Assembly (NCBI RefSeq): GCF_023336755.1
Contig: NZ_JALZWP010000019.1
Span: forward strand, 1-44,075
Direction of reading: 5' to 3'
Length of the DNA: 44,075 nucleotides
Source: Roseinatronobacter domitianus
Lineage (GTDB): Bacteria; Pseudomonadota; Alphaproteobacteria; Rhodobacterales; Rhodobacteraceae
The notes under the pieces: model-generated
The model's database searches: none
Told to the model about the DNA's origin: nothing
What the model saw: the letters and a program-made list of their open reading frames with translations, nothing else
Shown: positions 1-44,075 of the stretch, piece by piece
Numbering within the stretch: the stretch's first letter is position 1
Layout: each line of letters starts with the position of its first letter
Translations under genes and position numbers: made by a program

Positions 1-149
1 CAACGCCCACTTCCGAATAATCCTCAAAAATCCCATGTCTATCACTCCTGACGCCCCCGACTGCTTTGCGCAGGGGCAAGGTTGCACATGGGTCAATTCT
101 CAATGACAATTTCTGCTGTTGCCGGGTCAGTTCTCAGTGACAATCAACA
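1..149. mobile_element. Terminal segment of an IS21-family insertion sequence
   Basis: The window opens inside what looks like one end of an IS21-type element. Read from the boundary at 149 inward on the minus strand the sequence begins TGTTGATTGTCACTGAGAAC, with the TG...CA type terminus usual for IS21. It contains two direct copies of a 21-base unit (90-110 and 124-144), and multiple terminal repeats are a hallmark of this family. No istA or istB gene is inside the window, so the family call rests on end structure alone. Bases 1-89 carry no ORF I can recognise. The element abuts the open frame of a pseudoazurin gene that has lost its start. Confidence 0.6.
90..144. repeat. Two direct terminal repeats of the IS21-type end
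   Basis: Positions 90-110 and 124-144 are near-identical 21-base units starting GGGTCA(A/G)TTCTCA and ending GACAAT, differing at two A/G positions and offset by 34 bases. Such repeated units are the probable transposase-binding sites in IS21-family termini. Confidence 0.65.
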
Positions 150-581
150 GCAACCGCACAAGACGCGACGCATCAGGTCGAAATGCTGAACGTTGACCCG
201 GATGACCGCCAACAGCGGATGCTGTTCAAGCCCGGCGTGCTGCGGGCGCAGCTTGGCGACACCGTTAAATTTGTGGCAAGCGACCGGGGTCACAACGCCC
301 AATCCATAGACGGGATGACGCCGGACGGGGCAGAAGACTTCCGCGGACGAATCAACGAGGAAATCGAGATTACACTAAGCGCGGAAGGAACCTACGGCTA
401 TCTGTGCCAGCCGCACCAGACCATGGGTATGATTGGTTTCATCCTGGTCGGTGATTTTACCACGAACCTTGATGCGGTGCGCGAGGCTGCCGGGTCCCTG
501 CGTGGGCGCGACACCTCACGCAGGGTCGCAGAATACCTGGCAGAGATTGACGCGATCGCAACCGACGAAGGGCTGGCCTGA
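150..581 (+). pseudogene. Pseudoazurin (type I blue copper protein), 5' end lost to IS insertion
   Basis: The reading frame encodes a pseudoazurin, a periplasmic cupredoxin that carries electrons to denitrification or other periplasmic reductases. The type 1 copper ligands are visible: His in RGHNAQ, then Cys, His and Met in LCQPHQTMGM with the C-x2-H-x4-M spacing typical of pseudoazurin. The frame is open from base 141, just after a stop at 138-140, and reads ATAQDATHQVEM before the mature domain, which looks like the last residues of a signal peptide and its cleavage site. The rest of the signal peptide is missing because an IS21-type end stops at 149. An internal ATG at 183 could start a 132-residue protein, but it would not be exported. 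The C-terminus is complete and somewhat longer than usual. Probably non-functional. Confidence 0.75.
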
Positions 582-596
582 TTGCCCCTGCCATAA

Positions 597-637
597 GCCG
601 GGTGCCGGGGTGGTAAATAACCGCCTCGACACCCGGC
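597..637. terminator. Hairpin between convergent pseudoazurin and glcB
   Basis: GCCGGGTG (597-604) pairs with CACCCGGC (630-637), and an inner GGTGGT/ACCGCC arm extends the stem. It lies just after the pseudoazurin stop and about 110 bases beyond the glcB stop. There is no T-run, so termination activity is uncertain. Confidence 0.35.
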
Positions 638-748
638 ACCACGCCCGACAAGAGTGTGTGCCCGTCTTGATGGCCTTTCGCCAAAGCCTTGCGAATGCTC
701 GCGCACGCGGTTCAACGAAAGTTCAGCCAAGCTTGGCCAGCTTGCAGT

Positions 749-2896
749 TCAAACTGCCTGCATGGCTTTGAGCTGCAATCGACGGCGGTGCAGGACAGGT
801 TCCGTGTAGCCGGAAGGCTGTTCGCAGCCTTCGAATACAAGATCGCAGGCCGCCTGAAATGCGACCCCGTCAAACCCTGGAGCCATCGGGCGATAGCTTG
901 GGTCATCCGCGTTTTGCCGGTCGACAACCACGGCCATTTTCTGCATGGCCGCCATGACCTCGGCCTTGGTGACAACACCGTGATGCAGCCAATTGGCAAT
1001 GTGCTGCGAACTGATCCGGCAGGTTGCGCGGTCTTCCATCAGGCCCACATCGTTGATGTCGGGCACTTTGGAACAGCCCACGCCTTGGTCCACCCAGCGC
1101 ACGACATAGCCAAGAATGCCTTGGGCATTGTTTTCGACCTCTTTCGCGATCTGGTCTTTCGACCATTTCTGAAAATTGGCAATGGGAATATCCAGCAGCG
1201 TATCGACAAAAGCGCGGCGGCCACCCGCCTTCAGTTTGCGCTGCACCGCGAACACGTCGACCTTGTGGTAATGCAATGCATGTAGCGTCGCCGCCGTGGG
1301 TGACGGCACCCAGGCGCAATTCGCCCCGGATTTGGGATGCTCGATCTTTTGTTCCAACATGGCGGCCATCAGGTCTGGCATGGCCCACATGCCCTTGCCG
1401 ATCTGCGCGCGGCCAGACAGCCCGCATTCCAAGCCGATATCGACATTCTGGTTCTCATACCCGCCAATCCAGGCCTTGCGCTTTATGAAATCCTTGCGGC
1501 TGAACGGGCCAGCTTCCATGCTGGTGTGGATTTCGTCGCCGGTGCGATCCAGAAAGCCCGTGTTGATGAACGCCACACGATGCTTGGCTGCGCGAATGCA
1601 GGCTTTCAGGTTCACCGATGTGCGGCGCTCTTCGTCCATCACTCCGATCTTGACCGTGTATTGCGGCAAGCCAAGGACAGCTTCCACCCGGTTGAATATA
1701 TCATCCGCGAAGGCGACCTCCTCTGGCCCGTGCATCTTTGGTTTCACGATGTAGATCGAACCGTGCACCGAATTGCCGCTGTCGCGCTTCAGGTCATGCA
1801 TGCCGATCATGGTGGTGATCATGGCATCCATCAACCCTTCGGGAATGTCATGGCCGTCAGCGTCCAGAATGGCGGGGTTGGTCATAAGGTGGCCCACATT
1901 GCGCACCCACATAAGCGCGCGGCCCTTCAGGGTCAGATCGCTGCCATCGGGCGCGGTATAGTGACGGTCTGCTGCCATCCGGCGCGTGACTGTCTTGCCA
2001 CCCTTGTCAAAACCGATCGAAAGATCACCTTTCATCAGGCCCAGCCAATTGGAATAGGCCAGCACCTTATCCTCTGCATCAACACAGGCGACTGAATCTT
2101 CACAATCCATGATGGCGGACACGGCGCTTTCAATCTGCACATCGGCCAGCAGCGCCTGATCGCGGCACCCAATGAAATGCGCGCGATCAAAGATCAACTC
2201 GACATGCAGGCCATTGTTGCGCAGCAAGACCGCGTCAGGAGCCTTTGGGTTGCCCCGGTAGCCGACAAATTTGGACGGGTCGACCAACGGGCAGCCATCG
2301 ACCAACAATGCACCATCCTGCACATGATACCGCCGGACATCCGCGTGGCTGGCCCCGACCAGCGGGAACGCTTCGTCCAGGAACACCCGCGCGCGTGCCA
2401 CAACCCGCGCTCCATGCCCGCGATCATAAGCACCCTTGGGTGGTGTGGTGCCCATTGCATCGGTGCCATACAGGCAATCATACAGGCTGCCCCAACGCGC
2501 ATTGACCGCGTTCAATGCGTAGCGCGCGTTCGTGATCGGAACGACAAGCTGAGGCCCGGGCGTAGAGGCGATCTCTGGATCGACATTGCTGGTTTCGATC
2601 TCGAAATCCGGGCCTTCTGGCACCAGATAGCCGATTTCTTGTAGAAATGCCTTATAGGCTCCATGATCATGCGGTTGATTGCGGTGCCGCACATGCCATG
2701 CGTCCAGTTGGCTTTGCAAATCCTGTCGCGTCGCAAGCAGGGCTTTGTTGGTTGGCGACATGTCGGCAACCAAGGTGGCAAAACCGGCCCAGAAGTCGTC
2801 GCTGGACACACCTGTGCCGGGCAGCGCTTCGGCATCTACAAATCTTGCCAGTTCCTCTGCTACTTGAAGGCCGTGCTTTTCAATACGTTGCACCAT
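749..2896 (-). CDS. glcB: Malate synthase G
   Basis: Condenses glyoxylate with acetyl-CoA to malate in the cytoplasm, which allows net growth on C2 units from acetate, glycolate or beta-oxidation. The 715-residue product has the full length of the G isoform and its typical N-terminus ([20 protein letters not shown]). Also visible are [12 protein letters not shown], the barrel segment [18 protein letters not shown] and the C-terminal TRP-less region with [15 protein letters not shown]. An upstream in-frame ATG at 2935 exists, but I prefer the ATG at 2896 because AAGGAA sits 7 bases before it and family members begin there. It stands alone, with a decayed transposase upstream. It could use acetyl-CoA made by the acyl-CoA catabolic genes downstream in the window, which is inference. 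Confidence 0.95.
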
Positions 2897-3059
2897 GTCG
2901 CGTTCCTTTGCTTTCATTCTGCACAGGCTTGTCAATGTGTATAGGTCGCCAGACTACTATCGCCATAGCGGCCTGTCGGCAACAGAATTGGTCAAACTAT
3001 CTTACCAGTATTCGTTCCGCTTTTCATTCACCTGGCAACTCAGAGCGGGCAATTCTGTC

Positions 3060-3400
3060 AGCACGGGGATGGATATGCAGTGTTGCGCAAGTTTACGAGC
3101 GGTGACAACTGCTGCCTTGAACACCAGGCGCCGTAAGGTTTCATGGCCGCATTCCAAGAGGCGGTCGGACCAATTCATTTCTCCTTATTGAGGCCTTGCA
3201 GGCGTGAAGCCCAGAAAGTCTCTCCGTTCTAAGCTTGCCGAAACTTCGAAGGGTCATCGAGCCGCGCAATAAAATTTCACGCGACGACTGCGCCAACACC
3301 GGGAACGGCCATCAGCCGATGGGCGACACAATGCGTCTTGGCTTTCTTCTTCACATGAGGCGCATGACCATTGGGCTAGGGCCTCAATCCTGCGGCAGTT
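3060..3400 (-). pseudogene. Decayed IS110-family transposase remnant
   Basis: Translating the minus strand gives a broken but recognisable C-terminal half of an IS110-type (DEDD) transposase. From about 3322 down it reads HRLMAVPGVGAVVA, a stop, then NFIARLDDPSKFRQA and another stop. After a frame change at about 3225 it continues RRDFLGFTPARPQ, a stop, then GEMNWSDRLLECGHETLRRL and FKAAVVTARKLAQH. These match the family's RLMTVPGVG...DDP.RF...GLTPRR.QSGE...G.I..CG and ...KA.VA.ARKLA blocks. There are at least three stops, one frameshift, and an apparent deletion before the last block. The N-terminal catalytic half is absent or beyond recognition. It fills most of the gap between glcB and the sulfotransferase-like gene. 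Confidence 0.7.
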
Positions 3401-3425
3401 GGGTCTGGTTGATGAACGTTGCATT

Positions 3426-3454
3426 TTGACTTTTGCAGATGCCGCCCCTACTCT
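3426..3454 (+). promoter_or_regulatory. Candidate sigma-70 promoter for the sulfotransferase-like gene
   Basis: TTGACT (3426-3431) is followed 17 bases later by TACTCT (3449-3454). The stretch after it, to the gene start at 3495, is strikingly AT-rich (TATATATTTTATTAATTTAG) for this high-GC window. The -35 is strong and the -10 weak. Confidence 0.35.
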
Positions 3455-3494
3455 AATTCCTATATATTTTATTAATTTAGCTTGGAGATTTCGG

Positions 3495-4238
3495 ATGACA
3501 GTCTGCCTTGGACCTGACGGCCTTGTGTGTCATCGTGCAACATCGGCGTCCATCGAAGATTTTGTTGTTTATGGTGAACGCTCGTCTGGCACAAATGTTA
3601 CCAAAAAGGTGATACGCGACGTCTACGGTCTGCGGCCAACAAAAGCCTATGGTTGGAAACATGGTGCACCGTCCTTCCTGTCTGCAAGCAAACGAACGTT
3701 GTTCGTTGTATCCCTGCGAAATGCCCTTGACTGGTGCGTCAGCATGTATGCGAAACCTTACCATGCCTGCGACAGGCTCCGATCTCTCGACTTCGATGAA
3801 TTCATACGTTCTCCGTGGTTGTCTGTGATGAACGCACCGCGCCCGCATGGGTTGGAGCGTGAGCTGCATCTTGACCAGGTTTTGCAACCAGACCGCCACC
3901 CCATAGAGGGCCGCCCCTACCAGACCATATTCGAGATGCGGACACTCAAAACCCGGAGTTGGCTCGGGTTGTTGAACCGCGGGGTCAATAGCGTGGTCAT
4001 ACGTCACGAAGCGTTTCAGCATGATCCGAAAGTTTGTGCCAAGCGTGTTGCAGAAGAATTTGACCTGTCGGCAAAACGCCCGTTCAAAAAGCCAGACTAC
4101 ATTTTCAAGATCAGACAAGAAATCGAGGCGCGGCGCGCACATGCGCAAGAACGGTTGCCACATAACATGGATTTTATACGGGCGCAGTTGGACCCCAAGC
4201 TGGAAAAAGCGATTGGCTACGATATCGCGGCCCTATGA
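3495..4238 (+). CDS. Sulfotransferase-like P-loop protein
   Basis: 247 residues with a nucleotide-binding loop near the N-terminus, YGERSSGTN (residues 26-34), which fits the 5'-phosphosulfate-binding motif of PAPS-dependent sulfotransferases. LRNALDWCVSMY (about 74-85) fits the 3'-phosphate-binding motif with its Arg and Ser. Such proteins move sulfate from PAPS to a carbohydrate or other hydroxyl, but the acceptor cannot be read from the sequence. The ATG at 3495 is chosen because GGAG lies 7 bases upstream; an in-frame extension to 3399 would run through the AT-rich promoter region. It has no operon partners: an IS110 remnant lies upstream and a hairpin downstream. It could be a passenger of a past transposition. 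Class fairly sure, substrate unknown. Confidence 0.7.
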   Translation: MTVCLGPDGLVCHRATSASIEDFVVYGERSSGTNVTKKVIRDVYGLRPTKAYGWKHGAPSFLSASKRTLFVVSLRNALDWCVSMYAKPYHACDRLRSLDFDEFIRSPWLSVMNAPRPHGLERELHLDQVLQPDRHPIEGRPYQTIFEMRTLKTRSWLGLLNRGVNSVVIRHEAFQHDPKVCAKRVAEEFDLSAKRPFKKPDYIFKIRQEIEARRAHAQERLPHNMDFIRAQLDPKLEKAIGYDIAAL

Positions 4239-4241
4239 TCC

Positions 4242-4259
4242 CCCTTGCCAAAGCAAGGG
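4242..4259 (+). terminator. Possible terminator after the sulfotransferase-like gene
   Basis: CCCTTGC (4242-4248) and GCAAGGG (4253-4259) form a 7-bp stem with a 4-base loop just after the stop codon at 4236-4238. Only a short TTT follows, so it is weak. Confidence 0.4.
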
Positions 4260-4380
4260 CGCGTTTCAGGATGATCGGGGCGCGCGTGGGCCGGTTCCAT
4301 GTGGCCTTTGCGCAGAACGCGCCCTGCACCGATAATTAAGCCTCTTGAGGGGTAAGCGCGGCCCGCAGCGAGTTCACACG

Positions 4381-5184
4381 TTAATCGCAGCGCGCGCTCA
4401 TACCTCCGTCTACGACAAGCTCGGTAGCGGTGACGAACCTCGCCTCGTCCGATACCAAGAACAACGCAGCATTGGCCGTGTCGCGTCCGTCGCCCATCCA
4501 GCCCAGCGGGATGCGCTTGACCCGCGATGCCAGAAGCGCGTCGACATCCCCACCCATGCGTTGCTCGGCCAGCCGGGTTTCCACAAGCGGCGTGTGTAAC
4601 TGTCCGGGGATTACGGTGTTCACGCGCACGCCTTTGGGCGCATATTCAACACCGACAACGCGGCTGAACTGGATCACGCCCGCCTTGGCCGCAGCATAGG
4701 CGCATTGCGCCGCACCCGTCCAACGCAGCCCGGAAACCGAGGCGATATTCACCACCGCACCGCGCCCCCGCTCTGCCATGATCGGCAAGACCGTTTGGCA
4801 GGTCAGGTAAACCGATGTCAGGTTGGAATCCACTTGTCTGCGCCACGTTTGCGCGTCCATCTCGGCGGGGCCACCGCGGGCAGAGCCGCCAACATTGTTC
4901 ACAAGGATGTCTACCGTCCCAAAGCGGTCCATGCAGGCCGCGACCATGTCTTTGACCGATGCTTGGTCGGTGACGTCGCACAGATGGGTTTCGATTTCGC
5001 CGCCCAAGTCGCGGACGCGCGCCACCGTTTCCTCCATCGTGTCGGCGCGCAAATCGACAGCGAAGACCTTGGCGCCTTCCTCTGCGAAGCGGACCGCTAT
5101 GGCGCGCCCATTCCCCCAGCCCGGCCCGACGCAGCCCGCGCCACACACAATGGCGATTTTTCCATCAAGCCGCCCCGTCATCAC
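4381..5184 (-). CDS. SDR-family NAD(P)-dependent oxidoreductase
   Basis: 267-residue classical short-chain dehydrogenase/reductase. The Rossmann glycine motif is enlarged (GAGCVGPGWGNGRA), NNVGG follows, then the catalytic Ser in NIASVSG and the YAAAK Tyr/Lys pair. The C-terminus carries the usual VDGG close. It should oxidise or reduce a secondary alcohol/ketone, probably a hydroxyacyl intermediate given its neighbours. Its start overlaps the stop of the preceding CMD-family gene by four bases (ATGA), so the two are translationally coupled. The SDR at 21152-21943 has the same long glycine loop before NGRA and may be a relative with a similar substrate. Family certain; substrate not known. 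Confidence 0.9.
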   Translation of the reverse strand: MMTGRLDGKIAIVCGAGCVGPGWGNGRAIAVRFAEEGAKVFAVDLRADTMEETVARVRDLGGEIETHLCDVTDQASVKDMVAACMDRFGTVDILVNNVGGSARGGPAEMDAQTWRRQVDSNLTSVYLTCQTVLPIMAERGRGAVVNIASVSGLRWTGAAQCAYAAAKAGVIQFSRVVGVEYAPKGVRVNTVIPGQLHTPLVETRLAEQRMGGDVDALLASRVKRIPLGWMGDGRDTANAALFLVSDEARFVTATELVVDGGMSARCD

Positions 5185-5753
5185 GATAGCTCCGGCGGGT
5201 TGCCGTCGGGCGCAGACACGCGGAAGACATTCAGCGTCATGGATATCAACGAATAATACCCCAATACACCCACCAGATCGACCAGCCTGTCGGACCCAAG
5301 AACCCGGACTGCCTCTGTATAAAGCGGGTCCGGGACGGCGCGGGTTTCAAGAATTGCAATCGCCACAGCGTGCACGATGCGCTCCTCGTCATCGGCGTAG
5401 GGTGGGGCGGCCCGCGTGCGGATCGCTTCCACCAGCTCCGGGGACAGGCCGGCTTTCAGCGCTTCTGGTTTATGCGCGAACCATTCGAATTCCGCCGACC
5501 AGTGGCGCGCCATTGTCAGGATTGCCAACTCGCTCAATCGCGGATCAAGCGACGTGTCATAGCGGCAGTAGCGCCCAAGCTCTTGTGCGCGGGCGGCCAA
5601 TTCGGGGCGGTGTAGCCAGATCGCCAAAGGTCCGCGCACACCGCCCCGCGGGCCAGATGCGATGGCCTCATGGATCTCTTGCTGGCGCGGGGAATACTGC
5701 GTCGGGTCGGGCGGCCCAAGACGCTGCGGCGGTCGGTGTTGGTCTTGTGTCAT
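5181..5753 (-). CDS. Carboxymuconolactone decarboxylase (CMD) family protein
   Basis: 190-residue all-helical protein of the CMD/AhpD-like superfamily. The core segment RLSELAILTMARHWSAEFEW fits the family's conserved helix, but the CxxC of AhpD peroxidases is absent, so it is more like the decarboxylase branch or an uncharacterised relative. The start is supported by AGAGGA 5 bases before the ATG. It heads a two-gene operon with an SDR (4-bp overlap) and is divergent from the thiolase gene across about 150 bases that must hold both promoters. The neighbouring thiolase of beta-ketoadipyl type hints at a link to beta-ketoadipate-like chemistry, but the rest of a pca pathway is not here. Exact reaction not assignable. 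Confidence 0.8.
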   Translation of the reverse strand: MTQDQHRPPQRLGPPDPTQYSPRQQEIHEAIASGPRGGVRGPLAIWLHRPELAARAQELGRYCRYDTSLDPRLSELAILTMARHWSAEFEWFAHKPEALKAGLSPELVEAIRTRAAPPYADDEERIVHAVAIAILETRAVPDPLYTEAVRVLGSDRLVDLVGVLGYYSLISMTLNVFRVSAPDGNPPELS

Positions 5754-5902
5754 CTGATCCTCTTTCTGCTTTTTAGGAGTATGACAATCTTTACGGCTGT
5801 CGAAACCAGATCAACGGTCGGGCTGCCCGAAGTGGTCGTCCGTTGCGACGGGCAGGTGTTTGGCGCAGGTTCGGGACGGCAACAAAAGTGGAACGACTTG
5901 CA

Positions 5903-7105
5903 ATGACCGATGCTTTCATCTGCGATTACACGCGCACACCCATCGGGCGCTACGGTGGCGCCCTGTCTTCTGTCAGAGCCGATGACCTTGGTGCTGTGCC
6001 GATCCGGGCACTGATCGCGCGTCATGACATCGACTGGGCCGCGCTGGACGAGGTAATCCTTGGATGTGCCAACCAAGCGGGCGAAGATAACCGCAATGTT
6101 GCACGCATGTCGGCCCTTCTGGCTGGGCTGCCCGACACCGTGCCGGGCACCACCATCAACCGTCTTTGCGGGTCAGGCATGGACGCGGTGATGACCGCAG
6201 CCCGCGCCATTCGCGCCGGCGAGATGGACATGGTTCTGGCGGGTGGCGTCGAATCCATGTCGCGCGCGCCGTTTGTGATGCCAAAGGCCGAAACGCCCTT
6301 TTCGCGCAGCGCTGAAATCCATGACACAACGATAGGCTGGCGTTTCGTAAACCCGGTGCTAAAGGCGCAATACGGTGTGCACTCAATGCCCGAGACGGCT
6401 GAGAATGTTGCCGAGGATTTCGATATTTCGCGCGCGGATCAGGATGCCTTCGCGCTTCGCTCGCAGGCCCGCGCTGCGGTCGCGCTGCAAAGTGGCCGGA
6501 TGGCGCAAGAAATCACACCTGTCAGCATTCCGCAGCGCCGGGGTGATCCGCGGATTGTGGACACAGACGAGCACCCCCGCCCGCACACCACCGCCGAAGC
6601 ATTGGCGGCGCTGAAGGCACCATTTCGCGCAGGCGGATCTGTGACCGCAGGCAATGCCTCTGGCGTCAATGATGGCGCGGCGGCGCTGATTATCGCGTCA
6701 GAAAAGGCCGCGCTGCGCCATGGATTAACCCCCATCGCACGAATATTGGGCGGTGCGACGGCGGGTGTTCCGCCCCGCATCATGGGGATCGGTCCTGCGC
6801 CTGCGTCCGAAAAACTGATGGCGCGGCTTGGGCTTTGTGCCAGCGATTTTGACGTGATCGAATTGAACGAGGCCTTCGCCAGCCAAGGTCTTGCCACCCT
6901 GCGCCGACTTGGCGTCGCGGATGATGATGACCGGGTTAATCGCAACGGCGGCGCGATTGCGCTTGGCCACCCCTTGGGCATGTCGGGCGCGCGGCTGGCA
7001 GGCACCGCCGCGCTGGAACTTGCGGTGACAGGTGGGCGGCGCGCGCTGGCCACCATGTGTATTGGTGTGGGGCAAGGGATCGCCCTCGCGCTGGAGCGGG
7101 TCTGA
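5903..7105 (+). CDS. Acetyl-CoA acetyltransferase, beta-ketoadipyl-CoA thiolase type
   Basis: 400-residue thiolase that cleaves a 3-oxoacyl-CoA with CoA to acetyl-CoA and a shortened acyl-CoA. The nucleophilic Cys is in INRLCGSGMDA, GGVESMSRAPFVM follows, the catalytic His is in GHPLGMSGAR, and the second Cys is in CIGVGQG near the C-terminus. Length and AGEDNRNVARMSALLAGLP fit the PcaF/PaaJ subgroup, which acts on 3-oxoadipyl-CoA. The ATG at 5903 is preceded by GGAA at about 9 bases; a longer in-frame start at 5843 lacks support. It is the first gene of a plus-strand run of beta-oxidation genes. Thiolase is certain, dicarboxylyl specificity is inference. Confidence 0.9.
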   Translation: MTDAFICDYTRTPIGRYGGALSSVRADDLGAVPIRALIARHDIDWAALDEVILGCANQAGEDNRNVARMSALLAGLPDTVPGTTINRLCGSGMDAVMTAARAIRAGEMDMVLAGGVESMSRAPFVMPKAETPFSRSAEIHDTTIGWRFVNPVLKAQYGVHSMPETAENVAEDFDISRADQDAFALRSQARAAVALQSGRMAQEITPVSIPQRRGDPRIVDTDEHPRPHTTAEALAALKAPFRAGGSVTAGNASGVNDGAAALIIASEKAALRHGLTPIARILGGATAGVPPRIMGIGPAPASEKLMARLGLCASDFDVIELNEAFASQGLATLRRLGVADDDDRVNRNGGAIALGHPLGMSGARLAGTAALELAVTGGRRALATMCIGVGQGIALALERV

Positions 7106-7248
7106 CAGGTCCGCCTCCAATCAAGCCTTACTTAAAGTTATGCAATCACCACATCCCCTCACTTTTCGCAGCCCAAGCTTTGCCGCGATAATGCAGGTGC
7201 AGCGGGCGGACACCTTTGGACGCCCGCGACAATAAAGGAGCAGATCAC

Positions 7249-8400
7249 GTGATATCCGGGCTTTCCCCTGAACAGACAGAACTGGCCCATGCCGTGCGGC
7301 GCTTTGCCGAAGGTGAACTGGCAGAGGGCGCTTTGGCGCGTGCCCATTCGCGCGAATATCCGTGGGACATTGCGGCGAAATTGTCGGACATGGGGATGCT
7401 TGGCATCACGATGCGGTCCGAAGACGGTGGCCTTGGTGGAACGTTGATGGATGCGGTCATTACGATTCAGGAACTGGCAATGGTCTGCCCTAAAAGCGCG
7501 GATATTGCGCAGGCGGGAAATTTCGGGCCAATCAGAACCTTTGTGGAATTCGCCTCGGAGGAGCAAAAGGACCGCTGGCTGCCCGATCTTCTGTCCGGGA
7601 AAAAGCTGATCTCGTTGGGAATGAGCGAACCGGATGCCGGTTCTGCGGTGACAGAGTTACAGACCAGCGCGCGCGAAGACGGCACGGATTACGTTCTGAA
7701 CGGGTCTAAGGTGTTTTCCACCCATAGCCCTCATGCGGACCTGTTTTTGATTTATGTGCGGTTCGGGCCGGGGCTGGACGGGATCGGTTCGGTGCTTGTG
7801 GAGCGTGGCACACCGGGGTTCACTGTCGGGCAGCCAACACCATTCATGAGCGGGGAAGAATGGTGTCCGCTGTATTTCCAGGATTGTCGCATCCCCGCCG
7901 CGAATGTTCTGCTTGGCCCCAGCGGTTTCAAGAAACAGATTTCTGGCTTCAACGTCGAACGCATCGGCAATGCATCTCGGGCGCTGGCCCTTGGTCGGCA
8001 CGCCTATGAGGTGGCGCGGCAACATGTGACCGAACGCACGCAATTCGGCCGCCCCTTATGCGAGTTTCAAGGACTGCAATGGAGTTTTGCCGAAATGATC
8101 GTGAAGCTGGAAGGCGCGCAGACCTTGTTGTATCGCGCGGCCTCTCAGGCTGATGAAAGCGGGCTTCCTACCGCTTTCGACACAGCTGTCGCCAAACTGG
8201 CCTGCAACGAAGCAGGGTTCGAGGTCGCCAATGCCGCGATGCAGGCGATGGGTGCTTATGGCTATTCGACCGAAAGCCTTGTGGAATACTGCGTCAAGCG
8301 CACGCGCGGCTGGCAGATCGCGGGGGGGTCCATCGAAATGCTCAAGAACCGCATTGCTGAGCAGGTCTTTGAGCGCCGTTTCAGCCAGCGACCTTCGTGA
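7249..8400 (+). CDS. Acyl-CoA dehydrogenase
   Basis: 383-residue FAD flavoenzyme making the 2,3-double bond in an acyl-CoA and passing electrons to ETF. SLGMSEPDAGSAVTELQT (about 122-139) is the substrate/FAD-binding signature, and RTQFGRPLCEFQ and AMQAMGAYGYS follow. The usual C-terminal catalytic Glu (YEGT position) is replaced by AGGS (about 360). A Glu at 237 in FNVERIG aligns with the alternative catalytic position known in isovaleryl- and long-chain acyl-CoA dehydrogenases, suggesting a branched or unusual substrate. The start is GTG at 7249, with AAAGGAG 8 bases upstream; an ATG at 7216 has no comparable site. The stop overlaps the next start (TGATG). Confidence 0.9.
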   Translation: MISGLSPEQTELAHAVRRFAEGELAEGALARAHSREYPWDIAAKLSDMGMLGITMRSEDGGLGGTLMDAVITIQELAMVCPKSADIAQAGNFGPIRTFVEFASEEQKDRWLPDLLSGKKLISLGMSEPDAGSAVTELQTSAREDGTDYVLNGSKVFSTHSPHADLFLIYVRFGPGLDGIGSVLVERGTPGFTVGQPTPFMSGEEWCPLYFQDCRIPAANVLLGPSGFKKQISGFNVERIGNASRALALGRHAYEVARQHVTERTQFGRPLCEFQGLQWSFAEMIVKLEGAQTLLYRAASQADESGLPTAFDTAVAKLACNEAGFEVANAAMQAMGAYGYSTESLVEYCVKRTRGWQIAGGSIEMLKNRIAEQVFERRFSQRPS

Positions 8401-10466
8401 TGGGTGGCAGCAATTGGCAAAAGGCGCTGCTGCATCCGGACAGCGTTGCTTTGGTGGGGGTCTCTGATGATCCCGCAAAGACCTCGGGTCGCCCGCTAAA
8501 ATTTCTGCGCGCGGCTGGCTTTGCAGGTGATATCTTCGCCGTAAACCCCACGCGGGCCACGGTGCAGGGCGAAACAGCTTATGCGACCCTTTCGGACCTG
8601 CCGCATGTGCCGGATCATGCTTTCATCCTGACCGGCGCGGATCGCGCGCTGGACGCGCTGGAAGAATGTGAGGCGTTGGGGGTTCCGGTCGCAACCGTCC
8701 TGGCGACAGGCTTTGCCGAGGCCGGCGCCACAGGCAATGCCAACCTTGCACGCATCGATGCCTTGATCGCGCGCGGAAAGCTACGCGTTCTGGGGCCATC
8801 CTCTATCGGGTTGGCCAACCTGCGTCATGGCATGACACTGACCGCGAACGCGGCCTTTGCCGAACCCGAACTGCCGAAGGGGGGGCTCTTTGTGGCCTCG
8901 CATAGCGGCAGTCTGATCGGCGCACTGATGTCGCGCGGCAAACGCAAGGGACTTGGCTTCGCCGGGCTTGTCTCTGTCGGCGGAGAGCGCGACCTGTCCA
9001 TCGGGGATGTCTGCATGGCGGCGCTGGACGACCCCAATGTAACGGGGTTTTTGCTGTTTCTGGAACATATGGGCCACGCGGACAGGTTACGAGCCTTTGC
9101 CCAAGAGGCTGCACGCCGGGGCAAACCCGTCGCCGCCTTCAAACTGGGAAGATCCGAGGAAGCGGCTGAGCTTGCGCAGTCGCACACGGGGTCACTTGCC
9201 GGGGCGGATGAGGTTGCGGACGAATTCCTGCGCGCCTGCGGTATTGCGCGGGTCACGGCCTTCGAAGCGCTTCTGGAGGTCGCGCCATTGCTGCGTCGGG
9301 TCGCGCCGGTAACGACCCCGCGTCGGGGGCGCGTCGGTGTTGTAACGACAACAGGCGGCGGGGCCGCGATGGCGGTCGATCAGCTTGCGGTTCACGGCGT
9401 CGAAATCACCGCACCGTCTATCGAAACACGCGCGCGGCTTGCCGATCTGGGCATTGATGCAGGCGACACGCGCATCCTTGACCTGACATTGGCAGGCACG
9501 CGCTATGATGTCATGCGGGGCGCGATAGAGGTGTTGCGCGCTGCCCCCGAGTTTGACCTGGTGCTGGTCTGCGTTGGTTCTTCGGCCAGGTTCAATCCTG
9601 ACCTTGCGGTTCAGCCGGCGCTTGATCTGATCGACCTGCCCGGCCACCCGTTCGCGGTCTTTCTGGTGCCCGATGCACCCGGCGCGGTTCAGCGGCTGGC
9701 GCGCGCGGATGTGCCGGTGTTCGAAGACCCTGAAACCTGCGCGGATGCCGTGGCTGCGGCGCTTCACCGTCTTGTCCCGAACCTGCCCGCGTCTGTTATG
9801 CGCTGCGCCGATGGTTCTGCGCGGTATCTGGACGAGGCAGAGGCCTATCAACGGCTGCGTGATGTGCCGGTGGCAGATTGGCTTGCTATGGATGTTACCG
9901 CGCCGCTGCCTGACCTGTCGTTTCCGTATCCGGTCGTGGCCAAGGTTCTGGACGTGGCGATCTTGCACAAAAGCGATGCGGGTGGTGTGGTTATCGGGAT
10001 AGATGGCCCCGACGCATTGGCGCAAGCGGTCACTGAAATTTGCGAGAACGTGCCGCGCGAATTGGACGGGCGTCAGGTCACGCGCGTGTTGGTTCAGCAG
10101 ATGCGCAAGGGTGTGGGCGAAGTCCTGATCGGGATGCGCCATGACCCGGATGTGGGTCCGATTGTCGTGTTGGCTGCGGGCGGCGTTTTCACAGAGATTT
10201 ATCGCGACGTTGTGATGCGCCTTGCGCCGGTCGACCTGGACACGGCTAGGCACATGGTCGACTCGCTGAAGCTGACGCAGATCCTTGACGGCGCGCGAGG
10301 ACATCCGAAAGGTGATCTGGAGGCGTTGGCGCAAGCGGTTGTTGCCGTGTCGAAATTCGCACTCGATCACGATATCATCGAGGCAGAGATCAACCCGGTG
10401 ATCGTCCTGCCGCGTGGGCACGGTGTGGTCGCAGTAGACGCGCTAATTTCCACGAGAGCGGGATGA
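8400..10466 (+). CDS. Fused ADP-forming acyl-CoA ligase (acetate--CoA ligase family), copy 1
   Basis: 688-residue single-chain acyl-CoA synthetase (NDP-forming). In order: CoA-binding Rossmann domain with VALVGVSDDPAKTSGRPLKF, two succinyl-CoA-ligase-like domains with SHSGSLIGALMSRGKRKG and the likely phospho-His in SHTGSLAGAD, then an ATP-grasp domain with FPYPVVAKVL and ILHKSDAGGVVIG. It activates a carboxylate with ATP and CoA through acyl-phosphate and phospho-His, giving ADP. The start overlaps the dehydrogenase stop (TGATG), and its own stop overlaps the following hydratase/dehydrogenase start (ATGA). The ATP-grasp N-terminal part is short compared with copy 2. A second full paralogue follows one gene later. 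The substrate is unknown, probably the compound imported by the TctABC system. Confidence 0.88.
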   Translation: MGGSNWQKALLHPDSVALVGVSDDPAKTSGRPLKFLRAAGFAGDIFAVNPTRATVQGETAYATLSDLPHVPDHAFILTGADRALDALEECEALGVPVATVLATGFAEAGATGNANLARIDALIARGKLRVLGPSSIGLANLRHGMTLTANAAFAEPELPKGGLFVASHSGSLIGALMSRGKRKGLGFAGLVSVGGERDLSIGDVCMAALDDPNVTGFLLFLEHMGHADRLRAFAQEAARRGKPVAAFKLGRSEEAAELAQSHTGSLAGADEVADEFLRACGIARVTAFEALLEVAPLLRRVAPVTTPRRGRVGVVTTTGGGAAMAVDQLAVHGVEITAPSIETRARLADLGIDAGDTRILDLTLAGTRYDVMRGAIEVLRAAPEFDLVLVCVGSSARFNPDLAVQPALDLIDLPGHPFAVFLVPDAPGAVQRLARADVPVFEDPETCADAVAAALHRLVPNLPASVMRCADGSARYLDEAEAYQRLRDVPVADWLAMDVTAPLPDLSFPYPVVAKVLDVAILHKSDAGGVVIGIDGPDALAQAVTEICENVPRELDGRQVTRVLVQQMRKGVGEVLIGMRHDPDVGPIVVLAAGGVFTEIYRDVVMRLAPVDLDTARHMVDSLKLTQILDGARGHPKGDLEALAQAVVAVSKFALDHDIIEAEINPVIVLPRGHGVVAVDALISTRAG

Positions 10467-12178
10467 CGGGACAGGTCTTCGTTCAAAGGGACGATCATAT
10501 CGCGGTGCTGGTTATCAGTAATCCGCCAGTGAATGCAGGGTCGCATCATATCCGCAAGGCGCTTTTGGCGGCAATCGCCGAAGTTGAAGCCAACCCGCGA
10601 CTGACCGGCGCGGTGCTGATTGGGGATGGTAACAGCTTTATTGCCGGGTCGGATCTGAAGGAGTTCGATCTTCGTCTTGATCCGCCGCAGACCCCGCAGG
10701 TGATCGCGGCACTGGAATCTACCACCAAACCTTTCGTGGCGGCGCTGCATGGCGCCGCGCTGGGCGGTGGATATGAAATTGCGCTTGGCTGTGATGCCCG
10801 GATCGCGGCCCCCGGCACGGTGGTCGGCCTGCCAGAGGTGACGCTTGGGATCATTCCCGGCGCGGGCGGCGCGCAAAAACTGCCCCGGCTGGTCGGTAAA
10901 CCCAAGGCGCTGCGGCATATCTTTTTTGCAGAACGCGCCGCCGCGCGGGGCAACCCGGATCGCAGCGCGAAACCGGTCAATGTCGCGCAGTTGGGTGTTG
11001 TTGGCAGCGGCACCATGGGTGCAGGGATCGCAACGGCGATCTTGCAATCCGGCAAGCCGGTGATCCTGATCGACACCAATGCAGATGCGTTGGAAAAAGG
11101 CTGCCGCCGAATAGTTCAGGCGCTTGAAAGGGCTGTAACGCGCGGCAAGATGACGGCAGAAGCCGCTGGTCAGGCGCAGGCCCGGTTGACCAGCGCAACC
11201 AATCTTGAAGCGCTTGCGCCTTGCGATGTGGTGATCGAAGCGGTCTTTGAAGACCTGGACTTGAAGGCGGATCTTTTTGGTCGTCTTGATGCCATTTTAG
11301 GGTCTGACGCAATCCTTGCCAGCAACACCTCCTATCTGGATATTGATGCGATGGCAGCGGCCACCACTCGACCGGACCGGGTGATTGGCCTTCATTTCTT
11401 TAGTCCTGCCCATGTCATGAAACTGCTCGAAGTTGTGCGCGGCAACGCCAGCAGCGACAGCGCTATGGCCACGGGCTTTGCGCTGGCCCGTATGTTGGGC
11501 AAGCAGCCTGTCGAAGCGGCCAATGCGTTTGGCTTCATTGGCAACCGGATTTATGCGGCCTATCGCGCGGCCTGCGAATTCATGCTGGAAGATGGCGCAT
11601 TTCCACATGAAATTGATGCGGCCCTTGAAGCGTTTGGCTTTGCGATGGGGCCATGTGCCGTGGCCGATATGTCCGGGCTGGATATTGCGTGGCATATGCG
11701 TCGTCAGACGGCGGCGCAGCGGTCTGATGCTGACCGCTATGTGGACATCCCCGACCGGCTTTGCGAGGCGGGACGTTTCGGCCAAAAGACCGGTGCGGGC
11801 TATTATCGCTATGATGATGGCACCAAGGCGCGCGACCCGTGGGTCGAGGATCTGATCCGTGCTGTCTCTCAGGAAAAAGGTATCATGCGGACACCGTTTT
11901 CGGCACAGGATATCCAGACGCGCGCTTTGGCCGCTATTGTGAACGAAGCGGCGTTGGTCGTTGCCGAAGGTGTCGCCATCAGGCCAGAGGATATCGACGT
12001 TGTGCTGGTCAACGGCTTTGGCTTTCCGCGCTGGCGGGGTGGTCCCGTTCATTGGGCGCGGCAGCAAGATGCGGATGCGCTGAGTGCAGCCTGCGCCGCG
12101 TTCGCTGTGGCAGCAGGACCGGGGCGCAAAACCGGCGATTTCAGAGTTCTGGAACTTGACGCAAAGGACAAGGCATGA
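10463..12178 (+). CDS. Bifunctional enoyl-CoA hydratase/3-hydroxyacyl-CoA dehydrogenase with an apparent internal deletion
   Basis: 571 residues, about 125 shorter than usual FadB/FadJ-type fusions. Residues 1-150 are a crotonase domain with both likely catalytic Glu (GGGYEIAL, E105; GLPEVTLGIIPGAGG, E125). The NAD-binding domain begins at about 174 with LGVVGSGTMGAGIA and is followed by the dehydrogenase C-terminal domains (FFSPAHVMKLLEVV, NAFGFIGNRI). At residues 148-156 the sequence passes straight from KPKAL, inside the crotonase fold, to RHIFFAERAAAR, which in relatives lies just before the NAD domain. The C-terminal helices of the crotonase and the linker are thus missing with the frame kept. 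The dehydrogenase half should work; hydratase activity is doubtful. Overlaps both neighbours by four bases. Confidence 0.87.
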   Translation: MTGQVFVQRDDHIAVLVISNPPVNAGSHHIRKALLAAIAEVEANPRLTGAVLIGDGNSFIAGSDLKEFDLRLDPPQTPQVIAALESTTKPFVAALHGAALGGGYEIALGCDARIAAPGTVVGLPEVTLGIIPGAGGAQKLPRLVGKPKALRHIFFAERAAARGNPDRSAKPVNVAQLGVVGSGTMGAGIATAILQSGKPVILIDTNADALEKGCRRIVQALERAVTRGKMTAEAAGQAQARLTSATNLEALAPCDVVIEAVFEDLDLKADLFGRLDAILGSDAILASNTSYLDIDAMAAATTRPDRVIGLHFFSPAHVMKLLEVVRGNASSDSAMATGFALARMLGKQPVEAANAFGFIGNRIYAAYRAACEFMLEDGAFPHEIDAALEAFGFAMGPCAVADMSGLDIAWHMRRQTAAQRSDADRYVDIPDRLCEAGRFGQKTGAGYYRYDDGTKARDPWVEDLIRAVSQEKGIMRTPFSAQDIQTRALAAIVNEAALVVAEGVAIRPEDIDVVLVNGFGFPRWRGGPVHWARQQDADALSAACAAFAVAAGPGRKTGDFRVLELDAKDKA

Positions 12179-14250
12179 CCGAAGCTGCAACCGCGCTGGA
12201 GGCGCTTTGGGCGCCCGAAAGCGTTGCCGTGGTGGGCGCGTCAGCGGACCCGGCCAAAACCGGCGGACGTCCGATGAACTACCTTCTGAAGCATGGGTAT
12301 TCCGGGCGCATCTACCCGATCAACCCACGGGCCGAAACGATTGAGGGGCACCGCTGCTACACTTCGATTGCGGAGCTGCCCGAAGCGCCGGATGCAGCAA
12401 TTGTTTTGCTGGGCGCAGATCGTGCTGAAGCTGCGGTGCGCGATCTTGCTGCGAAAGGCTGCAAGGTCGCCATCGTTCTGGCCAGTGGTTATAGCGAAAG
12501 CGGCGCTGACGGGTTGGCACGCCAGCAGGCCCTGCGTGATGCTGCGGGCAATATGCGTTTGCTTGGGCCTAATACGATCGGCGCTATGGATCTGACGCGC
12601 GGGATCGTCTTGTCGGCCAGTGGCGCACTGGAACTGAAAGATGTGCCGCGGGGCGGTATCTCTGTTGCGTCGCAAAGCGGTGGCATCCTTGGGGCGATTC
12701 TGTCGCGCGGGGCTGCGCGGGGCGTGGGGTTTTGCAAACTTGCCTCCACCGGGAATGAGGCCGATCTGGATCTTGCCGACCTGATCGACGCCTATGCGCG
12801 CGACCCGGACACGACGGTTATCGCAGCCTATATCGAAGGCATACGGTCCGTTGGAAAATTCCGTGCGGCTGCGCTTCAGGCGCGGGATGCGGGCAAGCCG
12901 CTTGTCGTCTACAAAGTTGGCCGTTCGAGTGCGGGTGCCCGTGCCGCGGTTTCGCATACTGGCGCTCTGGCGGGTGAAGACCGGGCCTATGACGCTTTGT
13001 TCCGGCAGGTTGGGGCCATACGCGCGCAAAGTTTCAACGATCTTCTTGACCTGCCTGCAATGCTCGCATCCGGGCGCAAAATGCAGGGCAATAACGTCGC
13101 GATCCTGACCTCTACGGGTGGCGCTGGCAGCCTTGTGGCCGACAGTTGCGGGATGCTTGGCCTGAACCTTCCCGATTTGGAGCCCCCGACGGGCCGTATT
13201 TTGGCCGATCTTCTTGGGCAATCCGAACCGATGACGAGCAACCCGGTAGATGTTACTCTGGCGGGCGTCGAACCGGCTATCATGACGGCCGCGACAAAGG
13301 CGCTTTTGGCTTCTGACAACGTCGATGGGGTAGTGGTCGTGGTTGGATCATCGGCGCTGGCCCGCCCGGATGTCACGGTTGGGGCCATCCTTGAAGGCGC
13401 AGCAAGCAGCGACAAGCCGCTGATCGCTTATGTCAGTCCGCATGCCCCGCATCTGGTTGATCTTTTGAACCGCAAAGGCGTGCCGGCCTTTGCGGCGCCG
13501 GAAACCTGCGCAACGGTGCTTGGGGCCGTGCGCGAAGCACCGCCTGTGGCTGATCTTCTGACAACAGAGGCGGCGGTGGCCCTGCCCAACCTGCGCGGTT
13601 CGCTGAACGAGGTAGAGGCGCTTGGTCTGTTCGATCTGTTCGGGGTATCCGGCCCTGAAACGCGCATTGTGACGACCGTGACAGACGCGCAAGACGCCGC
13701 GAGGGCGCTGAACGGCCCGGTGGTGCTGAAAGTCTTGTCGCGGCAGATTGCGCATAAATCTGATATTGGCGGTGTGCGGCTGGGTCTTGACCCCGACAGT
13801 ATCGGGGCAGCGATGGACGAGATGGCCAAAGGGCTGGCGTCCAGCGATCTGCCAGAGCCAGAAGGCTATCTTGTCCAAGAGATGATCGGTGGCGGGATCG
13901 AGATGATCCTTGGCCTGCGTCGCGACCCTCAGCTTGGGCTTATGATCTTGCTGGGTGCAGGTGGCGTGCAGGCTGAACTGCTGGGAGATAGCAGCCTGCG
14001 GCTTTTGCCGCTTCGCCAGGGCGAAGCCCGCGAAATGGTCGCGGAGTTACGGATCATGCCCTTGCTGCAAGGCTATCGAGGCGCGCCACCCCATGACATT
14101 GATGCGTTGGTTGCCGCCATCGAAGGCTTCGCCCGCATGGGGCATGCTCTTGCCGACAGGTTGCTTGAAGCCGAGGTCAATCCTCTTTTTGTCCGCAAGA
14201 AGACCGAAGGCGTAATCGCCGCCGACGGTTTGGCAGTTCTGACAGACTAA
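12175..14250 (+). CDS. Fused ADP-forming acyl-CoA ligase (acetate--CoA ligase family), copy 2
   Basis: 691 residues with the same domain order as the copy at 8400-10466: CoA-binding VAVVGASADPAKTGGRPMNY, ligase domains with SQSGGILGAILSRGAARG and the likely phospho-His in SHTGALAGED, then ATP-grasp with LNGPVVLKVL and IAHKSDIGGVRLGL. The two copies are clearly paralogous but well diverged, so they are not a recent duplication and may activate different acids. ATGA overlap with the preceding hydratase/dehydrogenase gene shows one transcript. The gene ends the plus-strand run and is convergent with the PaaI-like thioesterase, whose stop is only seven bases away. Family sure, substrate unknown. 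Confidence 0.88.
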   Translation: MTEAATALEALWAPESVAVVGASADPAKTGGRPMNYLLKHGYSGRIYPINPRAETIEGHRCYTSIAELPEAPDAAIVLLGADRAEAAVRDLAAKGCKVAIVLASGYSESGADGLARQQALRDAAGNMRLLGPNTIGAMDLTRGIVLSASGALELKDVPRGGISVASQSGGILGAILSRGAARGVGFCKLASTGNEADLDLADLIDAYARDPDTTVIAAYIEGIRSVGKFRAAALQARDAGKPLVVYKVGRSSAGARAAVSHTGALAGEDRAYDALFRQVGAIRAQSFNDLLDLPAMLASGRKMQGNNVAILTSTGGAGSLVADSCGMLGLNLPDLEPPTGRILADLLGQSEPMTSNPVDVTLAGVEPAIMTAATKALLASDNVDGVVVVVGSSALARPDVTVGAILEGAASSDKPLIAYVSPHAPHLVDLLNRKGVPAFAAPETCATVLGAVREAPPVADLLTTEAAVALPNLRGSLNEVEALGLFDLFGVSGPETRIVTTVTDAQDAARALNGPVVLKVLSRQIAHKSDIGGVRLGLDPDSIGAAMDEMAKGLASSDLPEPEGYLVQEMIGGGIEMILGLRRDPQLGLMILLGAGGVQAELLGDSSLRLLPLRQGEAREMVAELRIMPLLQGYRGAPPHDIDALVAAIEGFARMGHALADRLLEAEVNPLFVRKKTEGVIAADGLAVLTD

Positions 14251-14256
14251 GCGCGT

Positions 14257-14700
14257 CTAGCCTGTTGACCGTGTGATCCGCCAGACACCTTGCGCAGAGA
14301 TCACGGGCATATCGCCGATAAAGGCAGTGCCCGTGACGAACACCAATCGGGTCGTCGCCTTTGTGATCTGCGGGGCAATCTGCACAAGATCGCCTATTTT
14401 GGCTGGCGTCAGGAATTGATGCGTCAGGCTGACCGTCGTGCCGCGTGGCGCACCGGTCGCAATGCGCGTTGTATGACCAAAGGCGCGGTCGATGAAGGTC
14501 ATCAACATGCCGCCATGGATAACGCCGTTTCGGTTGGCATGAAAGTTTTGTGCCACAAAGGCAAATTCGGGTTTGCCGCCGATCTCGCGCCGCCATAAAC
14601 CCCCGACATGCCCAATGAACCCGTCATCGGGATCAAGGGTCCATGTGCCGTCCGTCAAATCGGTTTCCATGCATGATGTGTGCACCCTGATCCACGCCAT
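14257..14700 (-). CDS. PaaI-family hotdog thioesterase
   Basis: 147-residue hotdog-fold protein. The NRNGVIHGGMLMTFIDRAFG segment holds the HGG motif and the acidic residue on the long helix of PaaI-type acyl-CoA thioesterases, and RGTTVSLTHQFLTPAKIGD follows. It would release CoA from stalled acyl-CoA intermediates, a sensible safety valve beside two acyl-CoA ligases. The start is uncertain: the ATG at 14700 has no clear ribosome site, while METDL at 14670 has AGGGTG about 10 bases upstream. It is encoded opposite to the genes on both sides and divergent from the TctBAC operon. Confidence 0.8.
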   Translation of the reverse strand: MAWIRVHTSCMETDLTDGTWTLDPDDGFIGHVGGLWRREIGGKPEFAFVAQNFHANRNGVIHGGMLMTFIDRAFGHTTRIATGAPRGTTVSLTHQFLTPAKIGDLVQIAPQITKATTRLVFVTGTAFIGDMPVISAQGVWRITRSTG

Positions 14701-14833
14701 GACAAGCTAACCAGACAGAGCAAAGAGCCCAACCATTTGTTATGCTCGCCAGCGTTTTTAACTGTTGTTCGATAGCGGCGATGCCAAGAAGATTGCCCGA
14801 TAAGGTAAAGCGCCTGACCACGGGGAGGGGACA

Positions 14834-15283
14834 GTGCTAGATCGCGACTACCGTGACATCGTAACCGGTTTGGCTTTGGCAGGGTTTGGTGGTGCAGCCG
14901 CCCTTTACTCTCTTGCCAACTATTCGCTGGGCAGCGTCAGCCGGATGGGGCCGGGTATGGTCCCGACAGCGCTTGGCGCCGCTTTGGTCGTCTTCGGGAT
15001 TGTGATTGCAATCCCCGCCTTGTCGCGGCGCGGTTCGGGCGTGCATGTGCGGTTCCGGGTCGTGCTGGTGCTTGCAGCCAGTATCATCAGCTTTTCGCTG
15101 ATGATCGATAGCGTTGGTCTGGTTCCGTCGGTCTTTGTAACAACGGTCATTGCAACCTTCGCAGAACGCAACGTCAAACTGTTGGGCGCTGTGGTCCTGG
15201 CCGCAACGCTAAGCCTGATTACGTGGGCGATCTTCATTGCAGGGCTTCGCTTGCCTCTGGCCTCTTTCGATTGGCCGTTTTGA
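14834..15283 (+). CDS. tctB: Tripartite tricarboxylate transporter small membrane subunit TctB
   Basis: 149-residue protein with four predicted membrane segments, the size and pattern of the TctB subunit (DUF1468). Early GLALAGFGGAAALYSLANYS and the SRMGPGMVPTALGAALVVFG turn are typical. With TctA it forms the membrane part of a sodium-dependent carboxylate importer fed by the periplasmic TctC. The start is GTG at 14834, close behind GGGAGGGG. Its stop overlaps the tctA start (TGATG). First gene of tctBAC. Confidence 0.85.
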   Translation: MLDRDYRDIVTGLALAGFGGAAALYSLANYSLGSVSRMGPGMVPTALGAALVVFGIVIAIPALSRRGSGVHVRFRVVLVLAASIISFSLMIDSVGLVPSVFVTTVIATFAERNVKLLGAVVLAATLSLITWAIFIAGLRLPLASFDWPF

Positions 15284-16797
15284 TGGATCTTCTCGCCAAC
15301 CTCGCTCTTGGACTTGATGCTGCCCTGACGCCGACAAACCTGTTTTACTGCTTCGCCGGCGTGTTTTTGGGTACGTTCGTGGGTGTTATTCCCGGTATCG
15401 GGCCGCTTGCTGCGATCTCGATGCTGTTTCCGATCACCTTCTATCTTGATCCGACAGCGGCCCTGATCATGCTGGCCGGCATCTACTACGGCACGACCTA
15501 TGGTGGGTCCACCGCGTCGATCCTTCTGAACATACCGGGTGCGACCTCTTCGGCAGTAACCTGCCTTGACGGGTATCCAATGGCGCAACAGGGTCGGGCG
15601 GGTGTCGCGCTGTTTATGACGACCATCGCCTCTTTCGTGGGGGGCTCCATCGGGATCGTTGTCTTAAGCCTGTTTTCCCCGATCATAGCGGAATACGCGT
15701 TAAGCTTTGGGCCTGCGGAATATTTCGCGCTTATGGCGCTGGGGCTTGTAGCGGCCTCGACAATTACGAATGCGTCGCCTGCCAAGGGCCTTTCCATGGT
15801 TATTCTTGGTATGCTGATTGCAACGGTCGGCACCGACAGCCAATCTGGAACGGCGCGCTTCACTTTCGGGTCGATGAGCGTTCTGGACGGGTTCGGCATT
15901 AGTGCGATGGCCATGGGCCTGTTCGGGATTGGTGAAATCCTTAGCTCTGTCGGGGCTAAGCGGAGCAACAAGATTGACCGCGAAAGCACGCGCTTTCGCA
16001 AGATGGTGCCAACGCGCGATGACATACGCCGGTCGTGGATTCCGGGTCTGCGCGGGTCGGCTATCGGGTCGTTTTTTGGGGCGCTGCCGGGAACCGGACC
16101 GTCGATTGCGTCCTTCATGGCCTATGCTGTCGAAAAGCGCGCATCGGACACGCCGGAACGGTTTGGCACAGGTGCGATCGAGGGCGTTGTCGCGCCAGAG
16201 ACCGCCAACAACGCCGCCGACCAGACAGCATTCATCCCGACACTGACCCTTGGCATTCCGGGCAGTGCGACCATGGCCCTGATGCTGGGCGCACTTATGG
16301 TGCATGGCATCCAGCCCGGACCGACGCTGATCGTAGAGCAACCTTCGTTGTTCTGGGGTCTGGTCATGAGCTTCTGGATCGGCAACCTGATCCTGCTGGT
16401 GCTGAACCTGCCATTGATCGGTCTTTGGGTCCGTATGCTGCTGGTGCCCTATCATTACCTATATCCCGCGATCGTTGTGTTCGTGTGCATCGGGGCCTAC
16501 AGCGTGCGCGCCAACCCGGCCGATGTCATCATGGTTCTGGGGTTTGGTGTGCTTGGATATGCGCTGCGCCTTGGCAATCTGCCTGCCGCACCGCTTTTGC
16601 TGGGCTTCGTCCTTGGCCCGCTGATAGAGACGCAGTTCCGCCGTTCAATGGTTCTGGCGCGCGGTGATTTCACCGCGATCCTTGAACGCCCGATGGCGGG
16701 CAGTGTGCTGGCTCTGACGGCAGTTTTGCTCATCTGGACGCTTGTGTCCGCGATCCTGCGGCGCAGGCGCAGGCTGGCCGAAGCAACCGACGCCTAA
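15283..16797 (+). CDS. tctA: Tripartite tricarboxylate transporter large permease TctA
   Basis: 504-residue polytopic membrane protein, the transport subunit of the TTT family. The family signature GVIPGIGPLAAISMLFP lies near residues 33-49, YYGTTYGGSTASILLNIPG follows, and the second half repeats it as GALPGTGPSIASFMAY and TLTLGIPGSATMALMLG. The internal repeat with two Gly/Pro loops is typical. The start is the ATG at 15283, one base inside the tctB stop; an upstream in-frame ATG at 15223 would lie within tctB. It works with TctB and with the periplasmic TctC encoded downstream. Confidence 0.93.
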   Translation: MDLLANLALGLDAALTPTNLFYCFAGVFLGTFVGVIPGIGPLAAISMLFPITFYLDPTAALIMLAGIYYGTTYGGSTASILLNIPGATSSAVTCLDGYPMAQQGRAGVALFMTTIASFVGGSIGIVVLSLFSPIIAEYALSFGPAEYFALMALGLVAASTITNASPAKGLSMVILGMLIATVGTDSQSGTARFTFGSMSVLDGFGISAMAMGLFGIGEILSSVGAKRSNKIDRESTRFRKMVPTRDDIRRSWIPGLRGSAIGSFFGALPGTGPSIASFMAYAVEKRASDTPERFGTGAIEGVVAPETANNAADQTAFIPTLTLGIPGSATMALMLGALMVHGIQPGPTLIVEQPSLFWGLVMSFWIGNLILLVLNLPLIGLWVRMLLVPYHYLYPAIVVFVCIGAYSVRANPADVIMVLGFGVLGYALRLGNLPAAPLLLGFVLGPLIETQFRRSMVLARGDFTAILERPMAGSVLALTAVLLIWTLVSAILRRRRRLAEATDA

Positions 16798-16812
16798 GGC
16801 AACAAGACGGGC

Positions 16813-16836
16813 GCGTGGGCGTTGGTTCGCCCGCGC
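16813..16836 (+). promoter_or_regulatory. Intercistronic hairpin between tctA and tctC
   Basis: GCGTGGGCG (16813-16821) pairs with CGCCCGCGC (16828-16836), nine pairs including one G-T, with a 6-base loop and no T-run. Such a hairpin between permease and binding-protein genes may stop mRNA decay or partly attenuate, letting tctC be made in excess. Function inferred. Confidence 0.45.
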
Positions 16837-16901
16837 AGTGGCCGCCCTAAAGGCCGCATCAAGCCGCCCTAGCGCGGGAAATGACGGAGGAGGAGAAGAC
16901 C

Positions 16902-17855
16902 ATGAAAACGATCATTTGCGCTGCACTTGGCGCGACACTTAGCATGACGGCCGCTTGGGCGCAGGAGGATTTCCCAAGCAAGCCGGTCACGATCATTGTG
17001 CCTTATGGCACCGGCGGGTCCACAGATACGACAGCACGCGCCATCGCAATCGAGCTGGAAAAGATCTGGGAGCAGCCGATTGTCATTCAGAACCAGCCTG
17101 GCGCCGGTTCGATGATCGGCACAACCGCCATGACGCAGGCGGACCCCGATGGGCACACCTTGCTGATCAACACGGCCGCGATTTCAACGGCCCCTGCCAT
17201 ACAGGGCGATCTGCAATACGATCCCGAAGAGGATGTCACACCCATCTCTTTGTTGGTCACAAGCCCCTATGTTCTGGTGGGCGGCGCCAATGTGCAATCC
17301 ACCGACTTCAGCGGCTTCCTGCAAGAGGCTCAGGAACGGCCGATGTTCCTGGGCACCGCCGGCCCAGGCAGCTCCAGCCATTTCATGTCTGAACTGCTTA
17401 TCAGTGCGGCAGACCTGCCTGCGGACGTGATCCACTTTTCGGGTGGTGGCGAAGCGCAGACGAACCTGATGGGCGGCCATTCTGACACCTACATCTCCAC
17501 GACCGCAAGCGTTATGCCTTACGTCAATGACGGACGGGTCAAGGCGTTGGCGGTTCTGGCACCTGAACGCTTCGCGCTTTTGCCCGACATCCAGTCGAGC
17601 GGCGAGGCAGGCATTTCGGGTGTCGAGATTGACGGCTGGGTCGCATTGTTTGGCCCGGGCGGCATGGACCCGGCTTTGGCTGAACAGATCAACGCAGATT
17701 TTGCCAAAGCGATGGCGACAGACTCGATGCAAGAAATGCTGGAACGGAACTATGCTGTCGCGGGTGATCTAAGCCCGTCGGAGTTCCGCACAATCTACCT
17801 GCGCGACATGCAGACCTGGCAGGACTTGGCCGAGGCGCGCGGCATCGGGCAATAA
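16902..17855 (+). CDS. tctC: Tripartite tricarboxylate transporter substrate-binding protein TctC
   Basis: 317-residue periplasmic binding protein of the Bug/TctC family. A signal peptide ends at about AAWAQ-EDFPSKP, followed by the family start PVTIIVPYGTGGSTDTTARA and then NQPGAGSMIGTTAMTQADPDG. It captures the carboxylate for TctAB. The ATG at 16902 is preceded by GGAGGAGAAG and begins a good signal sequence; an earlier ATG at 16881 lies inside the ribosome-site region. It is followed by a strong terminator, so it ends the tctBAC transcript. Confidence 0.93.
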   Translation: MKTIICAALGATLSMTAAWAQEDFPSKPVTIIVPYGTGGSTDTTARAIAIELEKIWEQPIVIQNQPGAGSMIGTTAMTQADPDGHTLLINTAAISTAPAIQGDLQYDPEEDVTPISLLVTSPYVLVGGANVQSTDFSGFLQEAQERPMFLGTAGPGSSSHFMSELLISAADLPADVIHFSGGGEAQTNLMGGHSDTYISTTASVMPYVNDGRVKALAVLAPERFALLPDIQSSGEAGISGVEIDGWVALFGPGGMDPALAEQINADFAKAMATDSMQEMLERNYAVAGDLSPSEFRTIYLRDMQTWQDLAEARGIGQ

Positions 17856-17877
17856 TCCCAAGCTGAAGACAACTTGG

Positions 17878-17906
17878 AAAACCGGCCCCAAGCGGGCCGG
17901 TTTTTT
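17878..17906. terminator. Strong rho-independent terminator between convergent genes
   Basis: Perfect 11-bp stem AAAACCGGCCC (17878-17888) with GGGCCGGTTTT (17894-17904), loop of five bases, followed by TT on the plus strand. The A-run on the other arm makes it usable in both directions, for tctC and for the hydroxyacid dehydrogenase. Confidence 0.9.
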
Positions 17907-17907
17907 G

Positions 17908-18900
17908 TTAGGCGCTCAACACGCGGGCGGGCTTGCCATCCAGCCAGCCATCAAGGTTTTCGACCGTCTCGCCATAAAACGCCGCAAAGGTTTCGCGGAC
18001 GCTGTAGCCAAGATGTGGTGTCAGAACTGTGCGCGGGGTGCGGCGCAAGGGGTGTTCCGCAGGCATGGGCTCTTGGTCATAAACATCTATCCCCGCGCCT
18101 GCGATCCTGCCCGTCGCCAAGGCTTGGATCAATGCGCTTTCATCCACCAGTGGCCCGCGAGCGGTGTTTATCAGGTAGGCATCCGGTTTCATGCGGGCGA
18201 TGTCATCTGCCCCGATAAGGCTGCGCGTCGTCGGCCCAAGCACCAAATGCAGAGAGATAACATCGGCGCTGCTGAAAAGCGTGTTTTTGTCGACATATTG
18301 CGCGCCGCTGTCATCCGCGCGTTCTGGCGTCAGGTTGGGACTCCAGGCGATGACGTTCATGCCGAATGCCTTGGCAATCAGGGCCATCCGCGCCCCAAGC
18401 CTGCCAAGCCCCACGATCCCAAGGGTTCGACCGTAAAGCGCATGGCCCAATCGCGTCTGCCATGCGCCGTCCCGCATTGCAGCAGATTCGTCGGGAATGT
18501 GCCGCATCAAGCCGATGATAAGACCCCAGGCCAGTTCAACGGTGGCATAGACGCCATTTCCGCTGCTGCCCGTCGTCATCACCGGTATGCCAAGCTCGGC
18601 CGCGGTGGTGCTGTCTAGCGTCCGATTGCGCCGCCCGGTGGCGGAAATCGCCTTGAGGTTGGGCAATTGACGTATCACCTCACCGGGGAAATCGCTGCGT
18701 TCCCGCATCAGGCAGATGGCATCATAGGGCGCAAGTTCACTTGCCAAATCCTCGAGCGCGATGGGATCGCGCAGGAACGTGACCTCTGCACGGTCCTTCA
18801 GGATCGACCAGTCGGCAAGGCGCTCTGCAACGCCCATGTAATCGTCCAGCACGGCGATGCGCGCGGGGCGGTCTTTCGGCAAGGCGCGATAGTCGGTCAT
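17908..18900 (-). CDS. D-2-hydroxyacid dehydrogenase
   Basis: 330-residue NAD-dependent D-isomer 2-hydroxyacid dehydrogenase. The dinucleotide loop is in GIVGLGRLGARMA. The catalytic set is present: Arg in NTARGPLVDE, Glu in DVYDQEPMP, His in LTPHLGYS. It interconverts a 2-oxo acid and a D-2-hydroxy acid. The start overlaps by four bases the stop of the AbrB-family membrane protein gene, so the pair is one operon. That operon is divergent from the LysR gene, which is a likely regulator. The substrate may be related to the acid imported by TctABC, which is inference. Confidence 0.9.
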   Translation of the reverse strand: MTDYRALPKDRPARIAVLDDYMGVAERLADWSILKDRAEVTFLRDPIALEDLASELAPYDAICLMRERSDFPGEVIRQLPNLKAISATGRRNRTLDSTTAAELGIPVMTTGSSGNGVYATVELAWGLIIGLMRHIPDESAAMRDGAWQTRLGHALYGRTLGIVGLGRLGARMALIAKAFGMNVIAWSPNLTPERADDSGAQYVDKNTLFSSADVISLHLVLGPTTRSLIGADDIARMKPDAYLINTARGPLVDESALIQALATGRIAGAGIDVYDQEPMPAEHPLRRTPRTVLTPHLGYSVRETFAAFYGETVENLDGWLDGKPARVLSA

Positions 18901-20018
18901 TTGTCGTTTTCTCCGTTGGTTTTGCGCTGTTCATGGCGCGTGATCAGCCGGACGATCCACGGGATATTCGGCATGAAAATGAAGATACGCACCAAGTGGA
19001 ACGTCGTGATCAGGATGAAGTTCTGTTCCAGGAACTTGGCCGTCAGCGCCATTTCCACGACACCGCCGGGCGCTGCGCCCAAAACCATGGTGCGCCAGTC
19101 CACGCCTGTCAGGGCAGCAATACCAAGCGCGCTGATAATGCAGGCCCCAAGGGTCAATACCGCCGACAGCGCGCTGGTCAGTGTCAGCCGCCAGGCAGAT
19201 GACAGAATTTCACGCCGAAAGATTGCCCCTAGCCAAGTGCCAAGCACGATCTGCGCCAGCGCCAGGATCGCTGGTGGGAACGGGGCAAGCCCCTGACCGC
19301 TGGCGGCAAGAGCGGCTGCGGCGGTCAGGGGGCCAAGGAAATTCGGGTTCGGGACGCGCAAGAACCGGAATACTTGCGCCGCTGCAAGGCCGATCACGGC
19401 CAGCATGATGATGTGCCAAGGGTCGGACATTGCAAGCGTGACCGGCTCTCGCCCGCCTTCAATGGCATAAAGCGAAAAGGGCAGGATAAGCACCACCGCG
19501 GCAAGCCGGAAGGTCTGCGAGAAGATTACCGGCACAGTCGGCACGCCCGCCGCTGCGGCCATTGTCGCGGCTTCGACCGGGCTGGTTGGCATTGCCGACA
19601 TAAAGGCCTGCGCAAGGCCCTGACCGGTCAATCGCGTCATTAGCAGCGCCACAAAGAAAATGCTGACCCCCGTTGTCAGAGCGGTGCCGACAATCACGGG
19701 CGCGAAGGCTATCAGCATCTCCAGTGCCTCTGGCGAAAACGCAAGGCCCACCTGTGTGGCGACGACCACCTGACCAAAGGCACGCAGCTTCGTGGGCACG
19801 ACAAGGCGCGGCGCTGGTCCCATGAACACCGCCGCAGTAAACACCAGTGGCCCGGTCATCCAAGGCAGCGGGGCGCCAATGCGCTCAAATACCCAGCCCG
19901 CGCAGGCGGACAACACGAAAAGCACCGTCAGTCCGACAATGTCCCGCCATTTCCCTGTCGGGGGCGGTTGCGTTTTCTTGTCTGAGAGCGGTGAGCGCAT
20001 CCGAACCTGATCGGCCAA
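18897..20018 (-). CDS. AbrB-family membrane protein (ammonia monooxygenase-like regulator family)
   Basis: 373-residue integral membrane protein of the AbrB/DUF2 family, about ten hydrophobic segments. GAPLPWMTGPLVFTAAV near the N-terminus and the repeated G-rich helix in the second half (ILALAQIVLGTWLGAIF, LGAAPGGVVEMALTA) are typical. Family members are often next to TTT transporters and are thought to be transporters, with little experimental evidence. The start used is TTG at 20018 with GGTGGAG just upstream; an ATG at 20000 is an alternative. ATGA overlap with the D-2-hydroxyacid dehydrogenase gene. Confidence 0.8.
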   Translation of the reverse strand: MADQVRMRSPLSDKKTQPPPTGKWRDIVGLTVLFVLSACAGWVFERIGAPLPWMTGPLVFTAAVFMGPAPRLVVPTKLRAFGQVVVATQVGLAFSPEALEMLIAFAPVIVGTALTTGVSIFFVALLMTRLTGQGLAQAFMSAMPTSPVEAATMAAAAGVPTVPVIFSQTFRLAAVVLILPFSLYAIEGGREPVTLAMSDPWHIIMLAVIGLAAAQVFRFLRVPNPNFLGPLTAAAALAASGQGLAPFPPAILALAQIVLGTWLGAIFRREILSSAWRLTLTSALSAVLTLGACIISALGIAALTGVDWRTMVLGAAPGGVVEMALTAKFLEQNFILITTFHLVRIFIFMPNIPWIVRLITRHEQRKTNGENDK

Positions 20019-20122
20019 GATTCTCCACCATTGGCCACCTTGACGATTATCTTGTCCACAGACTAGCCTAACGGACGGTCTTGTAGACCGGCCTTTTTAT
20101 CGCGCAAGGATAACCAAAGATC

Positions 20123-21049
20123 ATGCAACGCCGCATCAGCTTGCCGCTCAATCCGCTCCGATCCTTCGCTGTCGCGTCGCGGCACAAGACCTTTACTGCC
20201 GCAGCGCAGGAACTGGGCGTAAGCCAAGTCGCCATTAGCCGGCAAATCGCGATCCTGGAAGATTTCCTGGATGTCAGCTTGTTCGAGCGCGGCGTGCGCT
20301 CTGCAAAGCTGACCGAGGTTGGACGTGCCTTCGGACTGGAGATTGCGGGCCTGTTCGATGATCTGGAACGCGCCACTCAAAGGATGATCAGCCGCGAAAC
20401 CGAAGGAACGGTGAACCTGCGCGTGCATCCGACTGTTGCGCATCACTGGCTGATGCCAAAGCTTCTGGATTTCACGGCGCGCTACCCGGATATCCGGGTC
20501 CGCTTCGACACGCGGGTCGAACCGCTGGATTTCAGGGGCACGCATCTGGACGTCGCCTTGCAGCTTGGCAGCGGCGACTGGCGCGACACACGCAGCCGCA
20601 AGCTATGGGACGAACAGGTCGATGTGGTCTGTAATCAGGCCTATCTTGACAAGATCGGCGGCATTTCCAAGCCCGAGGACGTGACCAAGGGCGAGTTGCT
20701 TCATTCGCGCTACCGCCGCCGCGCGTGGGAGTTTTGGGCCAAGGCAGTAGGCGTGGATATTGATGTCAACAGCGGCACCGATTTCGAAACGTCACTTCTC
20801 AGCTTTTCGGCAGCGGAACAGGGTTTTGGCCTTGCCATCGGACAATTGGGCCTGCTGGACGACATTATCGCCGAGGGGCGGCTGGTGCGCCCGCTTGGGA
20901 TGCGTATCCCGACCGGAGCATCCTTCTACATCATTTGGCCCTCGACCGTCTCGGTCAGCGTCAAGACCAAGCGGTTCGTAGACTGGCTGCTGTATCAAGT
21001 GGGGCAGCCGCATCAGTTCTTCGCCGCTGTTTCAGATGCAGAGCCCTGA
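20123..21049 (+). CDS. LysR-family transcriptional regulator (GcvA-like)
   Basis: 308-residue LTTR. The N-terminal winged helix reads LRSFAVASRHKTFTAAAQEL then GVSQVAISRQIAILEDFLDV and LFERG, with the proline/asparagine-led start typical of the GcvA group. The effector domain begins at about residue 95. It is divergent from the AbrB/hydroxyacid dehydrogenase operon, separated by about 100 bases that should contain its binding site, and lies directly upstream of the SDR-PrpD-crotonase operon. It probably senses the substrate of this island. Family certain. Confidence 0.92.
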   Translation: MQRRISLPLNPLRSFAVASRHKTFTAAAQELGVSQVAISRQIAILEDFLDVSLFERGVRSAKLTEVGRAFGLEIAGLFDDLERATQRMISRETEGTVNLRVHPTVAHHWLMPKLLDFTARYPDIRVRFDTRVEPLDFRGTHLDVALQLGSGDWRDTRSRKLWDEQVDVVCNQAYLDKIGGISKPEDVTKGELLHSRYRRRAWEFWAKAVGVDIDVNSGTDFETSLLSFSAAEQGFGLAIGQLGLLDDIIAEGRLVRPLGMRIPTGASFYIIWPSTVSVSVKTKRFVDWLLYQVGQPHQFFAAVSDAEP

Positions 21050-21151
21050 TTGGATCAAACTCAGGATTTGCCGAGCCTGATGTCTGCTCAGGATATAGCG
21101 GCGAATATGGCTGCTAACCTGATCTCGACTTAGAAAAAGGCGGTGTAGGTC

Positions 21152-21943
21152 ATGGGCGAGCTTCTGCGCGACAAGATTGCAATCATTACCGGGGCAGGAC
21201 AACAACCGGGTGCCACGCCCGGCAATGGGCGCGCGACTGCGATCCGCTTCGCGCAAGAAGGTGCCACCTGTGTGTTGGTTGATATCAACGGCGATTGGGC
21301 GGAAGAAACGCGCGAGATGATCGGCGGCGACCGCTCTATTGTTGTTGCGGGCGACATCACAAAAGAGACTACATGTCAGCACATCGTGCAGCAGACATTG
21401 GATCGGTTTGGCCGGATTGACGTTCTGCACAACAATGTCGGCCAGTCCAAGGGAGATCGCGCCACGCCCGACCTTGATGTGGAGGCGTGGGATGCCATCA
21501 TGACCCTGAACCTCAAGGCGATGTTCATGCTGGTAAAGGCAGCGTTGCCATCAATGCGCGACACGGGCGCCGGGTCGATCGTCAACATCTCCTCGACCGC
21601 GTCCTTTTCGATGCGCCCGACGGTGGCCTACAAGACCTCCAAAGGGGCGATTAACACCTTCACACAGCACCTTGCCGCCGAAAACGCGCGGTTTGGCGTG
21701 CGGGCCAATGCGATCTTGCCGGGGCTGATCGACACGCCGATGGCGATTGAGCGGCGCGCGGTTGAAAGCGGTCGCCCGCGCGAGGATATTCGCGCCGAAC
21801 GCAACGCCCTCGTCCCGATGGGTCACATGGGAGAGGCATGGGACGTCGCGAACGCAGCCGTGTTCCTTGCGTCGGACGAAGCAAAATATGTCACTGGCGC
21901 GTTGCTGCCCGTCGATGGCGGCTTGCTTGTAAAGCGAGGCTAG
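21152..21943 (+). CDS. SDR-family oxidoreductase
   Basis: 263-residue short-chain dehydrogenase with an enlarged glycine loop (TGAGQQPGATPGNGRATA), NNVG, catalytic Ser in NISSTASFS, and YKTSK as the Tyr/Lys pair. VDGG is near the C-terminus. The loop resembles that of the SDR at 4381-5184, so the two may share a substrate class. First gene of a tight plus-strand operon with the MmgE/PrpD gene (three bases between stop and start) and the crotonase gene. Substrate not assignable. Confidence 0.9.
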   Translation: MGELLRDKIAIITGAGQQPGATPGNGRATAIRFAQEGATCVLVDINGDWAEETREMIGGDRSIVVAGDITKETTCQHIVQQTLDRFGRIDVLHNNVGQSKGDRATPDLDVEAWDAIMTLNLKAMFMLVKAALPSMRDTGAGSIVNISSTASFSMRPTVAYKTSKGAINTFTQHLAAENARFGVRANAILPGLIDTPMAIERRAVESGRPREDIRAERNALVPMGHMGEAWDVANAAVFLASDEAKYVTGALLPVDGGLLVKRG

Positions 21944-21946
21944 GAA

Positions 21947-23314
21947 ATGACCGATAACCCTTTGATCCAACTCGCACAGGCGGCACATGCTTGGCAGACT
22001 CGCGATGTGCCTGTCGCGGTCGAACATGACACGCGCCGTGCGGTGCTGGACTGGTTCGGGTCGATGCTTCCCGGCTGTCTTGAGGGTCCGGCAGTTGCCT
22101 TGTCGCATGCTGTGGCGTCCGAACAGGGGCAAGGTGCGGCGGTGTCCTATGTGGATGGTCAGCGCGGGAGCGCGCGCCACGCGGCGCTTTTGAACGGAAC
22201 GGCAAGCCACACCGCGGAGTTCGACGATATTTTCCGTGACGGCGGCTATCATCCCGGAAGCCCAACGATTTCAGCGGCGCTTGCCGTCGCACAGGCCGAA
22301 GGCGCGTCGGCGGATGCGTTTCGCCGGGCCGTTATCGGGGGCTACGAGGTCGGATGCCGGATCGCAATGGCGCTTCAGCCAAGCCATTACCGGGACTGGC
22401 ACATCACCGCCACCGTGGGCACAATGGGCGCGGCTGTCTCCACCGCGATGATAAAGGGCTGCACCGCAGAGCAAATCGGCAACAGCATCGCGATTGCCAG
22501 CAGCTTTGCCGGGGGGCACCAGGAAAATTTGCAGGGCAAGGGGCAGACCAAGCCGCTTCACTGTGGACATGCCGCCGAGGCAGGCGTTCTGGCCGGATTG
22601 GCGGCAGCAGCCGGCGTTACCGGATCGCGTGACAGTCTGCATGCCGACCATGGCTACGCGGCCGCAAGCAGCGACACCACGGGGAACTGGGGTATGGCGC
22701 TTGCAGGTCTTGGCGACTGGACGCCGATCTCGCGGATGACGTTCAAGAACCACGGGTGTTGCGGCCATATTTTCCCAACACTCGACGGGTTGCGGGTTTT
22801 ACAGGCACAGCATGCCTTCGGCCCTGCGGATATTGATGGGATAGAGGTGGAGGGATATGGCCCAACCGCGTCGATCTGCGACAGACTGGACGTGACGACG
22901 CCACAAGATGCGCGCTTCAGTGTGCAATATTGCGTGGCCGCGCTGTTGTATATGGGCGCAGTGCGCTTGGCGGCCTTCACGCCAGAGGCCTTGGCGCGTG
23001 CCGATCTGCGCGCCTTCATGCCCAAGGTTCGCGTTACCGAAGATCCGGAAATCGCAGCGGCTTATCCAAGCCGCAGGCAAGCGCGGCTTCGCGTGACCCT
23101 GAAGGATGGCAGCGTTCTGAAGCATTTCCAGCCCACGCGAAAAGGCGACCCGGATGACCCGCTGACCGATGCCGAGCTTGTCGCCAAATTCGACGAATTG
23201 GCCGGGCTGGCCGTGACGCAAGACGACGCTGCGCGGCTTAGGCGTTGTGTCATGGCCACCGATGAACTGCCCGGAAGCGTGCCACTTCACCCCGCAAACC
23301 AATCCGCCGCATGA
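21947..23314 (+). CDS. MmgE/PrpD family protein
   Basis: 455 residues, the normal length of the MmgE/PrpD family, which includes 2-methylcitrate dehydratase, cis-aconitate decarboxylase and iminodisuccinate epimerase. Seen are NGTASHTAEFDDIFRDGGYH (the conserved H..D region), SPTISAALAVAQ, KPLHCGHAAEAGVLAGLAA and FKNHGCCGHIFPTLDGL. The reaction is a dehydration, decarboxylation or isomerisation of a small di- or tricarboxylate. prpB and prpC are not adjacent, so methylcitrate-cycle function is unlikely. Its last four bases (ATGA) overlap the crotonase start. Confidence 0.9.
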   Translation: MTDNPLIQLAQAAHAWQTRDVPVAVEHDTRRAVLDWFGSMLPGCLEGPAVALSHAVASEQGQGAAVSYVDGQRGSARHAALLNGTASHTAEFDDIFRDGGYHPGSPTISAALAVAQAEGASADAFRRAVIGGYEVGCRIAMALQPSHYRDWHITATVGTMGAAVSTAMIKGCTAEQIGNSIAIASSFAGGHQENLQGKGQTKPLHCGHAAEAGVLAGLAAAAGVTGSRDSLHADHGYAAASSDTTGNWGMALAGLGDWTPISRMTFKNHGCCGHIFPTLDGLRVLQAQHAFGPADIDGIEVEGYGPTASICDRLDVTTPQDARFSVQYCVAALLYMGAVRLAAFTPEALARADLRAFMPKVRVTEDPEIAAAYPSRRQARLRVTLKDGSVLKHFQPTRKGDPDDPLTDAELVAKFDELAGLAVTQDDAARLRRCVMATDELPGSVPLHPANQSAA

Positions 23315-24165
23315 GCCAAATTAACCAGCATCAGGACGTCCCGAAGATGGAAGAAACCAAATCCTCACACGGCTTTGCGGCCGATTTCATTGAAACCGAA
23401 CTGCGTGGGACGGTAGCCATCATCCGCCTGAACCGACCCGAACTGCGCAATGCGATCAACGACCAGATGCGGCAGGAGCTTATTTCTGCCTTCGAATGGG
23501 CCGACCGGGATGCGACTATCCGCGCTGTGATCCTGACAGGCGCCGGCAAGGGCTTTTGCTCCGGCGGCGATATCGGGGGTATGCGCGACCGGCTGGAGGC
23601 TCCGCAAGGGGACGTTGCCTTCAATGGCTGGAAACGCCAGAAACAAACGCATCGCGGCGTTGCGGTCATCCATGGCTGCACCAAGCCGGTGATCGCGGCA
23701 ATGAATGGCTCGGCCTTCGGCCTTGGCCTCGACATGGCAATGGCGTGCGATTTCATCGTTGCGGTCGAGGGCGCAACCATGTCGATGAGTTTTCTCAAGC
23801 GCGGGTTGGTGTCTGACGGCGGCGGCATGTATTTTCTACCGCGCCGTGTCGGTCTGCCATGCGCCAAGGAGCTGATCCTGTCGGGCCGCGTTGTGGCGGC
23901 AGATGAAGCCCTGTCGATCGGGTTGGTGGACCGCGTGGTTGCACCTGACACCTTGATCGATGCCGCCTGCACATGGGCCGAAGAGTTGACCCAAGGCTCG
24001 GCGGCATCGGTTGCCTTGACCAAGTCGATCCTAGACAAGACCTTCGAAAGCACGGATGAGGAAATCTTTGCCCTTGGCCGACAAGCGCAGGCGATCTGCT
24101 ACACCACGACCGACCATCGCGCCTCGGTCGAGGCGTTCCTTGCCAAAATGGGCAACAAGGACTAG
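23311..24165 (+). CDS. Enoyl-CoA hydratase/isomerase family protein with atypical active site
   Basis: 284-residue crotonase-fold protein. The oxyanion-hole segments FCSGGDIGGM and GSAFGLGLDMAMACDF are present. The two hydratase Glu are not: the first position is Asp (GLGLDMAM), and the second lies in SFLKRGLVSDGGGMYFLPRR, which has no Glu but carries an Asp like the LIPDCGG of PaaG-type isomerases. It is therefore more likely an isomerase or another crotonase reaction than a plain hydratase. The ATG at 23311 overlaps the PrpD stop; an internal ATG at 23347 is possible. Last gene of the SDR-PrpD-crotonase operon. Confidence 0.88.
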   Translation: MSQINQHQDVPKMEETKSSHGFAADFIETELRGTVAIIRLNRPELRNAINDQMRQELISAFEWADRDATIRAVILTGAGKGFCSGGDIGGMRDRLEAPQGDVAFNGWKRQKQTHRGVAVIHGCTKPVIAAMNGSAFGLGLDMAMACDFIVAVEGATMSMSFLKRGLVSDGGGMYFLPRRVGLPCAKELILSGRVVAADEALSIGLVDRVVAPDTLIDAACTWAEELTQGSAASVALTKSILDKTFESTDEEIFALGRQAQAICYTTTDHRASVEAFLAKMGNKD

Positions 24166-24166
24166 G

Positions 24167-24265
24167 GCATGTCGCGCAAAAATGGTTCCCGGTTTGCGCA
24201 AAAAGACATGCGATAACATAAGGTTAGAGTGGGTCGGGCGAATCCCAATGAATGCAACGCGCTCT
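24167..24265. repeat. Intergenic palindromic element, RIME-like
   Basis: Two consecutive hairpins. In the first, GCATGTC (24167-24173) plus GCGCAAA (24174-24180) pair with TTTGCGC (24193-24199) and GACATGC (24205-24211), around a 12-base loop and a 5-base bulge. In the second, AGAGTGGGT (24226-24234) faces ACGCGCTCT (24257-24265) with mismatches. The order and sequence resemble the intergenic mosaic repeats (RIME) I know from rhizobial genomes. It starts one base after the crotonase stop and sits between convergent genes, so it may also end transcription from both sides. Confidence 0.7.
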
Positions 24266-24333
24266 GCTGCGCGCGGCGCAAGGCGGCGGCTGTTCCTATG
24301 ATCCCGTAGCGGATGGGTCCGAAGCGAAATGCT

Positions 24334-25335
24334 TCAGCTGTGTCCCAAGACACTGTCAAGGTTCATGCAAGCAGCCTCTGCGGCGGCCAAGGCGCCTTCC
24401 AGAAAGCCGCCATCTTCGCTTGCGGTTTCGGAACCTGCGAAGATGACTCGTTCGGTTCGGGGGATTGCACGGTATCTTGGATGGCTCGCTGGTGGGGTTC
24501 GGTCTGCTGGCGTGGCCGTGGCGTGATCCGCGCTCCAGTCCTTGAAGATCACGTCAGTGGGGTTTCCAGCATCTGGCCCGAACAGGCGCGCCAGTTGTGC
24601 GACGGCGGCGTCGCGGAAATCTGGTGACTGTGCCGCGCCGGGATGGGCAAAGCCGAAGAGCGCGCCTGTCTGCGCATCGGCAGGCGACGCGTCGTGGATC
24701 TCTGCCAAGGGGCCACGATGCGAGATTGCATCCCCGTTGAAGCCATTGGTCCGCCAGAAGGGGGCCGCATAGGTCGCCACCAGCTTCGCGTGTCCGGCCA
24801 TCCATGTTGGCACGTCCGGCGCAGTCGCGCCAATCTGCACCGCCAGCCGTGGGGGCAGCGCAAGAATGACGCGCCCGGCGCGGATGGTCTGGCCCTGTGC
24901 CATGACCGTCACGCCGGTTGCATCCTCGCTTAAGTGCGTGACCGGGTGCGACAGCCGCAGAGCGTCGCCAAGGGCTGCGGCCAGCGCATCTGTGACGCGC
25001 GCCAGGCCACCGGCAACGCGCAGCGCGCCGCCCATTGTGGCGAACTCCAGGTCGCGGCGGATGGCACCGGTCGCGTCCTCGAATACCAGACGTCCGGTTG
25101 TATGCTGTTCAAAGCTGCGCAAGCCCAGACGATCCAGAAGCGCCAACATGCGGCGGTTATGCGGCCATATCCATGACGGGCCAAGGTCATAGCCGTTTTG
25201 CGACAGCACGCGTCCGCCGGGACGGTCACGGGCGTCGAGCAGGATCAGGTCACGGCCCTTGGCGCGCAACATGGTGGCCAATGCAAGGCCCGAAAGCCCG
25301 GCACCGACAATGCAAATTTCGGTGTCAGGGATCAT
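24334..25335 (-). CDS. FAD-dependent amine oxidase-like protein
   Basis: 333-residue flavin monoamine oxidase-type protein. The FAD-binding motif is at the N-terminus (CIVGAGLSGLALATMLRA, then DARDRPGGRV), GPSWIWPHN follows, and the C-terminal FAD-binding segment is VIFAGSETASEDGGFLEGAL. It is shorter than most family members (about 420-450), mainly through a compact substrate domain. It would oxidise an amine or act as a desaturase-like flavoenzyme; the substrate is unknown. The start overlaps the stop of the cupin gene by four bases, so the two are cotranscribed and perhaps functionally tied. Confidence 0.87.
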   Translation of the reverse strand: MIPDTEICIVGAGLSGLALATMLRAKGRDLILLDARDRPGGRVLSQNGYDLGPSWIWPHNRRMLALLDRLGLRSFEQHTTGRLVFEDATGAIRRDLEFATMGGALRVAGGLARVTDALAAALGDALRLSHPVTHLSEDATGVTVMAQGQTIRAGRVILALPPRLAVQIGATAPDVPTWMAGHAKLVATYAAPFWRTNGFNGDAISHRGPLAEIHDASPADAQTGALFGFAHPGAAQSPDFRDAAVAQLARLFGPDAGNPTDVIFKDWSADHATATPADRTPPASHPRYRAIPRTERVIFAGSETASEDGGFLEGALAAAEAACMNLDSVLGHS

Positions 25336-26003
25336 GCCGCAATCCCGATCACATTCCGCAAATGGCCTGACTTGGTCCAGATTTGCGCGCCTTCCGGGCC
25401 TGCCTGTGCGTGGAACTCTGACCCCACAGGCAGGCGCAGCCAGTCCCAGCGGGAAAGCGTATCTGTTCCGTCCGACAGGCTGCCGCCGATGACAAAAACT
25501 TCCAGCCCACCCGACGCATCAAGGCTGCGCACCGCCCCCGGCGCCCAATGTTCCATCGCGACGCTTTCACGGTCATCGCCATGCAAAAGCAGCGTGTCAA
25601 CGCCCGGCGCGGTTTGCGACCATGCGGCGGCACGGCTGTCTAACTGGACCTGCGTGCGATCATCGGGATCGAACTGATGCAGTTTCACCAGGATCGTCGC
25701 GCCGTCCAGTGCCGCCGGTTTGTGCGACGAGGTCGGCGGGTTGCGCACATAATAGCCCGTCGGAAAATCGCCATCCTCGTCCTGAAAGGTGCCGTCGAGC
25801 ACGAGGTATTCCTCGCCCCCGTCATGCGTGTGGGGCGAAAAGGCGCTGCCGGGATCAAAGCGCACGATGCTGGTGGCGCGCGCGACCTCTTCGCCGATAC
25901 GGTCCAGCATCCGGCGCCGGACGCCGGGCATGGGAGAGTCCACCCAGTCATTCTCGTCAAAGCGCACAAGCGCGCGCTGGTTGAAATCTGCATTCAGCTT
26001 CAT
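25332..26003 (-). CDS. ChrR-like double-cupin protein
   Basis: 223-residue protein with two cupin modules. The first has FSPHTHDGGEEYLVLDGTF and a later PPTSSHKP, giving the His, His, Glu and His metal ligands. The second (about 120-210) has lost most ligand His. The layout is like the ChrR cupin domain of anti-sigma factors, but the zinc-binding anti-sigma part is absent, so it is more likely an enzyme or a sensor. First gene of the pair with the amine oxidase (ATGA overlap). The 277 bases upstream, to the ABC ATPase gene, hold no gene I can support. Confidence 0.78.
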   Translation of the reverse strand: MKLNADFNQRALVRFDENDWVDSPMPGVRRRMLDRIGEEVARATSIVRFDPGSAFSPHTHDGGEEYLVLDGTFQDEDGDFPTGYYVRNPPTSSHKPAALDGATILVKLHQFDPDDRTQVQLDSRAAAWSQTAPGVDTLLLHGDDRESVAMEHWAPGAVRSLDASGGLEVFVIGGSLSDGTDTLSRWDWLRLPVGSEFHAQAGPEGAQIWTKSGHLRNVIGIAA

Positions 26004-26280
26004 GACGGGCTACTCCGGTTTATCTTGCGCGTCTCCTATGCTGCTTAAATTGGGCGGGACGGCGGTCGCGTCAACTCTGAACCAGCGCGTCCTGCAAGCA
26101 GTTTGATGTGCTTTGCGGTCAGGATGCTCAAGAATGCGCGCCAGAAAGGATTTTCTGACGCCCTCTAGATGGACAGGCTGATACGATAAAGCGGCATGCA
26201 AGCCCGGAACATTAACCCCATGCCCCAAGCGAAGGAGCCTATGACACCCTTTGCAGATTGCAACGCTGTGCGACTGCCCG

Positions 26281-27327
26281 CTATACGCGCAGCTTGTCTG
26301 CACCAAAGAAGCTAAGCCGCTCCGGGTCGAATGAAAGGCCAACCTGCGCGCCGGGTTTGACGGGGCTATCGCCTTGAATGCGGGACATGACCTGTCCCAA
26401 GGCACCGCAATCCGTGACGATGAAGCTGTCGGCGCCAAGATATTCCACCACCTCGACCATACCCGAACATTGGCCAGCGCCGGGTTCGACGAGGCTGATA
26501 TGTTCGGGACGAATACCCAGATTGACGGCAGGCGACGCGCCTGCGAAAGGCCCGGTGCCGCCACCCTCCAGAAAATAGGCACCTGCCTCTGTTCGGCAGG
26601 GAAGGATGTTCATCTTGGGGCTGCCGATGAATTGGGCCACGAACAGGTTCGCAGGCCGTTCATACAGGTCTTTCGGAGTGCCGACCTGCGCGATCTTGCC
26701 GAATTCAAGCACCACGATGCGGTCGGCCAAGGTCATGGCCTCGACCTGATCGTGGGTGACATAGATCATGGTCGCTTGCAGCCGATGGTGCAGCTTGGCG
26801 ATTTCCAGACGCATTTCGACCCGCAAGGCGGCATCAAGGTTCGATAGGGGTTCGTCGAACAGGAAAGCCGTTGGGTCGCGCACGATGCAGCGCCCAATCG
26901 CCACGCGCTGACGCTGCCCACCTGACAGGTCTTTGGGGCGGCGGTCCAGATAGGGGTCCAGCTTCAACACTTCGGCGGCCTTGCCAACTTTGTCGGCGAT
27001 CTCGGCTTTTGACGCCCCGGCGGTTTTCAGCGAAAACCCCATATTGTCGCGCACCGACATATGCGGATAAAGCGCATAAGACTGGAACACCATCGCCAGC
27101 CCCCGCTTGGAGGGCGGTTCTGCGGTGACGTCGCGTCCATCAATCTCTAGGCTGCCGCGACTGATATCTTCCAGCCCGCCGATCATGCGCAGCAAGGTGG
27201 ATTTGCCACACCCCGAAGGCCCGACAAAGACCACGAATTCGCCATCGTTGATTTCCAGATCAATGCCCTTGATGACCTGCACGTCGCCGAACCATTTTTC
27301 GACTGCGTTCAAACGGATCCGGCCCAT
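26281..27327 (-). CDS. Sugar ABC transporter ATP-binding protein (UgpC/MsmK type)
   Basis: 348-residue ATPase of the carbohydrate CUT1 class. Walker [10 protein letters not shown] at 36-44, signature [13 protein letters not shown], Walker [13 protein letters not shown] and the switch [14 protein letters not shown] are all intact. The C-terminal TOBE/OB region includes [14 protein letters not shown]. It energises the two permeases encoded upstream. The start is taken at 27327 (GGAG 7 bases before); the ATG at 27330 is equally possible and would give an ATGA overlap with the glycosidase stop. Last gene of the LacI-controlled operon. Confidence 0.93.
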
Positions 27328-28592
27328 CATTGCACTCCTGCGGAAGGCGAAGCCCAGGCCAGCCAGACCGCTGCGGTCCATGTAAAGCTGTCGCCGCCTG
27401 CCGGGTCGCCCGTGAGCGGGTCGTAATATTCCGCGAAACCGTGTTGCGTCATCAGTGCAGCCGTGCGGGCACGCAGTTCTTCAGCTTCGGCATGATGCCC
27501 CATATCGATCAGGCCCAGCCCGATCAGCATATTGACAATGGCCCATGTTGGCCCGCGCCAATAGCGTTTGGCATTGAACCAGTCGCTGCCGACCTTTTGG
27601 CTGGGAACGGGGTAGGCGCATTGATCGAAGGCCCGATGCAGTTCGGCCAGCATCTGCGGGCTGTCCACCCCGCCCAACCAGCACAGAAAGGACGCGTTCG
27701 ACACCGAATTGGTATGCTCGCCAAGGTTCAGATTGTATCCGTCGAATACGCCCTTGTCATTGCGCAGGGCTGCCGCGCCGGCTGTCAGTTCGGCGGTCCA
27801 GCTATCCAGTTCGGAACGGTCCTCGCCCAGCGCATCGGCCAGCGCTGCCAAGTCACGATTGGCGCGCAGCAAGACAAAGGTCATCAGCGGATCCGCGACC
27901 TTGAAGGGCTGGTCTTGCGCCACCGCTGCGTCATCCCAACCCAAGCCACGTGCGCGCTGCACCAGCCAGATATAGCGGTCGTAATCTTCCTTGGTGGGGC
28001 GCATTGAGGCGTCTACATGCGCGGTGTCGCGGCGCGTATACTCGCCCACGCCAACCGGGTCGATGGCCTGCATGGCGCTGTCCCAGTCAGGCGCGTTGTC
28101 GCGCCCGCCTTCCCATGGGTGGGTGATAAAAATCATCCCGTCCGCATTGCGCCAGCGCATGAACCAGCGGTGCCACGCCACCAGCTTGGGGAATAGCGCA
28201 GCCAAAGGTTCGCGGCCCGCATCCGGGTTCTTGTCATAAATCATGCGCGCAAATGTGGCGGCGACGGGCGGCTGCGAGATGCCAGAGGACGGGATTGGCC
28301 CCTTGTCCTCTGTGCCCCAGACATCAGGCCCCGGAAAATACCCCGGATCGGGCCTGTGAAACAGGATATGTGGCAGCATCCCGTTGGGCCACTGCCCGGT
28401 AAACAATGTGGTCAGTTCCAACCACGCGCGGTCGATGTCGAATTGCGCGAACCCCCAAGCGGCAAAGGCGCTGTCCCAGTTCCATTGGTAGGGGTAAAGC
28501 CCAAAGGTTGGCAGCGTATAGCCACCACGGTCATTTTTGCGCAGGATTGCGCGGGCGGCCTCGTCTAGGGCAAGATGGTCCATTCTTGTCAT
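27327..28592 (-). CDS. GH63-type glycoside hydrolase, mannosylglycerate/glucosylglycerate hydrolase-like
   Basis: 421-residue (alpha/alpha)6-barrel protein without a signal peptide, so cytoplasmic. Family marks are [20 protein letters not shown] (33-52), [12 protein letters not shown] (69-80), [16 protein letters not shown] (158-173, likely acid-bearing loop) and the C-terminal [10 protein letters not shown] with a likely catalytic Glu. These fit the GH63 mannosylglycerate and glucosylglycerate hydrolases, which split compatible solutes to sugar and glycerate. It lies between permease and ATPase genes of an ABC importer with ATGA-type overlaps on both sides, so its substrate is most likely what the transporter brings in. 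The exact glycoside is inference. Confidence 0.82.
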
Positions 28593-29800
28593 CCTTTAAC
28601 AGAGCCTGCGGTCAGGCCCTTGGTCATGAAACGTTCCAAGCCAAGAAACAGCGCCATGATCGGAACCGTGGCGACCACGGCACCGGCCATCAGGTGTTGG
28701 CGCGGAATCTCGGATGAATTGAGCGACGCGATGCCCCGCGTCAGGGTAAATTTGGACGGGTCGTCCAGCAGCATGAAGGCAAGCAGGAATTCATTCCATG
28801 CGATCATGAACACATAAAGCGATACGCTGGCCAGCGCGGGCAGCGCCAGCGGCAGGGTGATCTTCCAGATAACTTGCAGCCGGTTCAGACCGTCCATCAG
28901 CCCGGCCTCTTCCACCTCTTGCGGCAGGCCACGGAAATAGCCTTGCAACATATACAGCGCGACCGGAATGGTCGTGACCGGGTAGATCAGCAATATCCCG
29001 AAGATGGTGTTGCGCAGCCCGGTCATGGAGAAACCGATATAAATCGGCAGCGCCAGCACGATGACCGGGACCATGTATATGAGCAGGATAGAGCGCGAGA
29101 ACGCAGCCCGCCCCTTGAAGCGCAGTCGCGCCACTGCATAAGCACCGGGGATGCTGAACAAAAGCGTAACGGCAACCGTCATCACCGAGATGAACAGCGA
29201 ATTCACCATATAGGTGCCGAAATTATAGCTTGTGAACAGCTCATAATACGACCGGAACAAGCCCCAGCCCTGCGTCAGGTCCAGCGAGAAATCGAGCGGG
29301 TTGGCAACCAGTTGTTGCTGGTTCTTCAGGCTGGTCATGACCATGACGTAAAACGGGATCGCCACGATCGCAGTGAAGAAGATATAGCCGAACCCTGTCA
29401 GGAAGCGGATGATCGCATCCTCGAATTCGTGCCTGCTCAGGGGACCGGGCCGGATTTCGGCGAAGATCACGTGCAATCCCCAGCCACAGCCAAGCCCCGC
29501 AAGCAGCGCCGCGACACCAAGAGCCATAGTGCCGACACCTTCGGTCAGCATCGGGCCAAAGCCCGCCCAGAGCGTGACGACAAAAAGCGCCACCCCGGCC
29601 GCCATGGCAAAACCACGTTGCGGGATGCGCAGCAGCACCACGCCAAGCACCGCACCCATCAGCAGGGCTTGCAAGATGGACGGGCGAAAGCCGTCACCGG
29701 TGGCAAAGCTCATGGTAATGGCGACGGTGGTGGCGATAACCATGGTCCACAACGCGCCGATCACAGCGGCGGTCAGATATCCACGACGGATAAGGGTCAT
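28589..29800 (-). CDS. Sugar ABC transporter permease (MalG type) with extra N-terminal membrane domain
   Basis: 403 residues. The C-terminal ~280 form a normal MalG-like permease with the EAA loop EEAGLMDGLNRLQVIWKITL and the ending [12 protein letters not shown]. The first ~120 residues are an additional hydrophobic block with about four membrane segments (GALWTMVIATTVAITMSFA, ILQALLMGAVLGVVLL, GFAMAAGVALFVVTLWAGF, GTMALGVAALLAGLGCGWGL), which ordinary MalG proteins (about 280 residues) lack. The start is the ATG at 29800, behind GGAGGAAGG, overlapping the partner permease stop by four bases. Permease role certain; role of the extension unknown. Confidence 0.9.
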   Translation of the reverse strand: MTLIRRGYLTAAVIGALWTMVIATTVAITMSFATGDGFRPSILQALLMGAVLGVVLLRIPQRGFAMAAGVALFVVTLWAGFGPMLTEGVGTMALGVAALLAGLGCGWGLHVIFAEIRPGPLSRHEFEDAIIRFLTGFGYIFFTAIVAIPFYVMVMTSLKNQQQLVANPLDFSLDLTQGWGLFRSYYELFTSYNFGTYMVNSLFISVMTVAVTLLFSIPGAYAVARLRFKGRAAFSRSILLIYMVPVIVLALPIYIGFSMTGLRNTIFGILLIYPVTTIPVALYMLQGYFRGLPQEVEEAGLMDGLNRLQVIWKITLPLALPALASVSLYVFMIAWNEFLLAFMLLDDPSKFTLTRGIASLNSSEIPRQHLMAGAVVATVPIMALFLGLERFMTKGLTAGSVKG

Positions 29801-31026
29801 AATCCTTCCTCCCGGCTCATGAACTTGAAGAAAAACACCGAGAAACTGAGCAGGCACAGGAAGATGACCACCGCCACTGCGGCGCCCGCGCCAATATTCG
29901 ACACGGCAAAGGCCTGTTCATAGACATTCACCGTCAGCGTGCGCGTGCCCGCATTGCCACCAGTCAGCAGGAAGATGTCGTCGAACTTGTTGAAGGTCCA
30001 GATGAAGCGCAGCAGGAACAGCACGCTCAGAATACCCAGAAGCTGTGGCAGGCTAAGATACCAGAATTTCTGGAAGGGTGACGCGCCGTCCATATCGGCG
30101 GCCTCATACATATCGCTGTCAATGGACTGCATGCGCGCAAGAATAAACAGGAAGGATAGCGGGAAATAGCGCCAGATCTCGAACACCGTGACCATGATAA
30201 GCGCAAGCGGCCTGTCGCCGAAAAAGTTGATCGCGCCCTCTGTCACGCCCATCTGCACCAAAAGCGCGTTGGCAGAACCGGAAAACGGGTCGAACAGGAT
30301 CAGCCAGGAAAAGGCGACCGCGATGATAGGGGCGACATAGGGAAACAGGTAAAGCCCACGCAATATGCCTTGGCCGCGAAACGACTTGTTCAGCAGTAGC
30401 GCCGCGAACAGACCGACGCCCAAGGCTCCTACGGTGCCAAAGACCGTGTAAAACAGCGTCACACCCAGCACGCCCCAGAATTCGGCACCGTTGAAGATGC
30501 GGGCGAAATTATCCAGTGTGAAGGTCGTGTTGGTCAGGATGCTGTCGGATTTGCCGGTGACGTTGGGCAGGCTGGCTTCGGCAAGAGCCTCTGTGCGGTC
30601 AGCATCTTCAGCGGCAAGCGGGATGATGATCCGTTCGTTATAGCCGCCTTCCAGGGTGCCGATGTCGCAACTAAGATCACGCCCTTGCAGGGTGCAGACT
30701 GCGGGTAGGTCGCCGCGCAGCGCAACACCTTCAGGCAATATGTCGGACAGGATGACACCCGTGACCTGCTTGTCTTGGCTGGAATTGCGCAGCCTGTATT
30801 CGACGCGCAGATCCTCCCCGGCGCCGAGCACGCTTTCGCGCAAGATGGGTGCAGGCGGGCGCAGATCGGCCAGCCCGATGGGCTTGAAGCTGATCCAGAA
30901 AATTGCAAGCAAGGGCAGCACCACAACCAGCGCGACACTTGTCAGCGTCGGCGCAAGCAAGCCCCAGGCAAGCCGGGCTTCGCGCCGCGCAAGCGGCGTG
31001 GTGCCGTTGGGAGGAACGGCTGTCAT
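29797..31026 (-). CDS. Sugar ABC transporter permease (MalF type) with periplasmic DUF11-like insert
   Basis: 409 residues. After the first membrane helix (about 18-48) comes a periplasmic insert of about 110 residues (60-170) with the look of a DUF11/beta-sandwich repeat: EDLRVEYRLRNSSQDKQVTG, ILSDILPEGVAL, then a Cys pair in CTLQGRDLSCDIGTLEGGYN. The rest is a regular MalF permease, ending with an EAA loop (YEAADMDGASPFQKFWYLSL). MalF of E. coli also has a large periplasmic loop that touches its binding protein, so this insert may do the same with a different fold. Second structural gene of the operon, behind the solute-binding protein and an intercistronic hairpin. Confidence 0.9.
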   Translation of the reverse strand: MTAVPPNGTTPLARREARLAWGLLAPTLTSVALVVVLPLLAIFWISFKPIGLADLRPPAPILRESVLGAGEDLRVEYRLRNSSQDKQVTGVILSDILPEGVALRGDLPAVCTLQGRDLSCDIGTLEGGYNERIIIPLAAEDADRTEALAEASLPNVTGKSDSILTNTTFTLDNFARIFNGAEFWGVLGVTLFYTVFGTVGALGVGLFAALLLNKSFRGQGILRGLYLFPYVAPIIAVAFSWLILFDPFSGSANALLVQMGVTEGAINFFGDRPLALIMVTVFEIWRYFPLSFLFILARMQSIDSDMYEAADMDGASPFQKFWYLSLPQLLGILSVLFLLRFIWTFNKFDDIFLLTGGNAGTRTLTVNVYEQAFAVSNIGAGAAVAVVIFLCLLSFSVFFFKFMSREEGL

Positions 31027-31048
31027 CGGAACACTCCTGTCCGGGAAG

Positions 31049-31075
31049 GGGCCGCCACCTGTCTGGCGGCGGCCC
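31049..31075 (-). promoter_or_regulatory. Intercistronic hairpin after the solute-binding protein gene
   Basis: GGGCCGCC (31049-31056) pairs with GGCGGCCC (31068-31075) around an 11-base loop, in the 57-base gap between the binding-protein stop and the MalF-type start. No T-run. It probably protects the upstream mRNA or attenuates, giving more binding protein than permease. Inference. Confidence 0.5.
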
Positions 31076-31083
31076 GGCGCGGG

Positions 31084-32430
31084 TTACTCTATTGTGGCCA
31101 GTTCCGCATTCATTGCGGCCACGGCAGCGGTGGCATCAACCCGACCGTCGATATAGTCGCGCATCACCCGGTTTATGATCTGGCTGTTGATCATCTTGGA
31201 TGCCAGAGCAAGCTGGCCCTCGGCCACGCCCCAGCGCTGCGCCACATCCAGTCCGCCAACGATCTCGTCGATCATGGCCGCGTCATAAAGGTCGCCCAAA
31301 GGTGCCTTTCTGTCCACGCCAACCGGCAAAGTAGCCCACAAATCCTTGAACTTGTTGGGTTCGTCCGGCGTGCCTGCACGCACTGGGAATTTGCCTTCGG
31401 GTGCGATCGACAGGGTCTGACCATAGCCTTCATCGACAGAGAATTTGATGAATTCCATCGCGGCATCAGTGTCGGCATCGGTGGTTATCCCGAAATACCG
31501 CACATCGCCCCAAGCGGCCCCATCGGGGTTCGACGGGCCAGAGAAATTGGTCACGATGCCGGTCAGGCTGGCCAGTTCCGAAGATGTCGGGTCGTCATTG
31601 ATGGTGGGTGGCGCGCTGTCGCGCAAACCGGCCAGTTCGTCCAGAATGAACGGCGACCATATAATCATCGCTGCGTTGCCGCTGAAATACAGCGTGCGCG
31701 ACTGGTCCCAATACAGATCTCCGGGCGGCGAGGCTTCGGCAATGGCCTTGTAGAATTCCAGCACTTCGATGGTCTTGGCTTCATCCAGTGGCTGGAACCC
31801 GTCCGGCCCCACGGGTGATATGCCATTGGCCAGGAAAACATGTTCCAGAACCTGGCTCATGAAGTTTTCATCCACCTTGGTGGCAGCGACGAAACCATAA
31901 AGTTCCGGCGGGTTGTGCAGCGCCTCAATCGCGGCCAGCACGTTGGCGTAGCTTGTCGGCGCCTCTAGCTCGGCAGCTTCGAACAGGTCATTGCGGTACA
32001 GGATCATCTGGGTCCAGCCATCGACCGGCACCGAGGCGGTGCCGCCGTCATAGGCGGCCATGGCAATCGCACCGGGTGCGAATGTTTCGACGCCCAGATC
32101 CTCGATTACCTCGGTTGCGGCGTCGGTATCCAAAATGCCCGCTTCGGCCCATGGCAGCGCATATTGCAGCGTGTGATAGATCACATCCGGCAAATCACCT
32201 GCTGCGAAAGCAGCGGTCGCGCGTGTGCCCAAGTCGCTTTCAGTGACCGGAATCACGTCGACCTCTATCCCCGTCATCTCCAGAAACTGGGCGGCCATCG
32301 CTTCTTGCTTGGCCAGTCGCTCTGGCTGCTCTTCGGTGGTCCAGAATCGAATTGTGTCGGCGGACACCGCCAGTGCAGACAGGCTGAGCGCCAGCGCCGT
32401 CCCTGTCATCAGCTTCGGTAAACGTGTCAT
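31084..32430 (-). CDS. ABC transporter sugar-binding protein (family 1 extracellular solute-binding)
   Basis: 448-residue periplasmic binding protein. A signal peptide ends about ALAVSA-DTIRFWTTEEQPER. Typical marks are ELDVIPVT-like EVDVIPVTES, AFAAGDLPDVIYH and the middle MIIWSPFILDELAGL. It delivers the glycoside to the MalF/MalG permeases downstream. It lies 33 bases after the LacI gene and is followed by a stable hairpin. Family certain; ligand inferred from the GH63-type glycosidase in the same operon. Confidence 0.92.
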   Translation of the reverse strand: MTRLPKLMTGTALALSLSALAVSADTIRFWTTEEQPERLAKQEAMAAQFLEMTGIEVDVIPVTESDLGTRATAAFAAGDLPDVIYHTLQYALPWAEAGILDTDAATEVIEDLGVETFAPGAIAMAAYDGGTASVPVDGWTQMILYRNDLFEAAELEAPTSYANVLAAIEALHNPPELYGFVAATKVDENFMSQVLEHVFLANGISPVGPDGFQPLDEAKTIEVLEFYKAIAEASPPGDLYWDQSRTLYFSGNAAMIIWSPFILDELAGLRDSAPPTINDDPTSSELASLTGIVTNFSGPSNPDGAAWGDVRYFGITTDADTDAAMEFIKFSVDEGYGQTLSIAPEGKFPVRAGTPDEPNKFKDLWATLPVGVDRKAPLGDLYDAAMIDEIVGGLDVAQRWGVAEGQLALASKMINSQIINRVMRDYIDGRVDATAAVAAMNAELATIE

Positions 32431-32463
32431 TTTCTCTCTCCCTTGGTGCAGTTAATTAGTGGA

Positions 32464-33528
32464 TCACGACGTTTCCGGCGCGACCCCGTGTGACCCGCGC
32501 GACTGAAACGCCGCACGACCCAATTCGCGTAAATCTTCTGGCGCCGCGCCCCGGCAGCGCTTTATCAGCAGCTCTGCAAGCCGCGCGCCAGCGGCCCGCG
32601 TGTCGACCCGGTAGGTCGAAAGCGGCGGGTCCAAAAGCGTGGTTTCGGGGATGCCGTCATAAGAAATGACAGACAGGTCCGTGCCGATCTTCAAGCCCCG
32701 ATGGCGTGCCGCGTCATACACGCCAAGCGCGGCCCCATCGACAGAGCAGACGATCGCGCTGGGCGGATCGGACAGGTCCAGCAGGGTCGCGGCAGCACTC
32801 GCGCCCGCAACGCGCGCCATCGCAGGCGCAGCAATCAAGTTCGGGTCATGTGGCAAGCCGCTGCGCGCCAGTCCGGTCAGATAACCGTCATGGCGCAGTT
32901 TGGCATATGTGTAGCCCTCTGCCCCGGGAACGAAGCCGATGCGGTGGTGCCCTAGTCCCGCCAATAGCGTGACCGCATCCTCGATGGATTTTTCGCTTTC
33001 GATATCGAACCACGCGCAGCCGCGCGTATCGGTCGTCCGGCCATACAGCACGAAAGGCACATCGCGCATCCGCAGAAAGTCGATGCGCGCGTCGGTCAAC
33101 TTTGTGCGCGGCAGGATGAAACCATCGGCCTTTTTCTCTGCTGTCAGGCGATCCAGCAACTCCAGCGTCTGGGTGTCACTGCTGGCTGTGGCGACCGTAA
33201 GGGTCCAGTCCTCGGCAGAGGCGGCCTGCGACAATCCGGCCAGGAACTCTGCCACGAAAGGACGGTGCGCATCATGTTCATTGACTTGTAACACCAGCCC
33301 CAGCGACCGCACGCGCCCCGTACGAATGGCCTGCGCGTGGCTTAGAGGGCGATACCCTAACTTTTCCGCAGCCTTGCGCACGCGCATCCGGGTCCGGTCG
33401 GAAATATCGGGGTGATCGTTCAAGGCGCGACTGACGGTTCCCTTGGTCAGGCCAAGCTGCGCAGCGAGATCAACAAGGCGCACGCGTTTCGGGGCTCCCG
33501 ATCGCGGTTTATCTCCGCAAGCTTGCAT
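32464..33528 (-). CDS. LacI-family transcriptional regulator
   Basis: 354-residue repressor. The helix-turn-helix and hinge are at residues 18-65 (VRLVDLAAQLGLTKGTVSRA, then KAAEKLGYRP), followed by a periplasmic-binding-protein-like effector domain (LGLVLQVNEHD, SAIVCSVDGAALG, DLSVISYDGIPET). The start is the ATG at 33528, with GGAGG 9 bases upstream; an ATG at 33579 would run over the probable operator. It is the first gene of the same-strand operon binding protein, permeases, glycosidase, ATPase, and most likely controls it together with itself through the palindrome at 33562-33575. Confidence 0.93.
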   Translation of the reverse strand: MQACGDKPRSGAPKRVRLVDLAAQLGLTKGTVSRALNDHPDISDRTRMRVRKAAEKLGYRPLSHAQAIRTGRVRSLGLVLQVNEHDAHRPFVAEFLAGLSQAASAEDWTLTVATASSDTQTLELLDRLTAEKKADGFILPRTKLTDARIDFLRMRDVPFVLYGRTTDTRGCAWFDIESEKSIEDAVTLLAGLGHHRIGFVPGAEGYTYAKLRHDGYLTGLARSGLPHDPNLIAAPAMARVAGASAAATLLDLSDPPSAIVCSVDGAALGVYDAARHRGLKIGTDLSVISYDGIPETTLLDPPLSTYRVDTRAAGARLAELLIKRCRGAAPEDLRELGRAAFQSRGSHGVAPETS

Positions 33529-33561
33529 GTGATTCGTCCTCCCGAGGTCGAAATTCGTTTT

Positions 33562-33575
33562 CGAAACCGGTTTCG
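33562..33575. promoter_or_regulatory. Probable LacI-family operator
   Basis: Perfect 14-base palindrome CGAAACCGGTTTCG with a central CG step, as in many LacI-family operators. It lies 34 bases upstream of the lacI-type start codon, where a repressor would block the promoter of the whole operon. No second copy was found before the binding-protein gene. Confidence 0.7.
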
Positions 33576-33836
33576 GCAACAGCTTTTACCAGATTTCTTC
33601 ACGCGCTCCGTTTGGCGGACCAAGGGAAACGGGAAAAGCTGTCAGAGGGTTGCATGATGGTTTTTCGCAAGACAGGTCTGTGCGACATTGGCCATGTGGT
33701 GACAATGCCGGACCTGCGCATTCGAAACTGATGCCGATTTGTGAGCGGGGAAAACCGGGTCGCAAGCCCCATAGGTCAGGCGGCAACACAGGCACATCAC
33801 GAGTGGAGCGCGCCACTGTGTGAAAACAGAAAACAT

Positions 33837-33871
33837 CCCTGCCCGCCATGTTTCAAGACATGGGGGCAGGG
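33837..33871 (-). terminator. Rho-independent terminator after the polysaccharide export gene
   Basis: CCCTGCCC (33837-33844) with GGGCAGGG (33864-33871) and CCATGT with ACATGG form a 14-bp stem with one bulged base and a 6-base loop. On the minus strand it comes 16 bases after the stop and is followed by the T-rich ATGTTTTCTGTTTTC. The rest of the 308-base gap up to the lacI gene holds only the operator and no supportable gene. Confidence 0.75.
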
Positions 33872-33887
33872 TTTGCCGAGCCAGCGT

Positions 33888-34985
33888 TTAGTTTGAATCG
33901 ACGATACTGCGGACCTGCAACAGCCCCGTCAGCGGTGTGACCAGAGCGCCGACCGTGTCATTCCAGCGGGTGATCGGGTCATTTGTGACGAACACGATAT
34001 CCAGTGGTGCCATCTTGAAATCGGTAGCCAGCACAAGCGCCGTGGCCGAGTGCAAGTTGAACTGGAACACGTCAAAGCCTTCCGGCGTCATGGGGGTGCG
34101 GCGGAACACGAAAATCCCGCGCGAATCTGCCCGGATGCGGTCGATTCCGCCAACTTCGGCCAGCACCTCGGTCAGCGACACAGGCACGTCGGTTTCCAGC
34201 GCTATTTCCTGCGTCGCGATTTCACCGAAGGTGAAGATCTTGTTGTCACGCATGGGCGGCACGTTAACGACGTCGCCCGGCAGAATAATCGGGTTCTGGC
34301 GCGTGTCGCCATGGTCGATAAAGGCTTTCAGGTTTACGTTATGCGCGGCACCTTTGCGGCGCACCAAAACATTGGAGAGATCACCGTCTGCCGTCATCCC
34401 GGCTTTGTTCAGCACATCGAGCAGGCGCTGTGGCACATTGGTGATCGTGACCGGCCCCGGCGCGCCAACTACGCCAGTTACAGTCGCTTGATGTGCGTTG
34501 AAACGCAGCACCGACACTTCGACCTGCGGGTCTGAAATGAAATTGCGCAACTGGTCTGTAAGGTCGGCGCGAATCTGGCTGGTGCTGCGTCCGGATGCGC
34601 GCACGGCCCCCACGAATGGGTAGAAGAACTGGCCCTGCTCGTTCACGATGATCCCGCGTTCAGTATCGGAACCGCCAGTTCCGGCGGCCTGAGTGCGCTC
34701 TGGGTCTGACCAGACCATGACGCGCAGTTCATCTCCCGGTCCGACACGATATGTGTAAGGGCTGGGGTTGCCCGGAGGGTTGGTCGCTTTGGCGCGGTTG
34801 GAACGGTAATTTGGCGTGCGATATTGGCCAATGTTGTCCGTTGTGATTCGCACCACGTTGATGTTTTGATCGGCGAGCGCATCCTGCGCTTCCTGAGACA
34901 CCGGGAACCGCATTTGGCCCGCACATCCTGCCAGAACAAGCACCAGCCCGGCCAGAATAGCCCCCCGTTTGATCCCGTTTCGCAT
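33888..34985 (-). CDS. Polysaccharide export outer-membrane lipoprotein (Wza-like)
   Basis: 365 residues with a lipoprotein signal (hydrophobic stretch then LAGC at 18-21). The polysaccharide biosynthesis/export domain starts about residue 77 (YTYRVGPGDELRVMVW), and two SLBB-type beta-grasp domains follow (ATVTGVVGAPGPVTITNVPQ; IFTFGEIATQEIALETDVPV). It would form the outer-membrane channel for exopolysaccharide or capsule. The tyrosine autokinase/Wzc partner is not in this window. It is divergent from manC-manB, which make GDP-mannose, a likely precursor of the same polysaccharide. Confidence 0.92.
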   Translation of the reverse strand: MRNGIKRGAILAGLVLVLAGCAGQMRFPVSQEAQDALADQNINVVRITTDNIGQYRTPNYRSNRAKATNPPGNPSPYTYRVGPGDELRVMVWSDPERTQAAGTGGSDTERGIIVNEQGQFFYPFVGAVRASGRSTSQIRADLTDQLRNFISDPQVEVSVLRFNAHQATVTGVVGAPGPVTITNVPQRLLDVLNKAGMTADGDLSNVLVRRKGAAHNVNLKAFIDHGDTRQNPIILPGDVVNVPPMRDNKIFTFGEIATQEIALETDVPVSLTEVLAEVGGIDRIRADSRGIFVFRRTPMTPEGFDVFQFNLHSATALVLATDFKMAPLDIVFVTNDPITRWNDTVGALVTPLTGLLQVRSIVDSN

Positions 34986-35385
34986 GTTACCCGCCTGTTA
35001 TTTCAACCGTTGAAAATGCCGCCGACCCCCGTGGCGCAATAGCGCCAATCGTGCCCTAGCCGCACCTGTTTGCGAAGTTATGCGATATCCGGCACGGGAA
35101 ATCCAGAACTCAGACACGCATAACGACAGCTTTCCTCGAACATGATGCAACCAAGTGCCAGTCCTATTTAGTGGGCTGCGGGGAACGGGATACAAAAACT
35201 GGCTGTTTATCGCGCTGCTGCGACCTTGTATCCAGAAGAGCAAGGCAGATGCCGGTTGCTCGACCAGCGGCAATCGGCGTATCAACCATAGGGATAATGA
35301 CCGGACTGCGCTCCGTCTGGGTGGGGCGTGCAAGCTGCGTCATAACCGTCGCGCCAGACCGGACAGCAACAGGAAAATCTTGTAG
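34986..35385. other. 400-base divergent intergenic region, no gene seen
   Basis: This stretch separates the Wza-like gene (minus) and manC (plus) and must hold both promoters. I see no convincing coding frame and no tRNA. The one structure is an inverted repeat, GGATACAA (35188-35195) with TTGTATCC (35226-35233), 30 bases apart, which could be an operator or a weak hairpin. Confidence 0.5.
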
Positions 35386-36834
35386 ATGCCCCATGACATT
35401 CATCCGCTTTTGCTGTGTGGTGGCAGTGGCACGCGATTATGGCCCTTGTCGCGCAAAAGCTATCCCAAGCAGTTCACGCGCTTGACCGGGGCAGAGAGCC
35501 TGTTTCAGACCTCGGCGCGCAGGCTGTCGGGGCCGGGCTTTGCGGCGCCCATTGTCGTAACCGGGGCGGATTACCGTTTTGTCGTGACCGAGCAGCTTGC
35601 AGGCGTTGAAATAGCGGCGGCTGCCACGCTTATCGAACCAGAGGCGCGCAACACCGCCCCCGCGATCCTTGCCGCGACGCTGCAACTTCATGCCCATTCG
35701 CCCGGTGCGTTGATGCTGGTCGCTCCGTCCGACCATGTCATTCCGGACGCGGCGGCATTTCGGGCGGCGGTTCAGGCGGCTATCCCCGCCGCGCAGGCGG
35801 GCCAGCTTGTGACTTTCGGCATCCGCCCTGACCGCCCCGAAACAGGCTATGGCTGGCTAGAGCTGACCGCGCTTCCCGACACGGCGTTCTCTCCCAAACC
35901 GCAACCCTTGCGGCGCTTTGTCGAGAAGCCCGATCTTGCGACAGCAGAGGCTATGCTGGCAGGAGGGCTGCATTTGTGGAACGCGGGCATCTTTCTGTTC
36001 ACCACGGATATTATGCTCGCGGCCTTCGAGCAGCATCAAACGCAGTTGCTAGGCTCGGTCAGATCCGCTTTCGAGCGGGCCGAGACCGACCTGAACTTTC
36101 TTAAGTTGGCACCGAACCCGTGGGCTGTTTGTGCGGACATATCGATCGATTATGCGGTCATGGAAAAGGCAGACAACCTTGCCGTGGTGCCCTATGGCGG
36201 CTCTTGGTCCGACCTTGGCGGATGGGACGCGGTCTGGCGCGAAAGCGGGCCGAATGACGACGGGGTTGTGACTTTTGGGCCAAGCACAGCCATTGATTGC
36301 TCTGATAGCCTGTTGCGGGCAGAGGATGGTCAACAGGCGCTGGTCGGCATTGGTCTGACCGACATCATCGCGGTCGCCATGCCAGATGCCGTCCTTGTTG
36401 CGCATCGGGACCGGGCGCAGGACGTGAAGCTGGCGGTCGAGGCACTGCGCAAGCAAGGCGCGGCGCAGGCTGAAACGCTTCCACGCGACTTTCGGCCATG
36501 GGGCTGGTTCGAAAGCCTTGCGCTTGGCGGACGGTTTCAAGTTAAACGTATTCATGTCCATCCCGGTGCAGCGCTTAGTCTGCAAAGCCATCACCACCGG
36601 TCAGAACACTGGATCGTGGTCGAAGGCACTGCGCGGGTTACAATCGGCGATGATGTCACTCTTATTTCCGAAAACCAGTCGGTTTACATTCCGATCGGGG
36701 CCAAACATCGGCTGGAAAATCCCGGCAAGGTTCCGATGGTGCTGATAGAAGTGCAGACCGGAAGTTATCTTGGTGAAGATGATATCATCCGCCATGACGA
36801 CATATATGCGCGCGGTCAGGGGGCGAAAGGGTGA
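35386..36834 (+). CDS. manC: Mannose-1-phosphate guanylyltransferase / mannose-6-phosphate isomerase
   Basis: 482-residue type II bifunctional enzyme. The N-terminal nucleotidyltransferase has LLLCGGSGTRLWPLSRKSYP (8-27) and FVEKPDLA; the C-terminal cupin isomerase half has PWGWFESLALGGRFQVKRI, HPGAALSLQSHHHRSEHWIV and GTARV. It makes GDP-mannose from mannose-1-phosphate and GTP and can also convert fructose-6-phosphate to mannose-6-phosphate. AGGAAA lies about 12 bases before the ATG. The stop overlaps the GTG start of the phosphomannomutase gene, giving a manC-manB operon for exopolysaccharide sugar supply. Confidence 0.95.
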   Translation: MPHDIHPLLLCGGSGTRLWPLSRKSYPKQFTRLTGAESLFQTSARRLSGPGFAAPIVVTGADYRFVVTEQLAGVEIAAAATLIEPEARNTAPAILAATLQLHAHSPGALMLVAPSDHVIPDAAAFRAAVQAAIPAAQAGQLVTFGIRPDRPETGYGWLELTALPDTAFSPKPQPLRRFVEKPDLATAEAMLAGGLHLWNAGIFLFTTDIMLAAFEQHQTQLLGSVRSAFERAETDLNFLKLAPNPWAVCADISIDYAVMEKADNLAVVPYGGSWSDLGGWDAVWRESGPNDDGVVTFGPSTAIDCSDSLLRAEDGQQALVGIGLTDIIAVAMPDAVLVAHRDRAQDVKLAVEALRKQGAAQAETLPRDFRPWGWFESLALGGRFQVKRIHVHPGAALSLQSHHHRSEHWIVVEGTARVTIGDDVTLISENQSVYIPIGAKHRLENPGKVPMVLIEVQTGSYLGEDDIIRHDDIYARGQGAKG

Positions 36835-38198
36835 GCGCCCTGACCTGCTTCAAAGCCTATGATATCCGGGGGCGCTTGGGCGTGGATCTGGATGCGAGCA
36901 TCGCATATCGGATTGGGCGCGCATTTGCACAGGTGCTTGGCGCCCGGCGGGTCGTGCTGGGCCGCGATTGTCGCCAGTCTTCGCCCGAACTGGCTGCGGC
37001 GGTTGCGCAGGCGTTGGTGGATGAAGGGATCGAGGTTCTGGACCTTGGTCTGTCAGGCACCGAAGAAATGTATTTCGCCACATCACATTTCGGTGCCGAT
37101 GGCGGCGTGTGCGTGACCGCCTCGCACAACCCGATCGACTGGAATGGGCTGAAGATGGTGCGGGCTGGGTCCGCTCCGCTTGATCCCGTGGCGCAGTATG
37201 CCGCAATGCGGGATCTGGCCGAGCGCGGTGCGTTCGGCGCCGAAAGGCCGGGTGGCCGGGTGAGTGATGTCGCGCAGACCGCGCGGGCCGCCTATGTTGC
37301 ACGCGTCTTGTCACTGGTCGAGGTAACGGCCATGCGCCCGCTCACGATCCTCGTCAATGCGGGGAATGGCGCCGCTGGGCCGACCTTTGACGCGCTTGCC
37401 GCGGAATTATCGCGCCGCGACTGCCCGCTGCACTTTCTGCGTATGAACCATACGCCCGATGGCCGGTTTCCCAACGGCATTCCCAACCCGCTTTTGCCAG
37501 AAACCCGTCCCGCCATGGCAGAGGCTGTTCGCACCAGTGGCGCAGATTTCGGCGTGGCGTGGGATGGCGACTTCGACCGCTGTTTCTTGTTCGATCATAC
37601 CGGCGCGTTCGTGGATGGCGAATATGTCGTGGGCCTGCTGGCCGATGCTTATCTGCGCAAGCACCCTGGCGAGACGATCATTCACGACCCTCGGATTATC
37701 TGGAACACGCAGGACATTGTGGCGCAGGCCGGGGGGCGTGCCGTGCACGCACGCACCGGGCATGTCCATATAAAGCAGGCCATGCGTGACGAAAATGCCG
37801 TCTATGGCGGTGAAATGTCGGCCCATCATTACTTCCGTGATTTCATGTTTTGCGACAGCGGCATGATCCCTTGGTTGCTGATCGCTGAACTGGTCAGCAG
37901 GGATGTCGGGCTTGCTGATCTTGTCGGGGCGCGCCGCGCGGCATTCCCGTCTTCCGGGGAGATCAATTTCACGCTGGATGACCCGCAGGCGGCGATGGAT
38001 CGCGTTCTGTCCGAATTTGGAGCAAAGGCCATCCGTATCGACCGCATCGACGGGATCGGGATTGATCTGGGAACTTGGCGCTTTAACCTGCGCCTGTCCA
38101 ACACAGAAGCCATGATCCGCCTGAATGTCGAAGCCCGAGAGGATGCCACCCGCGTCACCCAAGGAATTGCGCGTGTCAAAACCTGCCTTTTCGGTTAG
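36831..38198 (+). CDS. manB: Phosphomannomutase/phosphoglucomutase
   Basis: 455-residue alpha-D-phosphohexomutase. The active phospho-Ser loop is TASHNPIDWNGLK, the metal loop is DGDFDRCFLFD, the sugar loop is GGEMSAHHYF and the phosphate loop SNTEAMIRLN. It converts mannose-6-phosphate to mannose-1-phosphate, feeding ManC. It starts with GTG at 36831, overlapping the manC stop (GTGA), so translation is coupled. Similar to AlgC/ManB in length; activity on glucose phosphates is possible too. Confidence 0.94.
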   Translation: MSALTCFKAYDIRGRLGVDLDASIAYRIGRAFAQVLGARRVVLGRDCRQSSPELAAAVAQALVDEGIEVLDLGLSGTEEMYFATSHFGADGGVCVTASHNPIDWNGLKMVRAGSAPLDPVAQYAAMRDLAERGAFGAERPGGRVSDVAQTARAAYVARVLSLVEVTAMRPLTILVNAGNGAAGPTFDALAAELSRRDCPLHFLRMNHTPDGRFPNGIPNPLLPETRPAMAEAVRTSGADFGVAWDGDFDRCFLFDHTGAFVDGEYVVGLLADAYLRKHPGETIIHDPRIIWNTQDIVAQAGGRAVHARTGHVHIKQAMRDENAVYGGEMSAHHYFRDFMFCDSGMIPWLLIAELVSRDVGLADLVGARRAAFPSSGEINFTLDDPQAAMDRVLSEFGAKAIRIDRIDGIGIDLGTWRFNLRLSNTEAMIRLNVEAREDATRVTQGIARVKTCLFG

Positions 38199-38237
38199 GT
38201 CATCGCCGACACGGCCAGCGCATAAAAGGTGCCCGTT

Positions 38238-39017
38238 ATGAATACCCTGTTCTTCATCCTGTCCAAACTCGTTTGGGGGGCCTTGAACCCAGGCACATGG
38301 CTGGTGATCGGATTGGCGCTGGTTATTCTGGGCCTGTGGCGCGGCTGGCTACGGCTCGCTCGTGGCGCAGCCCTTGTAACCTTGTGTTTTGTGGTATTGG
38401 TGTCCGTGGTGCCGATTGGCCAAATCCTGCTGCGCCCGCTCGAAACCCGCTACCCGGTTGGCCCGGATATGCCTGCGCCCACTGGCATTATCGTTCTTGG
38501 GGGTGGTGAGCATATCGCGCGCTCGGCTTTTTGGAAGCGGCCTGAACTTAACAATGCAGCGGAACGCTTTACGGCAACCATGGCTTTGGCCCGGCAATAT
38601 CCTGATGCAAGGGTCATTTTTACTGGCGGAAGCGGCGCGCTGGGGGATTTGGGCAACACGGTTTCGGGCGCTACCGTCGCGCGGGCCTTTTTCGCCGAGC
38701 AGGGGCTGGACCCTGACCGGCTGACATTGGAAGGCGCCTCTCGCAACACTGCCGAAAACGCCACGCGCAGTTTCGACCTGATCCAGCCAGAGCCATCGCA
38801 ACGCTGGGTTCTGATTACAAGCGCATTCCACATGCCCCGCGCGATGAACAGCTTTACCCGCGCGGGCTGGACCGGAATCACCCCCTGGCCGGTGGATTTT
38901 CGCAGCGCCGCAATACGGTTTCGTTTGACCTGGTCATTCGTCGAGCATCTGCCCGTGCTGAACACCGCGCTTCGCGAATATCTTGGGCTGTTGGCCTATC
39001 GGGTGACGGGCCGGTAA
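38238..39017 (+). CDS. YdcF/ElyC family (DUF218) membrane protein
   Basis: 259 residues. Two membrane helices at the N-terminus (LFFILSKLVWGALNPGTWLV, and about 40-62) are followed by a DUF218 domain: GIIVLGGGEH, VIFTGGSGALG, LEGASRNTAENA, WVLITSAFHMPRA. ElyC and SanA relatives act in envelope and undecaprenyl-phosphate-linked processes, but the molecular role is not settled. The ATG at 38238 is behind AAAAGG; a GTG at 38229 is less likely. It follows manB by 39 bases and may be in the same operon. Next to it begins the integrated element. Confidence 0.88.
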   Translation: MNTLFFILSKLVWGALNPGTWLVIGLALVILGLWRGWLRLARGAALVTLCFVVLVSVVPIGQILLRPLETRYPVGPDMPAPTGIIVLGGGEHIARSAFWKRPELNNAAERFTATMALARQYPDARVIFTGGSGALGDLGNTVSGATVARAFFAEQGLDPDRLTLEGASRNTAENATRSFDLIQPEPSQRWVLITSAFHMPRAMNSFTRAGWTGITPWPVDFRSAAIRFRLTWSFVEHLPVLNTALREYLGLLAYRVTGR

Positions 39018-39142
39018 CGCGTTGCGAAATCGGCGCTGTTCGGACGCACCGCCACAGTAACCCATGCCCGAACTTATCGTAAGAAGAGCGCAACCCGCCC
39101 AGCCGAATATCCTATATAATTCAGAGTCTTATCTGAAAAACA

Positions 39143-39156
39143 TGGTGCCCAGGAGA
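39143..39156. other. Candidate attachment-site core with tRNA-Leu 3'-end similarity
   Basis: TGGTGCCCAGGAGA reads as the reverse complement of a tRNA-Leu 3' terminus (acceptor stem plus CCA: TCTCCTGGGCACCA). It lies about 145 bases before the integrase start, where an att core is expected, but the rest of the tRNA is missing, so this would be the partial copy left at one end. The second copy would be outside the window. The match is short and could be chance. Confidence 0.35.
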
Positions 39157-39300
39157 TGCGCCAAGCATATGTTTTAAAATGTTTTTATATGTACAGCCTT
39201 GCCGCTATCCACCTTCCTACAAGGCAAAACCTGCCCGAAACTGTCTTGACCTGTCCGAGCCTATCCAACAAGCTAGGGTGGATATTTAGGGGGATAGGAA

Positions 39301-40497
39301 ATGCGGGCGAAAAACAGACTGACGGCGGGTTTTCTAAAATCGCCCCCGGCTGGCAAGCATTGCGACGGGGGCGGGCTTTGGCTGGTGGTGCGCGAAGATG
39401 GCGGCGCGCAATGGGTACTGCGCGTAACCGTTCACGGGCGGCGGCGCGAAATGGGCTTGGGGGGCTATCCGGCACTCGGATTGGCTGAAGCCCGCAAGCA
39501 AGCGTCACGCTGGCGCGATATGGCGGCGGCGGGTCGTGACCCGGTCAAGGAACGCCAAGCAGAAGAACGGGCGGCACGGCGCGAAGATATATCGCTGGCA
39601 ATCATTACCGCTGATGCCTTTGAGGCCCGCAAGGCCGAACTGAAAGGAGACGGCACGGCAGGCCGGTGGCTGTCACCGTTGGCCCTTCACGTTCTACCGA
39701 AGCTTGGCAAAGTGCCTGTCACCGACCTCGACCAACGCGACATTCGCGACACGCTGGCACCACTTTGGCATACTAAAGCAGAAACCGCACGCAAAGCGCT
39801 GAACCGGCTTGCAATCGTGATCCGCCATGCGGCGGCGTTAGGCTTGGATGTGGACCTGCAAGCGACCGAAAAGGCCAAGGCGCTACTGGGCCGGTCCCGC
39901 CATGTGCCCCAAAGCATACCCGCGATGGCTTGGGCCGATGTGCCCGCTTTCTATGCGAGTCTTGAAGAACCGTCTCCAACGCATCTAGCATTACGGCTCT
40001 CAATACTGAATCCCGGCGTGCGCTCGAAACCCTTGCGCCATATCAGGCTCGATCAGATCGAGGACGACGTTTGGACGGTGCCGGGCGAGGATATGAAGGG
40101 CCGCAAAGGCAAAACCCCTCCTTTCCGCGTGCCGCTCTCGACGGAAGCCCTGCGCATTATCGAACTGGCGAAACCGCACGCCCGTAACGGCTTTCTGTTT
40201 CCAAACCGAAATAAAGGCGTGATTAATGACATGACCCTTTCGCGATTTATGGAAAGGCGTAGGCTAGAAGCGCGTCCGCATGGCTTCCGCACGTCGATGC
40301 GCACTTGGCTATCAGAGATGACCGACGCCCCGCACGAAGTTGCAGAAATGATGATTGCCCATGTTTCGGACAGCGCCGTGGTGCGCGCGTATCGCAGAAC
40401 CGACTTTCTGGAACAACGCCGCGTGCTGGCCCAACGGTGGGCTGACTATGTCACCGGCGGCGCTGCGCGGGTGGTGAAGCTGGAAAGTGAGGGCTAA
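39301..40497 (+). CDS. Tyrosine-type site-specific integrase
   Basis: 398-residue phage/P4-type recombinase with an N-terminal DUF4102-like arm-binding domain (GGGLWLVVREDGGAQWVLRV, GLGGYPALGLAEAR), a core-binding domain (about 100-200), and a catalytic domain. Catalytic residues seen: Arg in LNPGVRSKPLRHIRL, the HGFR box (HxxR), His in MIAHVSDSAV and Tyr in VRAYRRTDFLEQRR. AGGGGGATAGGAA stands before the ATG. It catalyses integration and excision of the element that starts here. TAATG overlap with the next gene. Confidence 0.94.
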   Translation: MRAKNRLTAGFLKSPPAGKHCDGGGLWLVVREDGGAQWVLRVTVHGRRREMGLGGYPALGLAEARKQASRWRDMAAAGRDPVKERQAEERAARREDISLAIITADAFEARKAELKGDGTAGRWLSPLALHVLPKLGKVPVTDLDQRDIRDTLAPLWHTKAETARKALNRLAIVIRHAAALGLDVDLQATEKAKALLGRSRHVPQSIPAMAWADVPAFYASLEEPSPTHLALRLSILNPGVRSKPLRHIRLDQIEDDVWTVPGEDMKGRKGKTPPFRVPLSTEALRIIELAKPHARNGFLFPNRNKGVINDMTLSRFMERRRLEARPHGFRTSMRTWLSEMTDAPHEVAEMMIAHVSDSAVVRAYRRTDFLEQRRVLAQRWADYVTGGAARVVKLESEG

Positions 40498-41327
40498 TGG
40501 CAAACAAAAAATGCAAAAAAACGAGCCGAAAGCTGGCTCCAACCCCACAGAAAGCCGCGATCCAGCATTCAAACGAATGGGGCATTCCAGACTGGTGTGA
40601 TGCGGCAGCCTATGGTGACGTTTCTAAGTGGAACCTTAACCGATGGCGCTGGGAGTTTTACAGGCGCCGTGATGATCTACGGGCTTTCTTTGATCGGTGG
40701 GCATGGGAGACCTACGAGCGAGATATTCCCCGCAATGAGGGCCAGAAACCTGATGAGCCTGGATTTATCGCATCGCCCGACGCCGGTGAAGGTGTCGCAA
40801 AAGAGATGCTTGCTTTCGGATATGCCGGCATACCAAACCCACGTATCGGAGAGCAAAAAGACATTACCATCATGCCGTTTGAGCAACTCGTGAAGCGGAT
40901 AAATTACATCGACCCGCGACACAAGAAGCCAAGACGCATAAGCATTGCGGATGCAATAAGAGGCATCGAAGGCGACCTCCATGAGATAAGGCTTAATGAG
41001 CATCATTTCGCAGTAAGATTTGATCTCGACAAGCCACTCAGACCACAGATCGACCAAGCAAGCCGAGTGCTTAAAGCAGCCCAAGTCCGGCTTCATGGCA
41101 AAACAATTCAGCGCAGGTATCCAACCGATAAGTGGCTATCTTATCTGAGAACATTGGATGCTAGAAGTGAACTTCCGGGCGCGTCATGGCGGCGGTTCAC
41201 CGATCGCCTGTACGCTGAAAACCTATTGGACAGGCACAAAGACCCCGCCGGGAACTATTGCATCCCGCCGCCCCAAGCAGGACGAGACAAGTGGGAGGCA
41301 GCCAATGCCTTGCGATTTAATTTTTGA
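40497..41327 (+). CDS. Hypothetical protein, N-terminus like DUF6499/transcriptional-regulator-associated domain
   Basis: 276 residues with no assigned function. The N-terminal part, GIPDWCDAAAYGDVSKWNLN and WRWEFYRRRDDLRAFFDRWA (29-68), resembles the PDW...AY...W.WEFLRR pattern found in DUF6499-type proteins of mobile elements. The middle and C-terminal part (about 150-270) is charged and helical, with RISIADAIRGIEGDLHEIRL. GC content is lower than in its neighbours and the codon use is more mixed, a sign of transfer. TAATG overlap with the integrase stop places it in the same transcript. Role unknown. Confidence 0.75.
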   Translation: MANKKCKKTSRKLAPTPQKAAIQHSNEWGIPDWCDAAAYGDVSKWNLNRWRWEFYRRRDDLRAFFDRWAWETYERDIPRNEGQKPDEPGFIASPDAGEGVAKEMLAFGYAGIPNPRIGEQKDITIMPFEQLVKRINYIDPRHKKPRRISIADAIRGIEGDLHEIRLNEHHFAVRFDLDKPLRPQIDQASRVLKAAQVRLHGKTIQRRYPTDKWLSYLRTLDARSELPGASWRRFTDRLYAENLLDRHKDPAGNYCIPPPQAGRDKWEAANALRFNF

Positions 41328-41400
41328 TTTTTGCGCACAATTCCTCCCAATGTAGAGGCGTGCAATTCGAGGCCATCCCGAACAAAGAAGGATGGTCACT

Positions 41401-41586
41401 ATGACCCAGCAATATCTGACGTTCCGCGAGCTTCGCATGAAGTTGGGCAAGCGTTCGCGTTCTGCGATCTATGATGATTTGAAGACTGGCCGTTTGCCAA
41501 AGCCCATTAAGCTTGGCGGCAAAAACTACTGGCCTGAAGGTGATCTTGACGAACACCTTAAGACCCTTCGCGAGGAGGGATCCTGA
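41401..41586 (+). CDS. AlpA-family helix-turn-helix regulator
   Basis: 61 residues with LTFRELRMKLGKRSRSAIYD and GRLPKPIKLGGKNYWPEGDL, the MerR-like winged helix of AlpA/excisionase proteins. AlpA controls integrase in cryptic prophages, and similar proteins are directional factors. The start is the ATG at 41401 with AAGGA upstream; an ATG at 41392 lies in the ribosome site. It lies 73 bases after the hypothetical gene and four before the next small ORF. Confidence 0.88.
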   Translation: MTQQYLTFRELRMKLGKRSRSAIYDDLKTGRLPKPIKLGGKNYWPEGDLDEHLKTLREEGS

Positions 41587-41589
41587 ACA

Positions 41590-41802
41590 ATGGTGGAAAA
41601 GAAAAACCCCTGCGCGCTGGCGGGCGCGACCGGGGCGGGATTGCTTTGCTATGCGAAAGCCCCTTCTAACCAAAGTGTAGCACTTTCCCAACAGAGCGAC
41701 AATGCGTTCAACCGCGCCAATGGCGTGTTTGAAATGGTCAACCCAGCAAATCAATCCACGCTTTGGCTGGCAACTGCCCACTTCCAGGGGGCGTGGGCAT
41801 GA
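41590..41802 (+). CDS. Small hypothetical protein of the integrated element
   Basis: 70 residues with no recognised domain. GGAGGG is about 11 bases before the ATG, and its stop overlaps the next start as ATGA. These coupling signals argue it is translated, or that it is a leader for the primase gene. The composition is unremarkable, with no signal peptide or membrane helix. Confidence 0.5.
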   Translation: MVEKKNPCALAGATGAGLLCYAKAPSNQSVALSQQSDNAFNRANGVFEMVNPANQSTLWLATAHFQGAWA

Positions 41803-42698
41803 CCGATGCAAAAGAACTCTCCCTAGCACTTGGTGGGCGCTGGCATGGGCAATATGGCGTCGCGCCCTGCCCGATTTGCCAGCCTGAGCGCCGCAAAGAC
41901 CAAAACGCATTGACGTTGGCGGATAGTCCCGATGGACGGCTGATGCTGAATTGCAAGAAATCAGCCTGTAGCTTTCTCGACCTGCTGGCGGTGGTCGGCT
42001 TGCGCTCGGGGGATTATACGCCACCGGATGCTGCAACCCTTGCCAAGCGCGAACGCAAAGCCACAGCCGAAGCCCAGCGCAAGGCCGAACAAGCGAGGCG
42101 GCTTTGGCAGGACGCCCAACCAATAGCGGGCACGGTGGTGGAAACCTATTTGCATCGGCGCGGTATAACTTGCGAATGGCCCCGCACGCTGCGCTTTCAT
42201 TCTGATGTTTGGCACGGTCCGACAAAGAAACGGTATCCCGCCATGATTGCGGCGGTGCAAGGGACGGGCCTGCCCGCTGTGCACCGCACTTACCTTCAAC
42301 GCGATGGCTTGAACAAGGCGGCAATTGACCCAGACAAGATGATGCTGGGAGCCACATCTGGCGGCGCAGTGCGCTTGTCTGATGGGCCTTCGCGGCTGGT
42401 AGTGTCTGAAGGCATTGAAAACGGCTTGTCACTGCTTTGCGGGCTTCTGGATAGCCCTGCGACGATATGGGCAGCGCTGTCAACTTCTGGCTTGCGCAGG
42501 CTGCGTCTGCCGCCGCAGCCGGGGCGGCTGACAATCGCAACCGATGGCGATGGGCCGGGGCGTGAAGCTGGACACGCGCTGGCCGTACGGGCGCACGCCT
42601 TGGGCTGGCAAGTTTCAATTCTCGACCCCGGAACCGGCCGAGACTTTAACGACATTTTGCAGGAAAGGGCGACGGCATGGATGCGAAACCCCATATAA
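41799..42698 (+). CDS. Toprim domain primase-like protein with zinc finger
   Basis: 299 residues. A Cys-rich zinc ribbon comes first (APCPICQPE ... LNCKKSAC, about 23-63), as in CHC2-type primases. A basic helical linker follows (about 85-110), then a toprim fold with LVVSEGIENGLSLLCGLL (acidic metal-binding Glu) and LTIATDGDGPGREAGHALA (DxD). Such proteins prime or support replication of P4-like elements. Start at 41799, overlapping the small ORF. It overlaps the DUF3987 gene at its 3' end by 22 bases. Confidence 0.87.
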   Translation: MTDAKELSLALGGRWHGQYGVAPCPICQPERRKDQNALTLADSPDGRLMLNCKKSACSFLDLLAVVGLRSGDYTPPDAATLAKRERKATAEAQRKAEQARRLWQDAQPIAGTVVETYLHRRGITCEWPRTLRFHSDVWHGPTKKRYPAMIAAVQGTGLPAVHRTYLQRDGLNKAAIDPDKMMLGATSGGAVRLSDGPSRLVVSEGIENGLSLLCGLLDSPATIWAALSTSGLRRLRLPPQPGRLTIATDGDGPGREAGHALAVRAHALGWQVSILDPGTGRDFNDILQERATAWMRNPI

Positions 42699-43978
42699 AA
42701 GAAACCGACTTTACGCCCGAAGGACCGCAACCTCTTGTGCGCGAAATCGCTCCTGGCGCAGCCTATCCGGTGCACGCGCTCGGGCCGCTGCGCCCGGCGG
42801 TGGAAGCGGTGCAAGGCATGACACAAGCCCCCATGGCAATCCCGGCGCAATCTGCGTTGGCGGTGGCTTCCCTGGCCGTGCAAGGCTTCGCGGATGTGGA
42901 AACGTTGGACGGGCCGCGCCCAACTTCGCTTTACGCGATGACAGTCGCCCGGAGCGGCGAACGCAAAAGCTCTTGCGATGCGCCCTTTATGGCTGAGCTT
43001 CGTGCTTATGAGCGAGAACAGTCCAAAGCCTTTCGTGAAGATTTCCGGGCTTGGGAAAACGAGCAGGCGCTTTGGGATGGTGCGCGTAAAAAGATTCTGG
43101 ACGATTCCAAAAAAACGAAAGGCGAAAAGCACACGGAGGTACAAGCCGACCTTGAAGCGCTTGGGCAAGCCCCAATTGCCCCAGTTGTACCAGACCGAAC
43201 AGTGACAGAACCGACCTTCGAAGGACTGACAAAGCTTTTCGCGCATGGGCAGCCCAGCCTTGGGCTGTTTTCGGATGAAGGCGGGCAATTTTTGGGCGGG
43301 CACGCCATGAAGTCGGAAAACAGGCAAAAGACGTTGGCCGCATTTAATGACCTTTGGCAAGGCAACCCGATAAGGCGCACGCGCTCAGGCGATGGACACG
43401 CGACGCAATTCGGGCGGCGGCTGGCGGTGCATCTGATGGTGCAACCGACTGTGGCGCGGGACTTCATGGCTGACCCGCTGGCGGCTGACACAGGTTTTCT
43501 GCCCCGCTTTTTGATTTGCGAACCGCCCAGCACTATTGGAACTCGGATGCAAGCGAACGCCCGGCGCAATGACAAGGCGCTGGCAAACTTTGCGGCGCGG
43601 CTACGCCACATTCTGGAAAGCCCCCTTCCGATGGACCCGGAAACCCGTGAACTGCAACCACGAACGCTGCACCTGACACCTGATGCGCGCACTTTGCTGG
43701 AGGCCTTTGCTGACGCTATTGAAGCGGCTCAAGCCCCCGGTGGTAGCCTGGCACATATCACGGGCACGGCGTCCAAGGCAGCAGAACAAGCAGCACGAAT
43801 TGCAGGGGTGCTGACCCTGTGGCGCGACCTGCAAGCCCCGGCGGTGGAAGCCTGCGACATGGCAGACGCAATCGCTCTTGCGCAATTCTACCTTTCAGAA
43901 GCTTCACGACTGGCAAGCGCTGCAACGGTATCGGCTGAAATGGTAATCCCCCCCGAAAGTAAGGGGCTGCATAAGTAG
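42677..43978 (+). CDS. DUF3987 (YfjI-like) protein, 3' end replaced by an IS
   Basis: 433 residues as read, with native sequence only to about residue 421. The family start LREIAP-like LVREIAPGAAYPVHALGPLR, the P-loop-like ARSGERKSSCDAPF (91-104) and the later GLFSDEGGQFLGGHAM and QPTVARDFMADPLAADTGFL all fit DUF3987, a helicase/primase-linked family of mobile elements. After SAATVSAE the frame enters the IS3-type inverted repeat at 43941 and stops 12 residues later (MVIPPESKGLHK). Family members continue for several tens of residues more, so this copy is truncated and may be inactive. Start 22 bases inside the primase-like gene. Confidence 0.85.
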   Translation: MDAKPHIKETDFTPEGPQPLVREIAPGAAYPVHALGPLRPAVEAVQGMTQAPMAIPAQSALAVASLAVQGFADVETLDGPRPTSLYAMTVARSGERKSSCDAPFMAELRAYEREQSKAFREDFRAWENEQALWDGARKKILDDSKKTKGEKHTEVQADLEALGQAPIAPVVPDRTVTEPTFEGLTKLFAHGQPSLGLFSDEGGQFLGGHAMKSENRQKTLAAFNDLWQGNPIRRTRSGDGHATQFGRRLAVHLMVQPTVARDFMADPLAADTGFLPRFLICEPPSTIGTRMQANARRNDKALANFAARLRHILESPLPMDPETRELQPRTLHLTPDARTLLEAFADAIEAAQAPGGSLAHITGTASKAAEQAARIAGVLTLWRDLQAPAVEACDMADAIALAQFYLSEASRLASAATVSAEMVIPPESKGLHK

Positions 43979-44075
43979 AATTTTCTCGGCATGATGAACG
44001 AGGAGATTTCGAATGAAGACAAGCAGATACACTGAGGCGGAGATCATCGCGCTCCTGCGTCAGGCCGAAGGCGGG
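43941..44075 (+). mobile_element. 5' end of an IS3-family insertion sequence
   Basis: TGGTAATCCCCCCCGAAAGT begins the element with the TG start and the C-rich/G-rich short palindrome (CCCCGAAAGTAAGGGG) of IS3-family inverted repeats. A transposase OrfA start follows 72 bases later. The right end and any target duplication are outside the window. Confidence 0.75.
44013..44075 (+). CDS. IS3-family transposase OrfA, N-terminal fragment (cut by window end)
   Basis: 21 residues, MKTSRYTEAEIIALLRQAEG and one more Gly, the well known start of IS3-family OrfA (helix-turn-helix DNA-binding subunit). GAGGAG precedes the ATG. Incomplete only because the window ends. Confidence 0.8.
   Translation, partial: MKTSRYTEAEIIALLRQAEGG

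Follow-up and report, generated by a model that had tools for sequence, protein, structure and literature searches.

What do the enzymes encoded between positions 4,381 and 24,165 of this Roseinatronobacter domitianus DNA break down, and do their genes act together? An earlier note, made from the 44,075-nucleotide stretch (the window), had proposed an acid-catabolic island of about sixteen genes with an importer of its own.

Gene content and regulation of the island

The named families all score above the Pfam gathering cut-offs at the positions given in Table 1 (Pfam profile search), and this includes TctA, TctB and TctC, which together support the proposed TTT importer. The count needed correction: 17 genes lie across 4381-24165, arranged as six same-strand runs. 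Overlaps of 4 bases join ACAD-LIG1-HCDH-LIG2, PrpD-crotonase, SDR1-CMD and 2-hydroxyacid dehydrogenase-AbrB. The "AbrB-family" member does match PF05145, but it is not the DNA-binding regulator that its name suggests, since TIGR03082 marks it as a duplicated membrane domain. The two ligases are 37% identical to each other and the two SDRs 38%; solved homologues of TctC include 6hke, 2qpq, 2f5x and 5oei, among others.

Table 1. Genes and candidate promoter elements of the island (window positions)
Feature	Position	Strand	Basis
SDR1, short-chain dehydrogenase, YxxxK intact	4381..5184	-	Pfam; motif; solved homologue 5jc8, 364 bits
CMD-family protein, single Cys	5181..5753	-	Pfam
Candidate LysR-type box between CMD and thiolase, 8/10 positions	5806..5822		position from distance to start at 5903
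3-Oxoadipyl-CoA thiolase (PcaF family)	5903..7105	+	TIGR02430
Weak candidate LysR-type box upstream of ACAD, 7/10 with strict seed	7126..7142		position from distance
Acyl-CoA dehydrogenase (ACAD)	7249..8400	+	Pfam
LIG1, ADP-forming CoA ligase, SHTG (His263)	8397..10466	+	Pfam; motif
ECH/HCDH fusion, 571 aa	10463..12178	+	Pfam; alignment
LIG2, ADP-forming CoA ligase, SHTG (His261)	12175..14250	+	Pfam; motif
4HBT/PaaI-type thioesterase	14257..14700	-	Pfam
Candidate LysR-type box between thioesterase and TctB; strict seed 7/10 in window, 7 to 9 in relatives	14728..14744		position from distance
TctB, TTT small permease	14834..15283	+	Pfam
TctA, TTT large permease	15283..16797	+	Pfam
TctC, TTT binding protein	16881..17855	+	Pfam; solved homologues
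D-2-hydroxyacid dehydrogenase family	17908..18900	-	Pfam
AbrB-duplication membrane protein	18897..20018	-	PF05145; TIGR03082
Candidate LysR-type box between AbrB and LysR, 8/10; not kept in every relative	20067..20083		position from distance
LysR-type regulator	20123..21049	+	Pfam
Candidate LysR-type box upstream of SDR2, perfect CCTGA-N7-TCAGG	21076..21092		motif scan
SDR2, short-chain dehydrogenase, YxxxK intact	21152..21943	+	Pfam; motif
MmgE/PrpD protein	21947..23314	+	Pfam; residues
Crotonase without either hydratase glutamate; PaaG-like Asp (LVSDGGG)	23311..24165	+	Pfam; motif

When related genomes were compared, a T-N11-A palindrome was clear before SDR2, before the thiolase and, in relatives, before TctB, and was weak before ACAD and LysR. 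The LysR regulator itself is 85% identical to its orthologue in a genome of the same genus. Because the genes are co-inherited and some of their promoters have this LysR-type box in common, the island is probably one co-regulated regulon, and the box is a candidate inducer element for a biosensor.

Conservation and modularity in relatives

The earlier note had staked its island, beforehand, on co-conservation in relatives, and the claim survived a comparison of 85 ACAD loci with 34 random stretches. Around the ACAD orthologues we found LIG1 at 70 of 85 loci (at least 45% identity), ECH/HCDH at 39 and MmgE/PrpD at 43, the last within fetched flanks that reach only about 10 kb from ACAD and so would miss a PrpD placed as it is in the window; the random stretches gave 0 of 34. 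Other genes recurred less often: the thioesterase at 17 of 85 loci, the D-2-hydroxyacid dehydrogenase at 14 (it falls close to the ends of most of the fetched flanks), CMD at 13, and SDR1 at 14, a count made at 35% identity, where SDR1 and SDR2 may cross-hit. Because SDR1 and CMD recur at so few loci, they may be accessories. Gene order is preserved in a same-genus genome, in a fetched stretch without LIG1 and SDR1, and in Martelella, where the order from ACAD rightwards holds to the end of the stretch with no adjoining thiolase. Members of the Alpha-, Beta- and Gammaproteobacteria carry the core, which is partly plasmid-borne, and ACAD with a ligase is also found in a Rhodococcus. Thus, the gene set is real and patchily inherited, and the wide spread of the core means that its substrate is probably widespread in soils and waters.

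The make-up of the island is modular, too. PrpD-crotonase-LIG2 occurs without a nearby ACAD in Roseomonas, Pseudoroseomonas and Sinorhizobium, such that PrpD may serve a different step, and at other loci the partners of ACAD are instead an aldehyde dehydrogenase gene and genes of the 3-hydroxyisobutyrate-dehydrogenase-like and metallo-beta-lactamase-fold types. Both observations are what one would see if the island were a loose neighborhood of at least two independent pathways (ACAD-LIG1-HCDH and PrpD-crotonase-LIG2-2-hydroxyacid dehydrogenase) with a common importer and regulator. We consider this unlikely, however, since the box stands upstream of SDR2-PrpD-crotonase as well as of the thiolase, and since ACAD and PrpD co-occur genome-wide. 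Among 384 other genomes of the class, the genomes with this kind of PrpD were a subset of the ACAD-positive ones (9 of 9; p = 2.5e-14), and in five of these nine co-occurring genomes the two genes lie on different contigs. This co-occurrence, together with the co-conservation, supports the proposed acid-catabolic island, and the proposed breakdown of a di-acid to acetyl-CoA also fits.

Enzymes and candidate routes

The thiolase, described earlier as of beta-ketoadipyl type, was borne out as a member of the 3-oxoadipyl-CoA family, with a TIGR02430 score of 685.4 bits (cut-off 597) and with Cys109, GHPLG and Cys406 in place (numbered from 5843); its start is probably 5903 rather than 5843. The second PcaF-family thiolase of the genome is inside a paa operon. 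An adipate-type route could end at such a thiolase: a straight-chain dicarboxylate of six carbons (or longer) would be activated by an ADP-forming ligase, taken by beta-oxidation to 3-oxoadipyl-CoA and cleaved by PcaF, with PrpD, the SDRs, CMD and the 2-hydroxyacid dehydrogenase as side branches. The PcaF thiolase does come together with HCDH (22 of 24 thiolase-bearing loci), and in Acinetobacter a gene annotated as a DcaP-family porin, a porin with a role in dicarboxylate use, adjoins the module. Moreover, in Acinetobacter ANC 3813 the module is preceded by succinate-semialdehyde dehydrogenase-like and lactonase-like genes, both matched below family cut-offs, that could turn a lactone into a di-acid, and RB-TnSeq links an ACAD with a LysR neighbor to adipate in Ralstonia (PMC12543098). 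Nevertheless, we regard the adipate-type route as rather unlikely, because it leaves a lineage-specific PrpD that tracks ACAD unexplained, and because, in the Pfam search, none of the island proteins belonged to a CoA transferase family; two ADP-forming ligases are present instead.

We therefore turn to the PrpD itself. In the tree, the window's protein groups with 28 from relatives in a single clade (support 100/99). This clade excludes all 10 other C. necator PrpDs included (10 of 11), on long reference branches; the presumed itaconate/methylsuccinate PrpD is among them, a reference that we infer from a locus whose neighbors' family matches are all below cut-off. Another C. necator locus (L132) is flanked by similar genes, and the PrpDs of both loci fall outside the clade. 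Thus, the island PrpD is probably outside the methylsuccinate isomerase lineage. Its catalytic residues are nevertheless those of the isomerase: H88, E91, H102, Y148, H152, K202 and K267 are invariant in 29 of 29 clade PrpDs (alignment), and match His88, Glu91, His102, Tyr148, His152, Lys202 and Lys266, the last Lys being 267 here. Judged by these residues, the second base of the (S)-(R)-methylsuccinate isomerase included, the protein would be of the two-base epimerase type. Five ACAD-linked PrpDs lie outside the clade, and Tyr is at position 148 in none of the five. The majority of MmgE/PrpD homologues are uncharacterised (PMC12290011); one lineage is now defined, with its partner enzymes and with the prediction that it epimerises a 2-substituted succinate.

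The ACAD is without the Glu of the MCAD position (alignment); its Glu248 (numbered from 7216) is invariant in nine of nine aligned rows and occupies what we take to be the base position of isovaleryl-CoA dehydrogenase. Its top solved matches are 5ol2, titled just acyl-CoA dehydrogenase, and the desulfinase 5af7, and its best NCBIfam match is NF042439 (3-sulfinopropionyl-CoA desulfinase Acd). We rejected the desulfinase assignment, since the match scores 279 bits (cut-off 600) and Arg84 (alignment numbering), presumably a functional residue of Acd (PDB 5af7), is replaced by Asp96, invariant in nine of nine aligned rows. In the separate crotonase, we take the Asp of LVSDGGG to be PaaG-like. The ECH/HCDH fusion has lost about 111 residues, in frame, from the second half of its crotonase domain, while its HCDH half is conserved; it is 571 aa long, compared to 681-683 aa in six relatives and 581-607 aa in three more distant ones (alignment). 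With its hydratase domain truncated, the window's own pathway may be impaired.

Taken together, these features, the pairing of thiolase with HCDH and the Acinetobacter porin among them, lead us to favor, tentatively, a LysR-controlled regulon for the aerobic use of racemic 2-substituted succinate, by which we mean a 1,4-dicarboxylate with an alkyl, aryl or carboxyalkyl arm. The acid would be imported by TctABC and epimerised at C2 by MmgE/PrpD via two bases (His102 and Tyr148), making both enantiomers usable; LIG1 and/or LIG2 would then spend ATP to form a CoA thioester, which ACAD would desaturate. Oxidation to the 3-oxoacyl-CoA would fall to a hydratase and 3-hydroxyacyl-CoA dehydrogenase (the fusion, assisted by the separate crotonase and possibly by the SDRs), cleavage to succinyl-CoA and acetyl-CoA or another acyl-CoA to the PcaF-family thiolase, and release of stalled CoA to the thioesterase. 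We infer every reaction, the order of the steps and the substrate class from the genes. Activation at C4 would lead to a tertiary alcohol that HCDH and the thiolase could not use, so the CoA would have to be on C1 or on the arm.

The smallest single substrate we could conceive that fits the PrpD and PcaF signatures together is a C7 tricarboxylate, 3-carboxyadipate (butane-1,2,4-tricarboxylate), and a route for it or a close relative seems to us very improbable. Such an acid would enter by the tricarboxylate importer, PrpD would epimerise its succinate part and a ligase would load the propionate arm with CoA; ACAD, hydratase and HCDH would yield 4-carboxy-3-oxoadipyl-CoA, loss of CO2 (spontaneous or by the CMD-family protein) would give 3-oxoadipyl-CoA, and PcaF would split this into succinyl-CoA and acetyl-CoA.

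Comparison with known systems

A search of the open-access literature found no paper that assigns the island's gene set to a substrate, in agreement with the earlier description of an uncharacterised island. The further view that the set fits no known catabolic pathway did not hold up as worded: its core is ordinary beta-oxidation to a 3-oxoadipyl-CoA thiolase, and PrpD with ACAD has a precedent in methylsuccinate use (PMC12290011). As far as the available parts of two further papers go, the 3,3'-thiodipropionate cluster of Variovorax (PMC6370202) has different genes and was rejected, and the anaerobic auxin (iaa) operon (PMC8360864), weighed for its ACAD, offers no further match.

The itaconate/methylsuccinate cluster consists of ict-ich-ccl with mcd and msi (PMC12290011, PMC9875883). 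In it, an MmgE/PrpD epimerase works with an ACAD and a CoA-activating enzyme; the island has proteins of the same three kinds, and its PrpD shares the catalytic residues of that epimerase. We set this cluster aside, because proteins of the Ict, Ich and Ccl types (CoA-transferase III, MaoC and CitE families) were absent from the island in the Pfam search. The tree lends this support, as does the base position of the ACAD: in the presumed C. necator methylsuccinate cluster, the PrpD is outside the island clade, and the ACAD, only 25% identical to that of the island, retains the Glu of the MCAD position (EGTSE), which the island ACAD lacks.

Adipate and dicarboxylate systems (dca; the RB-TnSeq sets of PMC12543098) have ACAD, hydratase, HCDH and 3-oxoadipyl-CoA thiolase in common with the island. 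In contrast to them, the island has ADP-forming ligases in place of a CoA transferase, and adds a TTT importer and PrpD.

The bbs operon, which acts on a 2-substituted succinate, likewise combines an ACAD, a crotonase, two SDRs and a thiolase, all found within this one island. In a benzylsuccinate-like route, an aryl- or alkyl-methyl-succinate would receive CoA at C1, ACAD, hydratase, the SDRs (as dehydrogenase) and thiolase would yield an acyl-CoA and succinyl-CoA, and PrpD would be an added epimerase; the annotated CoA transferase that adjoins PrpD in Sinorhizobium would suit such a scheme. We think this reading quite improbable, since SDR1 recurs at few ACAD loci (SDR2, in the window's arrangement, lies outside the flanks), since the Pfam search found no CoA transferase family in the island, and since the ACAD matches best to 5ol2 and a desulfinase. 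Unlike bbs, the island has ADP-forming ligases and an HCDH fusion. The route that we favor for racemic 2-substituted succinate resembles those for methylsuccinate, adipate and benzylsuccinate, and is identical to none of them.

Gene content and residue checks

The island contains 17 genes, where an earlier note had counted about sixteen, and every family named there was matched by Pfam. The window spans one entire contig of a 3.36 Mb assembly. The thiolase scored above the cut-off of the NCBIfam 3-oxoadipyl-CoA thiolase model (685 versus 597); the acyl-CoA dehydrogenase (ACAD), both ADP-forming CoA ligases (LIG1 and LIG2) and the hydratase/3-hydroxyacyl-CoA dehydrogenase (ECH/HCDH) fusion fell under every NCBIfam cut-off among the matches listed (the best 25 families for long lists). 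Sequence checks found the thiolase cysteines and GHPLG motif, the SHTG histidine in both ligases, YxxxK in both short-chain dehydrogenases (SDR1 and SDR2), and a single cysteine in the CMD-family protein; Asp and Phe replace the hydratase glutamates in the separate crotonase, which does carry a PaaG-like Asp.

Features and their locations
Feature	Location
Island	window 4381-24165
ECH/HCDH fusion	window 10463-12178
Amine-oxidase-like flavoprotein and ChrR-type cupin	window 24334-26003
Sugar-type ABC importer, mannosylglycerate-hydrolase-like glycosidase, LacI regulator	window 26281-33579
Phage-type integrase and DUF3987 protein close to contig end	window 39301-43978
~126-aa family	L058:8593-8970

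In alignments, ACAD has AGGS where EGTS is usual, and so is without Glu at the customary position; Glu248 lies within NxER, the isovaleryl-CoA dehydrogenase position. We considered that ACAD might be a desulfinase, but Asp96 stands at the place of desulfinase Arg84. Together with the place of Glu248, this suggests an active dehydrogenase, perhaps tolerant of branches, and not a desulfinase.

Compared with six relatives of 681-683 aa (L013, L020, L021, L022, L023 and L026, loci from other genomes), the fusion protein lacks ~111 residues, lost in frame from the crotonase half, with both hydratase glutamates retained. This loss could reflect an assembly error, a lesion or a tolerated change. The fusion is 581-607 aa in three more distant relatives (L015, L017, L018); the Agrobacterium and Sphingobium proteins (L015, L018) instead have a degenerate-looking HCDH half.

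Conservation of the gene set

The island is a real gene set and is co-inherited. Co-conservation in relatives, which the earlier note had put forward as a test, was borne out by neighbour counts in 85 loci set against 34 random 20-kb stretches from two genomes (19 and 15). The loci carry an ACAD of ~60% identity or more: 7 are on plasmids, taken from 14 records at 60% or more among 66 with an ACAD match, and 78 derive from one genome scan with 417 candidates, of which the best 80 were taken. Neighbours were counted by tblastn (35% identity, half coverage) within ~10 kb of ACAD; flanks are complete for just 63 loci, and the 85 are not independent samples. For LIG1, the count at 45% is the safer figure because LIG2 cross-hits. 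Since AbrB (an AbrB-duplication membrane protein), LysR, SDR2, the MmgE/PrpD protein (PrpD) and crotonase lie >10 kb from ACAD in the window, loci sharing that arrangement yield undercounts for these five genes. The random stretches contained thiolase (2), SDR1 (2), SDR2 (2) and TctA (1), and none of the remaining island genes.

Island genes near ACAD (35% identity unless stated)
Gene	Loci (of 85)
LIG1	71; 70 at 45%
PrpD	43
HCDH	39
LysR	33
Thiolase	24
TctC	20
TctA	19
TctB	18
Thioesterase	17
LIG2	14 at 45%
SDR1	14
SDR2	14
2-hydroxyacid dehydrogenase	14
CMD	13
Crotonase	6
AbrB	5

Such an ACAD occurs in only 2 of 35 sampled genomes of the genus (85% and 61% identity), and its distribution is thus patchy. 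One same-genus island has the same gene order without LIG1 and SDR1, so LIG1 can be missing from the gene set. The flavoprotein-cupin pair has no match beside that island (one genome), and therefore probably lies outside the island. Elsewhere in the window, the sugar-type importer cluster may serve a compatible solute, and the integrase region is likely a mobile element.

We also examined co-occurrence in 385 genomes of the class, with thresholds (E <= 1e-110 for ACAD orthologues, E <= 1e-75 for this kind of PrpD) chosen after a gap between close and distant matches had been seen elsewhere, and at most 4 candidates scored per genome. ACAD was found in 17 and PrpD in 10 of the 385 genomes, or in 16 and 9 of 384 with the own genome left out. 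All 9 PrpD genomes were among the 16 ACAD genomes (p 2.5e-14, with genome size and kinship uncontrolled); the two genes were on different contigs in 5 of the 9, and such a PrpD was missing from 7 of the 16.

Promoters and modular neighbourhoods

In 4/4 genomes SDR2 is preceded by a perfect palindrome, CCTRA-N7-TYAGG with T-N11-A. Scoring with a seed from SDR2 only, against 71 control promoters, gave p values of 4.5e-5 for thiolase (n=5), 2e-4 for TctB (n=9), 0.011 for LysR (n=4) and 0.012 for ACAD (n=11), all optimistic because the genomes are related. Within the window, only SDR2 (10), thiolase (8) and LysR (8) match at >=8 of 10 positions, as do 8.5% of controls; the ACAD and TctB promoters score 7 (control mean, 6.7). 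A shuffle test was circular, its consensus being built from the tested sequences themselves. Judged from these promoters, the island genes are probably co-regulated.

The partners of the conserved genes vary. Two Roseomonas-type plasmids carry PrpD-crotonase-LIG2 with 2-hydroxyacid dehydrogenase and TctC, and Sinorhizobium has the same trio with CoA transferase, PcaF (3-oxoadipyl-CoA thiolase family), HCDH, the TTT importer and AbrB, in both cases with no ACAD nearby. Elsewhere, ACAD and LIG1 adjoin aldehyde dehydrogenase, 3-hydroxyisobutyrate-dehydrogenase-like, hydrolase and metallo-beta-lactamase-fold genes. Five ACAD loci (L057, L058, L060, L063, L081) have a flavin monooxygenase-like gene of ~590 aa, some adding alpha/beta hydrolase, 3-hydroxyisobutyrate-dehydrogenase-like and aldehyde dehydrogenase genes; these are possibly a cyclic-ketone front end. 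From this variety, one common core seems to be supplied by diverse front ends.

The ~126-aa family is present in 13 loci, often adjoining an alpha/beta hydrolase, and the one member scanned had no Pfam match. The Acinetobacter sp. LoGeW2-3 plasmid carries an ACAD-MFS-ACAD-ligase-HCDH module twice (L014, L124) under the same protein accessions; one copy has PrpD annotated as two fragments, the other as a whole gene.

PrpD lineage and known systems

We built a tree of 44 PrpDs (the window's, 33 from chosen loci and 10 from C. necator, an eleventh, L133, having been removed by a filter). The window's PrpD falls among 29 that form one clade (100/99). The 10 from C. necator all lie outside it, and several of these reference branches are very long. 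Four clade members are from loci with no ACAD nearby, and five ACAD-linked PrpDs (L018, L057, L081, L090, L096) lie outside the clade. C. necator A5-1 has 12 MmgE/PrpD matches, many adjoining TctC, ACAD or CoA-transferase-like genes, and these are a large unexplored group of small-acid pathways.

Because CoA-transferase, PrpD, ACAD, MaoC-type and lyase-type genes adjoin in C. necator locus L127, we take it to be the putative itaconate/methylsuccinate cluster; its matches to mesaconate CoA-transferase, RipB/Ich and RipC/Ccl models are all under cut-off. Locus L132 has similar company. The residues listed for methylsuccinate isomerase in PMC12290011 are those invariant across the 29-member clade. 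The literature searched gives the gene set no assignment; its chemistry is one of known parts recombined.
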